In this document: positions 1 through 64,000 of the stretch, one piece after another
How the letters are laid out: each line of letters starts with the position of its first letter
How positions within the stretch are numbered: the stretch's first letter is position 1
Assembly (NCBI RefSeq): GCF_000429325.1
Contig: NZ_KE386885.1
Coordinates: 399,958 to 463,957 of the forward strand
Direction: 5' to 3'
Source: Fundidesulfovibrio putealis DSM 16056
Lineage (GTDB): Bacteria; Desulfobacterota; Desulfovibrionia; Desulfovibrionales; Desulfovibrionaceae
DNA length: 64,000 bases
Position numbers and translations under genes: made by a program
The notes under the pieces: generated by a model
Seen by the model: only the letters and a program-made list of their open reading frames with translations
What the model was told of the DNA's origin: nothing
The model's database searches: none

Positions 1-358
1 GCTCCGCTCTGGGCTGCACCATGCCTTCGTTCTGCAAGAGTCCTTTGCCCAGGCCCAGGGAGTAGCTGTAGAGGAGCTCGGAGCGGTCGTCGATGGGGAT
101 GGCGTCGTCTTGCAGCAGGTTGGAGAAGTTCTGTTCGATGTAGGCGTCGTAGCTGGGCAGGTCGTCTGAGTGGATGTACAGGGTATCCACGTTGTGTTCG
201 GTCAGGCGGTGCTTGTGGGCGTCGGTCAGCTCGCCGTGGCGGGCGAAGAGGAAGAAGTTTCCGCCCTTGCGGATATAGACGTCGAACTTGATGCCGCAAT
301 CGTAAGATACCAGCATTGTTGGAATTGAAATGAAACTGCCGGAATTCAGCCGTAACAT
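1..358 (-). CDS. HD-domain signalling protein, N-terminal part (runs off the window)
   Basis: The reverse strand encodes 119 residues from ATG at 358 to the window edge. The beginning reads MLRLNSGSFISIPTML and is followed by a compact alpha/beta segment (DCGIKFDVYIRKGGNFFLFA, then a VDTLYIHSDDLPSYDAYIEQ stretch). This layout resembles the N-terminal sensor-like region found before HD or HD-GYP phosphohydrolase domains in Desulfovibrio proteins. The catalytic domain would lie outside the window, so the assignment rests on N-terminal resemblance only and is an inference. Confidence 0.5.
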   Translation of the reverse strand, partial: MLRLNSGSFISIPTMLVSYDCGIKFDVYIRKGGNFFLFARHGELTDAHKHRLTEHNVDTLYIHSDDLPSYDAYIEQNFSNLLQDDAIPIDDRSELLYSYSLGLGKGLLQNEGMVQPRAE

Positions 359-563
359 GAAAGCCCCTTCGCGATACGAATGTAAGGGAAGTGCACATGG
401 CGAGCCAGCGCAGGGGCGGAAGCCATGAGAGCACCATCGGGGCGGCGCGGGGCCGCATGCCCTCCGCCACCTATGGGGGGCGGGTCCGCCCGGAGTCAAG
501 GGCGCGGGTCTCTCATACCTTGGGGCCGTGGTCAAATGGCTTCGAAGGGAGAGCCCGACGTCA

Positions 564-884
564 TCAGAAATTCGGGCTCAGGGGTTCCTGCTTCTGTGCG
601 GGGCCGGGCGTCTCCTGCTCCGCAGCTTCTTGCGGCGCGGCCCCGGCTGATACCACGCCGGACTGGCTGAGTTTGAGCATGATCTGGGTGAACACGCCGT
701 ACGCCTCGGCAAAGCCCTGGGGAGTCATGACCAGCCGCTGCAGAAACTGCTTCGTTTCCTTTTCGGAAGGCTCGGCAGGCGCTCCCGCCCTGGTTTCCGG
801 GGCGAGGGTGAAGAGGTCTATGCGGAGCATCCCACGCTTGAAAACAGCACCCAGCACTCCGTCCACGTAGATTTCATCATGCAT
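564..884 (-). CDS. small acidic protein of the type I secretion locus
   Basis: This is a 106-residue protein with no signal peptide or membrane segment. The first 60 residues (MHDEIYVDGVLGAVFKRGML onward) look like a small folded domain with alternating strands and a helix. The last 35 residues are rich in Ala, Pro, Gln and Glu and probably disordered. It lies about 30 bp downstream of the HlyD-type adaptor gene on the same strand, so it is probably the last gene of the secretion operon. I do not recognise a family. A secretion-accessory role is inferred from position only. Confidence 0.6.
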   Translation of the reverse strand: MHDEIYVDGVLGAVFKRGMLRIDLFTLAPETRAGAPAEPSEKETKQFLQRLVMTPQGFAEAYGVFTQIMLKLSQSGVVSAGAAPQEAAEQETPGPAQKQEPLSPNF

Positions 885-912
885 GTCTCGTCCTCCTCGC
901 GGGTCTGCGGGC

Positions 913-2268
913 TCAGGGCTCCCGCATGGTTTCGTCCAGCGACCGGATGATGGGGTAGAGCAGGTACGTGATCACCCGCCGGTCGCCGACCTTGATCTCG
1001 GCGGACAGGCCCATGCCAGGCAATACCCGGAAGTCCTTGGGCACGGCCCGAAGCTCAGTTGAGTCTGCGGTCACCCGGATGCGGTACAGCAGCCGTGCGC
1101 CCTCGGCGGTGTTCTTCTCGAACGCGTCAGGGCTTATGCTGCGCACGCTCCCGTGGACAAGCCCGTGGCGCTGGAACGGGAACGCGTCCAGCTTGATGCG
1201 CACGGGGTCGTTCTCGCGGATGAAGCCGATGTCCGCCGCCGCCACCTCGGCCTCGGCCTCCAGGGTGGAGTCCAGGGGCACCAGGGTGACCAGGGGCTCG
1301 GTTTTGTCGGCCACGGACCCCACGGACTTGCGCGCCAGATCGAGCACGATGCCGGGGGCGGGAGCCCTCAGCGTCACCAGTTCCTTGATGCGGGCCGCCC
1401 TGCGGGTCCGCTCCCCGGTCTGGTCCAGCTCGCGCCGGGTTTCCACCAGCTCCTTCATGGCCGCCCCGCGCCAGGCGTTCACGTAGCCTTCCCGCTCCGC
1501 CACGGCCTTGCCCAGCGACTGCTGGACCTCCAGCGCCTCGTTGCCCAGTTGCAGCAGCTGGGATTCGGCCTCGATGCGGGCGCTCTGGGCACGCATGAAC
1601 TCCAGCCGGGAGCTGGCTCCTTTCTCGAAGACTTCCCGGAACATGTTCTCCATGTCCTGGGCAAGGCGGATCTGCTTGCGGGCCTGAGCCATGGCCGAGG
1701 CGTTGGTGTTCAGTCTGGCCTGAAGCTCCCTGACGGACTGGTCCAGCACGGAGAGCCTGGAGGCGCGTTCCTCACTGCGCCTGTCCAGGAGGGCCTGCTG
1801 CGCGGCGATCTCTTCCTGTGGGACGTCCGGGGGCGGCGGATTGAGGCCGGAGGTCTCGCGCTCCAGCCGCCACACCGCAGCCTGGAGACTCTGGTGGCGC
1901 TTGGCCTGCTCCTCGAGCCCCGCCTCGGCGAAGGTGGGGTCCAGGGTCACCAGGACCTGCCCCGCCTCGACGCGCTGCCCGAGGCTGACGTGAATTTCCT
2001 TGATTACCGAAGGTTCCAGGGGCTGGACCACGAGCTTTTCCTGCCTGGAGGTGATCTTGCCAGGCGCGACCACCACGCGGTCCACCTTGGCGAGCGAGGC
2101 CCACAGGAGCGCGGCCGCCACGAACAGGGCCAGAAGATAGAGCGACCATCTGGCGCACACGGGAACGGGCGTCAGCTCGGCCTCCACGGCGTCCGGCTGG
2201 AATCCGTGGAACTCTCGCAGGGGCGGCTTGGCGGGCGGGCCGGAGTGCTTGTTGATCTGGGGCAGCAT
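913..2268 (-). CDS. HlyD-family periplasmic adaptor of a type I secretion system
   Basis: The 451-residue product has the HlyD/PrtE layout: a cytoplasmic N-terminus, one membrane helix at about residues 42-60, a first lipoyl/barrel half (VVAPGKITSRQEKLVVQPLE), a long coiled coil at about 120-290 rich in Gln, Arg and Glu, then the second lipoyl half (LRAPAPGIVLDLA) and a beta-barrel C-terminus. Such adaptors link an inner-membrane ABC exporter to a TolC-type outer-membrane channel. It starts 15 bp after the exporter gene, so the two are surely co-transcribed. No TolC homologue is visible in the window. Confidence 0.9.
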   Translation of the reverse strand: MLPQINKHSGPPAKPPLREFHGFQPDAVEAELTPVPVCARWSLYLLALFVAAALLWASLAKVDRVVVAPGKITSRQEKLVVQPLEPSVIKEIHVSLGQRVEAGQVLVTLDPTFAEAGLEEQAKRHQSLQAAVWRLERETSGLNPPPPDVPQEEIAAQQALLDRRSEERASRLSVLDQSVRELQARLNTNASAMAQARKQIRLAQDMENMFREVFEKGASSRLEFMRAQSARIEAESQLLQLGNEALEVQQSLGKAVAEREGYVNAWRGAAMKELVETRRELDQTGERTRRAARIKELVTLRAPAPGIVLDLARKSVGSVADKTEPLVTLVPLDSTLEAEAEVAAADIGFIRENDPVRIKLDAFPFQRHGLVHGSVRSISPDAFEKNTAEGARLLYRIRVTADSTELRAVPKDFRVLPGMGLSAEIKVGDRRVITYLLYPIIRSLDETMREP

Positions 2269-2283
2269 GGCTGTGTCCTGCGC

Positions 2284-4836
2284 TCAGGAGCCGGTCGCGG
2301 ACGCGGTGCCGAGGATGTGGCGGTTCTGGCTGCGCCAGAGGTCCCGGTAGATTGCGCAGCGCGCCAGCAGGTCGGCGTGGGGCGCGGCGTCCACGATGCG
2401 TCCCTGGTCCATGACCACGATGAGGTCCGCGCCTGCGAGCATGGACAGCCTGTGGCTTATCATGATGGTGGTGCGGCCCTGGGCGATGCGGCTCAGGTTG
2501 TTCTGGATGATCTCTTCGCTCTCCGCGTCCAGGGCGCTGGTGGCTTCGTCGAAGATGAGCACCTTGGGGTGGTTGATCAGCGCGCGGGCAATGGCCAGGC
2601 GTTGCTTCTGGCCGCCCGAGAGGTTGGAGCCGTTTTCCTCCAGCAGGGTGTCGAAGCCCTGGGGCAGACGCGCGATGAACTCTTCGGCTCCTGCCAGCCG
2701 CGCGGCCCAGGCGATCTCGCTCAGGGTGGCGGAGGGCCTGGCGATGGCAATGTTCTCCCGCACGGTCCCGCTGAACAGGAAGTTCTCCTGGAGCACCACG
2801 CCGATATGGCGGCGCAGGTGCGCCAGGTCGAACTCGCGCACATCGTGTCCGTCGATGGCCACGATGCCAGATCCGGCGGTGTAGAGCCCCTGGACGAGCC
2901 TGCCCAGCGTGCTCTTGCCGGAGCCGCTGCGGCCCACGACCCCGACCATCGCTCCGGCAGGGAAGCGGACGCTCACCCCGTCCAGGGCCGGGGGCGCGCC
3001 GGGGGAATAGCGGAAGCTGACGCTCGCGAAGGTGACCTCGCCCTGCACGGCGGGACGCATCCCCCCGTGGGACGGCCTGGGCTCAGAAGGTTCGTTCATG
3101 ATGGTGGCGAGCATGCGCACGGAGAGCGCCTTCTCCTGGTACTCGTGCAGCAGCGAAACGATCTGCACCAGTGGGGAGCTTACCCGGCCCGCCAGCATCT
3201 GGAAGGCGATGAGCGCCCCCACGGTCATCTGGTGGTCGAACACCAGGAACACGCCGACCCAGGGGATGCAGAGGGCCATGAGCTTCTCCAGAAGCCCGGT
3301 GCCCACCGAGGCCCCCACGGATATCGTGCCCACTCCGAAGCGCATGCCCACGGCCATGGCGGCCTTGTCGTCCCACTTCTTGCGCTGCGACGGCTCCAGG
3401 GACAGGGATTTGACGGTCTCCATGCCCCGGATGGCCTCCACGAGGAACGACTGGCGGTCCCCCTCGGACTTGTAGAGCTTTTGCAGCCTGCGCTTGAACA
3501 CGGGGATGAGCACCGCCATGAACACCGCCAGCGCGGCGGAGAAGCCCAGCACCAGCGAGGCCAGCAGCGGGCTGTAGAAAAAGAGCACCGGCACGAAAAT
3601 GACCAGGGCGGCGGCGTCCAGCAGGGTGAAGAAGAGCTTGCCGGTGAGGAATTCGCGGATCTTGTCCACCTGCTGCATGTGCTGGATGAGCACGCCCGCC
3701 CGGCTGCCCCCGAAGAAGAGCATGGGCAGGCTGAGGAGCTTGGAGAACGTTCGCGTGGCGATGCGGACGTCGATTTTGGAGGTGGCGTGGAGCATCATGT
3801 AGCCGCGCAGGAAGTTGAATCCCGCCTCGAAAGCCAGCACCAGCAGCATGCCCAGGCTCAGCACCTGGAGGGTGGAGAGGCTCCCGTGGACCAGCACCTT
3901 GTCGATGACCACCTGGAAGTAGATGGGCATGGCCAAACCGAGCACCAGGAGCATCAGCGCGGCCACGGCCACGTCCAGGAAGGTCTTGCCCTGGCGCAGC
4001 ACCTCGGGCGCGAACCAGCGCAGGCCGAAGGGCTGGGTCTCGTCGGCGAGGCGGTAGACGCGCTTGAGGAGAATCGCCTCGCCGTCCCACCCGGAGATAA
4101 GGCGTTCGCGTGGCCACTCCTCGCGCCGCAGGGGTTGCGTGCGCGGATCGACCACCTGGACGGTTCCGCGTTCGTCGTCCACCCCGGCGATGATGACCGT
4201 GCGCCCTTCCGGGAGGCGGGCCAGCAGCGGGAAGGCTTCGCCCAGGCCGGACAGGCTGTCGTGGTCCAGGCGCCTGCGTTCGGCCTTGAACCCGTGTTCG
4301 TCGGCCATGCGGACCAGGAGGTCCATGTCCGCCTCGGACTCCTCCAGCGCGTACTGGTGGATCAGCCCCTCAAGGGAGAGCTCCAGGCCGTGGTGGCGTG
4401 CCACCAGGACGAGGCAGCGCACGTTGACGTGGGTGATGCGCGGGGTAAGGACCAGGGCCGTTCCGCCCCAGCTTTTTTCCAGGGACTGGCGGTCCAGTTC
4501 GAACGGACCGGGCACGCGCGAGAGGGGGTCGGCAATCAGGGCGCGGCCGCCCTCAACCCCCGGAAGAAAACCCGTGAGCACCACGCAGTTGCCGTTTTCC
4601 AGGAGCGCAAGGGCGGGAAAGGCCTTGAAATCGGCCAGGCCGACCCATCCCAGGGTCGTTTCGGACACCTCGAAGCCATGCTCGGCGGCGATGGCGGCCA
4701 GGACCTCTGGGGCCGGTTCGGCCTCGCCCAGGCCATAGCGTTCGGCCACCGAGGGGATGTCGAAACTGATCCCGTACGAGTCGGCCACGGCCTTGAGGCA
4801 TGTCAGCGCGGTAATCATGCTGTCCTGTTGCGTCAA
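2284..4836 (-). CDS. type I secretion ABC exporter with two C39-like N-terminal domains
   Basis: The product is 850 residues from a TTG at 4836, or 844 from the ATG at 4818. The C-terminal half is a standard exporter: about six membrane helices (roughly 290-570), Walker A GRSGSGKST near residue 635, signature LSGGQKQR near 738, Walker B VLIFDEATSALD near 760 and the H-loop ISHRLS. Before it lie two successive peptidase-C39-like units, about 1-135 and 136-275. Neither shows the catalytic Cys/His arrangement, so both are probably substrate-binding C39-like domains like that of HlyB. Most family members have only one. The neighbouring protease at 5000-7114 is the likely cargo. Confidence 0.9.
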   Translation of the reverse strand: MTQQDSMITALTCLKAVADSYGISFDIPSVAERYGLGEAEPAPEVLAAIAAEHGFEVSETTLGWVGLADFKAFPALALLENGNCVVLTGFLPGVEGGRALIADPLSRVPGPFELDRQSLEKSWGGTALVLTPRITHVNVRCLVLVARHHGLELSLEGLIHQYALEESEADMDLLVRMADEHGFKAERRRLDHDSLSGLGEAFPLLARLPEGRTVIIAGVDDERGTVQVVDPRTQPLRREEWPRERLISGWDGEAILLKRVYRLADETQPFGLRWFAPEVLRQGKTFLDVAVAALMLLVLGLAMPIYFQVVIDKVLVHGSLSTLQVLSLGMLLVLAFEAGFNFLRGYMMLHATSKIDVRIATRTFSKLLSLPMLFFGGSRAGVLIQHMQQVDKIREFLTGKLFFTLLDAAALVIFVPVLFFYSPLLASLVLGFSAALAVFMAVLIPVFKRRLQKLYKSEGDRQSFLVEAIRGMETVKSLSLEPSQRKKWDDKAAMAVGMRFGVGTISVGASVGTGLLEKLMALCIPWVGVFLVFDHQMTVGALIAFQMLAGRVSSPLVQIVSLLHEYQEKALSVRMLATIMNEPSEPRPSHGGMRPAVQGEVTFASVSFRYSPGAPPALDGVSVRFPAGAMVGVVGRSGSGKSTLGRLVQGLYTAGSGIVAIDGHDVREFDLAHLRRHIGVVLQENFLFSGTVRENIAIARPSATLSEIAWAARLAGAEEFIARLPQGFDTLLEENGSNLSGGQKQRLAIARALINHPKVLIFDEATSALDAESEEIIQNNLSRIAQGRTTIMISHRLSMLAGADLIVVMDQGRIVDAAPHADLLARCAIYRDLWRSQNRHILGTASATGS

Positions 4837-4904
4837 TCGTCAACGCAGGCAAGCGACGACGAGGGCAGGCCCGGCGGCCTCATGCCCTGTCGGCTTGTGT
4901 CGCG

Positions 4905-4936
4905 CCCCTGAAAAACATGGATATGGATTTCAGGGG
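4905..4936. terminator. stem-loop between the protease gene and the exporter operon
   Basis: Nine-base arms CCCCTGAAA (4905-4913) and TTTCAGGGG (4928-4936) are perfectly complementary around a 14-base AT-rich loop. The stem lies 64 bp past the protease stop codon and before the exporter start on the same strand. No T-run follows on the minus strand, so it may act as an mRNA-stabilising or attenuating hairpin and not as a strong terminator. Confidence 0.35.
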
Positions 4937-4999
4937 TAAAAGTAATAAGTCAAGGTTTTCGCCTTCAAAACAGGAGGCCCCCGTTTTGAGGACGCCACA

Positions 5000-7114
5000 C
5001 TAGGCGGAAACGCCGAAGATCCCCGCTGTGCTGGATGAGGCCGCGTCGCGAAACAGCAGGGACGACGTGGCAATCGCAGTGTCCCTGAACATCAGCATGC
5101 TGATGTTGTCGAGCGAGTTGGTCCCAAGCGACGACACAACGAGGCGGCTTGTCGCGGTCTGGACAAAGGTGTTGTCCATGAGGTCGGTGGGAATGACCGC
5201 GACGTTGAATCCCGAGCCGCCGTCCAGGGTGTTGTTCCCGAAGCCTGCATAGAGGATGTCGTTGCCTCGTCCGCTGGAGAGCAGGTTGTCCGTGCCGCTG
5301 CCCAGGAGCAGGTCGTTGCCGTCGCCTGTATAGAGGGCGGTCACCGTGGTCTGCGGCGTTATGGTGAAGCTTGCGCCCGCGACGGTGCTGGTCGTGCCCG
5401 CGTTGAGGTTGATGACCGCATCGGAGGTGACGGGCGAGGCGTTGATGACCGTCTTGCCGGAAGTGTCCGTGAGCACCGTGCGCGAGGAATCCAGCCCGGC
5501 GTAATACCCGAATTCGTTGGTGAAGACATACGGCAGCGTGGAGGAGGAGTCCCTGCCCCACAGCACGAGCTGCCAGTCGTTGACTGTTCCGGACTGGCCG
5601 TTGCCGCTGACGTCCTGCACGCTGAGGGTCCAGTTTCCGGTCCCGCTCTCGCCCAGATACTGGGTCGAGGTCATGGAGTAGGGCTGGCTGGGGAACGGTT
5701 CGTTAAGCGCCTGCGTTCCGGGTTCGGTGGATGTCGGAGTGGTCAGCAGCACGCTCCTGGTCCCCGAGGGGGAGGTCAGGGAGATCACCAGGTCCCTGGC
5801 CAACGAGTGGTTTGCGTCCAGGATGACCTCGGCGCGCTCCACCTGCACGGCGTTGGCGATGGTGATGGTGGAGCTTAAGCCAAGCCCGCCCTCGGGAATG
5901 GCCGCGTTCAGGGTCGCCGAGCCTGCGACCGTGAGCACGTTGGGCGCCGTGCTCTGGCTGGTCCAGGTTTCGGACAGCCTGACGGCGGCGTGGGCGTCCA
6001 CCAGGCCGTAGCCCACGTCCCGGTTCACGTGCATGCCGCCGCCGTTCCAGTTGTCCGCGCCGTTGATGGTCCAGGAGGCGGTGTTGTCCGTGTTGCGGGC
6101 GGTCAGGGCCAGGATGTCCTGGACATCGCGGTAGCCCAGGTTGGGATTGGCTTCCAGCATGAGCGCGATGACGCCTGAAACCTCCGGGGCGGCTGCGGAG
6201 GTGCCGCCGAAGTCGAAGGCGTAATCTCCGGCGGGCGAGGGAGCCGTGTTGTACCCCTCCACCCCCAGGCGGTCGGCGGCCACGATCCCGCCGTACCACT
6301 GCTGGCGCACCACCGTGGAGAGTTCGACGTTCCCGTCCTCGTCCGGGTCGGACTGGATGGTCTCGGTGTAGAGGAAATACGAATTGGTCGGAGCGCTCAC
6401 GAGGTTGGCCGCTCCGGGCGTGCTGTAGGCGCTGACCTTGCCGTTGTGGTCGATGGCGGCCACGGAAATGGTGTAGGGCGAGCTGGTCAGGAAGTCGGAG
6501 TTGCTGTCTGCGCCCATGGTGCGGTCGTTGCCCGCCGCGAAGACGACAACCGACCCCTTGCCGTTGCGGCCCAGGGTCACGGCGTTTTGCAGGGCCTGTG
6601 CGGTTTCGGTGTTGGAGGGGTTGTTGGCGGCGTTGAAGGTTCCCCCCAGGCCCCAGCTGTTGTTGACCACGTCATAGTTTCCCACGGTCATCTTCAGGAC
6701 GTCGAGGAAGTCGCCCGCGTCCCTGGCGGCGGGGTCCTGCCCCGAGCGCAGGTCAATGTACGCCGAAGCGAGCGTGGCTCCCGAGGCAATGCCAATCCCA
6801 CCCAGTCCGTTGTTGCCGATTTCCGCGATGAGCCCGCCCACGGGCATGCCATGATTGTCGGCGGTGGTCACGGGCTGCCCGTCGGCCTGGGTCGAGAACG
6901 ACGAGAAGCTGATGGCGGTGTTGATGTTGGCGGCCAGATCCGGATGGTCGTACTCCAGGCCCTGGTCAACGACGGCGACCACCACGCCTTTGCCGGAGTA
7001 GTCAGCCCAGAGATTCCCGATATTCAGGTCGATGCCGGGCGTGCCGCCGGACTGGCCGGTGTTGAACAGGTGCCACTGTTGGGGGAAAAGCGGATCGTTG
7101 ACCAGTACTGCCAT
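5000..7114 (-). CDS. secreted subtilisin-like (kexin-type) serine protease with P domain and RTX repeats
   Basis: The ATG at 7114 is preceded by a perfect AGGAGG six bases upstream, which decides the start (704 residues). The S8 catalytic triad is Asp50 (VVAVVDQGLEYDHPDL), His88 (DNHGMPVGG) and Ser306 (GGTSAAAP), with Asn196 of AAGND as oxyanion residue. A proprotein-convertase P domain spans about 400-520. A C-terminal region contains RTX-like GDGNDLLLGSGTDN and GRGNDILYAG repeats that bind calcium. There is no signal peptide and no propeptide, which fits secretion by the adjacent type I exporter through a C-terminal signal. It is transcribed in the same direction as the transporter genes. 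Confidence 0.9.
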   Translation of the reverse strand: MAVLVNDPLFPQQWHLFNTGQSGGTPGIDLNIGNLWADYSGKGVVVAVVDQGLEYDHPDLAANINTAISFSSFSTQADGQPVTTADNHGMPVGGLIAEIGNNGLGGIGIASGATLASAYIDLRSGQDPAARDAGDFLDVLKMTVGNYDVVNNSWGLGGTFNAANNPSNTETAQALQNAVTLGRNGKGSVVVFAAGNDRTMGADSNSDFLTSSPYTISVAAIDHNGKVSAYSTPGAANLVSAPTNSYFLYTETIQSDPDEDGNVELSTVVRQQWYGGIVAADRLGVEGYNTAPSPAGDYAFDFGGTSAAAPEVSGVIALMLEANPNLGYRDVQDILALTARNTDNTASWTINGADNWNGGGMHVNRDVGYGLVDAHAAVRLSETWTSQSTAPNVLTVAGSATLNAAIPEGGLGLSSTITIANAVQVERAEVILDANHSLARDLVISLTSPSGTRSVLLTTPTSTEPGTQALNEPFPSQPYSMTSTQYLGESGTGNWTLSVQDVSGNGQSGTVNDWQLVLWGRDSSSTLPYVFTNEFGYYAGLDSSRTVLTDTSGKTVINASPVTSDAVINLNAGTTSTVAGASFTITPQTTVTALYTGDGNDLLLGSGTDNLLSSGRGNDILYAGFGNNTLDGGSGFNVAVIPTDLMDNTFVQTATSRLVVSSLGTNSLDNISMLMFRDTAIATSSLLFRDAASSSTAGIFGVSA

Positions 7115-7303
7115 ACGCAACCTCCTGACGGGAACATCCGAACGGTGCCAAACCTGAATGAATATGGCAACGGAAAATGGCGTAACGAAAACAATAAATA
7201 GGCACGCCGAAACCAGTGTCCGCCCCGGCGGGCGTTGCCGAAAGGGTTTTCGGCTGCATCACGCCCGGCGTGTGCTTTTCCCGGAAGTGAAGTCCATTGT
7301 TTC

Positions 7304-8437
7304 TCAGGGGTGTACGCACCCCTTCGAATCCGGCGAGATCACGTGGATGGGTTCGTGTATTGGCAATGTGTCCGACAGCGAAAGCAGACGGTCCAGGATG
7401 AAAGAAGTTATCACAAGCCCCCGGGAAAGCATGAGTGTGCCGTCCATGGCCCGCACATCCCTGGCCAGGATCATGCCCGGCTCCAACCCTGCGAGCCGCA
7501 GGTCCATGATCCGGTGGCAGTCTTCCCCGGCAAGGAGTTTCTCAAGGGCGGCCAGAAGCGGCGCGCCGTAACGCTGGGGTCTCTTCTGAAGCTCGCGCAG
7601 GGCGTCCTCCCCGCTTTTCCCGGCCAGGGTCAGGTCGTCGTAGTCCAGCGCCAGCAGCAGGAGTCTTGCGCCAAGCGTCCCCTCTACCTCCAGGGAGGGC
7701 GAATCCAGCTGGCACAGGATGATGTCCCCCACCTCCTCAAGCCTGGGGATCTTCTTGATGAGCGCGGACGTCGTCCTGATGCCCCGGTCGAAGGCGTGCT
7801 GCTCCTCCGGGCTCAATCCTTGCCCTGAATAGCGCTTCACCAGGATTTCCTCCGGCACGGTCACGCAGCCGATCTGCGACAGGAGCGCGGCAAGCTCGTA
7901 CTTGCTTGAGTTGGGCAGTTTGAGCGACTTGGTCAGCTCCATCACCAGGCGGCGGATGCGGTCAGACCTGCCAAAGGCCAGCGGATTCACGAGCGAGAGA
8001 ATCTCGACGATGACGTTGATGCTGCCAAGCAAGGTGTTGCGCAGGAGATCCTTTTCCAGGTTGAGCAGGCGGTTCTGTTCGAGTGCCGCGTCAATCGCGC
8101 TCGTGAGCAACTCCATGGAGCAGGGCTTGGTCAGGAACCGGAACACCTGCCCGGAGTTGACCGCCGCAATCGAGACATCCATGTCCGCGTGGCCGGTCAG
8201 CATGATGCGGACGGTTTTGGGCGAGACGGCCATCACCTTCGAAAGCAGCTCCACGCCGTTCATGCCGGGCATTTTGTAGTCGGAAACCACCACTTGAAAC
8301 GGGCCGTCCGAAGCGATCTTGGCGAGCGCCTCCCCGGGGCCGAGCGCCAGGTGGATGTCGTAGCGCCGCTTGAGGTTCAGCATGAACGAATCCAGGATTT
8401 TCTGCTCGTCGTCGACAAAAAGGATTCTGTTGGCCAT
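7304..8437 (-). CDS. response regulator with degenerate HD output domain
   Basis: From ATG at 8437 (MANRILFVDDEQ; an ATG at 8449 is an alternative) the first 120 residues form a receiver domain with acidic pocket Asp9-Asp10, phospho-acceptor Asp53 (VVVSDYKMPG) and the conserved Lys of FLTKPCS. The C-terminal half aligns with the RpfG/HD-GYP type, but the motif usually written LLHDIGK reads LLSQIGC here, so the metal-binding His-Asp pair is lost. It is therefore probably a non-catalytic output module, perhaps acting by protein contact. It lies back to back with the large hybrid kinase at 8971, a plausible partner. Confidence 0.8.
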   Translation of the reverse strand: MANRILFVDDEQKILDSFMLNLKRRYDIHLALGPGEALAKIASDGPFQVVVSDYKMPGMNGVELLSKVMAVSPKTVRIMLTGHADMDVSIAAVNSGQVFRFLTKPCSMELLTSAIDAALEQNRLLNLEKDLLRNTLLGSINVIVEILSLVNPLAFGRSDRIRRLVMELTKSLKLPNSSKYELAALLSQIGCVTVPEEILVKRYSGQGLSPEEQHAFDRGIRTTSALIKKIPRLEEVGDIILCQLDSPSLEVEGTLGARLLLLALDYDDLTLAGKSGEDALRELQKRPQRYGAPLLAALEKLLAGEDCHRIMDLRLAGLEPGMILARDVRAMDGTLMLSRGLVITSFILDRLLSLSDTLPIHEPIHVISPDSKGCVHP

Positions 8438-8449
8438 GGATGTTCCCAT

Positions 8450-8970
8450 TCGGCCTGCTGACAACGGCTTACTGCCGGGGACCGCTGCATGGTCAGGCCT
8501 GTTGATGATCACACGTGCATCATTTCACGGCATCATGTCAGATCTGGCCGTGTTCTGCCAGCGCTGCGATAGATCCAGGCCCCGGCGCATTCATACGGCG
8601 TCGCGGACGCCTGCTCGTCGCGCGGATGGTGAACGGCGGCGTGCGCGATTGTGCCTCGAGAGGTGGCGAACGATCATCCAAAGGCCCGCCACAATTCCCG
8701 GCCGGGTATTCCGGCTTTCGCCCGTGTTCCCTTCAGGCCCAGGAGGTCTTTCTTGAGAACAAGCCTCTGTAGCGGCTCCAACTCTCGAGGCGGTGCCAGA
8801 GCAAGGGTTAGGCAGATTCGATTGCACAAGGCCGCTACAAAATGGTATCCTGAATGGACGAATTGATCAGCTTCGACATATTTCAATACATGTTTCATGT
8901 GGACAGCATGCTGCGGCAAATCGAGCCTTGATATCCCGAAAGACGCCTTTGTTCCGGCAAATATGAGGTC
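8450..8970. other. 520-bp divergent intergenic region without a convincing gene
   Basis: This spacer separates the response regulator (left) from the CheB-CheR hybrid (right) and must contain both promoters. The open frames inside it have poor composition and no good ribosome-binding site. I see no clear sigma-54 element, operator or RNA structure. The stretch 8860-8900 is comparatively AT-rich and is the likeliest promoter area for the rightward gene. Confidence 0.4.
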
Positions 8971-11900
8971 ATGGGCATGGCAGGCGATCACGACGACAAC
9001 AGTGGCATATCTGAGATCAAGACCCGTCGGTCCAAGAAATCCGCCAGCCTGACTACATGTCCCGTGGTGGCTGTCGGGGCATCGGCCGGGGGCATCGAGG
9101 CCTTGAAGGTTCTCCTGCAAGCCCTGCCGCCAGACCTGAACGCCGCGCTCGTCGTCCTTACGCACGTGTCGCGCGACAAGCCCAGCCGCCTGCATGAAGT
9201 GCTGACTTCCTTCTGCCGCATGCCGGTGATTACAGCCATGGACGCCATGCCTCTCGCTCCTGGCGCTGTGTACATCGCCCCGCACGGGCTTCATATGGGC
9301 ATCGAGCGGGGGAAGCTTAAGCTCCTGGAGCCGGAAACGACGGTCCCTCATCACAATATCGACAGATTTTTGACCATGCTTGCCGCAGACCAAGGCCCGA
9401 ACGGTGTGTGCGTCATCCTTTCGGGAGCCGGATCCGACGGCACGGCCGGAACCTTGAGCCTGGCCAAGGCCGGGGGCCTCGTGCTGGTTCAGGACCCTTC
9501 GGACGCGCTGTACGCCAGCATGCCTTCCAGCGTGATCCAGGCGGGGGTGGCGTCCGCCGTCCTGCCGGTTGCCGAGCTCGGCCCGCAGCTGGTCCGCCTG
9601 CTCTCTTCCTCCTGTCCTTTGGAGGCGCGGCATTGGCCTTTCATCACGAAGGTGTTGGACATCCTGCGCGAGCATACCGGCTACGACCTCTCGGGCTACC
9701 GCCGAAGCACCCTCGCCCGCAGGCTTCAGAAGCGCATGATCCTGGCGGGCTTTGATACCCCTCAGGATTATCTGAACGAACTCGAGACCAACCCCAGGGA
9801 GCATGCCCAGCTGTTCAAGAGTCTGCTCATCGGCGTGACCGAGTTCTTCCGCGACCCGGAGGCCTTCGAGGTTTTGCGGACGCAGGTGCTGCCGTCCCTG
9901 TTCCAGGGCAGGAGCCCGTCAGAGAGCGTCCGGGTCTGGGTGGTCGGCTGTTCCACCGGCGAGGAGGCCTATTCCCTGGCCATGCTGATGAACGACTACA
10001 GGGAGTCCGAAGGGCTCCATTGCGGACTCAAGATATTCGCCACGGACATCGACCAGACCGCTGTGGAAACAGCCCGGAAAGGCTCCTACTCGCTGAAAGG
10101 GAGCAAGAACCTCTCCGCAGAGCGGATCGAGCGCTACTTCAAACCCGAACGCCACCGTTACACGGTGATCCCTTCCCTGCGGGAACGCATCGTCATGGTG
10201 CACCACAACCTGTTGCAGGATCCCCCCTTCCTGCACATGGACCTGGTGGTCTGCCGCAACATGCTGATTTACCTCACCCCGGAGCTTCAGGAGCGGGCCG
10301 TCGCGCTGCTGCACGAAGCGCTCAATCCGGGTGGATTCCTTTTTCTGGGGCCGGCGGAATCCACCTCGCCGCACGCCAAGCGTCTGGAGGTCGTGGACAA
10401 ACGCTGGAAGATATTCAGGAGCATGGGAACCCCGGAGCGGCGCGGCATGCTCGCTTCGCTGTCCTCCCGGCATACTCCCCAGCATGAAGGGGCCATGCGT
10501 CCGGATTCCCCCAAGCCGGACACCAGCCCGGCGGCGGTGCTGGGAGAAGCCCTGAGGCGGCGGTACGCCCGCCCGGCGGTGCTGGTCGACCGCGACTTCC
10601 AGGTGTTGCACTTCAGCGGGGAAACAAACCCATATCTGAAGATGCCAGGCGGCGCTCCCAGCCTGAACATCCTCAAGCTGGTGGACCAGGAGCTGCGCTA
10701 CCACCTCCGCTCGGCTCTGCGGGCAGCCCTGACGACCGGCAAGCCGACCTCGGTTCACGGCCTTCAGCATCAGGCTTCGCCATCAAGCTCACTCGCCCTT
10801 GCGGTGGACCCTGTCCTGACGGACACGGGGCAGGTCGCCTCCCTCCTGGTGGTTTTCGAAGACGGGCATGCCCCACCCAGTTCAAACACTGTCCCTTCAC
10901 TGGCCGGACTGTCCGAGAGCGGCGTGATCCAGCGCTACGAGTCGGAGCTCCAGTCGGCCTACGACCAGCTGCGGGACGTGATCGAAAAGGACGAATCCCT
11001 CAACGAGGAACTGCGCGCCTCCAACGAGGAACTCCTCAGCATGAACGAGGAGCTCCAGTCGGCCAACGAGGAGATGGACGCCTCCAGGGAGGAGCTCCAG
11101 GCCCTGAACGAAGAGCTCTCCCTCAAGGTCGACGAGCTCTCCAAGGCGCACAGCTTCGTGGAGAACCTCCTGCTCAACACCAACGTGGCCGCGGTCTTTT
11201 TGGACCGGGAACTGCGGGTGATGCGTTCAACGCCCGCCGCCCTGGATATTTTCCACCTGGCCGTGGAAGACCAGGGCCGCCCCATTGCAGGCATCAAGGC
11301 CAAGGTTCGTGATGACAACCTCCTGGATGACATGCGCCTCGTCATGCTGGGGCAGGACGTGGTGGAGCGGGAAGTTCAGGGTGCTGACGGGCGCTGCTTT
11401 CTGAAGCGTGTGCGCCCCTATCGGACCGATAAGACCTTGGTTGACGGCGTGGTGCTCACCTATGCCGACATCACCAAGCTCAAGGCCGCCGAGCAGGTGC
11501 TCGTACGCAGCAACGAGGAGCTCGAGTCGCAGGTCGCCCAGCGCACGCAGGAATTGCTTCTGGCCCGCGAAGAGACGGAGCGTCGGGCCGCCGAGCTCGA
11601 GACGATCATGGCGCAGACTTCCGCCGCCATCTGGATCACCCGGGACCCCGAGGCCAGGGTCATCCAGGGCAACCCGGCCAGCTACAATATCTTGCGGATG
11701 GAGTCCGGCGACAATGTGTCCAAATCTTCTCCTGACGGCTCCCCGCCCTACATACCGACCAAGGACGGCAGGGAGCTGCCCCTGGATGCCCTGCCGCTCC
11801 AACGGGCCGCCCGGGGCGAGACGGTGACGGAGGAGGAGATCGACCTGCTGTTCCCCGACGGGCAGGTCCGGACCATCCTGGGCAACGCCGTGCCGTTGAT

Positions 11901-14655
11901 GGACGGCAAAGGGAGGCAGACGGGCGCGGTGGGGGTGTTTCTGGACATCACCGAAAAAAAGCGCACCCAGGAGGAGGCGTTGCGGTGGCAGCACGTGTTT
12001 GAGCACGCGGAGTTCGGCCTGGCCATCTCCAAGTCGCCGGAGAACACGTTCACCGCTGTGAATCCCTGCTTTGCCCGCGAGCGCGGATACAATCCGGACG
12101 AACTCGTCGGCCAGCCGGTGACAGTCGTCTTCCCGCCGGAGTGGCGGCCGCGTCTGTTGGAGCGGCTCGGTGATATCGACGCCGCCGGACACGGCCTTGT
12201 CGAGGCGGTGCACCAGCGCAAGGACGGCAGCACCTTCCCGGTCCTTCTGGAACTCACCCTGATAAGGGACCAGGACGGGCGTCCTGTGAGCCGCATCGCC
12301 CACGTCATGGACATAAGCGAGCGCAAACGCGCCGAACGGGCGGAGCAGGACGCCAACAGCCGACTGCGTCTGGCCATGGATGCGGCCAACGCAGGCAGCT
12401 GGGAGTGGAACCCGGCCACCAATGAGAACTCCTGGTCCGATAAAATCTGGGAGCTGTACGGCCTCGATCCCGCCCTGCATCCGGCCAGCTACGAGTCATG
12501 GCGTCAAGCCATCCGCCCCGCAGACCGCGCGGCCGTCGAGGAGGCTGTGCAGACCGCACTGGCTTCCGGCGGAGAAATCAGCATCGAATGGCAGGTGAAC
12601 CTCCCGGAGGGGCAGGAACGCTGGCTCACATCCCGGGGCAGAGCGCAGCGCTCCCCCGACGGGAGTGTGGATCGCTATCTGGGCATCGTGATCGACATCA
12701 CCGAGCGCAAGCAACTGGAAGACGCGCTGCGCACGAGCGAGCTGCAATTACGGCTGTTCGCCGATCGCGCCCCGGCGGCCATCGCCATGTTCGACAGGAA
12801 CATGCGCTATCTGGTGGTCAGCAACCGCTGGCTCGAAGACTACCACCTGAGCGGCCAGCAGGTGCTCGGGCGCTGCCACTACGACGTCTTCCCCGAGATT
12901 CCGGAGCGGTGGAAAGAGATACACCGCCGCTGCCTCGCGGGGGAGGTGGCCAGCGCCGATGAAGACCCCTTCGTGCGGGAAGACGGGCAGACGCAATGGC
13001 TCCAGTGGGAAATTCGCCCGTGGCATACGGGGTCTGGAGCCGTGGGAGGCATCGTCGTTTTCAGCCAGGACATCACCGAGCGGAAAACGGCCGTGCAGGC
13101 GCTTGCGCAAAGCGCCCGGGAATACCGGACGCAGAGCGAGTTCCTGAAAAGCCTCATCGACAACGCCCCCCTGGTGATCGGGGTGGTGGAAGGCCCGGAA
13201 CACCGGTACATCCTGGCCAACGCCGCGCTGGAAGCAACCCCCGAGGACCAGTCCCGGCCCATCGTCGGACGCACCGTGAGGGAGGCGTTCCCGTCGGTGG
13301 CGGATGATCTCTCCCGCATGTTCGACCAAGTGTACGCCACGGGCAGCAATGTGCCCATGAAGGAATACAAGGTGCCCATCGGGAACAAGACCACCTGGTG
13401 GAACGCGGAATTCATCCCCCTGCTCGACGACCGGGGGACGGTGTCCCGGATGCTCGTCATCGGGCACGAGGTCACCGAGCTGATCACGGCCCGCGACAAG
13501 GCGCAGCGGGCCAACCAGGCAAAGTCGGAGTTCCTGGCCAACATGAGCCATGAGATCCGCACGCCCCTCAACGGGGTGCTGGGGATGCTCCAGCTCATGG
13601 AGACGACCGCGCTGGACGGGGAGCAGAAGGAGTATCTGCACGCGGCCGTCCAGTCCTCAAACCGCCTGACCCGGCTGCTCTCAGACATTCTGGATCTCTC
13701 CAGGATCGAGGCGGGCAAGCTGGTCGTCCAGGAAAGGGAGTTCGAGTTCAGCAACCTGAGGGACTCGGTTCTGGAGCTGTTCTCCCCCTCCGCGAAGAAC
13801 AAAAACCTGCACCTGGATTGCGTCATCGACGAGAGCGTGCCGCCGATACTTGCGGGCGACGAGGTCCGTCTGCGGCAGATACTGTTCAACCTGGTCGGCA
13901 ATGCGATCAAATTCACGGATTCAGGCACCGTGCACGTGGAGATATGCGGATTGCAGACCAGCGGGAGAGCCAGGCCCAGGTTACTCTTCATGGTGAGCGA
14001 CTCCGGCATCGGCATTCCCGACGAGGTGCTCAAGGACATCTTCGAACCGTTCGCCCAGGCCGAGGGCGCCTATACCCGACGCTTTCAAGGCGCAGGGCTG
14101 GGTCTGTCCATCGTTCGAAGGCTGATGAAGGTCATGGACGGCGAACTCTGCATAGAAAGCGCTGAGGGGCTCGGCACGACCGTATTCTTCTCGCTGCCGT
14201 ACACCCTGCTTGTCGACCGGGCTGAAAGTGATTCTCCTGTATGCCCCAGCTGCAGCCGGACCGGAAAGACCCTGCACGTCCTTCTGGCCGAGGATGACAG
14301 GGTAAGCATGGTCACCGGAAAACGGATGCTCGAAAAGCTTGGCTATAAGGTCTCAACAGCCACGCACGGCATGGAGGCCCTGCAGGTTCTCTCCGAACAG
14401 GATATCGACCTGATCCTCATGGACATCCAAATGCCTGTCATGGACGGCGTGGAGGCCACCAGGGCCATCCGGGAATCGGCGGCACTCGGCAGGAAATCCC
14501 GTCTCCCAATCATAGCCATGACCGCGTACGCCATGACCGGAGACAGGGAAAAATTCCTGGGCGCGGGAATGAACGACTACATCGCCAAGCCGGTCGACAG
14601 GAGTGTCTTGCAGGAAGTCATCGAACGCGTGATGACTGTTCAAGCAGAGCAGTAG
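8971..14655 (+). CDS. CheB-CheR-multi-PAS hybrid histidine kinase with receiver
   Basis: This is one 1,894-residue polypeptide. Residues about 25-215 are a CheB methylesterase (GASAGGIEAL, LTHVSRD, SGAGSDGTAG supply Ser, His and Asp). About 225-490 is a CheR methyltransferase with the SAM motif VVGCSTGEEAYS. A long coiled coil (about 650-730) is followed by five or so PAS/PAC units with ITERK-type linkers. HisKA has its phospho-His in ANMSHEIRTPLNG near 1523, HATPase motifs are NAIKFT, DSGIGIP and GLGLSI, and a receiver has Asp near 1817 (LMDIQMPVMDG). No membrane segment is seen. GAGG at 8965 fits the second ATG (8977) better than the first. Confidence 0.93.
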   Translation: MGMAGDHDDNSGISEIKTRRSKKSASLTTCPVVAVGASAGGIEALKVLLQALPPDLNAALVVLTHVSRDKPSRLHEVLTSFCRMPVITAMDAMPLAPGAVYIAPHGLHMGIERGKLKLLEPETTVPHHNIDRFLTMLAADQGPNGVCVILSGAGSDGTAGTLSLAKAGGLVLVQDPSDALYASMPSSVIQAGVASAVLPVAELGPQLVRLLSSSCPLEARHWPFITKVLDILREHTGYDLSGYRRSTLARRLQKRMILAGFDTPQDYLNELETNPREHAQLFKSLLIGVTEFFRDPEAFEVLRTQVLPSLFQGRSPSESVRVWVVGCSTGEEAYSLAMLMNDYRESEGLHCGLKIFATDIDQTAVETARKGSYSLKGSKNLSAERIERYFKPERHRYTVIPSLRERIVMVHHNLLQDPPFLHMDLVVCRNMLIYLTPELQERAVALLHEALNPGGFLFLGPAESTSPHAKRLEVVDKRWKIFRSMGTPERRGMLASLSSRHTPQHEGAMRPDSPKPDTSPAAVLGEALRRRYARPAVLVDRDFQVLHFSGETNPYLKMPGGAPSLNILKLVDQELRYHLRSALRAALTTGKPTSVHGLQHQASPSSSLALAVDPVLTDTGQVASLLVVFEDGHAPPSSNTVPSLAGLSESGVIQRYESELQSAYDQLRDVIEKDESLNEELRASNEELLSMNEELQSANEEMDASREELQALNEELSLKVDELSKAHSFVENLLLNTNVAAVFLDRELRVMRSTPAALDIFHLAVEDQGRPIAGIKAKVRDDNLLDDMRLVMLGQDVVEREVQGADGRCFLKRVRPYRTDKTLVDGVVLTYADITKLKAAEQVLVRSNEELESQVAQRTQELLLAREETERRAAELETIMAQTSAAIWITRDPEARVIQGNPASYNILRMESGDNVSKSSPDGSPPYIPTKDGRELPLDALPLQRAARGETVTEEEIDLLFPDGQVRTILGNAVPLMDGKGRQTGAVGVFLDITEKKRTQEEALRWQHVFEHAEFGLAISKSPENTFTAVNPCFARERGYNPDELVGQPVTVVFPPEWRPRLLERLGDIDAAGHGLVEAVHQRKDGSTFPVLLELTLIRDQDGRPVSRIAHVMDISERKRAERAEQDANSRLRLAMDAANAGSWEWNPATNENSWSDKIWELYGLDPALHPASYESWRQAIRPADRAAVEEAVQTALASGGEISIEWQVNLPEGQERWLTSRGRAQRSPDGSVDRYLGIVIDITERKQLEDALRTSELQLRLFADRAPAAIAMFDRNMRYLVVSNRWLEDYHLSGQQVLGRCHYDVFPEIPERWKEIHRRCLAGEVASADEDPFVREDGQTQWLQWEIRPWHTGSGAVGGIVVFSQDITERKTAVQALAQSAREYRTQSEFLKSLIDNAPLVIGVVEGPEHRYILANAALEATPEDQSRPIVGRTVREAFPSVADDLSRMFDQVYATGSNVPMKEYKVPIGNKTTWWNAEFIPLLDDRGTVSRMLVIGHEVTELITARDKAQRANQAKSEFLANMSHEIRTPLNGVLGMLQLMETTALDGEQKEYLHAAVQSSNRLTRLLSDILDLSRIEAGKLVVQEREFEFSNLRDSVLELFSPSAKNKNLHLDCVIDESVPPILAGDEVRLRQILFNLVGNAIKFTDSGTVHVEICGLQTSGRARPRLLFMVSDSGIGIPDEVLKDIFEPFAQAEGAYTRRFQGAGLGLSIVRRLMKVMDGELCIESAEGLGTTVFFSLPYTLLVDRAESDSPVCPSCSRTGKTLHVLLAEDDRVSMVTGKRMLEKLGYKVSTATHGMEALQVLSEQDIDLILMDIQMPVMDGVEATRAIRESAALGRKSRLPIIAMTAYAMTGDREKFLGAGMNDYIAKPVDRSVLQEVIERVMTVQAEQ

Positions 14656-14724
14656 CCTGTGCAGGCGGCTTGGCGTCCCCGACGTCTTCGGAGAGAGAAG
14701 GGGCAGAATCGGCAGGACAACGAA

Positions 14725-14754
14725 AAAGGCCCGCGATTGTCATCGCGGGCCTTT
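14725..14754 (-). terminator. original tRNA-Phe terminator, now cut off from its gene
   Basis: Perfect 13-bp arms AAAGGCCCGCGAT (14725-14737) and ATCGCGGGCCTTT (14742-14754) close a four-base loop. Read on the minus strand the stem ends in a T-run. It lies 9 bp beyond the partial tRNA-Phe copy in the order tRNA 3' end, short spacer, terminator. It therefore looks like the ancestral terminator of the tRNA gene, left behind when the element inserted. It may also terminate the hybrid kinase gene, which ends 70 bp to the left. Confidence 0.75.
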
Positions 14755-14762
14755 GTCTTTCG

Positions 14763-14810
14763 TGGTGCCGAGGGACGGAATTGAACCGCCGACACGGGGA
14801 TTTTCAGTCC
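14763..14810 (-). repeat. left attachment site: 48-bp duplicate of the tRNA-Phe 3' part
   Basis: These 48 bp are identical to 37194-37241 and correspond to the tRNA from the anticodon arm through the T arm and acceptor end to CCA. Beyond 14810 the similarity to the tRNA ends at once, so this copy lacks the 5' half and cannot be a functional tRNA. This is the usual footprint of integrases that use tRNA 3' ends. Confidence 0.9.
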
Positions 14811-14910
14811 TTTAATGCTACCTTTGCCGTCATACCTCAGAATGCCTAGTTCAATAATAACAATAGATTGAAATGCAGCCGTGATACCAGGGATTACCTT
14901 GACGGACTTT

Positions 14911-14932
14911 TCATCCGGGACTATTCCGGGAC
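14911..14932. repeat. left-end copy of CCGGGACTATTCCGGGAC repeat
   Basis: Eighteen bases (14915-14932) occur identically at 37100-37117 near the other end of the island. Within them the unit CCGGGAC appears twice with starts 11 bp apart, one helical turn. The copy ends one base before the integrase start codon (14934). The pairing near both att sites suggests arm-type binding sites for the integrase or an accessory factor, or an integrase operator. This is inferred from position. Confidence 0.5.
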
Positions 14933-14933
14933 C

Positions 14934-16151
14934 ATGGCAGCACGATGGAATCGCACTCCGTACCCTGGCGTACGCTACCGGGAACACCCCTCCCGCAAGC
15001 ACAACGGCAAGCCCGACCGGTATTTCAGCATCCGCTATTACATCAACTACAAGGATTGCGAGGAAGGGCTCGGCTGGGCCTCGGACGGCTGGAATGCCGA
15101 AAAGGCTCACAAGATTCTCGCCAAGATCAAAGAGGGCGTAAAGACGGGGGCGGGGGCGCAGAGTCTCGGCGAACTCCGGGCCGAAGCTGAAGCTCACCGC
15201 GCGAACCAGGAGATTGAGGCGAGGCGGAGCGATTTGCAACGCATGACGCTTTCCACGTTCATCGTGGAGCACTTCCTGCCGGAAATTAAGCTCTGCAAGC
15301 GCACCTGGATGGACGACAAGGGCCGGATCGACAAGCACATTCACGCCAAGCTGGGAGCGCTCCCGCTCTGCGCAATCAACAAGAACGACATCCGCGCCTT
15401 CCTGGACTTCCTGCGTGAGACCGGGGCATCTGAGGCCACCGCACTGCACTATATGGCCATTCTTCGCCGAATCTTCAACATGGCCCGCGTCACTGTTGTC
15501 GAGGGGACTCCTCTGTTTACGGGCCGAAGCCCCATGGAAGGAGTTGCCCTTCCAAAGCCGAAGAACGGTCGGGAGCGGTTTCTCAGCTACGAAGAGGCCG
15601 ACCGGCTTGTCGAGGGAGCCAAGGGGGCAGCCCAGCCGGACCTCCATGCGGCCATAGTCATGGCCCTCAACACGGGCATGCGCCTTGGTGAAATACTGCG
15701 CCTTGAGTGGGTGGACGTCGATCTTAAGCACGGCATCATCACCATCCGGGAAGAGGCCGACAGAAAACCCGGAGGCAAGGTCTTCATCAACGCCGACCTG
15801 GAAACCGTCCTCATGGAGCGTTTCTCGATCCGTGGCCAGTCCCGCCTTGTCCTGGCTCCACCGAAGGGAGGGCGGGAGCGCAGTTCCCTCACGCACCGCT
15901 TTTCCGAACTTGTTGTCTCTCTGGGCTTCAATGAGCACGTGACCGACGCCAGGCACAAGGTTGTGTTTCACACTTTGCGCCACACGTTCGCTTCCTGGCT
16001 GGCCATGGCCGGGACGGACATCTACCGCATCAAGACCTTGATGCGGCACAAGACCATCACTATGACCATGCGCTACGCTCATCTCATACCTGACGCCACC
16101 AGGGCTGCCGTGCATAACCTGCGTCCGGACAACGGGGCTACAGGCTTTTAA
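14934..16151 (+). CDS. int: tyrosine recombinase/integrase of the nif island
   Basis: From ATG at 14934 (MAARWNRTPYPGVRYREH) the product has 405 residues. The N-terminal 60 residues form an arm-binding-like domain, followed by a core-binding SAM-like helical domain and a C-terminal catalytic domain. Catalytic residues are visible: Arg in LNTGMRLGEILRLEW, the HTLRHTFASWLAMAG box (His-x-x-Arg), and the Tyr in MTMRYAHL near the C-terminus. It lies 120 bp inside the left att copy and reads into the island, the usual place for an integrase. An in-frame ATG at 14868 exists but adds residues not expected for the family. Confidence 0.93.
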   Translation: MAARWNRTPYPGVRYREHPSRKHNGKPDRYFSIRYYINYKDCEEGLGWASDGWNAEKAHKILAKIKEGVKTGAGAQSLGELRAEAEAHRANQEIEARRSDLQRMTLSTFIVEHFLPEIKLCKRTWMDDKGRIDKHIHAKLGALPLCAINKNDIRAFLDFLRETGASEATALHYMAILRRIFNMARVTVVEGTPLFTGRSPMEGVALPKPKNGRERFLSYEEADRLVEGAKGAAQPDLHAAIVMALNTGMRLGEILRLEWVDVDLKHGIITIREEADRKPGGKVFINADLETVLMERFSIRGQSRLVLAPPKGGRERSSLTHRFSELVVSLGFNEHVTDARHKVVFHTLRHTFASWLAMAGTDIYRIKTLMRHKTITMTMRYAHLIPDATRAAVHNLRPDNGATGF

Positions 16152-16410
16152 GGCCAGCGACCTTGACGACACCGAAACGGTCAACGACCCACCTCACTAA
16201 CGATTCGGTCCTGTAGGCGATCGTCCGGCCCACGCGGTAGGCCACCTCCGGCCCCATTCCGGCGCAGTCCGCATTGGAAAGCGTCTGTGAGGCCACCATG
16301 CCCCCCAGGTAGCGGTTGACTTCCTTTCGGGCAATGACCGGCGGAAGGCTCGAAACGAGCGTGCTGATGAATTCCTCTTCCTCGGCTGTCAGCTTTCTCG
16401 GCTTGCGCAT
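16138..16410 (-). CDS. small DNA-binding-like protein next to the integrase (possible excisionase/regulator)
   Basis: From ATG at 16410 (MRKPRKLTAEEEEFISTLVS) with GAGG upstream, the product has 90 residues. The C-terminal half (VASQTLSNADCAGMGPEVAY then RVGRTIAYRTESLVRWVVDR) looks like a winged or MerR-like helix-turn-helix that ends in a basic helix, as in excisionases and AlpA-type proteins. Its 3' end overlaps the integrase 3' end by 14 bp in convergent orientation. A longer in-frame extension to 16854 is rejected because its composition is non-coding and it overlaps the next gene. Function is inferred from size and position. Confidence 0.6.
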   Translation of the reverse strand: MRKPRKLTAEEEEFISTLVSSLPPVIARKEVNRYLGGMVASQTLSNADCAGMGPEVAYRVGRTIAYRTESLVRWVVDRFGVVKVAGLKSL

Positions 16411-16588
16411 GGAGACCTCATGATTGTGGCGTTGGGCGTCCCCGGACGCGAGGGTAACGAACGCCTCGGCCCAGGGAAGTCGAGGTTCATTTGCAAGAAT
16501 TTCTTGTACAGCGCAAGACGAAATAGTTTCCGATTGCTGGGATGTGTTTGGGGAGGAAGACGTCTGAGAACTGCGTCTTAAGTGTGTA

Positions 16589-16888
16589 TCATGCCTGAAT
16601 TGGGATGTCGGCGTCTCTTGCCTTTTCCTTCGCAACGGCAAGCAGATAGGCCAAGTCCTCGCCCAAGGCTTCGGCCATGCGCTGGGCATCCGAGAGAAGC
16701 ACTCCCTGGGGTTTCCCGGTGTTGGCAGATCGACTGCGTATGGCGGCCCATTTGGTAGCGGCGGATTTTGGATTGTCCTGGGGCCAGACCTTTTGGGCGA
16801 ACTCGCCTTTGCCCCATCCACGGGCGTCTGCCCGCTCGTCGATAAGCGCGACAAGGCAGCGCTCTATGAGTGAAGGAAAATCATCCAT
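16589..16888 (-). CDS. small HTH-type regulator of the island
   Basis: The ATG at 16888 has AGGG upstream and gives 99 residues. The sequence [20 protein letters not shown], then a [13 protein letters not shown] helix pair and [20 protein letters not shown], reads like a Cro/CI-type domain in which a DNA-binding helix pair carries an atypical insert ([17 protein letters not shown]). Proteins of this kind accompany integrases of Desulfovibrio prophages and islands. It is transcribed toward the integrase and divergently from nifV, whose promoter lies within 100 bp of its start. A repressor role is an inference. Confidence 0.6.
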
Positions 16889-16974
16889 GGACCCTATCGG
16901 AAAGAATTTCTTGTCTACAGTCAAGTGCAAAATCCAGGCATACAGTTTGTCCTTTCAGACCATAACATAAGGAG

Positions 16975-16991
16975 TTGGCATACGCATTGCT
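16975..16991 (+). promoter_or_regulatory. sigma-54 promoter of nifV
   Basis: TTGGCATACGCATTGCT has GG at 16977-16978, exactly ten bases, then GC at 16989-16990, and matches the TTGGCAC-N5-TTGCT consensus at all but one key position. Transcription would start about 12 bp downstream, leaving a leader of about 16 nt that includes the AAGGAG ribosome-binding site. No perfect TGT-N10-ACA activator site was found just upstream. Confidence 0.7.
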
Positions 16992-17017
16992 CTTCGTGGC
17001 TTTCAAGGAGAGCCCAT

Positions 17018-18172
17018 ATGTCCATCCCACCCCTCCTGCCTCAAACCATCATTCACGACACCACGCTGCGCGACGGAGAGCAGACGGCTGGAGTCGCGTT
17101 CACTCTGGAAGAGCGCTTGGCCATCGCCACCGCGCTGGCCAAGGCGGGCGTGCCGGAGCTTGAAGTCGGCATCCCCGCCATGGGTGAACGCGAGCAGGAA
17201 GAGATCCGCGCCATCAGTGCGCTCGGCCTGCCCTCCCAACTGGTGGTATGGTGCCGCATGCGCAAAGACGATCTATCGGCTGCCAGAAACTGCGGAGTGA
17301 ACCGGATTAACTTATCCGTGTCGCTGTCCGACCAGCAGATCAAAGGCAAGCTGGGCCTGGATAGGCTCCGTGTGCTCGATCTCATCTCATCCATGACTGC
17401 GCGGGCGCTGGATTTGGGATTTGAGGTGAACATGGGCGGGGAGGACAGTTCACGAGCTGACCCGGAATTCCTCGCCCAGGCATTGGAAGCCGCAGAAAGG
17501 GCTGGAGCTGGCCGTTTCCGCTTTGCCGACACAATCGGCTTGCTGGAACCCTTCGTCACGCGCAGAATCTTTGAACGGCTCAGGAGGCTCACTTCGTTGG
17601 AGCTCGAAATCCACGCCCATAACGACCTCGGGCTCGCAACCGCCAATACCCTTGCTGCCATCCAAGGTGGAGCTTCCCACGCCAACACAACTGTAAACGG
17701 GTTGGGCGAGCGCGCGGGAAACGCCCCCCTGGAGGAAGTGGTCATGGCCCTGAGACTCCTTCACGGAGTGGACACTGGAGTGCGTGCGCGCAGCCTGCCC
17801 GAGGTGTCCCAGCTGGTGGCTCAAGCGTCGGGGCGCGCCGTAGCGGCGAACAAATCCGTCGTCGGCGAGGCGGTGTTCACGCACGAATCCGGCATTCACG
17901 TCAGCGGAATCCTGCGTGATCCCGCAAACTACCAGAGCATCAACCCGGAGGAACTGGGACGGGCTCATACGCTGGTATTGGGGAAGCACTCTGGAACAGC
18001 CGCCGTGCGCTTCGCCTACAGCCGTATGGGGGTCGATCTTGTAGAAGAACAGGCGCGGGCCATCCTGCCTCTTCTTCGAGAGCATTCGGCCAGGACCAAA
18101 CGCACTCCTGGGCACGAAGAGCTTATGGCACTGCTTGTTCAGGCGGCTGACGCGTTACGGCCTGCGTCGTGA
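17018..18172 (+). CDS. nifV: homocitrate synthase NifV
   Basis: From ATG at 17018, with AAGGAG 8 bases upstream, the product has 384 residues, normal for NifV. It condenses acetyl-CoA with 2-oxoglutarate to homocitrate, the organic ligand of FeMo-cofactor. The HMGL/TIM-barrel signature [12 protein letters not shown] starts near residue 14. The second family signature [13 protein letters not shown] holds the metal-binding His pair, and [14 protein letters not shown] follows. A C-terminal LeuA-like dimer segment is short. Related homocitrate and isopropylmalate synthases share these motifs, but the length and nif context favour NifV. It has its own sigma-54 promoter. Confidence 0.93.
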
Positions 18173-18302
18173 TTCAAATAGCAGCGACAAGAAGAACACT
18201 GCCCACATCAGTGACGGACAGGCGATGCGCGGGAGTCGGGAACACAGCCACTCGTGCGTCCACATGTGTTTCATCGGCGTAGACCCAGTTTCCTTCATGC
18301 CA

Positions 18303-18342
18303 AGCCTCGCCCGGAGGGGGGGGAGCTCTTCCGGGCGAGGCT
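18303..18342. terminator. GC-rich stem-loop between nifV and the ferredoxin gene
   Basis: Perfect 13-bp arms AGCCTCGCCCGGA (18303-18315) and TCCGGGCGAGGCT (18330-18342) surround a G-rich loop. It lies between two convergent genes, 130 bp after the nifV stop and 80 bp after the ferredoxin stop. Neither side has a real T-run, so it may be a bidirectional but weak terminator. Confidence 0.5.
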
Positions 18343-18423
18343 GCTATGTTCAAAATGGCACATCTATATTCAATGCATGTTGCGCTCGAAGGCCGGAGGC
18401 CATCCACGAATAACAAAAGTACG

Positions 18424-18732
18424 TTAACTGATCATGTATTCTTCGGGCGGGGTCCCGCCCTCAATGCCATCGAGAATGGCGTCGATTATGTCCGTGCTGT
18501 TGACGCCTTTGAACCACCAGTTCTCGGGCTGGACCACCAGAATAGGTCCACTCTCGCACTGTTTCAGGCAGGTGGTCCCGGTCACGAGGCAGTCGAGCCC
18601 GCGATCGATCACTTCTTCTTCAATATATTGAAGGAACCCTTCGGTCTGCTTCTGACAGACGCCCTTTTGTCCGCCTCCGCCGGTGGTGCGAAAACTCTGG
18701 CAGACGATGATCTGCCTCTGGGGGGTGGCCAT
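18424..18732 (-). CDS. thioredoxin-fold 2Fe-2S ferredoxin of the nif cluster
   Basis: The product has 102 residues. Four cysteines fit the ligand pattern of Clostridium pasteurianum-type (Shethna) 2Fe-2S ferredoxins: Cys11, Cys26, Cys55 and Cys59, with an additional Cys48. The N-terminal strand and Gly-rich loop (SFRTTGGGGQKG) and the TTCLKQCESGP turn are typical. Such ferredoxins are often encoded beside nifH and interact with or protect nitrogenase. It lies 256 bp downstream of nifH on the same strand. A weak GG-N10-GC element (18850-18868, minus strand) could give it a separate promoter. It may otherwise depend on nifH read-through. Confidence 0.85.
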   Translation of the reverse strand: MATPQRQIIVCQSFRTTGGGGQKGVCQKQTEGFLQYIEEEVIDRGLDCLVTGTTCLKQCESGPILVVQPENWWFKGVNSTDIIDAILDGIEGGTPPEEYMIS

Positions 18733-18988
18733 TTACGCTTCTCCTTGTTCTCTGTTCTCGAGTGTTCTTGATTACTGCTTCATATCGACGGTCAAACGGG
18801 CATTTTCGACTCACAGGGATCGTGCAGTACCAGGATGTGCGCGTTATCCGGCAGGACGCAAGCCAGTCCCGAGCCATGAAGGATGAACGGAGTGCCCCGC
18901 AGGAAACGATTGGATGAAGGCATCCCGCACGGCTAGGCGACTTCAAGTGATTGCACACGGTCTGCGTCATGCTTCCAAGGAGACGGCG

Positions 18989-19918
<930 letters not shown>

Positions 19919-20092
19919 TTAATTTTCAGATGGCACGCTACACAGCGCTCAGGGACATCGATGTGTGCTTTGCATGGTTACAGAGCCATCCCGGGCGAAG
20001 CCCTGTCTTTGCGCGCCTGCAGGGAAGTCTGCTTGGCACATGCTGCCCGGTTTCTGTGAAATTAAATAGATAATTCAAGCATATTGCAAAGA

Positions 20093-20281
20093 TGTTCACG
20101 ATGGAACATTCGCCAGGCCTCATGGGAACACCCTTTACCTGTCCGCTTGCCGACACCAATATAAAATATTGATATAATGATATATTGCCAATAATGAAAA
20201 ATTGCTGACGGCGGCGAGAATCTCGTGCGCTTCGAGCGCTCTTCATCCATCTATCCCTCCCCGAGTGTTCCACCACGAACA
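20093..20281. promoter_or_regulatory. three NifA upstream activator sites between nifH and nifI1
   Basis: Perfect TGT-N10-ACA elements lie at 20093-20108, 20140-20155 and 20266-20281. They are 47 and 126 bp apart. They lie 220-410 bp upstream of the nifH -24 element and 260-450 bp before the candidate nifI1 promoter at 20541. I found no other perfect copy in this intergenic region. The cluster could serve both divergent operons as one enhancer. The AT-rich stretch 20160-20200 between the second and third sites could help DNA bending. Confidence 0.65.
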
Positions 20282-20540
20282 CCTGACGCCAGAGTAGGTG
20301 CCCCACGAAGCCTTCGCGCAGGTGTCAATCTGTGCGGGGACAGTCCCTCCTGCGCCTGGCTCGCAATTTTGAAAAACATGAATATGTTCGTCATAGTTAA
20401 AGTAAATCATTTCGGGCGATTGCTTCTGTGTCCATGAGGGCGGAATTATGAAGTCGCACCGCCAACCTTCCCCGCGCCACCTGCCGTAAGTGTCTCTGGG
20501 CACGTTCCATCCGTCGCCTCGCGGCAACTCTCCACGCATC

Positions 20541-20556
20541 TGGCACACTCTTCGCA
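20541..20556 (+). promoter_or_regulatory. candidate sigma-54 promoter of the nifI1-nifN operon
   Basis: TGGCACACTCTTCGCA has a consensus -24 element and a -12 element with one mismatch; GG and GC are ten bases apart. It would leave a leader of about 235 nt before nifI1. Alternatives nearer the gene are a weaker GG-N10-GC element at 20699-20715 and an extended -10 box TGATATAAT at 20735-20743. The sequence alone does not decide between them. Confidence 0.45.
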
Positions 20557-20803
20557 CATGTACATTGCAAAATTGCAAAACAAGCAGAATAAATAGCAAA
20601 GTACATCGTATGGTGCGTTTATTTCGTCAATGTTGGGGATGCATGCGTTTTAATACAGAGGAATTTCAGGGGGGCAAGCATCTCGTAACATAGTGATGTT
20701 GGCTTGTATCCCGCATGATTACATAACAGACATGTGATATAATATTAACGTGTAACTCCAACACAATCAAGACAACAAAACTTGAGCCAGAAGGAGAGGG
20801 AAC

Positions 20804-21136
20804 ATGAATTACGTAATGATCAGGGCCATCATCCGACCCGAGAAAGCCACTGATGTTCTTGCCGCACTGATGGATGCTGGTTTCCCCGCCGCAACAAAGA
20901 TGGCCGTGTTCGGCCGCGGCAAGCAGCGGGGCATCAAGATGGGCGAGATCGTCTATGACGAACTGCCGAAGGACCAGTTGCTTCTCGTCGTTCCATCCGA
21001 GGACAAAGACATCGTGGTCAAGACCATCATGGACGTCGCTCGCACGAGCACGGCAGGGGCGTATGGCGACGGCAAGATATTCGTGTCGGGCGTCGACGAG
21101 ATCTACACCATCAGCTCCGGCAAGAGGGAAGGCTGA
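20804..21136 (+). CDS. nifI1: nitrogenase-linked PII protein NifI1
   Basis: The product has 110 residues of the GlnB/PII fold and starts MNYVMIRAIIRPEKATDVLA. The T-loop region (VFGRGKQRGIKMGEIVYDEL) lacks the uridylylated Tyr context of ordinary GlnB and is of the NifI type. In archaea and other group II/III diazotrophs, NifI1 and NifI2 form a complex that inhibits NifDK in response to ammonium through the 2-oxoglutarate/ATP ratio. AGGAG precedes the start. It begins the operon and is followed 34 bp later by nifI2. Confidence 0.93.
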   Translation: MNYVMIRAIIRPEKATDVLAALMDAGFPAATKMAVFGRGKQRGIKMGEIVYDELPKDQLLLVVPSEDKDIVVKTIMDVARTSTAGAYGDGKIFVSGVDEIYTISSGKREG

Positions 21137-21170
21137 GCCCCCCCCCAACCCAAGGATGGAGAGAAAGCAC

Positions 21171-21545
21171 ATGAAGGAAGTCATGGCCGTGGTGCGTATT
21201 AACATGATGAGCAAGACCAAGAAGGCCTTGGAGGATGCGGGAATATCCTCCTTCATGGCCAAGGACTGCCTCGGTCGCGGAGTCGGGCTCGTGGACCTCA
21301 AGACCCTGAAAGGGGCGGAGATGGGCTACGACGAAGCCATTCAGCAGTTGGGCGCGGGGCACCGCCTCATCGCCAAGCGGTTCGTGTCCGTGGTCGTGCC
21401 CGACGAACTTGTGGAGAAGACTGTGCAGGCGATCATTGCCGCCAACCAGACCGGCAACCCTGGAGACGGGAAGGTCTTCGTCCTGCCGGTTATGAATTCC
21501 ATCCGCGTCAGAACCGGTGAAGAAGGGCCTCTGACATTGGATTGA
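21171..21545 (+). CDS. nifI2: nitrogenase-linked PII protein NifI2
   Basis: The product has 124 residues from ATG at 21171 (MKEVMAVVRINMMSKTKKAL), slightly longer than NifI1 as expected. The T-loop is extended and carries GRGVGLVDLKTLKGAEMGYD. The C-terminus has the PII signature-like GDGKVFVLPV. It partners NifI1 in ammonium-dependent inhibition of dinitrogenase. A run of nine C (21138-21146) lies between the two genes. nifD follows after 34 bp, so regulator and enzyme are co-expressed. Confidence 0.93.
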   Translation: MKEVMAVVRINMMSKTKKALEDAGISSFMAKDCLGRGVGLVDLKTLKGAEMGYDEAIQQLGAGHRLIAKRFVSVVVPDELVEKTVQAIIAANQTGNPGDGKVFVLPVMNSIRVRTGEEGPLTLD

Positions 21546-21579
21546 TGAGAATTTAACCGTACCGACGGAGTAAAACATC

Positions 21580-23199
21580 ATGTTTGACATCGCGCATATG
21601 AAGTCAGAGGTCGCCAAGATACTGGAACAGTACAAAGGCAAGACGTTCAAGAACAGAAAAGGCCATGTCCTTGTGGTGGACTCTGCCGAGGCCCCGCAGG
21701 TTATCGAGGCGGACTGCCGGACCATACCAGGCATCATCACGGAACGCGGCTGTTGCTACGCAGGATGCAAGGGCGTCGTCGTAGGCCCCCTCAAGGACAC
21801 CATCGCTCTCACCCATGGCCCCATCGGCTGCGGTTATTACAGTTGGCTCACCCGCCGCAACAAGGCGCGCAAGAACGAAGGCGACGAGTTCAACTTCCTG
21901 CCTTACTGCTTTTCCACGGACATGCAGGAGACGGACGTGGTCTTCGGCGGCGAGAAGAAGCTGAAGCAGGCCATCACCGAGGTCGTGGACATCTTCAAGC
22001 CCAAGAGCATCATGATCTGCTCCACGTGCCCCGTGGGCCTGATCGGGGACGACATCAACGCCGTCGCGCGCTGGTCCGAGGAAACCTACGGCGTCCAGAC
22101 GATTTCCTACAGCTGTGAGGGCTACAAAGGCGTGAGCCAGTCAGCCGGACACCACATCGCAAACAACGGCCTCTACAAGAACATCATCGGCACCGGCACT
22201 GACCCTTCCGTCAAGAAGCAGTACTCCATCAACATCCTGGGCGAGTACAACATCGGCGGCGACGGATGGGAGATTGAAAGGATTCTGAATGCCCTGGGCT
22301 ACAACATTCTGGCCATGATGTCCGGTGACGGTTCCGTTGAGCGTCTGCGCAACGCGCACCTGGCTGACCTCAACCTGGTGCAGTGCCACCGCTCCACCAA
22401 CTACAACGCGGAGCTGCTGCGGGACACCTACGGCACGGACTGGGTAAAGGTGAACTTCCTAGGCGTGCGCAGCACCATCCAGTCCCTACGGGACGTGGCC
22501 CTGTACTTCGGAGACCCGGACCTTATCGCCCGCACCGAAGAGTTCATCTACAAGGAACTGGAAGCCATCGAGCCTGAGATCGAAAAGTACAAGAAGGTCT
22601 GCCAGGGCAAAACCGTGGCGCTCTTCGTAGGCGGCTCCCGGGCCAACTTCTTCCAGGGGCTCTTCGAGGAGATCGGCATGGAGACAGTGCTGGCTGGCTT
22701 CGAATTCGCCCACCGCGACGACTACGAGGGCCGCGAGGTCATCCCCACCATCAAGGAAAACGCGGACAACAAGAACATCGAAAGCCTGACCGCGAAGCGC
22801 GATGAGAAGAGGTACCGGGTCCTTCTTTCCCAGGAGAAGTATGAAGAACTCGAAAAGAAAATGGAACTCAACGACTTCAAGGGCATGATCAAGATCATGA
22901 AGGACGGCAGCGTGGTGGTGGACGACATCAACCATTACGAGATCGAGTCGTTCATGAAGGTGCTCAAGCCGGACCTGTTCGGTTCGGGAATCAAGGAGAA
23001 GTACGTCATCCACAAGATGGGCACGCTCTCCAAGCAAATCCACTCCTATGACTACAGCGGCCCCTTCGCCGGTTTCAAAGGAGCGGTGATCTTCGCGCGG
23101 GATGTGGCCATGGGCCTCACCGCGCCCGTCTGGAGCATGGTCAAGCCGAAATGGAAGGCCGAGCCCGCACCCAAAAGCTTCGTGGAGGAGGTACGTTAG
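21580..23199 (+). CDS. nifD: nitrogenase molybdenum-iron protein alpha chain NifD
   Basis: The product has 539 residues. P-cluster ligands fit Cys58 (ERGCCYAG), Cys84 (GPIGCGYYS) and Cys150 (CSTCPVGLIGDD). FeMo-cofactor ligands are Cys269 (VQCHRSTNY) and His488 (IHSYDYSGP). Gln187 and His191 (VSQSAGHHIANN) line the active site. An insertion of about 50 residues around 380-435, rich in Lys and Glu, is the hallmark of the Clostridium-like (group II/III) NifD and accounts for the extra length over Azotobacter NifD. These conserved His/Cys/Gln residues and the nifE/nifN partners indicate a molybdenum enzyme and not a vanadium or iron-only one. Confidence 0.97.
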   Translation: MFDIAHMKSEVAKILEQYKGKTFKNRKGHVLVVDSAEAPQVIEADCRTIPGIITERGCCYAGCKGVVVGPLKDTIALTHGPIGCGYYSWLTRRNKARKNEGDEFNFLPYCFSTDMQETDVVFGGEKKLKQAITEVVDIFKPKSIMICSTCPVGLIGDDINAVARWSEETYGVQTISYSCEGYKGVSQSAGHHIANNGLYKNIIGTGTDPSVKKQYSINILGEYNIGGDGWEIERILNALGYNILAMMSGDGSVERLRNAHLADLNLVQCHRSTNYNAELLRDTYGTDWVKVNFLGVRSTIQSLRDVALYFGDPDLIARTEEFIYKELEAIEPEIEKYKKVCQGKTVALFVGGSRANFFQGLFEEIGMETVLAGFEFAHRDDYEGREVIPTIKENADNKNIESLTAKRDEKRYRVLLSQEKYEELEKKMELNDFKGMIKIMKDGSVVVDDINHYEIESFMKVLKPDLFGSGIKEKYVIHKMGTLSKQIHSYDYSGPFAGFKGAVIFARDVAMGLTAPVWSMVKPKWKAEPAPKSFVEEVR

Positions 23200-23201
23200 T
23201 C

Positions 23202-24563
23202 ATGCTCGACCATACGCCTAAAGAAATCAAGGAGCGCGAAGCGCTCGTCATCAACCCGGCCAAAACCTGTCAGCCGCTGGGGGCCACCTACGCCGCCCTG
23301 GGCATTCACCGCTGCCTGCCCCACAGCCACGGCTCTCAGGGCTGCCAGATGTACTTCCGTGGGCACCTGAACCGCCATTTCCGGGAACCCGCCGAGGCAT
23401 CGACCAGTTCCTTCACAGAAGGAGCATGCGTGTTCGGCGGCATGGCCAACCTGAAGACAGCCATCCAGAACGTGTTCAACCTCTACGACCCGGACATGAT
23501 AGCCATCCACACCACCTGTCTGTCCGAAACCATCGGCGACGACCTGCCGACGATCATCAAGTCCTCGGAAAAGCCCGAGGGGAAACTGGTCATCCACGCC
23601 AACACCCCGAGCTACGTGGGTTCCCACATCACGGGCTTTTCCAACATGACCGCTGCCACCATCAAATACCTCAGCGAGAACAGCGGCACCCCAAACAACA
23701 AACTCCTGATCGTGCCGGGCTTTGTCAACCCTGGCGACATGCGTGAAATCAAACGGATCCTCAAGGCGATGGGCGTGGACTACACCATGCTGCCCGACAC
23801 CTCCGGCGTGATGGACGCGCCCCTCACCGGCAACTACCACATCTTCCCCCAGGGAGGGACGAGGATTCCCGACATCATCGACGCCGGGAACTGCCTGGCC
23901 TCCATCGGCCTTGGTGATTACGCCTCGGGCGCGGCCTGCAAGGAGCTTGAGAACAAGTGCGAGGTTCCCTCCAACATCATGGACACGCCCATGAGCATTG
24001 ACGTTATGGACGACCTGCTCATGCTCATCTCCAGGCTCACGGGAAAGGAGATCCCCGCCGAGATGGAAGAGGAACGGGGCCAGGTCATCGACATGATGGC
24101 CGACCTGCACCAACACTACTTCGGCAAGCGTGTGGCCATCTTCGGCGACCCGGACATCATGATCGGCTTGACCAACTTCCTGCTCGAACTGGGGATGATC
24201 CCCGCCTTTGTCCTGACCGGAACGCCCACCGCAAAGTTTGAGAAGAGGATTGACGCTCTTTTCCAGAAGTACGGGGTGCAAGGCAAAGCCAAGGCGGCCG
24301 GGGACCTGTTCTCCCTGCACCAGTGGATCAAAAATGAACCCGTGGATCTGCTGATAGGCAACACCTACGGGAAATACATCGCCCGCGCCGAGGATATTCC
24401 CTTCGTCCGCGTTGGCTTTCCCATCATGGACAGGGGGGTGCACTCCTACCAGCCCATCGTAGGCTACCGAGGCCTCACCCGCCTCCTGGAGATGATGGGC
24501 AACGCCTTGCTGGAACGCCAGGAGAGGGACTCACTGGACGAGGACATCGAACTGATCATGTAG
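23202..24563 (+). CDS. nifK: nitrogenase molybdenum-iron protein beta chain NifK
   Basis: The start is ATG at 23202, two bases after the nifD stop, giving 453 residues. P-cluster ligands Cys23 (KTCQPLGA), Cys48 (GSQGCQMYFRGHL) and Cys106 (HTTCLSETIGDD) are present. The N-terminus is about 50 residues shorter than in Azotobacter NifK, as usual for group II/III enzymes whose NifD carries the large insertion. The upstream in-frame ATG at 23151 lies inside nifD and is rejected. Together with NifD it forms the alpha2beta2 dinitrogenase. Confidence 0.97.
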   Translation: MLDHTPKEIKEREALVINPAKTCQPLGATYAALGIHRCLPHSHGSQGCQMYFRGHLNRHFREPAEASTSSFTEGACVFGGMANLKTAIQNVFNLYDPDMIAIHTTCLSETIGDDLPTIIKSSEKPEGKLVIHANTPSYVGSHITGFSNMTAATIKYLSENSGTPNNKLLIVPGFVNPGDMREIKRILKAMGVDYTMLPDTSGVMDAPLTGNYHIFPQGGTRIPDIIDAGNCLASIGLGDYASGAACKELENKCEVPSNIMDTPMSIDVMDDLLMLISRLTGKEIPAEMEEERGQVIDMMADLHQHYFGKRVAIFGDPDIMIGLTNFLLELGMIPAFVLTGTPTAKFEKRIDALFQKYGVQGKAKAAGDLFSLHQWIKNEPVDLLIGNTYGKYIARAEDIPFVRVGFPIMDRGVHSYQPIVGYRGLTRLLEMMGNALLERQERDSLDEDIELIM

Positions 24564-24714
24564 CGGCACGACGTCTCGTCTGACAAGCCGTCCACTTCCC
24601 GGCTGCACCGGCCCGAGGACAGGCCCTGGCGGAAATCCGCCTGGGCCACCTCGTCTCCGCAAGGCCAGGGCGCATGGCGCGGCTTTCAACACATGCCATA
24701 CAAAGGAGCTCGAC

Positions 24715-25119
24715 ATGCGGGTTATTGTCGCCACAGAAGATAAAGTGACGCTGAACGGGCATTTCGCCATCGCGGAATATTTCATGTTCTACGATATCAC
24801 GGAGACCGACTGCACGTTCGTCAAGGAGGCGAGGTTCATACCCAAGGACGACACGCCGGAGTCCAAGATCAGCGGCAGGAAGCCTTTTGGCATCGACGAA
24901 CGTATCGACGCCATACAGGGCGCGGACGTCATCTTCGTCTCGGCCATCGGCGGCCCCATCGCGGACAAGGTCATCGCGGCCAATGTGTACCCCATCGAGA
25001 TGAACGCGCCCGAAGCCATCGACACGTCCCTCTCCAAGCTGCAGGCGCTCATGCGGGGCAAGCAGCCGCTCTGGCTGCAACGGATCCTGAAGCACGACTT
25101 CGGCTACCAGGGCAACTGA
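24715..25119 (+). CDS. nifX: NifX/NifB-domain cofactor-carrier protein
   Basis: The product has 134 residues of the dinitrogenase iron-molybdenum cofactor family (MRVIVATEDKVTLNGHFAIA). The GHFA motif matches the family's Gly-His-Phe signature near the N-terminus, and the end of the domain reads VIFVSAIGGPIADKVIAANV. Members (NifX, NifY, the C-terminus of NifB) carry NifB-co or FeMo-co between assembly steps. AAGGAG precedes the ATG. It lies between nifK and nifE, a common place for NifX. The 150 bp before it is the longest gap in the operon but shows no promoter I can support. The exact subfamily is not certain. Confidence 0.82.
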   Translation: MRVIVATEDKVTLNGHFAIAEYFMFYDITETDCTFVKEARFIPKDDTPESKISGRKPFGIDERIDAIQGADVIFVSAIGGPIADKVIAANVYPIEMNAPEAIDTSLSKLQALMRGKQPLWLQRILKHDFGYQGN

Positions 25120-25163
25120 GCGTCTTGGCTCCGTTTTTAACAACGCCACGCCCAGAGGGTTTT

Positions 25164-26546
25164 ATGGACGATTCAGCAGAGCTGCTCCTTGATGTGAAAG
25201 ATGTCCTTGAAGAGCGGAAGTCGCGCATTCTGGTCAAATCCATTGGAGGATGCGACGGCGGCGGCATCCGCTGCGACAGGGAAACCATCGCCGGTTCAAT
25301 CAGCCAGCGGGCGTGCGTCTACTGCGGCGCGCGGGTGGTGCTCAACCCCATCACCGACGCCGTGCACTTGGTGCACGGCCCCATCGGCTGCGCCAGCTAT
25401 ACCTGGGACCTGCGCGGAAGCCTCACGAGCGACTCCAACCTGTTCAGGAACAGCTTCTCGACCGACTTGCGCGAAAAGGATGTGATATTCGGCGGCGAGA
25501 AGAAGCTGGCCGCAGCAATCGACGAGATCATTGAGGGCTACACCCCCAGGCCCAAGCTCATCTTTGTTTACGCCACGTGCGTGGTGGGGGTCATCGGAGA
25601 CGACATCGAGGCAGTGTGCCGCCAGAAAGAGGCCCAGCACGGCGTGCGAGTCATCCCGGTGAAGTCCAGCGGGTTCGTGGGCGCAAAGCCCATGGGCTAC
25701 AAGCTCGCCTGCGGCGCGCTGCTTGAACTCATGGGTGACGCCAAGCAGGAGCAGAAGCCCGGCGTGAACATCCTGGGCGACTACAACCACGGCGGCGAGA
25801 TATGGATCATCGAGGGATACCTGCGCAAAATCGGGGTCAATGTGGTCGCGCGCATTACCGGCGACTCCTCCTACGAGCAACTGATCAAGGCTCCCAGCGC
25901 CACGCTCAACATCGTGGAGTGTTCCGGCTCCATGGCCTACCTGAGCCAGCAGATGGAAAAGAAGTTCGGCATCCCTTCGTTGAAGGTCCGCTTCATCGGC
26001 TATCAGGACATCAAGAGTTCCCTGGTGCAGATCGCGGAGTACATAGGGGGGCAGGAGTTGGTGGACCGGGCTTTGCGACTGGTGGAACAGGAAGAGGCCA
26101 GGGTTGAGCCGATCATCAGCGAATACCGCAAGAAGCTAGCGGGAAAGACCGCTGCCGTATGCGTGGGCGGCACCTACAAGGCCATCGCCATGATCCAGCT
26201 TCTCAAGGAATTCGGGGTCAAGACCGTGCTCATCGGCACACAGCACGGGAGCGTCGAGGACTACAGGGTCATCAACGACTTTTCAGTCGAGGGCGCGGTC
26301 ATCATCAACGACACGTCGCCTACGGAAATCGAGAAGTACGTCAGGGAGTTCAAGCCCGACCTGTTCGTGGGCAACGTTAAAGAGCGCACCCTGGCCCTGA
26401 AGATGGGTATCCCCTTCGTGGATTTCAATCACGATCGCAAATACCCCATGACCACCTACGAGGGCATGATCAACTTCATCCGCGAACTCGATCTCACGTC
26501 CAACAGCCCCGTGTGGAAATGGGCAAACACGGACCCTTTGGTCTAG
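25164..26546 (+). CDS. nifE: FeMo-cofactor scaffold protein NifE
   Basis: The ATG at 25164 (MDDSAELLLDVKDVLEERKS) with AGAGGG upstream gives 460 residues; the frame is open further upstream but has no better start. The product is a NifD paralogue. It has Cys51 (QRACVYCGAR), Cys76 (HGPIGCASYTWDLRGS) and YATCVVGVIGDD for an Fe-S cluster. Cys37 in the N-terminal segment is at the position of the cysteine that holds the cofactor precursor in NifE. With NifN it forms the scaffold on which NifB-co is converted to FeMo-co. Confidence 0.95.
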   Translation: MDDSAELLLDVKDVLEERKSRILVKSIGGCDGGGIRCDRETIAGSISQRACVYCGARVVLNPITDAVHLVHGPIGCASYTWDLRGSLTSDSNLFRNSFSTDLREKDVIFGGEKKLAAAIDEIIEGYTPRPKLIFVYATCVVGVIGDDIEAVCRQKEAQHGVRVIPVKSSGFVGAKPMGYKLACGALLELMGDAKQEQKPGVNILGDYNHGGEIWIIEGYLRKIGVNVVARITGDSSYEQLIKAPSATLNIVECSGSMAYLSQQMEKKFGIPSLKVRFIGYQDIKSSLVQIAEYIGGQELVDRALRLVEQEEARVEPIISEYRKKLAGKTAAVCVGGTYKAIAMIQLLKEFGVKTVLIGTQHGSVEDYRVINDFSVEGAVIINDTSPTEIEKYVREFKPDLFVGNVKERTLALKMGIPFVDFNHDRKYPMTTYEGMINFIRELDLTSNSPVWKWANTDPLV

Positions 26547-26584
26547 GTCCGGGATACCATGCCTGAAGCGACAAGGAAGCGCAT

Positions 26585-27961
26585 ATGAAGACACGCAACT
26601 TCGTCAATCTGAACGTCAATCCGTGCAAGATGTGCATGCCCATGGGGGCGGCCATCGCGCTTCGCGGCATAGAGAACAGCATGATGATGCTCCACGGCTC
26701 CCAGGGGTGCAACGCCTACCTGCGCACGCACCTGACAACGCACTTCTCGGAGCCCATGGACATCGCCTCTTCGTCCCTGCACGAAAATGCCACCATCTAC
26801 GGTGGCGGGGCCAACCTCAAAAAGGGACTCCAGAACCTGATCCGTATTTACAATCCGACCTTCATCGGCATCGCCACCACCTGCCTGGCCGAGACCATAG
26901 GGGAGGACGTTGAGAGGATCGCCAAGGAATTCAGGGCCGAGAACGACCTGGGGGCAGTCAACATCATCGCCACCAACACGCCAGGATACGGCGGCACCTT
27001 ATGCGAAGGGTATTTCACGACGCTTCGCGACATCCTCCGCCACGTGGTGCGCCCATCGGACCGCCATGACCGCGTGAACGTGGTCATGGCCCACGTCAGT
27101 CCGGGGGACGTGCGCAACATAAAGTCCATGCTGCAAGCCTTTGGCATCGACGCCATCATGTTCCCGGACATATCCACTACCTTCGACGCCCCCTTCTCCC
27201 GGGATTTCAGCAGGATTCCCAAGGGAGGGACGCCCCATGCGGACATCGCCGCCATGTCCGGGGCCAGGGCGACCATAGAGATCGGCGCGGCCATTCCGGA
27301 GCAAATCTCACCGGGCAGGTACCTTGAAGATCAGTTCGGCGTGCCGCTTGTGCGCAGCCCCATTCCCATCGGTGTGGCGCACTGCGACAGCTTCATGCAG
27401 GTTCTCTCAAGCCTCTCCGGGCGGGCGACGCCCGTGCAGTTCCAGGAAGATCGGGGCAAGCTGGTGGACGGCATGATCGACATGCACAAGACCAGCGGCG
27501 AGATACGGGCGCTTGTCTATGGCGACCCGGACCAGGTCTACTCGGTGGCAAGCCTGTGCGTGGAGAACGGCATAACGCCCGCAGTCCTCGGCACAGGCTC
27601 AGTAAGCAAGGCTTATCGCGGGTTGCTGGACAAGCTGCTGGAGCATGCCGGGATGGCGTCCACGATCCTGGATGACACGGACTTCGAGACCCTCGAACAT
27701 CACACGCTCAAAAACGAGGTCAACCTCGTGGTGGGGAACTCCGCCGGGAAGCAGCTGACCGAAAAGTACGGCCTCCCTCCCGTGAGGATTGGCTTCCCCA
27801 TCAATGACAGGTTCGGCGGCCAACGGTTGGTGTATACCGGCTATTCTGGCTCGCTGAAGCTCCTGGACGACATGGTCAACGCAGTCCTGGCGAAGAAATT
27901 CGGGATGCACCGCGTGGACATGCTGGAGAAGTACCACCGGGTGGAGGAGCCTGCGATCTGA
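26585..27961 (+). CDS. nifN: FeMo-cofactor scaffold protein NifN
   Basis: The product has 458 residues and is a NifK paralogue (VNPCKMCMPMGAAIALRGIE, MLHGSQGCNAYLRTHL, TTCLAETIGED). The three cysteine boxes of the scaffold cluster are retained. It ends like a plain NifN, without the fused NifB domain seen in some organisms. It is the last nif structural gene of the operon and is followed by a stem-loop. No nifB follows, although many Desulfovibrio nif clusters have nifB after nifEN. Confidence 0.94.
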   Translation: MKTRNFVNLNVNPCKMCMPMGAAIALRGIENSMMMLHGSQGCNAYLRTHLTTHFSEPMDIASSSLHENATIYGGGANLKKGLQNLIRIYNPTFIGIATTCLAETIGEDVERIAKEFRAENDLGAVNIIATNTPGYGGTLCEGYFTTLRDILRHVVRPSDRHDRVNVVMAHVSPGDVRNIKSMLQAFGIDAIMFPDISTTFDAPFSRDFSRIPKGGTPHADIAAMSGARATIEIGAAIPEQISPGRYLEDQFGVPLVRSPIPIGVAHCDSFMQVLSSLSGRATPVQFQEDRGKLVDGMIDMHKTSGEIRALVYGDPDQVYSVASLCVENGITPAVLGTGSVSKAYRGLLDKLLEHAGMASTILDDTDFETLEHHTLKNEVNLVVGNSAGKQLTEKYGLPPVRIGFPINDRFGGQRLVYTGYSGSLKLLDDMVNAVLAKKFGMHRVDMLEKYHRVEEPAI

Positions 27962-27996
27962 TCGGCCGTTGCCCATCTCTCAGGTAACAATTCAGG

Positions 27997-28022
27997 GAGG
28001 CTCCCCGGAAGCGGGGGGCCTC
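27997..28022 (+). terminator. stem-loop after nifN
   Basis: GAGGCTCCCCG (27997-28007) pairs with CGGGGGGCCTC (28012-28022) with one bulge. It lies 36 bp after the nifN stop. Only a weak T-rich tail (GTGTTTG) follows, so termination may be partial. The next gene has its own sigma-54 promoter, which fits a unit boundary here. Confidence 0.5.
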
Positions 28023-28177
28023 TCAGTGTTTGAACCGTACCCGCATGTCCGGACAGGTCGCGAGCATGGAACATAATTGTTTGATTTTTATGTTTTTGTA
28101 AACATATTTGTGGTCCTGATTTGTGATGAATTCGTGACGATAACTACCTGACATCAATGGATTACTGGCTTTCAGAT

Positions 28178-28195
28178 TCTGGCGCACTCTTTGCT
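28178..28195 (+). promoter_or_regulatory. sigma-54 promoter of the AnfO-like/ABC transporter unit
   Basis: TCTGGCGCACTCTTTGCT has GG (28181-28182), ten bases, GC (28193-28194) and a good -12 TTTGCT. It precedes the likely start codon at 28287 by about 80 nt after the transcription start. No perfect TGT-N10-ACA lies in the 200 bp upstream. Confidence 0.6.
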
Positions 28196-28286
28196 GAATG
28201 AAGAGGAAGCTGCCCCCGCCCGCCCTGGAGATTGGACTTCGGGAGACGCGCCAAGCTCTGGACGACTGAGTGTGAAGGAACGCCAC

Positions 28287-28909
28287 ATGATGGAAATAGC
28301 CGCGCACATGGACATGGTGGACTCCGCCCCTCACGACGCGGCGTCATTTCATGTGATCGTCTACCGCTACCAGGAACAGGCCTGGCGTCCTGCGCGGGAA
28401 ATGACCCTTGACCTTGGACTGAGGCCTGGCGTCGGGGAGATATGCGGCATGGCTGCCGCGCTCAGGCTCTTCCTCGGCACGTGTACCACGCTCCTGACCA
28501 GGAAGCTCCCGCCCGTCCTTGCCCGCGCGCTTCACAAGCGGGGGATGACGGTGTGGGAATGCGCGGCTGACCCGGAACTGTTGCTGGACTACGCCTGGGA
28601 GCAGGCCGAGCTTGAAAAAGACATTCAGGGTCAGCCGGGCCGTGTCTGCGCTGCGCCGAGAAATCTAGGCGACGGTCATTACATTGTCTCTCTTCAAGGG
28701 TGCCAAGGCAAGGCCACCGGGCCGTCCTCCAAGCAGGTGCTCAAGTCCTTCCTGGAAACAACGCCCTTCAAAAGCCTGGAGGTCTATTGCAGCCACATGC
28801 CGCCCTGGATGCGCGCACAGTGCCAAAACGGCAGGTTCACTGCAACCAGGAACAGGTCGATGCCGGAAAGCTGCGCCTCGTCATCAGCCATTCCGCTGAG
28901 AACACATGA
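28287..28909 (+). pseudogene. AnfO-like nitrogenase accessory protein, apparently frameshifted near its 3' end
   Basis: The start at 28287 (MMEIAAHMDMVD, AAGGA seven bases before) gives a protein like the AnfO family known from iron-only nitrogenase clusters. It has a LRLFLGTCTTLLTRKLPPVL helix, a GMTVWECA strand, GHYIVSLQGCQG, and the SKQVLKSFLET and YCSHMPPWM boxes. After about 28840 this frame loses coding character and runs 116 bp into the next gene. The -1 frame (CAG GAA CAG GTC GAT GCC onward, KLRLVISHSAEN) has native codon use and ends in TGA at 28907-28909, just before the next gene's ribosome-binding site. A one-base slip near the AAAA at 28831 is likely. Sequencing error or real mutation cannot be told apart. 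Confidence 0.65.
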
Positions 28910-28926
28910 AAACAAGGAGTTTGCGT

Positions 28927-29904
28927 ATGTCCCCGAATTGCATCAAAAGTCACCGCCTCCTGTCCTTCTGCCTGGCGGTGCTGCTGGCCTTCATGACCAC
29001 TCCGGTCCTGGCCAAGTCCGATAAGGTGACCATCGGATACAGCAAGCTCATCATCAGCCTGCCGATATTCGTAGCCTCTGACCAGGGCCTGTTCGCCAAA
29101 AACGGCCTGGATGTCACTCTGGAGGAATTCGAGACGGCCCAGCCCCTCATGGACGCCCTGGTGTCGGGCAAGGTGGATGTGGCGGGTTACACTGCCTACG
29201 CCATCACCATGAACGCGTCGCTGCGTTCCAAGAAGGCTCTTTACTATATGACGAGCCTGGTGGAGGACGCCAGCCACCCCATCAGCAAACTCCTGGTCAA
29301 GAACGGCTCCGACATCAAGAGTATCGAGGACCTCAAGGGCAAGCGCGTCGGCATCCTGCCCACCGTGGCCTACAAGCTCTGGATGGAGGCGGTGCTTGCC
29401 AAGAAAGGTGTGGACCCGGCGGACGTGATCCTCCAGCACGTGGCCCCGCCCATGTCTGTCTCGGCCCTGGAATCCGGGACCGTGGACGCGCTCTTCACCA
29501 ACGATCCGGCCTCAGCCGCAGTGCTCAAGTCCGGCGTGGGCAAGGAGCTGGTGACTGGCGCAGTAGTCCCGGAACTTCTGGGCTCCCCCTTCCCCTTCGC
29601 CAGCTTCAACATGGACAAGGCCTACGCCGACGCCAATCCGGCCATCGCGGCCAAGGTCGTCAAGTCGCTCGACGATGCCATCGCGCTCATCAATTCCGAC
29701 CCCGCCAAGGCCAAGAAGTCCATGGAGAAGTTCATGAAGGACGCTGAAAAACCTTTTGTGCCATTCTACTCCAACCCGCTTTACCTGCCGAGCGCCAAGT
29801 TTTCGAGAGCGGACCTGGAGGCCGTCATGGAGCGCTATCTGTCACTCAAGATGATCCCGGCCAAGCTGGAGCTCAAGGACATGGCCCTGCAGGCCAAGAA
29901 ATAG
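28927..29904 (+). CDS. NitT/TauT-type ABC transporter substrate-binding protein
   Basis: AAGGAG seven bases upstream selects the ATG at 28927. The 325-residue product starts with a Sec signal peptide (hydrophobic core LLSFCLAVLLAFMTTPVLA, cleavage after PVLA). The mature protein has the SsuA/THI5-like fold: TIGYSKLIISLPIFVASDQG, then GLFAKNGLDVTLEEFETAQP and the DLKGKRVGI strand. Relatives bind nitrate, sulfonates, thiamine precursors or oxyanions. The ligand here is unknown. Its place in a nif island, behind a sigma-54 promoter and before an activator gene, suggests import of a compound needed for nitrogen fixation. Confidence 0.9.
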   Translation: MSPNCIKSHRLLSFCLAVLLAFMTTPVLAKSDKVTIGYSKLIISLPIFVASDQGLFAKNGLDVTLEEFETAQPLMDALVSGKVDVAGYTAYAITMNASLRSKKALYYMTSLVEDASHPISKLLVKNGSDIKSIEDLKGKRVGILPTVAYKLWMEAVLAKKGVDPADVILQHVAPPMSVSALESGTVDALFTNDPASAAVLKSGVGKELVTGAVVPELLGSPFPFASFNMDKAYADANPAIAAKVVKSLDDAIALINSDPAKAKKSMEKFMKDAEKPFVPFYSNPLYLPSAKFSRADLEAVMERYLSLKMIPAKLELKDMALQAKK

Positions 29905-29993
29905 GCCTCAGGTGCTTCGCGTATGTGTGGGGAGGCATGGGGGCCGCCCTGCCTCCCCTATCAACGACCATATTCCTGGATACGAGGCTTGCC

Positions 29994-30755
29994 ATGGAAT
30001 CACTCGCCACCAGCCCGGGAGCCTTTCCCCTCGTTGCCGAAACGGCGGCCATCGATATCCGGCGTGTGTTCCGGCGTAATCCGGGCCATGGGTGTTGCGC
30101 TGACACAGTGTTCGAGGACTTCAGCCTGCGGGTCGGTCCGGGCGAGGTGGTGGGACTGTATGGTCCCAACGGCTGCGGCAAGACTACACTGCTCAACATG
30201 GTGGCCGGGATACTGAGGCCTGATTCGGGCGAGATCGTGCGCGCCCGGCCGGAGCTGCGCGTGGCGTACGTCTTCCAGGACTTCAAGACCAGCCTGTTTC
30301 CCTGGTTCACTGTGAGGAGCAACATCCTCTATCCCCTGGCAGCAACCGGGGTTCCTTCCTCCCGCCGCTCACAGCGGCTCGATCGCCTGATCGAGACCGT
30401 GGACATCCCCTTCAGCCTGGACAAGTACCCCTATCAGCTCAGCGGCGGGCAACAGCAGTATGTCTCCATCCTGCGCGGGCTGATCAGCGATCCGGCCGTG
30501 ATGCTCCTGGATGAGCCGTTCTCGGCTCTTGACCAGGGAAGCACGTCCTGGCTGCGGGAGGTGCTGCGCCAGGTGTTCGCAGCGTACCGCGTTTCAGTCC
30601 TCATGGTTTCCCATGATCTGACCCACTTCAGCAACCTGGCCGACAGGGTCTGCGTGCTGTCTGGCAAGCCTGCCATGATCACGCGGGAGATCGTCGCGCC
30701 GAGATGCGCCCGAAAGCGCCGGGAGGACTGCCCCTATGCGGAAATCCTTCACTAG
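29994..30755 (+). CDS. NitT/TauT-type ABC transporter ATPase
   Basis: The ATG at 29994 with GAGG upstream gives 253 residues. The nucleotide-binding motifs are complete: Walker A GPNGCGKTT near residue 55, Q-loop VFQDFKTSLFPW, signature QLSGGQQQYVSI, Walker B VMLLDEPFSALD and VSHDLTH. The QDFKTSLFPW loop is characteristic of the SsuB/TauB/NrtD group. The C-terminal 20 residues are basic and Cys-containing. Its end overlaps the permease gene by 20 bp, so the two are translationally coupled. Confidence 0.92.
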   Translation: MESLATSPGAFPLVAETAAIDIRRVFRRNPGHGCCADTVFEDFSLRVGPGEVVGLYGPNGCGKTTLLNMVAGILRPDSGEIVRARPELRVAYVFQDFKTSLFPWFTVRSNILYPLAATGVPSSRRSQRLDRLIETVDIPFSLDKYPYQLSGGQQQYVSILRGLISDPAVMLLDEPFSALDQGSTSWLREVLRQVFAAYRVSVLMVSHDLTHFSNLADRVCVLSGKPAMITREIVAPRCARKRREDCPYAEILH

Positions 30756-31518
30756 CGGGCTCTCGCCCCAGGTTGCGTCGTGCGCGCGGCCGCTTTTGAT
30801 GCTGGCGGTGTTCGTGGCGCTCTGGCAGACCGTGTCCTCACTGGGGCTCGCCAATCCCATGTTCCTGCCCTCTCCCGTGGAGGTTCTGGACAAAGCGCGG
30901 CAGTTGTCGCTCCAAGAGCGCATCAGCGCGGATGTGACAGCCACGCTGTGGCGGGCGCTGGCAGGATTCGGCCTGGCGTTCTGCCTGGGTGTGCCGTGCG
31001 GGCTGGCCCTTGGCGCGTCGGACAGGCTCTTTTCATACTTCGAGCTGCCCATCGATTATTTCCGTTCCATTCCTCCTGTGGTCCTCTTTCCACTGGCACT
31101 ACTGTGTTTCGGCATTGGCGAAGCGTCCCGCATTGCTGTCGTGGTGTTCGGGTGCCTGCCGATCCTGCTGGTGAGCGTGGCCGTTGGCGTACGTGCGGGC
31201 TCGCGGCAACGCCGCAAGGTGGCAGCGGCTCTTGGTGCGAGTGACATGCGCGTTTTCCTGAGCGTCATCGTTCCAGAAGCACTGCCGAGCGTCTTCGTGG
31301 GCACGCGGGTGGCCTTGTCCATGGCCATCATCATCGCCGTGGTCACGGAAATGCTTGTGGGCGCGAAGTACGGCCTGGGAGGAAGGGTCATTTCCGCACA
31401 GATCGCTTACGACACCCCGGAACTCTACTGCAACATCATCGTTGTTGGCCTGATCGGGCTGGCCATCAACAAGCTCTGCTCAACGATCCAAGGATTTGTG
31501 ATCCATTGGGAGCAGTAA
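30736..31518 (+). CDS. NitT/TauT-type ABC transporter permease
   Basis: The 260-residue inner-membrane protein has about six helices (first at 15-35, last near 230-250). The BPD_transp_1 EAA-like motif reads AAALGASDMRVFLSVIVPEA near residue 165 and contacts the ATPase. FRSIPPVVLFPLALLCFGIG is typical of the SsuC/TauC group. It completes a binding protein-ATPase-permease set of 28927-31518. There is no sign of a second permease. Confidence 0.92.
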   Translation: MRKSFTSGLSPQVASCARPLLMLAVFVALWQTVSSLGLANPMFLPSPVEVLDKARQLSLQERISADVTATLWRALAGFGLAFCLGVPCGLALGASDRLFSYFELPIDYFRSIPPVVLFPLALLCFGIGEASRIAVVVFGCLPILLVSVAVGVRAGSRQRRKVAAALGASDMRVFLSVIVPEALPSVFVGTRVALSMAIIIAVVTEMLVGAKYGLGGRVISAQIAYDTPELYCNIIVVGLIGLAINKLCSTIQGFVIHWEQ

Positions 31519-31639
31519 TGATGCAAGAACTTCGTCGTATGCAACCAGTTTGTGATGGTGCAATTGTCTCTAGCCATGACACTGGTAGTTGAAAGCTGCG
31601 CCGCACTGAAAGTATGTGCGGAATTCATAAATCGCATTC

Positions 31640-33286
31640 ATGCTCAGCGAGGCTTTACGCATCATGATCAGCAATGAGTCACTCTACAGGCAGTCCGTCG
31701 AAGGTCCGTTCGGCAAGGACGGAAATCGCACCAAGGGCTGCAACGGCGGCAGCTGCCGCGAGAAGATCGTGCCCGTGCTGTCCGCCATAAAACGCGCCAT
31801 TTCCGGGAAATGCGAACTCTCCACGGCCATCGAGAATCTTCTGGACTACATGCGCCACGACATGGGCATCGACCGCGCCATCATCAATCTTTATCACCAG
31901 GAATCGGGGGAGATATTCTCCCACAAGAGCTTCGGCATGACTGAGGAGGAAGAGGACAGAGGCTTGCAGAGCCTGGGAGACTGGATCGCAGAGAAGGTAA
32001 TCTTCTCGTGCAAGCCAGTCATGATACCAAAAATATGTGACGACGCCAGTTTTTCAAGCCTCAGGCGCAGCCTGTTGAGCGCCAAGGACATGAAAAGCTC
32101 GTTCTTCTGCATCCCGATACATCGCGGGAAGAAGGTGATAGGCAGTATCAGCGCAATTCGGCATTACGACGCCCAGCACCTGCTGTGCAAGCACGTGGAG
32201 GCTCTGGAGGTTGTCTGCTGTCTGTTGGCCCAGGCCATGGATATGTATCTCGTGGAGAACGTGGACCGGCACAATTTCGAAAGACACCATCGCGAGCACA
32301 AGGACGAACTGCGCGACCTTTTGAAGCCCCAGAACATCATCGGGGCCTCCAAGGCCATGCTGGATGTATTCGCCATGCTGCACAAGGTCGCCCCGACCAA
32401 GACCACTGTGCTTGTGCTCGGCGAAAGCGGTGTGGGCAAGGAGATGATCGCCAGCGCCATACACTCCAACAGCCCCAATGCCGATGGCCCCATGGTGAAG
32501 TTCAACTGCGCGGCGCTGCCCGAGAGCATCCTGGAAAGCGAACTGTTCGGGCATGAGAAAGGGTCGTTTACCGGCGCGGCGCAGCTGCGCAAGGGGCGCT
32601 TCGAGGAGGCGGACGGCGGAACCATCTTCCTCGACGAGGTGGGAGAGCTCTCGCTTGGGGCGCAGGCCAAACTGCTGCGTGTCCTTCAGGAGCGCTCTTT
32701 CGAGCGTGTGGGCGGCAGCAAGACCGTGACGGTGAACCTGCGCGTGGTGGCGGCAACCAACAGGGATCTTGCGGAGATGGTGCGTGCGGGAACCTTCCGC
32801 CAGGACCTGTATTTCCGGCTCAACGTGTTTCCGCTCATGCTGCCGCCTTTGCGCGAACGCGGCAGGGACGTCATAACACTGGCAGAGTATTTCATTTCCA
32901 AGTTCGCGGAAGAGAACGGCAAGCAGGTCAACCGGATAACAACCACCGCCTTGAACATGCTCATGAGCTACCACTGGCCTGGCAACGTTCGCGAGCTTGA
33001 AAACGTGATGGAAAGGGCCGTCGTCCTGGCCGAAGACGACGCCATTCACGGGCGCAATCTTCCGATGGTCGTGCAGTCCGCCGTGTTCACGGACACGGAG
33101 AGCAGGCAGGGACTAGAAGCAAAACTCGCGGCAATCGAGTACGAGATGCTCCTGGATGCGCTCCGCCTGCACAGTGGCAATCTTACAAGGGCGGCGGGCG
33201 AACTGGGTCTGACGCGCAGGACGCTGACCCTGCGCATGAAGAAATATAATATGGTCTACAAGACGTTCCGCAGTGGTGACGATTAG
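31640..33286 (+). CDS. nifA: NifA-type sigma-54-dependent activator
   Basis: The product has 548 residues (ATG 31640; ATG 31664 is an alternative, with GAGG further off). The N-terminal GAF domain spans about 45-205. The AAA+ domain (about 230-465) has Walker A LGESGVGKE, the sigma-54 contact loop ESELFGHEKGSFTGA, Walker B GGTIFLDEVGEL and the arginine-finger region. The C-terminal Fis-type helix-turn-helix (NLTRAAGELGLTRRTLTLRM) is the DNA-binding part. This is the NifA/AnfA/VnfA architecture. It should bind the TGT-N10-ACA sites upstream of nifH and nifI1. The Cys cluster in the AAA-HTH linker that marks oxygen-sensitive NifA is absent. VnfA- or AnfA-like specificity cannot be excluded. Confidence 0.87.
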   Translation: MLSEALRIMISNESLYRQSVEGPFGKDGNRTKGCNGGSCREKIVPVLSAIKRAISGKCELSTAIENLLDYMRHDMGIDRAIINLYHQESGEIFSHKSFGMTEEEEDRGLQSLGDWIAEKVIFSCKPVMIPKICDDASFSSLRRSLLSAKDMKSSFFCIPIHRGKKVIGSISAIRHYDAQHLLCKHVEALEVVCCLLAQAMDMYLVENVDRHNFERHHREHKDELRDLLKPQNIIGASKAMLDVFAMLHKVAPTKTTVLVLGESGVGKEMIASAIHSNSPNADGPMVKFNCAALPESILESELFGHEKGSFTGAAQLRKGRFEEADGGTIFLDEVGELSLGAQAKLLRVLQERSFERVGGSKTVTVNLRVVAATNRDLAEMVRAGTFRQDLYFRLNVFPLMLPPLRERGRDVITLAEYFISKFAEENGKQVNRITTTALNMLMSYHWPGNVRELENVMERAVVLAEDDAIHGRNLPMVVQSAVFTDTESRQGLEAKLAAIEYEMLLDALRLHSGNLTRAAGELGLTRRTLTLRMKKYNMVYKTFRSGDD

Positions 33287-33464
33287 ATTGCGGTGGATGA
33301 GAGTTCTCTGGTCTGGCTGGGCGGTGCTGATTCTGTTGGGGACAGGATCTGTCAGGCACATTCTTTCGTAATTCTTACGATTTCAAACTTCCACGCGTAT
33401 CTCCCGTCTTGTTCTAGCCTCCCGTGGAACCGTCGCCGGGACAGTTCCAGGGTGGGGGCTTGGG

Positions 33465-34244
33465 TTAGTCTCTTTTGAAAACGATGAGCGGACAGTTCTT
33501 GCAGATGTCCGCGCCCGGGAACGGATCGCCCAGGCGGGTGATGGACGCTCCGCCGGTCTTGGCCTTGCGCTCGAGCAGGCGCTCCACCACGGCCGGGAGC
33601 TGATCGCCGGGAATGGAGATGTTCACCTCGCCTCGCTCCATTTTGCCCGCGTTGTAGTTGCCGCTGCACGCCAGATACACATTAGCCTTGGTCGTCTCGA
33701 ACACGCGGACGTTGCCGCCGCAGGCCGCCGAGTTGACCGTTATGGCGCTTTCCAGCACCGGCCTGCCCTGGGTGGCCATCCAGTCCGTGGCCAAGTGGTA
33801 GGCCTGCATGGTGTCACAGGTGAAGTGCACCACATCAGGCATCCTGTCCGACGCGCCCAGCGGTTCCAGGCCGACAGCCATCAGGCCCTTGCCTTGGAGA
33901 GTAGCCTTGCCCTTGACGATGGCTTCTAGTGTCAGGGCCCCTGAGGCGTACTTTGCGTGGCTTTTCAGCTCCCCTTCGTCGCAGCCCTTCCAGCCGAACA
34001 CGTACTTGGCGTTGGTGCAGCCCAGCTTTTCAGGCTCCATGAGCACGCGGATGCTCTCCATGCGCGGGCCGAGCTCCGCCTGGCAGAAGGTGACGGGTTT
34101 GACCGGGCGGTGGTAGTCCCCCCCGGCCTTGAAGGCGTCCACACCTTCCTGGTTGAAGCAGTAGAACACCGCGACGGGCGCGTGCATCAGACGCAGCTCG
34201 CGCATGAGGGCCTCGCGCATGAAATCAGGGGTGACGCTGGTCAT
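33465..34244 (-). CDS. DUF169 family protein
   Basis: The product has 259 residues and no signal peptide. The stretch DVVHFTCDTMQAYHLATDWM followed by a glycine-rich VNSAACGGNVR region matches the DUF169 family. Cys residues in KPVTFCQAELGP, KLGCTNAKYV and the C-terminal ADICKNCPLIVF could bind metal or a cluster; the CKNC pair is notable. The biochemical role of this family is unknown to me. It is transcribed toward nifA. Its promoter overlaps a palindrome (34283-34310), and it lies beside a Mop gene, so a link to molybdenum or tungsten handling is possible but unproven. Confidence 0.75.
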   Translation of the reverse strand: MTSVTPDFMREALMRELRLMHAPVAVFYCFNQEGVDAFKAGGDYHRPVKPVTFCQAELGPRMESIRVLMEPEKLGCTNAKYVFGWKGCDEGELKSHAKYASGALTLEAIVKGKATLQGKGLMAVGLEPLGASDRMPDVVHFTCDTMQAYHLATDWMATQGRPVLESAITVNSAACGGNVRVFETTKANVYLACSGNYNAGKMERGEVNISIPGDQLPAVVERLLERKAKTGGASITRLGDPFPGADICKNCPLIVFKRD

Positions 34245-34282
34245 GAATCTCTCCTTGTGTACGCCTTGGAGGGCAGCGTGAG

Positions 34283-34310
34283 CTTGTTATGTTATATCTA
34301 GCATAACAAG
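34283..34310. promoter_or_regulatory. palindromic operator upstream of the DUF169 gene
   Basis: Perfect 9-base arms CTTGTTATG (34283-34291) and CATAACAAG (34302-34310) flank a 10-base AT-rich spacer. It lies 39-66 bp before the DUF169 start, where promoter elements are expected. The TTAT/ATAA half-sites recall operators of ModE- and TunR-type molybdate/tungstate regulators. The identity of the regulator is an inference. Confidence 0.6.
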
Positions 34311-34397
34311 GAGAGGATCACAATGACGGGGGAGGGATATGCGCACATCCGATAGGGCTTCCTGGGCGGAAGGCCGCAACGCGCGCGCCCACGCAAA

Positions 34398-34423
34398 AAG
34401 GCCGACCTGTTCGGGTCGGCCTT
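34398..34423 (-). terminator. terminator of the mop gene
   Basis: Arms AAGGCCGACC (34398-34407) and GGTCGGCCTT (34414-34423) form a stable stem. Read on the minus strand it is followed by TTTTT. It begins 22 bp after the mop stop codon. This is a textbook intrinsic terminator. Confidence 0.85.
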
Positions 34424-34444
34424 CCTACTGGCGGGGCGTTCCGC

Positions 34445-34654
34445 CTAGTCGACGACGACCATGACGTTGGACGCCTTCACCATGGCCTTGACCGGCGAGC
34501 CGACCTTGAGGCCCATGGAGTCGACGGAGTGCTTGGTGATGATGGACACGATCTCGATGCCAGGCGAGACTTCGATGACGACCTCGGAGTTCACGGCTCC
34601 TTGGGTGATTTCCTTGATCTTTCCAGGGATCAGGTTGCGGGCGCTCACTTTCAT
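34445..34654 (-). CDS. mop: molybdate-binding protein Mop (molbindin, single TOBE domain)
   Basis: AAGGAG six bases upstream selects ATG at 34654 (69 residues; an in-frame ATG at 34699 is less likely). MKVSARNLIPGKIKEITQGA and the later ITKHSVDSMGLKVGSPVKAM are the classic molbindin motifs that bind molybdate or tungstate in an oligomer. Clostridial and Azotobacter nif regions often encode such proteins to buffer molybdenum for cofactor synthesis. It is a single gene with its own terminator. Confidence 0.9.
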   Translation of the reverse strand: MKVSARNLIPGKIKEITQGAVNSEVVIEVSPGIEIVSIITKHSVDSMGLKVGSPVKAMVKASNVMVVVD

Positions 34655-34714
34655 AGGGTTCTCCTTTGTTTGTCCCGGCTCCAGGCGGACGGGCTTCATG
34701 ATTTGCGTCCCCTA

Positions 34715-35020
34715 TCACGCCTGATAAATGTACTGATAGCAATATTTTTCGTGACTCTTCCGGTGTCGCTGGAAGCATCCTTCCAGCGTCGGATCGCTCT
34801 CAGGCATGCTCCGCACTTCCTGCAGGCATTCGCGCAGCGACAGCACGGTGAGGAAGTCCTCATTGTCCGGCAGAGCCAGGCGTACCGCTTCCAGCCATTG
34901 CGTCTTCAGGAACCAACCGGTCCCGACGGCCTCCCAGAAGCCCATTTCTGTAGACAGTTCGTTCAACGTGTCCGTTCCCTGCCCCTGGAGGCGGCGTACG
35001 AGGGATATCGCCACTCCCAC
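34715..35020 (-). CDS. hypothetical protein between mop and traJ
   Basis: There are up to 101 residues from a GTG at 35020; inner starts (TTG, then ATG at 34945) are possible and no ribosome-binding site is convincing. The sequence is protein-like: GFWEAVGTGWFLKTQWLEAV, ALPDNEDFLTVLSLRECLQE, then a basic tail. I recognise no family. It occupies the position where a relaxase follows traJ in IncP-type systems, so it could be an unrelated cargo gene or a remnant next to a deletion. Confidence 0.4.
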   Translation of the reverse strand: MGVAISLVRRLQGQGTDTLNELSTEMGFWEAVGTGWFLKTQWLEAVRLALPDNEDFLTVLSLRECLQEVRSMPESDPTLEGCFQRHRKSHEKYCYQYIYQA

Positions 35021-35153
35021 CCGGCGCGGCGGGGCCTTGCGACTGATCGCGTCAAGCCGGGGTCGAGGCTTAGGGCATTGTTGCTGGCCAAGCGCCGTAA
35101 GTCGTCACTTCGGTTGCCGAAGCCGACGCGACATCTGCTCATGGTAGAAACGT

Positions 35154-35483
35154 TCAAATCCGGGCGATTAAGGCCCTTAGTTCCCGTTGCCGGGCTTCAA
35201 TCTCCCTGAGCAACCTTCGCGCCTCCATGTGCAACGCCTGGATCGGCGTGTCCTTCTCCGACAGGCACAACTTGAAGAGACCTCCTAGCCTTCCCAGATC
35301 GGCGTTGACCCTGAGCAGGTCCCGCCGGGCGTGCTGCTTCTCAAGGCTTGGCGTAGGCTGCCCCAGGCAGACGCGCTTGGCAAAGGTTGAAAGCGACAGC
35401 CCGGTCCTTGCGGCGTGTTCTTGGATGCTTTTGTATTCTTCTGGCGTCAAATAGGTTTTCAGCACTGCTTTTTTCGAGGGCAT
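35154..35483 (-). CDS. traJ: TraJ/MobC-like relaxosome accessory protein
   Basis: The ATG at 35483 (MPSKKAVLKTYLTPEEYKSI) with GGAG upstream gives 109 residues. An N-terminal ribbon-helix-helix-like part (YLTPEEYKSIQEHAARTGLS) is followed by the TraJ-type signature RVNADLGRLGGLFKLCLSE, close in form to the NGDLGRLGGLLKLWL segment of RP4 TraJ. TraJ binds the inverted repeat at oriT and recruits the relaxase. The oriT lies 70 bp upstream of the gene, the same arrangement as in RP4. No TraI, TraK or TraH is seen. Confidence 0.82.
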   Translation of the reverse strand: MPSKKAVLKTYLTPEEYKSIQEHAARTGLSLSTFAKRVCLGQPTPSLEKQHARRDLLRVNADLGRLGGLFKLCLSEKDTPIQALHMEARRLLREIEARQRELRALIARI

Positions 35484-35554
35484 GAAAATCTCCACGTCCA
35501 TTGTCGTCATGCGTTGAGCCTAAGGCGAATAAGCAGAAGCCCCGCAGGGCAACT

Positions 35555-35586
35555 GTGAGGTAGGCCTACCTCACCTGTCCTGCCTT
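35555..35586 (+). other. RP4/IncP-type origin of transfer (oriT) with nic site
   Basis: A perfect 20-bp palindrome (35555-35574, centre GGCC) is followed by TCACCTGTCCTG|CC. The 22 bases 35563-35584 agree with the RP4 nic region, as I recall it, at 20 of 22 positions, including the YATCCTG|C core with one A-to-G change. The predicted nick is after 35582. Transfer would begin rightward on the plus strand, so the traJ side would enter last, as in RP4. The palindrome is the expected TraJ binding site. Confidence 0.82.
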
Positions 35587-35611
35587 CGAACTGCATCATT
35601 TCATATGCTAT

Positions 35612-35735
35612 TATGTTGGTTTACACCATGCTACACAGCCACACTCCAACACGTTTCAACATCTATCAGCATCTACCAACATGAAGCGATTGCCAACAGT
35701 ATGTTTCAACTCCAAGCAATATGAAAGAGCAAGCA
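35612..35735. repeat. iteron-like array of CAACA motifs beside oriT
   Basis: This AT-rich stretch has many short degenerate copies of YCAACAT or its complement (ATGTTGG near 35613, then CCAACAC, TCAACAT, TCAGCAT, CCAACAT, CCAACAG, TCAACTC and GCAACAT). Several are 9-15 bp apart, close to one helical turn. Such arrays act as Rep iterons or as bending and TraK-type sites next to oriT. I judge this by eye only. Confidence 0.4.
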
Positions 35736-35923
35736 ACATCAATGATCTATGCTACTCTGAATTGTCGACCACAGACTGGAGTCGGTTGATGGTTTCGGGA
35801 ATGAGAACCGAAAGTTCAGCTTTATCGACGGATTTCACCGCCGATCAACAGCCAGAAAGATGGGGCGAGCTCGCATGGTCAGCCCTCAAGGAAATACTCT
35901 TCGCAAAAGCAACGGCTTGCTGA
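35681..35923 (+). CDS. doubtful small ORF beside oriT
   Basis: Eighty residues start MKRLPTVCFNSKQYERASNI. Composition is unlike nearby genes, no good ribosome-binding site precedes it, and the first part coincides with the repeat array. It lies where RP4 has traK, in the same divergent direction, but I see no similarity to TraK. From here to 36241 nothing else can be supported as a gene. Confidence 0.2.
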   Translation: MKRLPTVCFNSKQYERASNINDLCYSELSTTDWSRLMVSGMRTESSALSTDFTADQQPERWGELAWSALKEILFAKATAC

Positions 35924-36241
35924 ATGCCGGGGGTTTTAACCTTAAGAAGTGACAATACAACTGGGTTCGCCAAGCAGAGCACAGGCTAGCGCACGTCCGT
36001 ACGTTCTTCTCTTCATCTTCTTGCCTCTTGGTAATATGGGCGACACATGCCTTCCGACCATGCGACACATATTTCAAGCGGGAGGGAATCGAAGACAGAC
36101 CATGCCTCGACGGAACAATCCGATTCCGATGGCAGCATCATCCGCAGCCTCAAGTAGGCATGATGGCTTGAGAATTGGGATGCAGAAGTGAAAACCCGCG
36201 TGAGGGGCCTTCATGGTCCAACTGAATTCAGTCGATGAGTC

Positions 36242-36955
36242 TTACTGTTTCTGCCCTGGGCTGTGTCCGGGCGGATACCCCAGGGACTCATTCGTTCGCC
36301 GCAGGGCCTCTCGCAGATCAAGGCCGGTTCTGACGTGCATCGCCCATGTCTGGTTCCATTCGATCACACGCTGCTCCGTAGCCCCACCCCTGGGCGCACG
36401 TACGGGCCTGAATTTGAAACCGGATGTGACCCGACGCATGAAGTCGGCGAACATGCGGTTGGCTTTCCGCGCTTTGCGACGGAGCGCCTCCGATGCCCTG
36501 GCTTGTTCGCGCCGTAGCATCGGCCCGAGGCCCAGCCATTCAAAGAGGCCCGAGGCGATGATTCGGATAGCCCGGCATCCGAAGTATTTCCCTTCCTCGC
36601 TTTTTCGTCTCGGCTGTCTCACCTGCATGAACCCCGCCTTCCTCAATTGCCCTATGGCGCGCTCGCATCGGCGCTGGCCAAGGCCGGAGTCCCTGACGAT
36701 GGTTTTCATGTCGATGTCGATGAAGCCGTTGGCCAGGGTAGGCACTCCCAGGCATAGAGACGCGAGGTCGAGATGCGATAGCATGGTTTCCAGGACCACA
36801 AGGCACGCCTCACGACGTTCGCTGCGCATCTTTCGGTCGCCATGGGTCAAGAGTGGAGGGCATTTTCTCGGATGGTCAAACCAAACCTTGGTCCGCTCGG
36901 CAGCCAGGGAAAGGATGCGGGGCAGGCCACCCTTCCCCTTGCGAATTGGACGCAT
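36242..36955 (-). CDS. plasmid replication initiator-like protein
   Basis: From ATG at 36955 (MRPIRKGKGGLPRILSLAAE) the product has 237 residues; a TTG at 37060 would add 35. Two winged-helix-like segments are visible: MRSERREACLVVLETMLSHL plus DIDMKTIVRDSGLGQRRCER, and AIGQLRKAGFMQVRQPRRKS. The C-terminal half is basic and helical (RREQARASEALRRKARKANR). The pattern resembles RepA-like initiators of small plasmids in proteobacteria. With oriT, traJ and nearby repeats, it supports a plasmid origin of the island. Family assignment is tentative. Confidence 0.55.
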   Translation of the reverse strand: MRPIRKGKGGLPRILSLAAERTKVWFDHPRKCPPLLTHGDRKMRSERREACLVVLETMLSHLDLASLCLGVPTLANGFIDIDMKTIVRDSGLGQRRCERAIGQLRKAGFMQVRQPRRKSEEGKYFGCRAIRIIASGLFEWLGLGPMLRREQARASEALRRKARKANRMFADFMRRVTSGFKFRPVRAPRGGATEQRVIEWNQTWAMHVRTGLDLREALRRTNESLGYPPGHSPGQKQ

Positions 36956-37097
36956 GGCTTCAAGCCGAGGGTGCCTCGGATCATGGCCGCAACGATTGCC
37001 GGTTAATCCCGGCCCGGGCGAGGGAGAGCCGTGAAAAGAGGCGGCACTGCTTTCAGGCAATGACGCCCCCTGTGGAATCGGGAGGGGTGATTTTTTG

Positions 37098-37134
37098 TTC
37101 CGGGACTATTCCGGGACAAAGTGGTTTCCGGGAC
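37098..37134. repeat. right-end cluster of three TTCCGGGAC repeats
   Basis: TTCCGGGAC begins at 37098, 37109 and 37126. The first two units make up the 18-bp sequence (37100-37117) that is repeated exactly at 14915-14932 near the left end. They lie 60-96 bp from the right att site. Arm-type integrase or excisionase sites are the likeliest explanation. Confidence 0.5.
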
Positions 37135-37139
37135 CAAAG

Positions 37140-37184
37140 ACAAAGGGTTGCATGACAGGGACTTTCCTGCATGCAACCCTTTGT
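37140..37184 (-). terminator. island-borne terminator now serving tRNA-Phe
   Basis: Perfect 15-bp arms ACAAAGGGTTGCATG (37140-37154) and CATGCAACCCTTTGT (37170-37184). On the minus strand the stem begins 9 bp after the CCA end of tRNA-Phe and is followed by CTTT. It appears to replace the chromosomal terminator, which was displaced to 14725-14754. Confidence 0.75.
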
Positions 37185-37193
37185 TATTGTTAA

Positions 37194-37269
37194 TGGTGCC
37201 GAGGGACGGAATTGAACCGCCGACACGGGGATTTTCAGTCCCCTGCTCTACCAACTGAGCTACCTCGGC
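37194..37269 (-). tRNA. tRNA-Phe (anticodon GAA), integration site of the nif island
   Basis: Reading 37269 to 37194, the 76 bases fold as a cloverleaf: acceptor GCCGAGG/CCTCGGC, D arm AGCTCAGTTGGTAGAGC, anticodon stem GGGGA/TCCCC around CTGAAAA (anticodon GAA), T arm GGCGGTTCAATTCCGTC, discriminator A and an encoded CCA. The 3' 48 bases equal the left att copy, so its 3' part was probably supplied by the element on integration. Confidence 0.97.
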
Positions 37270-37294
37270 TCGAGGAAGAGAGCAATTAGCGACT

Positions 37295-38995
37295 TTACTC
37301 GGGCTTGGCAAGCCCTTTTTCCCAATCAACCCTGCGAATTATTTCCTCGGCCAGGGGCTCAAGGCTTGCCCGGATGCGCGCTGAGATGGGCAAGCCCTCG
37401 GGATAACGGTTTAAAACCCACTCTTTGCGCTCTTCGTCCAGGGTGTCCCATTTATTCAGGGCCAGAAGTCTCGGGACGGTGTCCAGCTCCATGTCCTTGA
37501 GGATGGAGTCCACAGCCTCCACCTGTCCGGCCAGCTCCGGGTGTCCGGCGTCGGCCACCTGGATGAGCAGGTCCGCGCTTTCCAGTTCCTCCAGGGTGGC
37601 CTGGAAGGCCTCCTTGAGTTCCTTGGGCAGGGCACGGATGAATCCCACGGTGTCGGTCAGCACCAGCTCGCGCTCCATGGGGAAGCGCAGGCGGCGGCTG
37701 ACCGGGTCCAGGGTGGCGAAGAGCTTGTCCTCGGCCAGCACGGCCGACTGGGTGAGGGTGTTCAGGAGCGTCGATTTTCCGGCGTTGGTGTAGCCCACCA
37801 GGGACACGATGGGCAGCCCGGCCTTGGCGCGGCGGTCGCGTACCTGGGCGCGCTGCTTGCGCAGGTCGCCGAGTTCGCGCTTGATGCGGGTGATGCGCTC
37901 GCGGATGCGGCGGCGGTCCATCTCAAGCTTGGTCTCGCCGGGGCCGCGTCCGCCGATGCCGCCCATCAGGCGGCTCATGGCGGGATTCTTCCCAACCAGC
38001 CGGGGCAGGGTGTATTTCAGCTGGGCCATCTCCACCTGGAGCTTGCCCGAGCGCGAGGTGGCCCGCTGGGCGAAAATGTCCAGGATGAGCTGGGTGCGGT
38101 CAAGGATCTTGCGCTCGGTCAGGTCCGCCAGGTTGCGCATCTGGGCGGGCGTCAATTCTCCGTCGAAGAGGAGCACGGATGCGCCCGTGGACAGGGCCAT
38201 CACCTCGAGTTCCGACAACTTTCCCTTGCCGATGATGGTGCGCGGGTTCACGTGCGGCACGCGCTGGATCACGCGCCCGGTGATCGAAAGCCCAGCCGTG
38301 GCGGCCAGGGCCTCCATCTCTTCCAGGGAGGCTTCCAGGTCCAGGCGCGGGGCGCTGCCCACGCCGATCAGGATGGCCCGGCCCGCCACGCCCGCTTCCG
38401 TGCCGCCGATGCCGCTGGCCGCTGCGGATTCTGCGCCGGTGATGGGCTTGTCCAGGCGGGCGAATTCGTCCTCCAGCGCCTGGGTCTGAGCCTCGAAGTC
38501 GATGTCCGGGCGGTCCCAGGGGCGCGGGGGAAGGATGTCCCAGGGCTTGGCGCCGGGTTCCGGCTCGGAGCGCGGGGTCAGGTGCGCCACGTGGAGCTTG
38601 GCCGGGGAGGCCATGGAATCCACGGTGATGGCGGACACGGAGTCCAGGCGCAGGAAGAGCATGTCCGTGAGGTCTTCCTGGTCCAGGGGCGAGTCGTGCA
38701 GGTGGGTGTGCAGAAGGCGCACACCGCGCAGACGCCCCGAGCCCAGGCGCGACCGTGACAGCTCGGGGATGTAGATGGCGTGCGGCTCGCCCACCAGGAC
38801 CATGTCCGGGCGGCCCTTGCGGTCGATGAGCAGCCCCACCTGGCGGCCTATGCCGTGGGAGATGGCGGCCAGCTCGCGGGCCTGGTCGAGGGTGTAGCCT
38901 TCGGCAGGCGGATAGCGCCGGGTGTAGAGGCGATCGAGGGCTTTCAACTGGCTGGGCTTCAGGCCCTCGGTGTTGCCTTGGACTTTTGTGGCGAT
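37295..38995 (-). CDS. hflX: ribosome-associated GTPase HflX
   Basis: The canonical HflX part begins near residue 205 (ILIGVGSAPRLDLEASLEEM) with the glycine-rich RLMGGIGGRGPGETKLEMDR segment. The G domain carries Walker A GYTNAGKST, DTVGF and NKWD. It is preceded by an extra N-terminal domain of about 185 residues, found in a subset of bacteria. HflX splits stalled or heat-damaged 70S ribosomes. The first standard start is TTG at 38947, but the frame continues upstream as IATKVQGNTEGLKPSQ to an ATC at 38995 with GGAGG six bases before it. I give that extent because the extension looks coding. It may be a rare ATC start or a mutated ATG. Confidence 0.85.
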   Translation of the reverse strand: MATKVQGNTEGLKPSQLKALDRLYTRRYPPAEGYTLDQARELAAISHGIGRQVGLLIDRKGRPDMVLVGEPHAIYIPELSRSRLGSGRLRGVRLLHTHLHDSPLDQEDLTDMLFLRLDSVSAITVDSMASPAKLHVAHLTPRSEPEPGAKPWDILPPRPWDRPDIDFEAQTQALEDEFARLDKPITGAESAAASGIGGTEAGVAGRAILIGVGSAPRLDLEASLEEMEALAATAGLSITGRVIQRVPHVNPRTIIGKGKLSELEVMALSTGASVLLFDGELTPAQMRNLADLTERKILDRTQLILDIFAQRATSRSGKLQVEMAQLKYTLPRLVGKNPAMSRLMGGIGGRGPGETKLEMDRRRIRERITRIKRELGDLRKQRAQVRDRRAKAGLPIVSLVGYTNAGKSTLLNTLTQSAVLAEDKLFATLDPVSRRLRFPMERELVLTDTVGFIRALPKELKEAFQATLEELESADLLIQVADAGHPELAGQVEAVDSILKDMELDTVPRLLALNKWDTLDEERKEWVLNRYPEGLPISARIRASLEPLAEEIIRRVDWEKGLAKPE

Positions 38996-39171
38996 GGGAG
39001 ACCTCCGGCGGCGGGCCGTCGTGGTCCGCCGCGTATGTTCAGGCGAACTTGTAGGTCAGCGGCGCAAGGGAGGCAAGGGGGCGGCAAGAGAGTGGCGGAT
39101 GCTCCCGGCCAGCCGCGCGCCGGGATGCGCGCGGTTGGCCGGGAAATCGTCGAATCGGGGAAGGCGGGGCG

Positions 39172-39765
39172 CTAGGCCTTGCCGAGATAGTCGCAGATCA
39201 TGGCGTCGTAGGCCGAGGTGGCCTTGAAGGTCTCGACGGCCATCTCGTGGCGCAGCGTAAGCGACGCCTTCATGCCGTTGTCCTTCAGTTCCGCCGTGAT
39301 GCGGGCGTAGTGAGCGGGCGAGGGGACCACCAGGATGGAGTGGAAGTTCTTGGCCGAGGCCCTAAGCATGGTGGGGCCGCCGATGTCGATCTGCTCCACT
39401 GCCGCCTTCAGGTCGGCCTTGGCGGCAGCGGCCTTGGCGAAGTCGTAGAGATTGACGCAGATGAGGTCGAAGGGCTTGAGCTTGAAGGACTCGAGGGTGG
39501 TGAGGTGTTCGGGGTTGTCCTTGTCGGCCAGGATGCCCGCGTGGATGTTGGGGTGCAGGGTCTTGACCCGTCCGCCCAGCATTTCGGGGAACCCGGTGAC
39601 CTGATCGACTGCCGTGACGGGGAGTCCGGCGTCGGTCATGGCCTTCTTGGTGCCGCCGGTGGAGACGAGCTCCACGCCGTTCGCATGCAGGAACGCCGCG
39701 AACTCGGCCAGGCCGGACTTGTCGGTAACGGAGAGAATAGCCCTGCGGATGGGCAAATGATCCAT
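39172..39765 (-). CDS. IMP cyclohydrolase, stand-alone N-terminal domain of PurH
   Basis: The product has 197 residues and consists only of the MGS-like domain of PurH: RRAILSVTDKSGLAEFAAFL, VELVSTGGTKKAM, GGRVKTLHPNIHAGIL, DLICVNLYDF and a DIGGPTMLRASAKN box. This part closes FAICAR to IMP in the last step of purine synthesis. The AICAR transformylase domain (about 300 residues) is missing and no second gene follows, so that step must be encoded elsewhere. It ends 176 bp from hflX on the same strand. Nothing notable is seen in that gap. Confidence 0.9.
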   Translation of the reverse strand: MDHLPIRRAILSVTDKSGLAEFAAFLHANGVELVSTGGTKKAMTDAGLPVTAVDQVTGFPEMLGGRVKTLHPNIHAGILADKDNPEHLTTLESFKLKPFDLICVNLYDFAKAAAAKADLKAAVEQIDIGGPTMLRASAKNFHSILVVPSPAHYARITAELKDNGMKASLTLRHEMAVETFKATSAYDAMICDYLGKA

Positions 39766-39937
39766 GGCTGCCTCGCTTGTTTTGCTCAGGCAGTGCCAAA
39801 ATCGCCCACGCTTGGCAACCCGGAACAGCGCTCCCTCCCATGAACGTATTGGTTGATTCCCGGTCCGGCCGCCGGGAGCGCACCGGACCGGGAACCAATG
39901 GGGGAGGGGAGATCTGCGTGAAAATTGTTCCCCTGGG

Positions 39938-40510
39938 CTAGGCCGCCTTGGCGTCCAGGTGCTCCTTGAGCTCCACGGCGCAGCTGTGGGCCGGGTCGTG
40001 CTCCAGGATGCGGTTCAGCTGGGCCATGGCTTCCTCGTCGCGTCCGGCTGCCACCATGCATCCGGCCAGCGAGTAGCGGATCTCGTGCTTCAGGGGTTCG
40101 ACGGCCAGGTAGGATTCCAGGTGCGGAATCACGTCCGGCAGACGTCCCATGGCATGGCCCAGGCGGATGATGCTGTAGAGCGCCACCATGTTCTCGGGGT
40201 TATACTCCAGGGCCTGCGAGAAGTGGTCGAAGGCCTTGTCGTGTTCGCCGCGCTCCATCTCGATCAGCGCCATGCCCGAGAGGGACTTGTCGCTGGCTTC
40301 GGCGTTGGCCGCCTTGCGGTAGAAGCCGAAGGCGTTGTCCAGGTCGCCCCGGTGCACGGCGATGGTCGCCAGGCCGAGGTACGGGTCCGGGTGGACTCCG
40401 TTGGAGTTCATGGCCTTGCTGTAGTACTCTTCAGCCTTGTCCAGGTCGCCCATGAACAGGTAGCATTCGCCCAGTTCCTTGTTGATTTCATAATCCAGAT
40501 GGCCGCTCAT
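39938..40510 (-). CDS. tetratricopeptide repeat protein
   Basis: The product has 190 residues and no signal peptide. About five TPR-like helix pairs occur (KELGECYLFMGDLDKAEEYY, GLATIAVHRGDLDNAFGFYR, ALIEMERGEHDKAFDHFSQA, and later LAGCMVAAGRDEEAMAQLNR). GGGGA precedes the ATG. It is probably a protein-interaction scaffold. Its gene lies between the purH-type gene and the divergent flagellar operon. A specific partner cannot be named. Confidence 0.85.
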   Translation of the reverse strand: MSGHLDYEINKELGECYLFMGDLDKAEEYYSKAMNSNGVHPDPYLGLATIAVHRGDLDNAFGFYRKAANAEASDKSLSGMALIEMERGEHDKAFDHFSQALEYNPENMVALYSIIRLGHAMGRLPDVIPHLESYLAVEPLKHEIRYSLAGCMVAAGRDEEAMAQLNRILEHDPAHSCAVELKEHLDAKAA

Positions 40511-40902
40511 TTCTGTCCCCTCCGGTGCGTGGACGCGCCTGCCAAAACCTTCTCCCGGGCCGGGCGTCCGTCATTCGCTTCCCTTGTCTGGGAGGACCGT
40601 CCTGGCCCTCCGCCTCCCCTTCCGCGCCAGCCCGTCAACCACGTCCCTCCCGGGGACCGACGAGCAGGCGAGTTGTGCTAAGCAAGGTGCGTGCCAAGTC
40701 CCGGTTCGGGCAATTTCCGCCGCCGGGGTGGCGTCGTGAAATGAAAAGCATCGGGCGTGCCAGGACCTTCGGAAAATCCGCAAAATGTTTGATTCCGGCT
40801 GGTTATCCGGTTGGAACGGGAGTTGCTAACGGAAGGACCGGGGCGGCCCCAGCCCGGTGGGACCCACCAGGCAAAAACAGCCGCCGCCCAAGGAGTTACG
40901 CC
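40511..40902. other. 392-bp divergent spacer with the flagellar promoter
   Basis: It separates the TPR gene from flgB. Apart from the sigma-54 element at 40811-40827 I see no gene or clear operator. Open frames across it are shadows with unsuitable codon use. Confidence 0.5.
40811..40827 (+). promoter_or_regulatory. sigma-54 promoter of the flgB-fliI operon
   Basis: TTGGAACGGGAGTTGCT has GG (40813-40814), ten bases and GC (40825-40826), with one deviation from TTGGCAC-N5-TTGCT. It lies about 75 bp before flgB. Sigma-54 control with an FlrC/FleQ-type activator is usual for basal-body operons in polar-flagellated proteobacteria. Confidence 0.7.
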
Positions 40903-41316
40903 ATGCCGGACATCTACGGAGCCAACGCGGACCTGCTCGCCAAGGTCATGGACCTGCGGCTCGAGCGTCAAAACCTCGTCGTGTCCAATTTGGCCAACAT
41001 CAATATCCCTGGCTACAAGGCCCGCACCCTGGAATTCGAGAGCCAGCTCCAGCAGGCCGTGGGGGACGTGCAGTCGAAGAATTCGCTCACGCGCACCAGC
41101 GCGGAGCACATACCCTCGCACTTCGACGTCAACGGCTTCCAGGGCCGGGCAGTGAAGGAATTCAAGCCGCGCACCATCTACGGGGCGGACGCGGTGGACA
41201 TGGATAAGGAAATGGCAACCATGGGCAAGAACTCGCTCATGTACAACGCACTGGTGACGGTGATGCAGAAGAACTTCGAAGGCATCAAGACCGTCATCGC
41301 GGAGGGAGGCAAGTAA
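40903..41316 (+). CDS. flgB: flagellar proximal rod protein FlgB
   Basis: The product has 137 residues from ATG at 40903, with AAGGAG upstream. The flagellar rod signature VVSNLANINIPGYKART follows the N-terminal helix, and the C-terminal helix ends NALVTVMQKNFEGIKTVI. FlgB is the first rod subunit above the MS ring and is exported by the flagellar type III apparatus. It is the first gene of a tightly packed operon in the order flgB-flgC-fliE-fliF-fliG-fliH-fliI. Confidence 0.95.
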   Translation: MPDIYGANADLLAKVMDLRLERQNLVVSNLANINIPGYKARTLEFESQLQQAVGDVQSKNSLTRTSAEHIPSHFDVNGFQGRAVKEFKPRTIYGADAVDMDKEMATMGKNSLMYNALVTVMQKNFEGIKTVIAEGGK

Positions 41317-41318
41317 TC

Positions 41319-41756
41319 ATGGACTTCATGACCGCACTCGACGTGGGCGGCTCGGCCCTCTCGGCCCAGCGCACCTATATGAACGTGATCGCCATGAACC
41401 TGGCCAACGCCAAGACCACGCGCACCGCCGACGGGCAAGGCCCTTACCAGCGCAAGTCCGTGGCCCTGGAATCCACGCCGGTCACGCCCTTCGGCAAGGC
41501 CATGAACGCGGCCCTGGGCGATGAGCTGCAAGGCGTGCGCGTGACGGGAATCGTCGCCGACGGCCGCCCGGCCAAGCAGGTCTTCGAACCCGGCCACCCC
41601 GATGCGGACCAGAACGGCTACGTTCAATATCCTGACATCAACGTGGTCGAGGAAATGACCAACATGATCCAGGCAACGCGCAGCTACGAAGCAAGCACCT
41701 CCACCATCACCACCATCAAGAGCATGTACAACAAGGCTCTTGAGATAGGCCGCTAG
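41319..41756 (+). CDS. flgC: flagellar proximal rod protein FlgC
   Basis: The product has 145 residues and starts two bases after the flgB stop. The signature VIAMNLANAKTTRTADGQGP and the C-terminal NMIQATRSYEASTSTITTIK helix are typical. In the usual motif the first residues are NIANAxT; the variant here is normal for the group. FlgC assembles with FlgB and FlgF into the proximal rod. Confidence 0.95.
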   Translation: MDFMTALDVGGSALSAQRTYMNVIAMNLANAKTTRTADGQGPYQRKSVALESTPVTPFGKAMNAALGDELQGVRVTGIVADGRPAKQVFEPGHPDADQNGYVQYPDINVVEEMTNMIQATRSYEASTSTITTIKSMYNKALEIGR

Positions 41757-41766
41757 GAGACTCGCC

Positions 41767-42120
41767 ATGGCCATAAGCCCCATCGCCATCAACGCCTACC
41801 GTTCCGCCATGGGCCAGTCCCAGCTTGGCGGCCTGGGTGGCGCGCAGAACAAGACCGCCGAAGCCTTCGGGAACATGACCGGGACCGGCGAAGCCAGCAA
41901 GACCAACTTCGTGGACTCGCTCAAGTCGTCCTTGTCCGACGTCAACGCGGAGCAGATCAAGAAGGACCAGATGGTGGCTTCCTTCGCCACGGGCGAGAAC
42001 CAGAACGTGCACGAACTGATGATCCAGTTGCAGAAGTCCGGCCTGGCCATGTCCATGACCTCCACGGTCAGGAACAAGGTCCTGGATATGTACCGCGAAC
42101 TGGTCAAGATGCCCTTCTAG
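41767..42120 (+). CDS. fliE: flagellar hook-basal body protein FliE
   Basis: The product has 117 residues. The C-terminal half carries the family signature: FATGENQNVHELMIQLQKSG, then LAMSMTSTVRNKVLDMYREL. FliE joins the MS ring to the rod and is the first protein exported. The N-terminal half (Gly, Ala and Asn rich) is variable, as expected. It begins ten bases after flgC. Confidence 0.95.
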   Translation: MAISPIAINAYRSAMGQSQLGGLGGAQNKTAEAFGNMTGTGEASKTNFVDSLKSSLSDVNAEQIKKDQMVASFATGENQNVHELMIQLQKSGLAMSMTSTVRNKVLDMYRELVKMPF

Positions 42121-42143
42121 GCGCGTAAAGCAAGGAGACTCCC

Positions 42144-43742
42144 ATGCCCGTCGTACTGAAATCACTCTGGGACCAGGCCACGCGCTTCTGGTCAGGCCGC
42201 ACCCTGGCGCAGCGCATCCTCTTCGCAGGCGTGGCCGCCTCCGTGGTGGCAGCCTTCGCGCTGATGATCTTCTGGTTCAACCAGCCCGACTACAAGGTGC
42301 TGTTCACCAAGCTCTCCCAGGACGACGCCAGCCGCGTCATGGAGCTCCTGAAGGCCAACAAGACCCCCTTCAAGCTCGAAGACGGCGGACAGACCGTGCT
42401 GGTACCCGCCGAGACCGTGAGCGAGCTGCGCCTCAAGGTTGCCGGTGAAGGCAAGCTGCGCGGCGCGGGCCTTGGCTACGAGATCTTCGACGAGACCAAG
42501 GTGGGCCAGACCGACTTCGTGCAGCGCATCAACTACCAGCGCGCCCTGCAAGGCGAGCTGTCGCGCACCATCTCGGAGTTCCCGCAGGTGGAGAAGGCCC
42601 GCGTGCACCTGGTGCTGCCCGCCAAGAGCCTGTTCATCGAGGAGCAGCGCAAGCCCAGCGCCTCGGTGGTGCTGACCCTGAAGAGCGGCGCAAAGCTCGA
42701 GCCCAAGCAGATCCAGGGCATGGTCAACTTCGTGGCCATGAGCGTGGAGGGCCTGGACCCCAGCCGCGTGACCATCACCGACACCGCCGGCAAGATCGTG
42801 TTCCAGAACAAGGACGGGGCCAGCATCGACGGCCTGACCAACACCCAGTTCGAGTTCCGCAACACCTATCAGCAGAGCGTGGAGCGCCGCATCGAGGAAC
42901 TCCTGACCCCCATCGTGGGCGGCGGCAAATCCATCGCCAAGGTGGCGGCCACCCTGGACTTCTCCCAGAAGGTGACCAAGCGCCAGACCTTCGACCCCAA
43001 CAAGACCGTGCTGCGCTCCGAAGAGCGCGAAGAGTCCACCACCAACCAGAAGGCCAACGTGGACGGCTCCGTGCCCGAGACCAACTTCCGGGGCGACGGA
43101 TTCTCCGGCACCCAGAACAAGGTGGACCAGTCCTCCGAGCGCCGCAAATCCAACTTCGAGATCGATTCCGAGCAGCAGGAGATCCACTCGCCCACTGGGG
43201 AGTTGCAGCGCCTGTCCGTCGCGGTTATCGTGGACTACATTCAGGACCCAAGCAGCAAGGAAGTGAAGTTCATCCCCCGGCCCGCCGAGGAAATGGAACA
43301 GATCAAGCAGGCCGTGGCCAGCGCCGTGGGCATCGACGCCAAGCGCGGCGACACCATCGAAGTCAGCTCCATGTCGTTTGGCGAACGCGAACTGCTCACC
43401 GAGCCGAGCCTCACCCAGACCATGCTGGAATACGCCCAGCGCCTGGGCAAGCCTTTCCTGAACGGCGTGCTGGTGTTCCTCTTCCTGCTCCTGGTGGTGC
43501 GCCCGGTGGTCATGGCGCTGATCCGCCCCCGCGTCACCCGCGAGGAGATCGAGCAGCTGAACCGCCTGCCCGAAGCCGAGCGCCGCATCGCGCTGGCCGA
43601 ACCGGAAGAGGAAGAGGGCGAGCACATGGAAATCACCAAGCGGCTGGAGAATGCCAAGATTCTGGCCCAGCAGCTCTTCGAAACAAACACCGAGCAGGCC
43701 ATACTGGTCCTGCGCGGATGGCTCAAGCAGGAGGCCGCATAA
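42144..43742 (+). CDS. fliF: flagellar MS-ring protein FliF
   Basis: The product has 532 residues. Two membrane helices flank the periplasmic part: about 23-43 (ILFAGVAASVVAAFALMIFW) and about 437-458 (FLNGVLVFLFLLLVVRPVVM). Ring-building motifs are typical (DYKVLFTKLSQDDASRVMEL, then the ARVHLVLP strand). The C-terminal tail that binds FliG is acidic in its middle (EPEEEEGEHMEI) and ends in LRGWLKQE. It forms the base on which rotor and export gate assemble. Confidence 0.95.
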   Translation: MPVVLKSLWDQATRFWSGRTLAQRILFAGVAASVVAAFALMIFWFNQPDYKVLFTKLSQDDASRVMELLKANKTPFKLEDGGQTVLVPAETVSELRLKVAGEGKLRGAGLGYEIFDETKVGQTDFVQRINYQRALQGELSRTISEFPQVEKARVHLVLPAKSLFIEEQRKPSASVVLTLKSGAKLEPKQIQGMVNFVAMSVEGLDPSRVTITDTAGKIVFQNKDGASIDGLTNTQFEFRNTYQQSVERRIEELLTPIVGGGKSIAKVAATLDFSQKVTKRQTFDPNKTVLRSEEREESTTNQKANVDGSVPETNFRGDGFSGTQNKVDQSSERRKSNFEIDSEQQEIHSPTGELQRLSVAVIVDYIQDPSSKEVKFIPRPAEEMEQIKQAVASAVGIDAKRGDTIEVSSMSFGERELLTEPSLTQTMLEYAQRLGKPFLNGVLVFLFLLLVVRPVVMALIRPRVTREEIEQLNRLPEAERRIALAEPEEEEGEHMEITKRLENAKILAQQLFETNTEQAILVLRGWLKQEAA

Positions 43743-43745
43743 GCC

Positions 43746-44741
43746 ATGGCCCTTTCCGGACCGCATAAGACCGCCGTTCTCTGCCTGGCGCTCGGCGACA
43801 AGTTCTGCTCCGAGGTGTTCAAACGCATGGACCGCAGCGAGATCGCCCGTATCTCCAAGGCCATGCTGGAAATCGACACCATCGAGAAGGAAGGCGTCGA
43901 AGAGGTGCTCAAGGAGTTCAACGAGTCCATGCAGTTCGGTCAGGAATCGCTCATCGGCGGCGCGGACACCGTGAAGCGCATGCTCTCCAAGGCGCTGGAC
44001 TCCGACACGGCCAAGTACATCATGGATTCGCTGGAGATCGCCTCCGGGCCGACTCCCTTCCAGGAGCTGGAGAACGTCTCCCCGCGCATCCTGGCCCAGA
44101 TCCTCCGGAACGAGCACCCGCAGACCCTGGCCCTCATCCTTGGCCACCTGCACCCGGACCAGGCTGCGGAGCTTCTCCAGAACCTGCCCTCGGGCGTTCG
44201 GGCCGAAGTGCTCATGCGCCTGGCGCGCCTGGAGGCCGTGGCCGAGGAGATGCTCCTGGAGGTGGACCGCGTGTTGCAAAACCAGCTCATCGCCATGGGC
44301 GGCAAGGAAGGCAAGAAGGTGGGCGGCGTGCCTGCGGTGGCCGAAATCCTCAACTCCGTGGACCGCGCCACCGAGGAGGAGGTCCTCTCCGAGATCGAAG
44401 AGGAATCCGCCCAGATGGCCGAAGACATCCGCAACCTCATGTTCGTGTTCGAGGACGTCAAGGCCCTGGACGACCGTTCCATCCGCGAACTGCTCAAGGA
44501 AGTCTCCAACGAGGAGCTCACCCAGGCCCTCAAGGGAGCGAGCGACGAGCTCAAGGACAAGTTCTTCAGGAACCTCTCCGAGCGCGCCGCAACGATGATC
44601 AAGGAAGACCTGGAGATCATGGGGCCTGTGCGCCTGGCCGACGTGGAAGGCGCGCAGCAGAACGTGGTCAAGACCGTGAGGCGACTGGAGGCCGAGGGCA
44701 AGATAGCCATCGGCAGGGGTGGCGGCGATGTCTTCATCTGA
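43746..44741 (+). CDS. fliG: flagellar motor switch protein FliG
   Basis: The product has 331 residues and three domains: N-terminal, binding FliF (GPHKTAVLCLALGDKFCSEV); middle, with the EHPQTLALILGHLHPDQAAE motif that binds FliM; and C-terminal, with the torque helix. The charged torque-helix residues lie in FVFEDVKALDDRSIRELLKE and in the later FRNLSERAATMIKEDLEIMG. All parts are intact, so switching and rotation should be normal. Its end overlaps fliH. Confidence 0.96.
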   Translation: MALSGPHKTAVLCLALGDKFCSEVFKRMDRSEIARISKAMLEIDTIEKEGVEEVLKEFNESMQFGQESLIGGADTVKRMLSKALDSDTAKYIMDSLEIASGPTPFQELENVSPRILAQILRNEHPQTLALILGHLHPDQAAELLQNLPSGVRAEVLMRLARLEAVAEEMLLEVDRVLQNQLIAMGGKEGKKVGGVPAVAEILNSVDRATEEEVLSEIEEESAQMAEDIRNLMFVFEDVKALDDRSIRELLKEVSNEELTQALKGASDELKDKFFRNLSERAATMIKEDLEIMGPVRLADVEGAQQNVVKTVRRLEAEGKIAIGRGGGDVFI

Positions 44742-45489
44742 CGCACAACAGCCGGGCGAACAGGCTCAGGGAGCGTTCCTTCCGGGCAACGCGCGGGTGG
44801 TCATGGGCATCGGCATGGCCGGTCCCCAGGAGATGACCGTCAACCAGATCGAGGGTACCAAGGTCCAGGTGCTGGACCAGCAGACCGAGCTGGAATTCTG
44901 GGCCAGGGTGCGCGCCAAGGCCCAGGCCAAGGCCCGCGAGATCCTGAACCAGGCCATGGCCGAGGGCGAGCTCATCAAGGAGCAGGCCCGCCAGGAGGGC
45001 CTGGCCCAGGGAATGGCCGACGCCCGTCAGTCCTGCCAGCTCGAGCTTGAAGGGCTGGGCGGCACCATGGCCGCAATGCTTGACGGCCTGGAAGCCGAGC
45101 GCCGCAACCTCTGGACCAGGCACCGTCAGGAATTCGCCGCCCTGCTCAAACTTTCCGTCGAGAAAACCCTGCACACCGAGCTCTCCGAGCGCCGCCAGGA
45201 AATCCTCGGCAACCTGATGGATCAGGCCATCGAGCTCCTGGACACCCGCGCCGGGTTCACCGTGCTGGTGCACCCCGGCGACGAGGAGTCCGCCGCACAG
45301 ATCCTGGAGGAGGCCAAGCGGCTGCATCCCGCACTGGGCGCGTGGCGCATCAAGGGCGATCCGGCCATGACTCCCGGCGGCGTGCGCCTGGAATCCGAGG
45401 CCGGCGTGGTGGACAACACTCTCGACACCCGCTTCGAGCAGATCTCCGACCTGCTGGAGCGCGTGGAATTCTCGGACCCGCAGCCATGA
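44728..45489 (+). CDS. fliH: flagellar export apparatus protein FliH
   Basis: From ATG at 44728 (MSSSDAQQPGEQAQGAFLPG) the product has 253 residues and overlaps the fliG 3' end by 14 bp. A long helical middle (FWARVRAKAQAKAREILNQA onward, rich in Ala, Glu and Gln) is followed by the conserved C-terminal domain with FTVLVHPGDEESAAQIL and GGVRLESEAGVVDNTLDTRF. FliH binds the FliI ATPase as a dimer and holds it at the export gate. Its TGA overlaps the fliI ATG (ATGA), which implies coupled translation. Confidence 0.92.
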   Translation: MSSSDAQQPGEQAQGAFLPGNARVVMGIGMAGPQEMTVNQIEGTKVQVLDQQTELEFWARVRAKAQAKAREILNQAMAEGELIKEQARQEGLAQGMADARQSCQLELEGLGGTMAAMLDGLEAERRNLWTRHRQEFAALLKLSVEKTLHTELSERRQEILGNLMDQAIELLDTRAGFTVLVHPGDEESAAQILEEAKRLHPALGAWRIKGDPAMTPGGVRLESEAGVVDNTLDTRFEQISDLLERVEFSDPQP

Positions 45490-46796
45490 CCCTGGACGCC
45501 CCGGCCTGCCTCTCCCTTCTGGACGAACTGGACCCCGTGCGCACCTTCGGCAAGGTGAGCAAGGTGGTGGGCCTGATCGCGGAAGGCAAGGGCATCAAGG
45601 CCCCCCTGGGCGCTGTGTGCCGCCTCATGTCCGGCGACGGCAAGGGCGTTCCCGCCGAAGTGGTCGGCTTCCGCGACGACTCCTGCCTGCTCATGCCCTA
45701 CGGCGAACTGCGCGGCGTGAGCCAGGGCTGTCTGATCCAGAACACCGCCACTCCGCCGCTTTTGCCCGTGGGCAACCGCTTCCTGGGCCGCGTCATCGAC
45801 GCCTTCGGCGAACCCATCGACAACAAAGGCCCCATCGACCCGCGCCGCTACTATCCGCTCTACGGCGAGCCCCCAAGCCCCCTGTCGCGCCCGCGCATCA
45901 CCGAGCCCATGGACGTCGGTGTGCGCGCCATCAACGGCCTTCTCACCCTGGGCAAGGGCCAGCGCGTGGGCATCATGGCCGGGTCGGGCGTCGGCAAGTC
46001 CACGCTCATGGGCATGATCGCCAGAAACACCAAGGCTGACGTGAACGTCATCGGGCTTATCGGCGAGCGCGGTCGCGAGGTGCTGGAATTCATCGAGAAG
46101 GACCTGGGGCCGGAGGGCATGGCCCGCTCGGTGCTGGTGGTGGCCACCTCGGACCAGAGCCCGCTCGTGCGCATGCGCGCCGCCTACGCGGCCACGGCCA
46201 TGGCCGAATTCTTCCGCGACCAGGGCAAGGACGTGATCCTCATGATGGACTCCGTCACCCGTTTCGCCATGGCCGGGCGCGAAGTTGGGCTGGCCGCTGG
46301 CGAGCCGCCCACCACCAGGGGCTACACCCCGTCCGTGTTCGCGCACCTGCCCAAGTTGTTGGAACGTGCGGGGAGGAACAATCTGGGCTCCATCACCGGC
46401 ATCTACACGGTGCTCGTGGACGGCGACGACTTCAACGAGCCCATCGCGGACTCCACCCGCTCCATTCTGGACGGGCACATCGTGCTGACGCGCGATCTTG
46501 CCGACCAGGGGCACTTCCCGGCCATCGATGTGCTCCGGAGCGTCAGCCGACTGAGAAGCGACGTTGCCCCCAAGGAGGCCGTGGCCGCCGGGCGGAACTT
46601 CATCCGCATGCTGGCCACGTATAAGCGCGTGGAAGACATGGTGAATATCGGCGCGTACCAGGCGGGCGCTAGCGCGGAGATCGATCAGGCCTTGCAGATG
46701 ATCGGCCCCATCCGCAACTATCTCCAACAACAGGTCCACGAGGCCGAGACCCTGGAGGGGAGCTTCGGGGCGCTTCAGGCGCTGGTGGGAGGATAG
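45486..46796 (+). CDS. fliI: flagellum-specific export ATPase FliI
   Basis: The ATG at 45486 lies in the ATGA overlap with fliH and gives 436 residues. F1-beta-like motifs are clear: Walker A GIMAGSGVGKSTLMGMIARN, Walker B VILMMDSVTRFAMA, and the arginine finger region SVSRLRSDVAPKE. The substrate-unfolding ATPase energises export of rod, hook and filament proteins. It is the last gene of the operon in this window. fliJ does not follow. Confidence 0.95.
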   Translation: MTLDAPACLSLLDELDPVRTFGKVSKVVGLIAEGKGIKAPLGAVCRLMSGDGKGVPAEVVGFRDDSCLLMPYGELRGVSQGCLIQNTATPPLLPVGNRFLGRVIDAFGEPIDNKGPIDPRRYYPLYGEPPSPLSRPRITEPMDVGVRAINGLLTLGKGQRVGIMAGSGVGKSTLMGMIARNTKADVNVIGLIGERGREVLEFIEKDLGPEGMARSVLVVATSDQSPLVRMRAAYAATAMAEFFRDQGKDVILMMDSVTRFAMAGREVGLAAGEPPTTRGYTPSVFAHLPKLLERAGRNNLGSITGIYTVLVDGDDFNEPIADSTRSILDGHIVLTRDLADQGHFPAIDVLRSVSRLRSDVAPKEAVAAGRNFIRMLATYKRVEDMVNIGAYQAGASAEIDQALQMIGPIRNYLQQQVHEAETLEGSFGALQALVGG

Positions 46797-46801
46797 GGGG
46801 A

Positions 46802-46834
46802 GGAGACGGAGAGAGACGGAGAGAGACGGAGAGA
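46802..46834 (+). repeat. short tandem repeat, 10-bp unit
   Basis: The unit GAGAGACGGA (slightly varied in the first copy) occurs three times in a row directly after fliI. It is purine-rich on the plus strand and has no coding role. Such repeats may vary in copy number between strains. Confidence 0.7.
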
Positions 46835-46843
46835 AGATTCGGA

Positions 46844-46882
46844 GCCTCCGGCGGCCAAAGGGACCAGTCCCTTTGGAATCCC
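46844..46882 (+). repeat. dispersed intergenic repeat, copy 1
   Basis: GCCTCCGGCGGCCAAAGGGA is followed by CCAGTCCCTTTGGAATCCC. The core AAAGGGA/TCCCTTT forms a hairpin. A near-identical sequence lies at 55195-55233 and an inverted relative at 62050-62085, all after stop codons. Confidence 0.65.
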
Positions 46883-46952
46883 CTACCGCTTCGCGTCTTG
46901 GACGGCTGGTTTGAGTTAAGGCGTCAGGCCCTGGGGTGAAGGCGCTGGGGAG

Positions 46953-46989
46953 AAAACCTAAAATAACGAGGGTCGTTATTTTAGGTTTT
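46953..46989 (+). terminator. terminator of the flagellar operon
   Basis: Seventeen-base perfect arms AAAACCTAAAATAACGA (46953-46969) and TCGTTATTTTAGGTTTT (46973-46989) close a three-base loop, and TTGTTTT follows. It lies 157 bp after the fliI stop. The stem is symmetrical and may also stop transcription from the convergent lipoprotein gene. Confidence 0.85.
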
Positions 46990-47047
46990 GTTGTTTTCGT
47001 GAAATAGAGCCGGAGGATGCAACGGCAGGCCATCCCCGAAGCCGAGC

Positions 47048-47377
47048 CTACTCCGGGTACAACGTCCGGCAGTAGCGCTGGCACCAGTCGTTGCCCGAGG
47101 CGATGACGCCTGAGCAGCCGCCTGTGTGGTTCTGCTCGATCAGGCGCTTGCGGACGTCCACGCATCCCTTCAGGCAGGTGGCGAGATCCTTCTGGGGCTT
47201 GCCAACGGCGTCCATGTACTGCGCGCACACGCCAACACTGTCGCAGAATCCCCGGCGGTTGCTGGCAGAGTGGCAGAAGCCCAGGAATTCCGATTCGGTC
47301 ATGGGGGCGCGCTGGATGCAGCCGTCCAGCAGGCAGCAGGAGATGAGCAAAGCGAACAGGAGAGCGGAGCGGTTCAT
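47048..47377 (-). CDS. small cysteine-rich lipoprotein
   Basis: From ATG at 47377 (MNRSALLFALLISCCLLDGC) the product has 109 residues. The hydrophobic segment ends in the lipobox LLDGC, so Cys20 is the likely lipid-modified residue. The mature part has about eight further cysteines (FCHSASNRRGFCDSVGVC, CLKGCVDV, GGCSG, CQRYCR), which suggests disulfides or metal binding in the periplasm. I do not recognise a family. The longer frame to 47425 is rejected because it lacks a signal-peptide start. Confidence 0.75.
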   Translation of the reverse strand: MNRSALLFALLISCCLLDGCIQRAPMTESEFLGFCHSASNRRGFCDSVGVCAQYMDAVGKPQKDLATCLKGCVDVRKRLIEQNHTGGCSGVIASGNDWCQRYCRTLYPE

Positions 47378-47687
47378 GGTCTGGGTTGTCCTTTGGTTGA
47401 GCGGCAGGTGGCGTTGTTCCGGCACGGCGCAGCGGAACTACCGCGAATTCTCATCCGTTTCGGCGTGGAGCGCAAGCCTGTTCTTCCCGGCCCGCTTGCC
47501 CGGTGCAGCGCATGGTTCGCCTGGAGTGGACATGCTTGAAGTTCTCGAAGCCGTCCTATCCATCTTGGCATTGCCCGGACAGGCAGTCAGGAATACGGAC
47601 GGGGATGCGTGGAATATCCCGGACGCGGCTTGCGCGAAGCGCGCCGTATGGGTATCGGGATGGAAGAATTCCCCAGGGAGGCCTCAC
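47378..47687. other. 310-bp intergenic region
   Basis: It lies between the divergent lipoprotein and flavodiiron genes and must hold both promoters. I see no sigma-54 element, palindrome or small gene that can be supported. A ribosome-binding site (AGGGAGG) lies just before 47688. Confidence 0.4.
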
Positions 47688-48881
47688 ATGCTCAAGAAGA
47701 TCACGGACCGGGTCAGCTACGTCGGCAAGATAGACTGGGAACTGCGCCGGTTTCACGGCGACGAATACAGCACGCATCACGGATCGTCGTACAATTCGTA
47801 TCTGGTGCGGGGCGCCAAGACCGCGCTGATCGATACGGTCTGGGCTCCCTTCGCCGGGGAGTTCATGGACAATCTTACGCGCGAGGGGGTGCTGGAGAAA
47901 ATCGACTACGTGATCTCCAACCATGCCGAGCCCGACCACAGCGGGGCCATGCCGCTGCTCATGAAGGCCCGCCCGGAGTTGCCCGTGTACTGCACGGCCA
48001 ACGGCGTGAAGACCTTGAAGGGCATGTACCACCAGGACTGGAACTTCCAGGTGGTGAAGACCGGCGACACCCTGGACCTGGGCGAGGGTCTGACCCTGAC
48101 CTTCGTGGAGGCCCCCATGCTCCACTGGCCCGACACCATGTTCAGCTACCTCTCCGGGGAGAACATCCTGTTCTCCAACGACGCCTTCGGCCAGCACCTG
48201 GCCAGCGAGACCCTCTACAACGACACCGTTGACCAGTGCGAGCTGTTCCAGGAGGCCCTGAAATACTACGCCAACATCCTGACCCCCTTCAGCAAGCTAG
48301 TGACGAAAAAGATTAACGACGTGCTGGCGCTGAACCTGCCCCTGTCGCTCATCTGCCCCAGCCACGGGGTGATCTGGAGAAAGGACCTGACCAGCATCGT
48401 GGAAGCCTACCTCAAGTGGGCGGACGACTACCAGGAAGATCAGGCCGTGGTGGTCTACGACACCATGTGGAACGCCACACGGCGCATGGCCGAGGCCGTG
48501 GCCCAGGGCATGCGGGAGGAAAGGCCCGGCATGACCGTGAAGTGCCTGAGCGCCTCCAAGTGCGACGTGAACGACCTGATCTCCGAGGTGTTCAAGTCCA
48601 AGGCCGTGGTAGTGGGCTCGCCCACCTTCAACAAGGGCATCCTGCGCTCCATCGCGGCGGTGCTGGAGGAGATGCGCGGCCTGGCCTTCAAGAAGAAAAA
48701 GGGCGCAGCGTTTGGCGCATACGGCTGGAGCGGCGAATCCGTGAAGATGATCGAGGCAGGGCTGGCGGAGGCCGGGCTTGAACTGGCCGCGCCAGGGCTC
48801 AAGATGCTCTGGAACCCGGACAACGGCGGCCTGGACCAGTGCCGCGAATTCGGGCGCTCCGTGGCTGCGACGCTGTCCTGA
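47688..48881 (+). CDS. flavodiiron protein (rubredoxin:oxygen oxidoreductase type)
   Basis: The product has 397 residues. The N-terminal beta-lactamase-like domain carries the diiron ligands (SNHAEPDHSGAMPLLM, EAPMLHWPDTMF, FSNDAFGQH, CPSHGVIWR). The C-terminal flavodoxin domain binds FMN (VVYDTMWNATRRMAEAVAQG, SPTFNKGI, AYGWSGESVKM). Enzymes of this class reduce oxygen to water, or nitric oxide to nitrous oxide, with electrons from rubredoxin. In an anaerobe they protect oxygen-sensitive proteins, which here would include nitrogenase. No rubredoxin gene adjoins it. Confidence 0.94.
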   Translation: MLKKITDRVSYVGKIDWELRRFHGDEYSTHHGSSYNSYLVRGAKTALIDTVWAPFAGEFMDNLTREGVLEKIDYVISNHAEPDHSGAMPLLMKARPELPVYCTANGVKTLKGMYHQDWNFQVVKTGDTLDLGEGLTLTFVEAPMLHWPDTMFSYLSGENILFSNDAFGQHLASETLYNDTVDQCELFQEALKYYANILTPFSKLVTKKINDVLALNLPLSLICPSHGVIWRKDLTSIVEAYLKWADDYQEDQAVVVYDTMWNATRRMAEAVAQGMREERPGMTVKCLSASKCDVNDLISEVFKSKAVVVGSPTFNKGILRSIAAVLEEMRGLAFKKKKGAAFGAYGWSGESVKMIEAGLAEAGLELAAPGLKMLWNPDNGGLDQCREFGRSVAATLS

Positions 48882-49008
48882 GGCGAGGGGAGGGGGGGCC
48901 GGGGCTGCTCGGCCTCTGTGCGGGAAAGCGGGGCGGTAGCCGGTGAGTGCGGCCCCGCCCAGTCAGTGGCGCGCGCGGGCTGCCTCCGCGACGGGCAAGG
49001 CCGTCGGG

Positions 49009-49299
49009 TCAGTCCTGCGGGAGGCGCATCCGCAGGTCTTCGATGAGCCGCGTCAGCCCCTCCACGTTGCCGTAGCGGGAGTCGTAGCCCTTGAGCAGCG
49101 GGACCAGGTGGCTGTAATTTCGCTGGATGAAATAGTAATCGTAGACCCGCTGGGCCATGTACTCCAGCAGGAAACGGATGTGCACCTCGCCTGGGTCGGG
49201 CGCTTTGCGCCGCTTCCAGGAGGAGAACTCCAGCAGCCAGCGCAGGGTCTCCGCGTCGATGGAGTCCATCTCCGTGAGCAGTTTCGCCTCGATGCTCAT
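49009..49299 (-). CDS. conserved hypothetical protein
   Basis: From ATG at 49299 (MSIEAKLLTEMDSIDAETLR) the product has 96 residues, helical and without signal peptide. Aromatic-rich VHIRFLLEYMAQRVYDYYFI and the C-terminal VEGLTRLIEDLRMRLPQD are the striking parts. The longer frame to 49446 has non-coding composition. It lies convergent to the flavodiiron gene and 340 bp from the divergent nfeD-like gene. I cannot assign a function. Confidence 0.6.
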   Translation of the reverse strand: MSIEAKLLTEMDSIDAETLRWLLEFSSWKRRKAPDPGEVHIRFLLEYMAQRVYDYYFIQRNYSHLVPLLKGYDSRYGNVEGLTRLIEDLRMRLPQD

Positions 49300-49640
49300 G
49301 TGGCCCGATGTCCTTATGCCGCGCCGTGCGCGGTGGGGAGATGTCGCCGGGGCCGTGAAAGAGTCTGGCGCGCGGGCGATGCGTCTCCCGGAGTGTCGGC
49401 AAGGTCCGTCTCCGGGAAAGAATGACGCTTTCTGCATACCCGCCAAGGAGTCTTTTGCGCAAGCCGCATTTCAATACCCTCCTGCCTCAGTCGAGTTTTG
49501 GGGGCGCATGACGCGTTCCTGCTGGCACATGGCGCAGGGCTCGTGCTATGCTGCGTCTGTCGCGTGTCTGATGGCGGCGCACGGCCCGGCCCTGCGCCAT
49601 GAAGCGGGCATGTCATGCAAAGCATCATGAGGAGTATCCG

Positions 49641-50093
49641 ATGATCTGGTCGCCTCCCGTCCTGTGGACCGTCGCCGGTCTGGCCCTTATCGCCCTGGAA
49701 GCGCTGGTTCCGGGGCTGGTCATCATGTTTTTCGGGGTCGGCGCGCTGATAACGGCCCTGGCCTGCCTGCTGCTGGATCTGTCCTGGGCGGCGCAGGTGG
49801 TGCTCTTTGCGAGCGCTTCCGTCCTGAGCCTTCTCACCCTGCGCGGCACGCTCGCCAAGGTGTTCCAGGGCCGCCAGCGCCAGGACCAGGAGCAGGTGGA
49901 GAGCATTGATTCACTGGTGGGGGCCGACGCCGTGGTCACCGAGGCCGTCGAGGCCGGTGGGACCGGGCGGGTGAAGCTGCGCGGCTCCTTCTATACGGCC
50001 ACCTCGGACGAGGCGCTTGCCGTCGGCCAGCGGGTGTGCGTGGTCGCGGATTCCGGCGGGGACCATTCGCTTCTGACCGTGGAGAAAAAGTAA
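49641..50093 (+). CDS. NfeD-like membrane protein
   Basis: The ATG at 49641 with GAGGAG upstream gives 150 residues. Three membrane helices fill residues 5-75 (LWTVAGLALIALEALVPGLV, IMFFGVGALITALACLLLDL, AAQVVLFASASVLSLLTLRG). An OB-fold domain follows (SLVGADAVVTEAVEAGGTGR). Short NfeD proteins work with SPFH proteins in membrane microdomain organisation and protein quality control. The next gene encodes such an SPFH protein and begins 17 bp later, so the two form an operon. Confidence 0.88.
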   Translation: MIWSPPVLWTVAGLALIALEALVPGLVIMFFGVGALITALACLLLDLSWAAQVVLFASASVLSLLTLRGTLAKVFQGRQRQDQEQVESIDSLVGADAVVTEAVEAGGTGRVKLRGSFYTATSDEALAVGQRVCVVADSGGDHSLLTVEKK

Positions 50094-50110
50094 CCGATAT
50101 GGAGGTTTCC

Positions 50111-51019
50111 ATGCTGATAGTCGCCATGAGTTTCGCGGGGCTGGTCCTGCTGCTGCTTCTGTTGTCGGTCACGGTGGTGCCCCAGCAGAGCGCCTACATC
50201 GTGGAGCGCCTGGGCAAGTACAGCCGGACCCTTGAAGCGGGATTCCACGTCCTGTTTCCCCTGATCGACCGGGTGGGCTACAAGTTCTCCTTCAAGGAAG
50301 AGGTGATCGACACCCCGGCCCAGCCCTGCATCACCAAGGACAACGTCACCGTGCACGTGGACGGGCTGGTGTACATCAAGGTGAACGATCCCAGGCTCGC
50401 GGCCTACGGCATCGCCAACTACCGCACCGCCGCAACCCAGCTGGCCCAGACCTCGCTGCGCTCGTCCATCGGCAAGATCACCCTGGACAAGACCTTCGAG
50501 GAGCGCGAGCTGATAAACGCCGAGGTGGTCAAGGCCGTGGACGAGGCGGCCATGGGCTGGGGCGTGAAGGTGCTGCGCTTCGAGATTAAGGACATCGCCC
50601 CGCCCGAATCCGTGAAAAACGCCATGGAAGCCCAGATGACCGCCGAGCGGGAGAAGCGCGCCCAGATCGCCCTGGCCGAGGGCCAGAAGCAGAGCGCCAT
50701 CAACATCTCGGAGGGCCTCAAGCAGCAGGCGATCAACATCTCCGAGGGCGACAAGCAGCGCCAGATCAACGAGGCCGAGGGCCGCTCCAAGCAGATCGAG
50801 CTGGTGGCCATGGCCACGGCCAACGGTATCCGGCAGGTGGCCGAGGCCCTGGGCGCGGAGGGCGGGCTGACTGCAGCCAACCTGCGCGTGGCCGAGCAGT
50901 ACGTGGACGCCTTCGGCAAGATGGCCAAGGAATCCACCACCATGCTCATCCCGCAGAACATGGCCGACGTGGCCGGGATGATCGCCACGGCCATGCAAAC
51001 CATAAAGAAGACCGGGTAG
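50111..51019 (+). CDS. SPFH/band-7 (stomatin-like, QmcA-type) membrane protein
   Basis: GGAGG five bases upstream favours ATG at 50111 over the one at 50099. The 302-residue product has one N-terminal helix (LIVAMSFAGLVLLLLLLSVT), the band-7 domain (VVPQQSAYIVERLGKYSRTL) and a coiled coil with the QSAINISEGLKQQAINISEG repeats of stomatin-like proteins. These oligomerise at the inner membrane, often with FtsH-type proteases and NfeD. Confidence 0.92.
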   Translation: MLIVAMSFAGLVLLLLLLSVTVVPQQSAYIVERLGKYSRTLEAGFHVLFPLIDRVGYKFSFKEEVIDTPAQPCITKDNVTVHVDGLVYIKVNDPRLAAYGIANYRTAATQLAQTSLRSSIGKITLDKTFEERELINAEVVKAVDEAAMGWGVKVLRFEIKDIAPPESVKNAMEAQMTAEREKRAQIALAEGQKQSAINISEGLKQQAINISEGDKQRQINEAEGRSKQIELVAMATANGIRQVAEALGAEGGLTAANLRVAEQYVDAFGKMAKESTTMLIPQNMADVAGMIATAMQTIKKTG

Positions 51020-51031
51020 CGTCGGGTTGGA

Positions 51032-51164
51032 GAAAAACATGAAGGGCTTGCACAACTCGTAGCTGGGGAACGCCTCCGGAGTCCATATCGTTACCGACTT
51101 GGCCTCCTGTTCGGGTGTCGGCTGGCGATGGATTGTGCAAGAGCCTCACATGAACATGTTTTTC
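51032..51164. repeat. 133-bp sequence with terminal inverted repeats (MITE-like)
   Basis: The left end GAAAAACATG ... GGGCTTGCACAA (51032-51055) matches the inverted right end (51133-51164), in which TTGTGCAAG and CATGTTTTTC stand eight bases further apart. The inner 77 bp do not encode protein. It lies between two convergent genes. A miniature transposable element or a large terminator-like structure are both possible. Confidence 0.45.
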
Positions 51165-51223
51165 AAAATGAAAAGAGCAGGGTCTCCGTGTTTGACCGCC
51201 TGTCGACGTGACCGCTCACGCGT

Positions 51224-51871
51224 TTACTCCTGTGGGCCGAAAAAGAAGGGGCTCCCCTGGACCTGCGCGTCGTCCAGCAGGGCCAGCAGGCCCCGGGGGG
51301 AGCGCAGGTCCCAGCTGTGCAGGGGAGGGGAGACCTGTTTCAGGAAATCCTCCAGCCAGCCGGGAGTCATGTCCTCCGCGGGCACGCCGCTCAGAGACGC
51401 CAGCACCCGAAGGCCCTGCAGGCGAATCTCCGGGTCGGGGAACGGGATGTCGGCGCGGCGCAGCTCCCAGACGTTGCCGCCGTCCCGGCAGGGAGCGCCG
51501 AAGATGTGGAACTGGCGGCAGGCCAGGAACCTGTCGGCATAGACCGAGCAGGTGGAGTCGAGAAGAAAGGGGCATTCCCCGTCCTTCCGCCCGCGCAGCC
51601 GCGCGAGAACCAGGCCGCGTACGGGGCCGGGGGTGCGCTCCAGCAGATGCGTGAGGGCCGCGCCCACTTCCGGGGCGCTCACGGGGATGACGCTTTCCCG
51701 GCAGCACTGGTCGCAGCCGGGGCGGCAGGCCAGGCCCGCTCCGCCGGGGCCTTCCGCATGCGCCATGCGGGCGATGCCCAGCCTTGCGGCGGCGTCCAGC
51801 AAGGCCTGGGCCTTTCGTATGCCTGTCAGCCAGGATTTGGGGGGTTGCCCCGTTTGCAGCCCTGATTCCAT
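51224..51871 (-). CDS. YkgJ-type cysteine-cluster protein
   Basis: The ATG at 51871 gives 215 residues. A conserved CxxxCDQCC-type cluster (ACRPGCDQCCRESVIP) is followed by PFLLDSTCSVYADRFLACRQ and GAPCRD. This is the pattern of the zinc/iron-chelating UPF0153/YkgJ family, whose function is unknown. The C-terminal 70 residues are variable. The frame from 51979 adds a basic segment without coding character and is rejected as a start. Confidence 0.8.
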   Translation of the reverse strand: MESGLQTGQPPKSWLTGIRKAQALLDAAARLGIARMAHAEGPGGAGLACRPGCDQCCRESVIPVSAPEVGAALTHLLERTPGPVRGLVLARLRGRKDGECPFLLDSTCSVYADRFLACRQFHIFGAPCRDGGNVWELRRADIPFPDPEIRLQGLRVLASLSGVPAEDMTPGWLEDFLKQVSPPLHSWDLRSPRGLLALLDDAQVQGSPFFFGPQE

Positions 51872-52100
51872 AGAAATTCTCCAGAATCGAGTCAGCTGCG
51901 GACGCGGGAGCGGGAAGGCGGTGACGGCCCCGCGCGCTATGCGGAGCGTCTCCTTCCGATGCCGCCGGGACGTGCGCATGAGAAACAGATGTCAGGTGTG
52001 GACGGCGTTGCCGACAGGGCGGCCCGTGGCCTGCCCCTGCCGTTGTCCTGCGCGTCGCCGGGCGCAGTTCGCCATGTGTCGGAGTTGTCTCGCAGGGGGC

Positions 52101-52451
52101 TCAGCCCTTGGGCAGCTCCTCGGTCTGGATCTTGTGCACCGTGGACCAGATGGTGAACATGGCGCGCAGATAGTCCGCCGAGGCCCCGGATTCGGCCATG
52201 GCGTCCTTGAAGGAGTTGTAGTCCAGGGACATGGCCTCTTCCAGCATCACCTGCCCCCAGAGGCTTTTGGGAATCTGGATGCGGAACCTGTAGTCCGCCT
52301 CGGGAAATACCAGGATCTCGGACTCGATGGAATGGCGGGCCATGAGCCCCTCCAGGTGTTCGCGCTTCCTGGCGCGGATGGCCACGTCTTCCGGCTGGCA
52401 GAATTTCGTCGCGGCTACGGAGAAGAATCCGTCCCTGGTAAAAATCCACAT
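52101..52451 (-). CDS. conserved hypothetical protein
   Basis: The product has 116 residues, cytosolic, with MWIFTRDGFFSVAATKFCQP at the start, KREHLEGLMARHSIESEILV and a helical end. The style (a short WIFTRDGFFS start plus a central ADYRFRIQIPK strand) is that of a small conserved family that I can describe but not name. It lies divergent to the metal-dependent hydrolase gene at 52591. Confidence 0.6.
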   Translation of the reverse strand: MWIFTRDGFFSVAATKFCQPEDVAIRARKREHLEGLMARHSIESEILVFPEADYRFRIQIPKSLWGQVMLEEAMSLDYNSFKDAMAESGASADYLRAMFTIWSTVHKIQTEELPKG

Positions 52452-52590
52452 GCTCTTGGTCTCCTGGGCCTGGGTCGTTCAGGCGGCCAGTGCATCGGTA
52501 CGGACTACACGGGTTGGGTTGAAAGGTGGAACGCGCCGGGCTCTTGCGTGCGTGGCCGCGCTTGGGCATGGTGAAAAAAAGGAGGCCGCC

Positions 52591-53322
52591 ATGAAGAACG
52601 TAGTCGCCTTGTTCGCCGCCGTCCTGTTGTCCTTTTCCGCCCGGGCAGCGCTGGCCCTGACCGTGGACGCCCTGCCCACATCCGGGGGGGAGCTGAAGAT
52701 AGGCCTCGTCGGCCATGGCTCCCTCTACTTCGAATACCAGGGGAAGATAATCCAGGTGGACCCGTGGAGCAAGGTCGGAGACTACGCCTCCCTGCCCAAG
52801 GCGGACCTTGTGCTCATCACCCATGAGCACCGCGACCATCTCGACCCCGACGCAATGGCCCTGACGGCCAAGCCGGGAGCGCCCGTGGTGGCCAACGTCA
52901 CGGCAGGCCCCAAGATTCCCGGCGCGAAAATCCTCAAGAACGGCGAATCGGCAGAAGTGGCCGGATTTCGCATCCAGGCCGTTCCGGCCTACAACGTGGC
53001 ACACCGCAGGCCCGAGGGGCAGCATTACCACCCCAAGGGAGAAGGAAACGGCTACGTGATAACCTTCGGCGACAAACGCGTGTATGTGGCGGGCGACACC
53101 GAGGACGTGCCGGAGATGGCCGCCATCGAGAACGTGGACGTGGCCTTCCTGCCCATGAACCTGCCCTACACCATGACCCCGGAGATGGTGTCCAAGGCCG
53201 CGCGCATGCACAAGCCCAAGGTGCTCTACCCGTACCACACCGGGGAGACCGACGTGACGCTCCTGCCGCCTCTGCTGGCGGACTCGCCCTGGATCGAGGT
53301 GCGCCTGCGACCCATGAAGTAG
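52591..53322 (+). CDS. exported metallo-beta-lactamase-fold hydrolase
   Basis: From ATG at 52591 (AGGAGG six bases before) the product has 243 residues. A signal peptide is visible (VVALFAAVLLSFSARAALA). The fold shows VGHGSLYFEYQGKIIQVDPW, the metal motif THEHRDHLDPDAM (HxHxDH with H to E at the second place: HEHRDH), and YVAGDTEDVPEM. It is like the UlaG/YcfU-type metal-dependent hydrolases but located in the periplasm. The substrate is unknown. Confidence 0.85.
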   Translation: MKNVVALFAAVLLSFSARAALALTVDALPTSGGELKIGLVGHGSLYFEYQGKIIQVDPWSKVGDYASLPKADLVLITHEHRDHLDPDAMALTAKPGAPVVANVTAGPKIPGAKILKNGESAEVAGFRIQAVPAYNVAHRRPEGQHYHPKGEGNGYVITFGDKRVYVAGDTEDVPEMAAIENVDVAFLPMNLPYTMTPEMVSKAARMHKPKVLYPYHTGETDVTLLPPLLADSPWIEVRLRPMK

Positions 53323-53452
53323 CCCGGCTGCGGCACGGGCCGCACGCAGGACTTGACGCGAGGCGTCCCAAGAGGGCAGGGCAGTGCGTCCCGATGTTTC
53401 GGGCCGCTTGGAATCCGTACGCCGCTCCGGGCGGCCCGCAAGGATCATCACC

Positions 53453-55129
53453 ATGAACTGGTTCGTACAGCTCTTCAACGCGCACTCCGCCGCCCAGGCC
53501 GTGGTTGTGCTGGGCCTGGCCATCACCCTGGGCCTGGCCTTCGGGCACATCCGCTTCTTCGGCATCCGGCTTGGGGTGGGCGGCGTCCTGTTCAGCGGTC
53601 TGGCCGTGGGCCACTTCGGCTTGTCGCTCAATCACGAGGTGCTGGAGTTCGCCCGCGAGTTCGGGCTGATCCTCTTCGTGTACACCATCGGCATGCAGGT
53701 GGGGCCGGGGTTCGTGGATTCGCTCAGGCGTCGCGGCTTCCGCCTGAACGCCATGGCCACCCTCATAGTCATACTGGGTGTTTTGCTCACCGTGGCCTTC
53801 CATCTGTGGGGCGGCCTGCCACTCGGCACCGCCGTGGGTCTCTTCAGCGGAGGCACCACCAACACGCCCTCCCTGGCCGCCGCCTCCCAGGCCTTCAAGG
53901 AAGTGGCCCCCGCCCTGGCCGAGGAGGTCGTGGCCCAGGCGGGCCTCGGCTACGCCGTGGCCTATCCCTTCGGCATCTTCGGCATCATCCTGGTGATGCT
54001 CCTCATCCGCATGGTGTTCCGCATCGACCCCGGCAAGGAACTGAGCCAGATGGAGGAGCAGGCCCGGCTCCTGAATCCCCCCCTTGAGACCATGACCCTG
54101 GAGGTCCAGAACCCCAACCTGGACGGCATGGCCCTGGGCGGCGTTCCCGGAATCGGGGAGATGGGCGTGGTGGTCTCGCGGATCATGGCTGACGGCGTCA
54201 TGCACGCTGCCACTCCGGAGACCCATCTCAAGCGCGGCATGCTGATCCACGCGGTAGGCAGGCCCGCCGAGCTGGAAAAGCTGCGCATCCTGGTGGGCGT
54301 GGCCAGCGCCACCGACCTGCCGCGTCTCCCCGGCCCGCTGAAGAAGCGCCGCTTCGTGGTCACCCAGCGCGGCGTGGTGGGCAAGACCGTGCCGGAGCTG
54401 AACCTCGCCCAGCGCCACGAGGTGACCGTCACCCGCATTACCCGTTCCGGCACCGAGTTCTCGCCCGGTCCGGGCGTAACCCTGCATTTCGGCGACATCG
54501 TGGGCTGCGTGGGCGCACCCGAGCAGCTGGCCGTGGTGGAGCGCATCCTGGGCAACTCCGCCAAGGACCTGGACCATCCGCACATCCTGCCCATCTTCGT
54601 GGGCATCCTCCTGGGAACAGTTCTGGGCAGCGTGCCCGTGGCCCTGCCGGGGCTGCCTTCGGGCATCAAGCTCGGCGTGGCGGGCGGGCCGCTCCTGGTG
54701 TCCATCCTGCTCTCGCGGCTGCATCATTTCGGCGGCATGGTCTGGTACATGCCCCAGAGTGCCAACCTCATCCTGCGCGAGGTGGGCATCAGCCTGTTCC
54801 TGGCCTGCGTGGGGCTCAAGGCGGGCGACCGCTTCGTGGACGCCGTGACATCCGGGGCCGGGCTCTACTGGCTGCTGGCCGGAGCCTGCATCACTTTCGT
54901 GCCGCTCATGATCGCCGGGCTCGTGGGGCGCATCTTCCTGAAGTGCAACTACGCCTCCATGTGCGGGCTGCTGGCCGGAAGCATGACCGACCCGCCCGCC
55001 CTGGCCTTCGCCGGGCAGATGCTCGGCAGCGACGCCCCGGCCTCGGTGTACGCCACCGTGTACCCGCTGGTGATGATCCTGCGCATTCTGGCCGGGCAGT
55101 TGCTGGTGTTGCTGCTGTATTCGGTGTGA
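53453..55129 (+). CDS. AspT/YidE/YbjL-type transporter with RCK_C domains
   Basis: The product has 558 residues with a duplicated membrane domain: about six helices in 10-190 and again in 375-558. In the middle are two TrkA-C (RCK_C) domains (residues about 210-360). The AspT signature GLFSGGTTNTPSLAAASQ, where the second half has GLLAGSMTDPPALAFAGQ, is clear. Relatives exchange aspartate for alanine or move other anions. The substrate here cannot be predicted. The gene stands alone with a strong terminator. Confidence 0.88.
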   Translation: MNWFVQLFNAHSAAQAVVVLGLAITLGLAFGHIRFFGIRLGVGGVLFSGLAVGHFGLSLNHEVLEFAREFGLILFVYTIGMQVGPGFVDSLRRRGFRLNAMATLIVILGVLLTVAFHLWGGLPLGTAVGLFSGGTTNTPSLAAASQAFKEVAPALAEEVVAQAGLGYAVAYPFGIFGIILVMLLIRMVFRIDPGKELSQMEEQARLLNPPLETMTLEVQNPNLDGMALGGVPGIGEMGVVVSRIMADGVMHAATPETHLKRGMLIHAVGRPAELEKLRILVGVASATDLPRLPGPLKKRRFVVTQRGVVGKTVPELNLAQRHEVTVTRITRSGTEFSPGPGVTLHFGDIVGCVGAPEQLAVVERILGNSAKDLDHPHILPIFVGILLGTVLGSVPVALPGLPSGIKLGVAGGPLLVSILLSRLHHFGGMVWYMPQSANLILREVGISLFLACVGLKAGDRFVDAVTSGAGLYWLLAGACITFVPLMIAGLVGRIFLKCNYASMCGLLAGSMTDPPALAFAGQMLGSDAPASVYATVYPLVMILRILAGQLLVLLLYSV

Positions 55130-55151
55130 TGCCGAGAGGGGAGATTACTGA

Positions 55152-55188
55152 GAAAGAGGGGCGCTCCGGCATGGAGCGCCCCTCTTTC
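55152..55188 (+). terminator. intrinsic terminator of the AspT-type gene
   Basis: Sixteen-base perfect arms GAAAGAGGGGCGCTCC (55152-55167) and GGAGCGCCCCTCTTTC (55173-55188) close a five-base loop, and AATTT follows. It lies 22 bp after the stop codon. Confidence 0.85.
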
Positions 55189-55194
55189 AATTTC

Positions 55195-55233
55195 AGCCTC
55201 CGGCGGCCAAAGGGCTCCGCCCTTTGGAAACCC
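55195..55233 (+). repeat. dispersed intergenic repeat, copy 2
   Basis: GCCTCCGGCGGCCAAAGGGC followed by TCCGCCCTTTGGAAACCCT differs from copy 1 (46844-46882) mainly in the hairpin loop. The copy follows a terminator, as copy 1 follows the flagellar operon. Confidence 0.65.
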
Positions 55234-55313
55234 TGACGGGGGTGCCGGGTTGTCTGGCGTCGTGTGGTTCCTGAAGCGGTCAACGTAAGCGCCAAAAGCA
55301 GGATGTGAGGCGG

Positions 55314-56210
55314 CTAGCGCCGCGCCTCCACCTTGGACAGCTTCTCCCAATAGCGGATCAGCGCCCCGTGGTCCGCGTTGCCCAGGCCGTCGGCCTTGAG
55401 CGCCTGCATGATCTCCATCACCTGCGCCGTCATGGGCAGGCTCACGTTCAGCTCGTGAGAGGTCTCCAGCACGTTGTGCAAATCCTTGGCGTGCAGGTTG
55501 ATGCGGAACCCCGGCGTGAACTTGCCGTCCATCACCAGCGGAGCCTTGGCGTCCAGCACCGTGCTCCCGGCCAGCCCGCCACGGATGGCCTGATAGACCA
55601 GGTCAGGGTTGACGCCGGATTTCGCGGCCAGCACCAGCGCCTCGGACATGGCCGCGATGTTCACCGCCACAACGATCTGGTTGCACAGCTTGGCCACGTT
55701 GCCAGCGCCGATGTCGCCCACGCGCACCACCGAGGCGGCCATGGCCTGCATCACGGGCAGGCACTCGTCGAAATCGGCCTGCGCGCCGCCGATCATGACG
55801 GACAGGGTGCCCTCGATGGCCTTGGGTTCGCCGCCGCTCACCGGGGCGTCCAGCATGCGAACGCCCTTTTCGGCCAGGGCAGCCGCGATCTCCCGGCTGG
55901 CCAGGGGCGCGATGGAACTCATGTCCACCACGATGCTTCCCTTGGCCGCGCCTTCCGCCACGCCGTTCTCGCCCAGCACCACTTCGCGAACCTGGGGCGA
56001 GTTGGGCAGCATAGTGATGATCACGTCAGACTTGGCGGCCACCTCCTTGGGCGAGGCAGCGGCCACGGCCTTGCCGTCGCTGCCGCTCACGATGAGGTCC
56101 ACGTCCTTCCGGGTGCGGCTGTACACGGTCAGCTGGTATCCGGCCTTGAGGAGGTTTCGGCACATGGGCTTGCCCATGATGCCAAGGCCGATGAAGCCTA
56201 TGCGTTTCAT
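55314..56210 (-). CDS. garR: tartronate semialdehyde reductase (2-hydroxy-3-oxopropionate reductase)
   Basis: The product has 298 residues of the beta-hydroxyacid dehydrogenase family: Rossmann motif RIGFIGLGIMGKPMCRNLLK, substrate-binding VVDMSSIAPLASREIAAALA and DAPVSGGEPKAIEGTLSVMI, and the catalytic Lys in NVAKLCNQIVV. It reduces tartronate semialdehyde to glycerate with NAD(P)H. It is the last gene of an operon with hydroxypyruvate isomerase (21 bp upstream), which supplies the same substrate. Other 3-hydroxyacid dehydrogenases look alike, but the neighbour favours this call. Confidence 0.9.
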   Translation of the reverse strand: MKRIGFIGLGIMGKPMCRNLLKAGYQLTVYSRTRKDVDLIVSGSDGKAVAAASPKEVAAKSDVIITMLPNSPQVREVVLGENGVAEGAAKGSIVVDMSSIAPLASREIAAALAEKGVRMLDAPVSGGEPKAIEGTLSVMIGGAQADFDECLPVMQAMAASVVRVGDIGAGNVAKLCNQIVVAVNIAAMSEALVLAAKSGVNPDLVYQAIRGGLAGSTVLDAKAPLVMDGKFTPGFRINLHAKDLHNVLETSHELNVSLPMTAQVMEIMQALKADGLGNADHGALIRYWEKLSKVEARR

Positions 56211-56231
56211 ATGATGCTCCTTTGATTCCGG

Positions 56232-57017
56232 TTAGAGCGAGTATCCGAATTCCTTGATGAACCCGAGCGAGGCCACGGTGTCCGGCGCGGGCACGTACTC
56301 CAGGCCCACGTGCCCCTGGTAGCCCAGGCGGTCCATCTCCGCGAACAGGAATGGGTAGTTGATCTCGCCGGTGCCGGGCTGATGGCGGCCCGGATTGTCC
56401 GCCACCTGGATGTGGCCGATCCGGGGCAGGTGGGCGCGCAGGGTGGCGGCCAGTTCGCCTTCTTCCCGCTGTGCGTGATACATATCGTATTGCAAATAGG
56501 CGTTCGATCTGTCCACTTCATCCAGCAGGGCCAGGGTCTGGTTTGTGCCGTGCAGGAAGAAGCCCGGGATGTCCTTGCGGTTGATGAACTCCACCAGGAG
56601 CGAGAGCCCTTCGCCAGCCAGCACGTCGGCGGCGTGGCGCAGATTGTCGACCAGGGTGCGCCGCATGAGCGCTTCACTGGCTCCGGGCGCGGCCTTTCCG
56701 GCCAGGCAGTTCAGGCGTGGCACGCCAAGCGCCTTGGCGTAGGCGACGGCCTTGGCCACGCCGTCGCGGAACTCCTCGGTGCGGGCCGGGTCCACGGCGA
56801 TGCCCCGGTCGCCGGCGCCCCAGTTCCCGGCAGGCAGGTTGAAGAGCACCTGGGTCAGGCCGTTTTCGGCCAGCAGGTCGGCCAGCTGGGCCGGGGGGTA
56901 TTCGTAGGGGAAGAGGTACTCCACCGCCGAAAACCCGGCGGAGCGGGCGGCGGCGAAGCGCTCCAGGAACGGCAGCTCCGTGAACAGCATGGACAGGTTG
57001 GCGGAAAACTTCGGCAC
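56232..57017 (-). CDS. hyi: hydroxypyruvate isomerase
   Basis: The product has 261 residues with the xylose-isomerase-like TIM barrel. Typical segments are KFSANLSMLFTELPFLERFA, FSAVEYLFPYEYP, VLFNLPAGNWGAGDRGIAVD, and the metal-binding ends LLVEFINRKDIPGFF, LQYDMYHAQREEGE, HIQVADNPGRHQPGTGEINY and VGLEYVPA. It interconverts hydroxypyruvate and tartronate semialdehyde, and garR then reduces the latter. The regulator gene lies 39 bp upstream on the same strand. Confidence 0.93.
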   Translation of the reverse strand: MPKFSANLSMLFTELPFLERFAAARSAGFSAVEYLFPYEYPPAQLADLLAENGLTQVLFNLPAGNWGAGDRGIAVDPARTEEFRDGVAKAVAYAKALGVPRLNCLAGKAAPGASEALMRRTLVDNLRHAADVLAGEGLSLLVEFINRKDIPGFFLHGTNQTLALLDEVDRSNAYLQYDMYHAQREEGELAATLRAHLPRIGHIQVADNPGRHQPGTGEINYPFLFAEMDRLGYQGHVGLEYVPAPDTVASLGFIKEFGYSL

Positions 57018-57056
57018 GGGGGACCTCCTTGCGGTGGTGTGGGAATACGGTTGCGC

Positions 57057-57746
57057 TCAGCTGCCGGGGGATTCCAGGCGCAGAGCGTCCAGCGACTGCG
57101 AGATGTGGCGGCGCATGGCCTCGCCGCTGGCTGCGGCGTCGCCGCGCGACAGGGCCTCGATGATGCGCAGATGGTCGGACACGGTGTCGGACCAGGGACG
57201 CGGCGTGCCGTGCAGGTAGGCTGCGGCCAGCATGTTCACAGGGGCCATGGCGGAGGCCAGATAGGGGTTCCCGGCCAGCTCGATGAGCCGCCAGTGGAAG
57301 CGGCGGTCCAGATCCACGAACGCCCGGTGCGACTCGTCGGTGTCGGGCAGGGCGTCCATGGCCTGCCACTGGGCCTGCATTTCGGCGGCCTCGCCCGGAG
57401 TGACGCGCGGCGCGGCCAGCTCGGCGGCCAGGGGCTCCAGGCGCTCGCGCACCTCGAACAAGCCGATGAGCTCGGCGAGGTCAAGCTGGCGCACGAAGAT
57501 GCCCCGCCTGGGAATCCACTCCAGCAGGCCCTCCTGGGCCAGACGCTTGAGCGCGTTGATCAGCGGGGTGCGGCTGACCCCGAGGCTCGCGGCCAGGTCC
57601 TCCTGCACGATGCGGCTCCCCGGCTCGAACTGTCCGGACACCAGCATGTCCCGGACGCTGGCGTAGATCTTGTCGTCCAGGTTTTCATGCAAAATCGGCC
57701 GGATGGGCGCAGTGTCCGGCGTCGGCTGGCGGGGAGGCGTGGTCAT
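57057..57746 (-). CDS. GntR-family regulator (FCD type)
   Basis: The product has 229 residues: an N-terminal winged helix at about 20-85 (LAASLGVSRTPLINALKRLA, then EGLLEWIPRRGIFV) and a C-terminal FCD domain with conserved Asp, Arg and His (FVDLDRRFHWRLIELAGNPY, VSDHLRIIEALSRGD). Such proteins usually repress a catabolic operon until a small carboxylate binds. It heads the operon with hyi and garR, and likely controls it and itself. Confidence 0.9.
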   Translation of the reverse strand: MTTPPRQPTPDTAPIRPILHENLDDKIYASVRDMLVSGQFEPGSRIVQEDLAASLGVSRTPLINALKRLAQEGLLEWIPRRGIFVRQLDLAELIGLFEVRERLEPLAAELAAPRVTPGEAAEMQAQWQAMDALPDTDESHRAFVDLDRRFHWRLIELAGNPYLASAMAPVNMLAAAYLHGTPRPWSDTVSDHLRIIEALSRGDAAASGEAMRRHISQSLDALRLESPGS

Positions 57747-57964
57747 GGGTGTTCCTTGTTGGCCCGGCTGGGCTCGTCAGAACGGAAAATACTCCCACCG
57801 GTTCGGCTGGTCAATCCTGTATTAAGAATTTTGAATACAAAATCCAAGAGCGGCTGAGCCTTCTCGACACCGAGCCATTTCGTAGGCTATCTTTTAAACA
57901 GTCGGCGGTTCTGCCGCGCCGTACCCGCCTCTTCACCAACAGGACAACCCCGAGGAGATCCGTC

Positions 57965-58705
57965 ATGCGCGTGTTTGCCGCCCTGTATCTCGCTTTTGCC
58001 CTCATTCTGGCCAGCTTTGAGGCCGCGTCGGCCCAGCCGGGCAACCCCAATCTTGCCGGGCAGTGGACCCGCATGCCCAAGGACGCCCGCATCGCCTACA
58101 TGACCGGGGCCGCTGCCGGAGCCCGCGCCTTCGCCGAGGTCCAGCCGAACACCCCCATGCCCGTGAACATCCGCGTGGACCAGGCCGTGACCAACATGGA
58201 CCACCTGGCCCCAGACCCCATGAACCGCAACCAGACCATGATGGCTGTGGCTTACCGCGCGCTCATGGCAGCCCAGGACAAGGGCATCCAGTTCAAGGAC
58301 ACCGGGGCCCCGCTTCGCGACGTGCACTTCGACGACACGGAGCTCTTCCAGTTCCCCTGGCTCTACCCTCTGGACCTGGACGCCTTCATCCCCAAGACCT
58401 ACCAGAGCCCCAACCGCAATTTCGCTGACAGCTGGCGCAGCGCGGCCCAGCACCAGAAGCAGTTCTTCGTGCAGGGCTTCGGGGACATGGCCGCCCAGCA
58501 GTGCCTGGACCGCTTCGGCGACACCCCAGCCGGGGAGCGCTGCGTGAAGCCGCTGCTGCCCATGCCCGTCGATCTGGTCATCGCCACCATGGACGACATC
58601 TACCGCGACCATCAGTTCGCCACCAAAGGCTACGATCTGGTCATCCGGGCCGCCCTGGCCAAGATGACCGGCGACAACTGGCAGGCCGTGCTCGGGAAGA
58701 AGTAG
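57965..58705 (+). CDS. exported hypothetical protein
   Basis: The ATG at 57965 gives 246 residues with a clear signal peptide (VFAALYLAFALILASFEAAS, cut after ASA). The mature protein is rich in Asp, Pro and aromatic residues, with TYQSPNRNFADSWRSAAQHQ and only two cysteines, at QQCLD and ERCVK. I recognise no domain. It lies before the nikK-nikL-like pair on the same strand, but the putative operator in between suggests separate control. Confidence 0.65.
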   Translation: MRVFAALYLAFALILASFEAASAQPGNPNLAGQWTRMPKDARIAYMTGAAAGARAFAEVQPNTPMPVNIRVDQAVTNMDHLAPDPMNRNQTMMAVAYRALMAAQDKGIQFKDTGAPLRDVHFDDTELFQFPWLYPLDLDAFIPKTYQSPNRNFADSWRSAAQHQKQFFVQGFGDMAAQQCLDRFGDTPAGERCVKPLLPMPVDLVIATMDDIYRDHQFATKGYDLVIRAALAKMTGDNWQAVLGKK

Positions 58706-58732
58706 TTTTTCAGGTCGGGCGCATACGTGTTG

Positions 58733-58783
58733 CAATTTTAGGCTCTCATAGTTACACGATCACATCGTTGGTAACACATAGGG
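58733..58783 (+). promoter_or_regulatory. possible metal-regulated operator/promoter before nikK
   Basis: The 90-bp gap contains GTTACAC (58750-58756) and GTAACAC (58770-58776), both in AT-rich sequence just before the ribosome-binding site. GTAACAC is a half-site found in NikR operators, whose other half would read GTGTTAC; the match is incomplete. I list it because of the nickel-linked genes downstream. Confidence 0.3.
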
Positions 58784-58794
58784 GAGGATTATCC

Positions 58795-59577
58795 ATGCGC
58801 CCGACTTTCCCGCGTCCGCTTTTCCTGGCCGTCCTGCTGCTCGTGCTGGCTTTCGCCGTTCCCGCCCAGGCCCACTTCGGCATGCTCGTGCCGGACAAGA
58901 ACCTCGTCACCAAGGACGGCCCGAAATCCGTCAGCCTGGATATCCGCTTCTGGCACCCCATGGAGAACCAGGGCATGAACCTGGAGAAGCCCAAGCTGGA
59001 GCTCTTCGCCAAGGGCAAGAAGCAGGACGTCACCGCTTCGCTCGCCGCCAGCACCGTGGAGGGCAAGCAGGCCTGGAAGGCCGAGCATCAGGTGAAAGCC
59101 CCCGGCGTGTACCAGTTCCTCATGACGCCCCCGGCCTACTGGGAGCCCGCAGAGGACAAGTTCATCATCCACATCACCAAAACCGTGGTCAGCGCCCTGG
59201 GCGACGACGAGGGCTGGGACAAGCCTGTGGGCGCAAAGCTCGAGATCGTCCCCATGGTCAAGCCCTTCGCCCTGTACGCGGGCAACCTGTTCACCGGGAA
59301 GGTGCTCTTCAAGGGCAAGCCCCTGGCCAACGCCGAGGTCGAAGTGGAGTTCTTCAACAAGGACGGCGCACTCAAAGCCCCGGACGACGCCTACGTGACC
59401 CAGGTGGTCAAGACCGACGGCGCGGGCGTGTTCAGCTACGCCGCCCCCTGGTCCGGCTGGTGGGGATTCTCGGCCCTGCATGACGACGACGCCAAGATGA
59501 AGAAGGACGGCAAGGACAAGGACGTGGAATTGGGCGGCGTGATCTGGGTGTACTTCCACCCCGTGCCGGGCAAGTAG
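58795..59577 (+). CDS. NikK-like periplasmic protein (DUF4198)
   Basis: The product has 260 residues. A signal peptide ends at PAQA, and the mature N-terminus is HFGMLVPDKNLVT. Two beta-rich modules follow: one with WHPMENQGMNLEKPKLELFA and one starting VKPFALYAGNLFTGKVLFKG that resembles a carboxypeptidase-regulatory-like fold. DUF4198 proteins are periplasmic partners of nickel/cobalt ECF or CbiM/NikM transporters, where they are called NikK. The gene is followed by a nikL-like gene after 4 bp. Confidence 0.75.
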   Translation: MRPTFPRPLFLAVLLLVLAFAVPAQAHFGMLVPDKNLVTKDGPKSVSLDIRFWHPMENQGMNLEKPKLELFAKGKKQDVTASLAASTVEGKQAWKAEHQVKAPGVYQFLMTPPAYWEPAEDKFIIHITKTVVSALGDDEGWDKPVGAKLEIVPMVKPFALYAGNLFTGKVLFKGKPLANAEVEVEFFNKDGALKAPDDAYVTQVVKTDGAGVFSYAAPWSGWWGFSALHDDDAKMKKDGKDKDVELGGVIWVYFHPVPGK

Positions 59578-59581
59578 GGTC

Positions 59582-60328
59582 ATGGCGCTTTCATCACAGG
59601 CCAGTTGCGCAAGGGAGGCCCGGATCGCGGGACTCGTGTCCGGCGCGCTGGTGTTCATGCTGTGGGCCGGGGTCGCCCTGGCCCACAAGGTGAACGTGTT
59701 CGCCGTGGCCGAGGGCGGAGCGGTGAGCGGCGAAGGATACTTCGCGGGCGGGGCCAAGGCCCAGAAAGTGCCCGTGGAGATTCTTGACGCGTCCGGCGCG
59801 GTGATCGCCAAAGGCATGACCGAAAAAGACGGCACGTTCAGCATCGCCTTGCCTCCCCAAGCCACGCCGCCGCTCAAAGTCGTGCTCAAGGCCGGGGACG
59901 GCCATCAGAACGACTTCACCCTGACCGAGCAGGACCTCGCCCCGGCTGTGCCTGCCTCAGCCTCAGCTCCGGCTCTCCCTGCAACCGTTTCGCCTCCCGC
60001 CGCCTCGGGACAGACGCCGGTCGCAACCCAGGCGTCTTCGTCCTCCGCCTCGGCGGCATCGGCTCCCCCGGCTGCGGGGTCTGGACAGGCGATTGCTCCT
60101 GCTTCCGGTTCGCCTGCCGCCGCCCCGCTGGACGAAGTCCGGCTGGCCGCCCTGGTCGAAGCTGCCGTGGCAAAATCGATTGACGAGAAGCTCGCGCCTT
60201 TGAAGCTCCAGTTGGCCCGCATGGCCGAACAGGACCAGTCCGCCCGCATGCGCGACATCATCGGCGGCATCGGCTGGATCATCGGGCTGGTGGGCATTGC
60301 GGCCTGGTTCAAGCGGCCCAAAAACTAG
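59582..60328 (+). CDS. NikL-like membrane-anchored periplasmic protein
   Basis: The product has 248 residues. The signal segment ends at VALAHKVNVFAVAEGGAVSG, whose AHKVNVFA start and the following EGYFAGG are typical of NikL/CbiL proteins. A low-complexity Ala/Ser/Pro linker (about 120-180) leads to a C-terminal helix (IIGGIGWIIGLVGIAAWFKR) that anchors the protein in the membrane. NikK-NikL pairs substitute for NikN in nickel transporters. The transporter genes (nikM, nikQ, nikO) are not in this window. Confidence 0.72.
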   Translation: MALSSQASCAREARIAGLVSGALVFMLWAGVALAHKVNVFAVAEGGAVSGEGYFAGGAKAQKVPVEILDASGAVIAKGMTEKDGTFSIALPPQATPPLKVVLKAGDGHQNDFTLTEQDLAPAVPASASAPALPATVSPPAASGQTPVATQASSSSASAASAPPAAGSGQAIAPASGSPAAAPLDEVRLAALVEAAVAKSIDEKLAPLKLQLARMAEQDQSARMRDIIGGIGWIIGLVGIAAWFKRPKN

Positions 60329-60555
60329 CCCCGACTTCGGTGCTGTGAATCTGTCCGGTCGCTTCGCATGCGGCCGGACGCCCGGCGTGGCGAGGGCAGT
60401 TCGCACTCCCCCCGCCTTGACATCCCCGACCGGGGACACATCTCCAAGGTTCAGGCCGCCGCTCTCCCCCCACCGCCGAAAATGTGATCCAGGTCCTTTC
60501 GTGCCGGGGGGAAAAGTGATAGTCCCACCCCACCCAGCACAATCGAGGACAACAG

Positions 60556-61737
60556 ATGATAGGCATTTCCAAGCTTTACTGCGGTACTGTGGAAGCCTCT
60601 GACGCGCTGCGTTACGGGCGTCATTCCGGCAAGCTCCCCTCCCACCTGCTCCAGTTCTCCGAGGACAAGAAGCCGGTGGTGGTCTGGAACATGACCAAAC
60701 GCTGCAACTTGAAGTGCGTTCACTGCTACGCCAAGGCCGTGGACGAATCCGGCAGCGACCCCATCAACACCGAACAGGCCAAGACCATGATCGACGACCT
60801 CGCCGCCTACGGCGCGCCGGTCATGCTCTTCTCCGGCGGCGAGCCGCTGGTGCGCAAGGATCTGGTCGAGCTGGCCCACCACGCCGTGGGTCGGGGCATG
60901 CGCGCGGTCATCTCCACCAACGGCACGCTCATCACCAAGGAAAAGGCCCGCGAACTGAAAAGCGTCGGTCTGTCCTACGTGGGCATCTCCGTGGACGGCC
61001 TCGAGGAAATCCACGACAAGTTCCGGGGCGTCCCCGGCTCCTTCAAGAAGACCCTGCAGGGCATCGAGAACTGCAAGGCCGAAGGCCTCAAGGTCGGCAT
61101 GCGCTTCACCATCAACAAGCGCAACTGGACCGAAATCCCCGGTCTGTTCGACCTGATCCGCGACATGGAAGTGCCGCGCATCTGCTTCTACCACCTGGTC
61201 TACTCCGGGCGCGGCTCCGAGCTCATCAAGGAAGACCTGGACCACGCCGAGACCCGCCAGGTGGTCGACCTGATCATGGACAAGACCCGCGAGCTGTTCA
61301 ACGCCGGGCACGAGAAGGAAGTCCTCACCGTGGACAACCACGCGGACGGCCCCTACGTGTATTACCGCCTGCTCAAGGAAGACCCCGCGCGCGCCGCCGA
61401 GGTCATGGAGCTGCTCCAGTTCAACGAAGGCAACAGCTCGGGACGCGGCATCGGCTGCATCTCCTGGGACGGGCAGGTGCACGCCGACCAGTTCTGGCGC
61501 AACCACACCTTCGGCAACGTGCTGGAACGCCCCTTCTCCCAGATCTGGGACGATCCCAACATCGAGCTGCTGCACAAGCTCAAGACCAAAGGCAAGTTCG
61601 TGGGCGGACGCTGCGCCGACTGCCGCTTCCTGAACATCTGCGGCGGCAACTTCCGCGCCCGCGCCGAAGCCTACTACGACGACATCTGGGCCGAAGATCC
61701 GGCCTGCTATCTGACTGCGGAAGAGATCAAGAAGTAG
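60556..61737 (+). CDS. ahbC: radical SAM didecarboxysiroheme deacetylase AhbC
   Basis: The product has 393 residues. The radical-SAM cluster motif CNLKCVHC uses Cys50, Cys54 and Cys57. SAM-binding FSGGEPLVRKDL and SVDGLEEIHDKFRG follow, and a C-terminal cluster region (GRCADCRFLNICGGNFRARA) binds a second Fe-S cluster. The N-terminus MIGISKLYCGTVE is typical of AhbC, which removes two acetate groups from 12,18-didecarboxysiroheme to give Fe-coproporphyrin III. It belongs to the siroheme-dependent heme pathway of sulfate reducers and archaea. hemB and ahbD follow. Confidence 0.93.
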   Translation: MIGISKLYCGTVEASDALRYGRHSGKLPSHLLQFSEDKKPVVVWNMTKRCNLKCVHCYAKAVDESGSDPINTEQAKTMIDDLAAYGAPVMLFSGGEPLVRKDLVELAHHAVGRGMRAVISTNGTLITKEKARELKSVGLSYVGISVDGLEEIHDKFRGVPGSFKKTLQGIENCKAEGLKVGMRFTINKRNWTEIPGLFDLIRDMEVPRICFYHLVYSGRGSELIKEDLDHAETRQVVDLIMDKTRELFNAGHEKEVLTVDNHADGPYVYYRLLKEDPARAAEVMELLQFNEGNSSGRGIGCISWDGQVHADQFWRNHTFGNVLERPFSQIWDDPNIELLHKLKTKGKFVGGRCADCRFLNICGGNFRARAEAYYDDIWAEDPACYLTAEEIKK

Positions 61738-61933
61738 GCGAGAGAAGAGTAGAGAAGAGAAGACCAGGGCTCTGCCCTGGACCCGCCAGGGGAGAAGCCT
61801 CCCCTGGACCCGGCTATGGGCTTCGCGGGATATGCCGGGAGCTCCGTCGGTGTGCGGGGTATCCGCCGGGAACGCCCAAAGCGGCTTATCCCGGCGGCCT
61901 GCCATCGCCGAGGAACGGCGATCTTAAGAAATA

Positions 61934-61967
61934 TCCAGAAACGCGGCTTTGCGCGTTTCTGGATTTT
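61934..61967 (+). terminator. intrinsic terminator after ahbC
   Basis: Arms TCCAGAAACGCG (61934-61945) and CGCGTTTCTGGA (61952-61963) close a six-base loop, and TTTT follows. It lies about 200 bp after the ahbC stop, so hemB probably has its own promoter. Confidence 0.75.
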
Positions 61968-62019
61968 TGAAGGCTGAATTTGAATAGGTTTGGCACTTTA
62001 CGCGAAGCTAACTGAGGGT

Positions 62020-62085
62020 CCAGGGGGATCATCCCCCTGGCGGGAGAGTCCAGAGAGGGCGGAGCCCTCTCTGGCCGCCGGAGGC
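62020..62085 (-). repeat. dispersed intergenic repeat, inverted copy 3
   Basis: Two palindromes (CCAGGGGGAT/ATCCCCCTGG at 62020-62040; CCAGAGAGGG/CCCTCTCTGG at 62050-62074) are followed by CCGCCGGAGGC (62075-62085). Reverse-complemented, this reads GCCTCCGGCGGCCAGAGAGG, the start of copies 1 and 2. Confidence 0.55.
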
Positions 62086-62138
62086 ATCTTCTCCTCCTCT
62101 TATCTCCTCCCCACAAGCTATCTCAGGAGACCGTCACC

Positions 62139-63119
62139 ATGTACGACTTCCATCGCGGCCGCCGCCTGCGCCGCACCCCGGCCATGCGCGACCTCGTGCG
62201 CGAGACCGTCATACGCCGCGAAGACCTGATCATGCCCTATTTCGTGGCCGAGACCGGCCCCGAGGACATGGTAAAGCCCATAGGGGCCATGCCCGGCCAG
62301 AACCAGCTGGGCATGAAGGCCCTGGTGGAGCGGGTAGGCAAGGCCGTGGACAAGGGCCTGAAATCCGTCATCCTCTTCGGCATCCCCAATGAGAAAGACC
62401 CGGTGGGCAGCCAGGGCTATGCTGAAAACGGCGTGGTGCAGCGGGCCGTGCGGCAGCTGAAGGCGAAGTTCCCGCAGCTGGTGGTGGTCACGGACGTGTG
62501 CCTGTGCGAGTACACGTCGCACGGCCATTGCGGCGTGCTCACCGACGATGGCAAGGTGCTGAACGACCCGACCTTGGGCCTCTTGGCCAAGGTGGCCCTG
62601 TCGCACGTGCAGGCCGGGGCGGACATGGTGGCTCCTTCCGATATGATGGACGGCCGCGTGGCTATGATCCGCGCCGCCCTGGACGATCACGGCCACGTGG
62701 AAATCCCCATCATGTCCTACGCCGTGAAGTACGCTTCGGCATACTACGGGCCGTTTCGGGAAGCGGCAGAGTCGGCTCCCAAGTCGGGCGACCGCAAATC
62801 CTACCAGATGGACCCGGCCAACTGGCGCGAGGGATTGCGGGAAGCCGCAGCGGACCTGGCCGAGGGCGCGGATATTTTGATGGTGAAGCCTGCGGGGCCG
62901 TATCTGGACATCATCCGGCAGGTGCGGGACAACTTTGATCTGCCGGTGGCCGCCTATCAGGTAAGCGGCGAGTATTCCATGATCAAGGCTGCTGCGCAGC
63001 TTGGCTGGATGGACCACGACGCGGTGATGATGGAGTCGCTTGTGTCCATCAAGCGCGCCGGAGCGGATTTGATTTTGACGTATTTCACGGAAGACGTTTT
63101 AGAGCGTCTGCAAGGATAG
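62139..63119 (+). CDS. hemB: delta-aminolevulinic acid dehydratase (porphobilinogen synthase) HemB
   Basis: The product has 326 residues, a full TIM barrel. Catalytic lysines lie in [20 protein letters not shown] and [15 protein letters not shown]. The cysteine box [14 protein letters not shown] marks the zinc-dependent type. The [17 protein letters not shown] motif is also typical. It joins two 5-aminolevulinate molecules to porphobilinogen, the common precursor of siroheme, cobalamin and heme. ahbD starts three bases after its stop, so they are coupled. Confidence 0.96.
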
Positions 63120-63122
63120 CGT

Positions 63123-64000
63123 ATGCACTCCAATTCCAATGGACACCCCGGCCCGCAGTTGGCCGGTTCGCCCGGCGCGGGCCATGCTGGTGGTGGTCAC
63201 CCTGGCGGTCATCCCCTGGGCCATCCCGGCGGCATGCCGAAGACGCTCCCGAACGGTGCGCCCCCGGTGCGCCTCATCGCCTGGGAGATCACCCGCCGCT
63301 GCAACCTGGCCTGCAAGCACTGCCGCGCCGAGGCCCACTTCGAGCCCTATCCTGGCGAGCTGACCAACGCCCAGGCCAAGGCCCTCATCGACACCTTCCC
63401 CGAGGTAGGCAACCCCATCATCATCTTCACGGGCGGCGAGCCGCTCATGCGCCCGGACTGGGACGATCTGGTGTCCTACGCCAACGACAAGGGCCTGCGC
63501 TGCGTCATGGCTCCCAACGGCACGCTGATCACCGCCGAGATAGCCCATCGCATGAAGGAAGTGGGCATCCAGCGCTGCTCCATCTCCATCGACGGCCCGG
63601 ACGCCGCCACCCACGACGAGTTCCGGGGCGAGAAGGGCGCTTTCGAGCAGGCCCTGCGCGGCATCCAGTACCTGAAGGACGCGGGCATAGAGTTCCAGAT
63701 CAACTCCACGGTCACGAAGTCCAACCTGCACAACTTCAAGCACATCTTCAAGCTGGCCGAGCAGCTGGGCGCGAGCGCCTGGCACATCTTCCTCCTGGTG
63801 CCCACGGGGCGCGGCGCGGACATCCTGGCCCAGGTGATCACCGCCGAAGAGTATGAAACCGTGCTCAACTGGTTCTATGACTTCCGCAAGACCACCAAAA
63901 TGCAGCTCAAGGCCACCTGCGCCCCGCACTACTTCCGCGTGATGCGTCAGCGCGCCAAGGCCGAGGGCGTGGCCGTGACGCCCGACACCTTCGGCCTGGA
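63123..64000 (+). CDS. ahbD: radical SAM heme synthase AhbD, C-terminally cut by the window edge
   Basis: Reading continues to the window end (292 complete codons). The radical-SAM motif CNLACKHC uses Cys60, Cys64 and Cys67, and FTGGEPLMRPDWDD and SISIDGPDAATHDEFRG follow. AhbD decarboxylates the two propionates of Fe-coproporphyrin III to vinyl groups, the last step of the alternative heme pathway. The first 38 residues form a His/Gly/Pro-rich extension (six His, in HPG and HPLGHPGG units) that could bind metal. The C-terminal second-cluster region lies outside. Confidence 0.92.
   Translation, partial: MHSNSNGHPGPQLAGSPGAGHAGGGHPGGHPLGHPGGMPKTLPNGAPPVRLIAWEITRRCNLACKHCRAEAHFEPYPGELTNAQAKALIDTFPEVGNPIIIFTGGEPLMRPDWDDLVSYANDKGLRCVMAPNGTLITAEIAHRMKEVGIQRCSISIDGPDAATHDEFRGEKGAFEQALRGIQYLKDAGIEFQINSTVTKSNLHNFKHIFKLAEQLGASAWHIFLLVPTGRGADILAQVITAEEYETVLNWFYDFRKTTKMQLKATCAPHYFRVMRQRAKAEGVAVTPDTFGL

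Follow-up and report, generated by a model that had tools for sequence, protein, structure and literature searches.

A block of nif genes in Fundidesulfovibrio putealis DSM 16056 lies between two copies of part of a tRNA gene, which raises the questions of what kind of element placed it there and whether its cargo would suffice for a working nitrogenase. We analysed a window of 64,000 nucleotides (the whole stretch of DNA from contig NZ_KE386885.1), in which an initial annotation had proposed a complete nitrogen-fixation island inserted in tRNA-Phe. In our reading, which we consider very probable, the locus is an integrated plasmid-like mobilizable element whose auxiliary Mo-nitrogenase genes rely on the host's NifB.

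Results

Insertion into tRNA-Phe

The only tRNA gene detected in the window by ARAGORN is an intact tRNA-Phe(GAA) on the minus strand (37194-37269), the rebuilt target gene at the right end of the island. Its 3' part, the 48 nt from the anticodon loop to CCA, recurs as a 100% identical direct repeat (14763-14810 and 37194-37241), the left unit being the distal att copy; the tRNA anatomy first annotated is thus confirmed. A rho-independent-type terminator, the neighbour of tRNA-Phe before insertion, now stands at the distal end (14725-14754). The initial annotation had predicted an empty site with tRNA-Phe followed directly by this terminator, and had held that the lack of such a site in relatives would speak against insertion. 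The predicted site exists in the close relative G004, a congener in which a near-identical hairpin lies directly 3' of the intact tRNA-Phe. Both window flanks are contiguous there (window 12-8606 aligns at 90%, window 37194-39361 at 94.6%), and the flanks, when joined, match G004 across the tRNA-Phe and 45 nt beyond it, save for a single base. Because the flanks are contiguous in G004, the 48-bp repeat is not a chance resemblance, and the island (14763-37241) is a real insertion into tRNA-Phe. Its G+C content is 58.5%, versus 64.0 and 65.0% in the flanks. The G004 locus is also without window 8607-14717, so that the left flank differs by a further indel, of some 6 kb, and the G004 genome is 66% complete, so that missing nif genes there carry little weight.

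An integrative mobilizable element (IME) is expected to show direct att repeats and, in some relative, an unoccupied target site, both found here, as well as a site-specific recombinase. The latter is a tyrosine integrase of 405 aa (14934-16151, plus strand; Phage_integrase E 1e-22) in an ORF spanning 14868-16151, whose ATG at 14934 lies about 120 bp from the left repeat copy, next to which it had been annotated. It is 75-77% identical to the integrases of C15, a sister element in the host genome, and of locus L031. A TTCCGGGAC-type direct repeat with an imperfect left unit (14913-14932, plus strand) and three right TTCCGGGAC repeats (at 37098, 37109 and 37126; 37098-37134, plus strand) are candidate arm sites for the integrase; a motif of this type is also found immediately upstream of int in C15 and L031. 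An 86-aa ORF adjoins int on the minus strand (16153-16410) and gave no match in family searches; its homologues in C15 (79%) and L031 (77%) adjoin int as well, and from its position we would guess at an excisionase. Family searches likewise gave no match for a putative protein of 99 aa encoded by a backbone ORF (16589-16888, minus strand), which has homologues in C15 (85%) and near an att piece of contig C2 (74%).

A plasmid-like backbone with a truncated relaxase

At the tRNA-proximal end lies a gene for a RepA-like plasmid replication protein (36242-37060, minus strand). Pfam and NCBIfam searches with this protein gave no match; it is 36% identical to an annotated plasmid RepA (E 3e-33) and 73-78% to the proteins of three sisters, and RepA adjoins the intact tRNA in seven of the nine relatives scanned. 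Further inwards is mobC, encoding a TraJ/NikA-like relaxosome protein (35154-35510, minus strand; PF21983 E 7e-16; PRK13877 TraJ E 9e-21, below cut-off; 69% to C15). The region upstream of mobC (35511-35587, 83.5% to C15) is oriT-like, with a core containing a short palindrome common to the window, C15 and C5, and would be the transfer origin. Downstream, blastn and a DNA alignment with C15 reveal a stub of some 20 codons of a relaxase gene (35075-35142, minus strand), past which DNA homology to C15 ends; tblastn with the whole relaxase found nothing significant in the window. Since this N-terminal stub is all that remains of the relaxase that an IME would encode, we describe the element as a derivative without a relaxase, which works like an IME but is not one. 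Its sister C15 has an open relaxase ORF of 546 aa (PF03432, TraI/MobA(P)-like), and the relaxase of the sister C5 is also broken. The gene order tRNA-rep-mobC-relaxase is found at loci of three other genomes, and the order rep-mobC-relaxase in a fourth, in which no tRNA was detected. No type IV secretion gene was present among 30 ORF proteins scanned with Pfam, a part of the ORFs; one of the 30 (hflX), the only protein from outside the repeats covered by the family scan, is not of the island.

A second Mo-type nif set

The nif genes identified in the window all lie between the repeats, which together with the empty site bears out the proposal of a site-specific insertion with nif as cargo. They do not form a single array: nifH (18989-19813, TIGR01287 above cut-off), which is of the host genus lineage, and a 2Fe-2S ferredoxin gene (18424-18732, fdxn_Clost E 5e-13, below cut-off) occupy the minus strand and diverge from nifI1-I2-D-K-X-E-N on the plus strand. 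nifHDK and nifEN are present: nifK (23151-24563, likely start 23202; TIGR01286) and nifE (25125-26546, TIGR01283) score above cut-off, and nifD (21580-23199, TIGR01282 627 bits, cut-off 653.6; TIGR01862 above cut-off) and nifN (26585-27961, TIGR01285 302.8 bits, cut-off 326.8) fall below their equivalog cut-offs yet match those models best. Between nifK and nifE, a NifX-like protein with a Nitro_FeMo-Co domain (24715-25119; nifX model 94.3 bits, below cut-off 112) is not NifB. The closest solved structures are the alpha chains of 4wes and 1mio for NifD and 1mio_B for NifK (648 and 641 bits, with many residues different), which we take to be MoFe proteins of Clostridium pasteurianum. When NifD and NifK are aligned with 4wes/1mio, motifs such as LVQCHRS and KQIHSYDYSGP fall within conserved segments, presumably the expected cofactor and P-cluster ligand region.

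Also on the plus strand are nifV for homocitrate synthase (17018-18172; TIGR02660 508.7 bits, above cut-off), the only nifV above cut-off in seven genomes of the genus, a gene for an AnfO-like accessory protein (28191-29024, PF09582 E 2e-35), and a putative ABC transporter of NMT1-type binding protein, ATPase and permease (28906-31518, family models), which is kept with the nif set in the genome G269. A DUF169 protein (33465-34244, PF02596 E 2e-37) and mop, for a molybdenum-pterin-binding domain protein (34445-34699, TIGR00638 above cut-off), are encoded on the minus strand. With a nifA-type gene for a sigma-54 activator of GAF-AAA-Fis architecture (31640-33286, plus strand; TIGR01817 the best family with 456 bits, below cut-off 528.9), family matches within the island agree with the annotated presence of nifA, mop and transporter genes.

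Two P-II family genes precede nifD: nifI1 (20804-21136, plus strand; P-II models, below cut-off), 67% identical to the host's resident nifI1, and nifI2 (21171-21545, plus strand; Pfam P-II within ORF 20874-21545), 53% to the resident nifI2. Pattern scans place a putative sigma-54-type promoter, TGGCACAACTTTTGCCA, upstream of nifH (19852-19868, minus strand), in line with what we take to be the consensus, and three putative NifA-type sites in the 990-bp gap between nifH and nifI1 (20093, 20140 and 20266; 20093-20282). These are three of the four TGT-N10-ACA sites of the island, TGT-N10-ACA being, we assume, the NifA motif; 0.29 would be expected in the gap, and at least three occur there in 0.4% of Markov resamples.

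nifB and the origin of the cargo

A profile search did not find nifB on the island or elsewhere in the window, and the island therefore does not deserve the name complete. In the host, nifB is above cut-off only on contig C6, as part of a second, resident nif cluster; the set first annotated as holding all nif genes is accordingly not the only one of this genome. Resident nifD occurs in six of seven genomes of the genus (the host and five of six relatives), the exception being the 66% complete G004. nifB belongs to the accepted minimum nif gene set as presented in PMC11573651. With nifB not found on the island, FeMo-cofactor synthesis would have to start from resident NifB encoded on C6.

The island NifD, NifK, NifE and NifN share 40-55% identity with the resident set, versus 78-85% with an auxiliary set of G269, a genome of another genus of the family, and in the NifD tree the island protein pairs with that of G269 (SH-aLRT 100), outside the resident clade. 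NifH has another history: it is 96% identical to the resident protein (91.4% at the nucleotide level), the NifH tree places it next to the copy resident in the host (ultrafast bootstrap 88), and a search of 288 family genomes for NifH above 86% identity found no genus outside the host's (g1). From these identities and trees we take the D-K-X-E-N/ABC/nifA core to be foreign to the genus and the island nifH to derive from the genus's own, which makes the cargo a mosaic. The G269 set resembles the island in nifD-K-X-E-N (72-85%) and in nifA, ABC transporter and AnfO-like genes (55-79%), and is likewise a supplementary set, that genome having another nifD as well; it differs in that the nifA-ABC-anfO block is inverted. 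Its 70-kb contig C28 has no nifB and no homologue of nifH, nifI, int, RepA, mobC or relaxase. Since this nif set is unlinked to that genome's RepA element, on C41, any movement of the cargo between genera by the present backbone would be hypothetical.

Discussion

Our results suggest that the element, to judge from the anatomy, was inserted by its own tyrosine integrase. Insertion into the 3' half of tRNA-Phe restored a whole tRNA gene on the RepA side, and the 48-bp copy stayed behind on the integrase side. The cargo would be a second Mo-type set (nifH, I1, I2, D, K, X, E, N, V, nifA, mop, the transporter and the AnfO-like gene), whose expression NifA and sigma-54 probably drive through the control region of 1 kb between nifH and nifI1, with NifI1 and NifI2 as likely modulators. 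Its own integrase probably excises the element. With only some 20 codons of its relaxase left, the element would depend for conjugal transfer on a relaxase supplied in trans, perhaps that of the C15 sister, acting on the retained oriT-like region.

A self-sufficient island that makes its host diazotrophic, as first proposed, would account for the catalytic, scaffold, regulatory, homocitrate and Mo-binding genes between the repeats, but we consider it very unlikely given that nifB, a part of the minimum set described in PMC11573651, was not found in the window, and that the resident cluster has one, with resident nifD in all but the incomplete one of the seven genomes of the genus. Nor does the AnfO-like protein make this a V or Fe-only nitrogenase, which we hold to be extremely improbable: that protein scores 42 bits against TIGR02940, below cut-off 129, and genes of the AnfO type also neighbour the nif sets of G064, G093 and G269, whereas NifD reaches 627 bits with the nifD model and 287 and 279 with those of VnfD and AnfD, the corresponding figures for NifK are 452, 356 and 294, and nifV, nifX-like and mop genes are present.

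As for the backbone, an integrase and a tRNA site are common to mobilizable elements, integrative conjugative elements (ICEs) and prophages, and distant RepA-family relatives occur in IMG/VR contigs (32 loci, 23-33% identity). An origin as ICE or prophage is nevertheless hardly credible, as none of the scanned ORFs matched a type IV secretion family or a phage structural one, the backbone fits the rep-mobC-relaxase module of the sisters, and IMG/VR yielded nothing related to the island NifD. Some room must be left for a degenerate, immobile remnant, whose cargo was locked in the chromosome by relaxase loss and kept by nif selection or drift: the relaxase is indeed reduced to a stub, and that of C5 is broken too. 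We regard this as possible and rather doubtful, considering that the integrase, mobC, RepA and nif ORFs are all open, that both att copies and the oriT-like region are retained, and that the same genome has a sister with an open relaxase ORF. Returning to the mobilizable element with an auxiliary nitrogenase, its dependence on resident NifB would follow from the missing nifB. A wider, tentative extension, which we would not favour at present, is a 'plug-in' nitrogenase: a family of integrating plasmids may spread a second, nifB-less Mo module among bacteria already bearing nif, relying on resident NifB, having captured the genus's nifH, and moved by a sister relaxase in the same cell.

Rhizobia provide known cases of nitrogen-fixation genes carried by tRNA-targeted elements. 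ICEMlSymR7A of Mesorhizobium loti, in the account of PMC4334631, shares with the island nif cargo, an integrase and a tRNA-Phe target; in both, the tRNA is restored on one side and its 3' end is repeated on the other. That element is 502 kb, conjugative and equipped with nodulation genes, with a 17-bp repeat and intS 198 bp from the intact tRNA (PMC4334631). The island, which we liken to it by anatomy and not by integrase sequence, is 22.4 kb with a 48-bp repeat, int at the far end and RepA beside the tRNA; its relaxase is only a stub, no nifB was found on it, and its host has another nif set. Nif genes on a mobile replicon are also found in Nitratidesulfovibrio vulgaris, presumably of the same or a near bacterial family, whose plasmid nifD is the closest in the plasmid collection; these are free plasmids of 175-202 kb, not in a tRNA, and their NifD is about 50% identical to the island's. 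The 37-kb plasmid pPDL2 of Sphingobium fuliginis, as described in PMC3516476, has a site-specific integrase and attP, and is compared there with integrative mobilizable elements; it is likened here by that description, and its host and cargo are others.

Finding nifHDKEN, nifA, nifV and mop on an island is no proof that nitrogen fixation was acquired with it. With 96% protein identity, the island and resident nifH would also be hard to separate in a survey of NifH proteins. At this locus, in a host that already owns a nif cluster, both the insertion event, from the empty site, and the likely dependence of the cargo on its host, from the nifB that was not found, can be read from the sequence, which makes the origin of duplicate nitrogenases testable.

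Results

The only tRNA gene of the window, tRNA-Phe(GAA) at 37194-37269 on the minus strand, stands intact at the right end of the island (14763-37241), and the left end (14763-14810) holds an identical copy of the 48 nt at its 3' side, which span the anticodon loop through CCA. A tyrosine integrase (ATG 14934, end 16151; Phage_integrase E 1e-22) starts about 120 bp from this left att copy, and the G+C content is 58.5% between the att copies versus 64.0% and 65.0% outside. Small ORFs at 16153-16410, 16589-16888 and 34715-35020 had no family match in NCBIfam or PHROGs.

The initial annotation predicted that a relative would carry an empty site, and one is present in G004, another genome of the genus. 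Our hflX/tRNA and nifD searches covered seven genus genomes, host included, among which G004 is the nearest at the tRNA-Phe locus (96% nucleotide identity over the tRNA and hflX); the wider searches took in 288 genomes of the family, 348 of the order and 395 drawn evenly from the phylum. On one of its contigs the sequences matching window 37194-39361 (94.6%) and 14718-14810 (98.9%) are contiguous, and window 12-8606 aligns adjacent to them at 90%. When joined, the window flanks reproduce the G004 sequence through the tRNA and 45 nt beyond it; a single base differs, which falls in the terminator loop, and there are no additional bases. Past those 45 nt the two diverge. As judged from these alignments, the empty site of G004 demonstrates insertion at tRNA-Phe. 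The segment 8607-14717, some 6 kb beside the distal att copy with an ORF of 1894 aa, lies between syntenic neighbours and has no alignment to the fetched G004 stretch, so a second indel lies to the left of the island.

The remaining congeners bear on the same tRNA in two ways. In G001, G002, G003 and G005 a hairpin and T-run stretch directly follows tRNA-Phe, as seen by eye, and the final 30 nt of the tRNA (allowing up to 4 substitutions) did not recur in the 719, 10,133, 17,774 and 17,606 nt searched downstream, respectively; because their left flank is non-syntenic, these genomes support an unoccupied site rather than prove it. In G006 (C1:235449-259676; loci L042 and L043), the same tRNA-Phe is occupied by a distinct island, some 24 kb long and with a G+C content of 48.6%, so this gene is a repeated target. 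Its own integrase (Phage_integrase E 3e-22) adjoins the tRNA, it encodes a HerA-type helicase and a DNA methylase, and its far end carries a 45-nt, 91% copy of the tRNA-Phe 3' part.

The island encodes nifV, a 2Fe-2S ferredoxin, nifH (minus strand), nifI1, nifI2, nifD, nifK, a NifX-like protein, nifE and nifN, together with an AnfO-like gene, an ABC transporter, nifA, a DUF169 gene and mop, several of these assignments scoring under the curated cut-offs of their models. The only match of the nifB model in the window is the NifX-like domain, at 33 bits, and tblastn with the resident NifB gave no match there. The sole nifB over cut-off in the host genome is on contig C6, which also carries nifH, nifI1, nifI2, nifD, nifK, a ferredoxin, nifE and nifN, with nifV-like genes, under the model cut-off, beside this resident cluster. 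The C6-type nifD scores over cut-off in six of the seven genus genomes; the exception is G004, which is 66% complete. The description of the island as a complete nitrogen-fixation unit, and the idea of a sole nif set, must therefore be abandoned, since nifB was not found on it and a resident cluster lies elsewhere in the genome. A vanadium or iron-only enzyme was rejected on model scores: for both NifD and NifK the molybdenum models outscore the vanadium and iron-only ones. The nearest solved structures are 4wes/1mio. An NMT1-type ABC transporter (28906-31518) and the AnfO-like gene (28191-29024) accompany the nif block both in the window and in G269, a genome of another genus of the family.

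On protein identities and trees, the cargo is a mosaic. Island and C6 proteins share 50% identity for NifD, 55% for NifK, 45% for NifE, 40% for NifN, 67% for NifI1 and 53% for NifI2, and 96% for NifH. Among 288 family genomes, G269 is the only other one with a NifD of the island type (85%), and the matches ranking after it reach 60-63%; outside the family the best is 63% (395 genomes drawn evenly from the phylum), and no relative of the island nifD was found in IMG/VR. In a NifD tree of 24 rows (the island and 23 of the fetched nifD loci, out of 143 matching genomes), the island groups with G269 (SH-aLRT 100), well away from the resident clade. For NifH, no genus beyond the host's own exceeds 86% in the 288 family genomes, and in the nifH nucleotide tree the island pairs with the resident copy (ultrafast bootstrap 88; 91.4% nucleotide identity, 79% at third positions). 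The NifH tree (24 rows: island, host, 20 of the fetched nifH loci and two others) does not recover the genus as a clean clade, other genera attaching beside G002, so of this analysis we use no more than the pairing of island with host and the identities. From these identities and trees, the island therefore most likely owes its nifH to the line of the host genus, through capture or conversion, and the D-K-X-E-N, nifA and ABC transporter block most likely came from elsewhere.

The auxiliary nif block of G269 (C28:29000-44000) has nifA-ABC-anfO inverted relative to nifDKXEN. Its 70-kb contig has no homologue (E <= 1e-3) of the island nifH, nifI1, nifI2, integrase, RepA or mobC, or of the relaxase of the sister element on host contig C15, nor was nifB found on that contig. 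A RepA element of G269 sits at tRNA-Lys on a different contig. Because the block is devoid of backbone homologues and the RepA element lies apart from it, an association of cargo and backbone beyond one genus is suggestive at most.

The backbone itself is, on its gene content, plasmid-like. The ORF nearest tRNA-Phe (36242-37060) has no match in Pfam or NCBIfam; it matches 307 plasmid records at E <= 0.01, the best plasmid protein being an annotated RepA (36%, E 3e-33). A TraJ/NikA-like gene lies near it. Two further stretches of this kind occur in the host genome, on C15 and C5 (sister-element loci on C15, C5 and C2: L103, L104, L105, L116 and L118). C15, of 24,181 bp, shares with the island an integrase (75%), an 86-aa ORF (79%), RepA (82%) and mobC (69%); it also holds cation-transport (P-type ATPase/MgtC/CDF) and two-component genes. 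Its relaxase is an open ORF of 546 aa (PF03432) with best plasmid matches annotated TraI/MobA(P), and the DNA homology of the island to C15 ends about 20 codons into this gene. On C5 (1-5589), RepA (73%) adjoins an intact tRNA-Thr(CGT), and a broken relaxase and DNA of the mobC region are also present. The island, C15 and C5 all retain the stretch upstream of mobC, which is perhaps an oriT. Another piece of tRNA-Thr lies at C2:55307 together with a distinct integrase (Phage_integrase E 2e-30).

C15 could be the free circular form of a sister element, as it has rep, int and part of a tRNA-Thr side by side. However, the intact tRNA-Thr on C5 carries the rep end of a sister, two relatives have C2-side sequence close to tRNA-Thr, and a search for exact overlaps of 13-400 nt between the two ends of C15 gave none. 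An array of elements at tRNA-Thr, possibly spanning contig breaks, is at least as likely as a circular C15.

RepA has relatives (E <= 1e-30) in 19 of the 288 family genomes. Of the ten rep loci fetched, nine were scanned for tRNAs, the tenth being the window itself; an intact tRNA lies 95-360 bp from the RepA match in seven of the nine and two have none. These tRNAs are Thr CGT (five), Lys CTT and Arg CCT, although L204 and L205, with identical spacing, may be close kin and the seven are not fully independent. The wider backbone was examined in four loci, of which three have a tRNA and one has none, and in all of them the order is rep-mobC-relaxase. Among named genomes, the best integrase match (77%) comes from L031 (JARKOY010000077.1), a contig whose bin label, Spirochaetia, may be wrong; there the integrase adjoins AbiE-type toxin-antitoxin-type genes and, by eye, a tRNA-Lys piece, at which ARAGORN finds no whole tRNA.

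Discussion

The most likely working of the island builds on insertion at tRNA-Phe, an open integrase ORF, two att copies, a relaxase stub and a resident nifB, the gene not found on the island. Excision would be driven by the island integrase, mobilization could be provided in trans by the sister relaxase, and the island nitrogenase would use the resident NifB. For expression, nifH would be preceded by a promoter of the sigma-54 type, acting together with TGT-N10-ACA sites; three such sites lie in the 990-bp nifH/nifI1 gap, against 0.29 expected, and 0.4% of Markov resamples reach three.

Nitrogen fixation genes at tRNA-Phe are already known from M. loti, and in this the island resembles the 502-kb element that, according to PMC4334631, rebuilds phe-tRNA and leaves a 17-bp repeat. 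A plasmid collection search finds nif on plasmids in N. vulgaris; passages of PMC10102598 mention both a D. vulgaris plasmid and nitrogen-fixation genes, and do not state that one carries the other. A plasmid carrying an integrase and attP is compared with IMEs in PMC3516476, and PMC11573651 includes nifB in the accepted minimum nif set. Our literature search, with subscription journals mostly outside its coverage, found no tRNA-inserted nif island for this family. The parts of the island are of known kinds, and their combination, a RepA-type integrated element with a second molybdenum set devoid of nifB and a probably host-derived nifH, is new to the literature searched.
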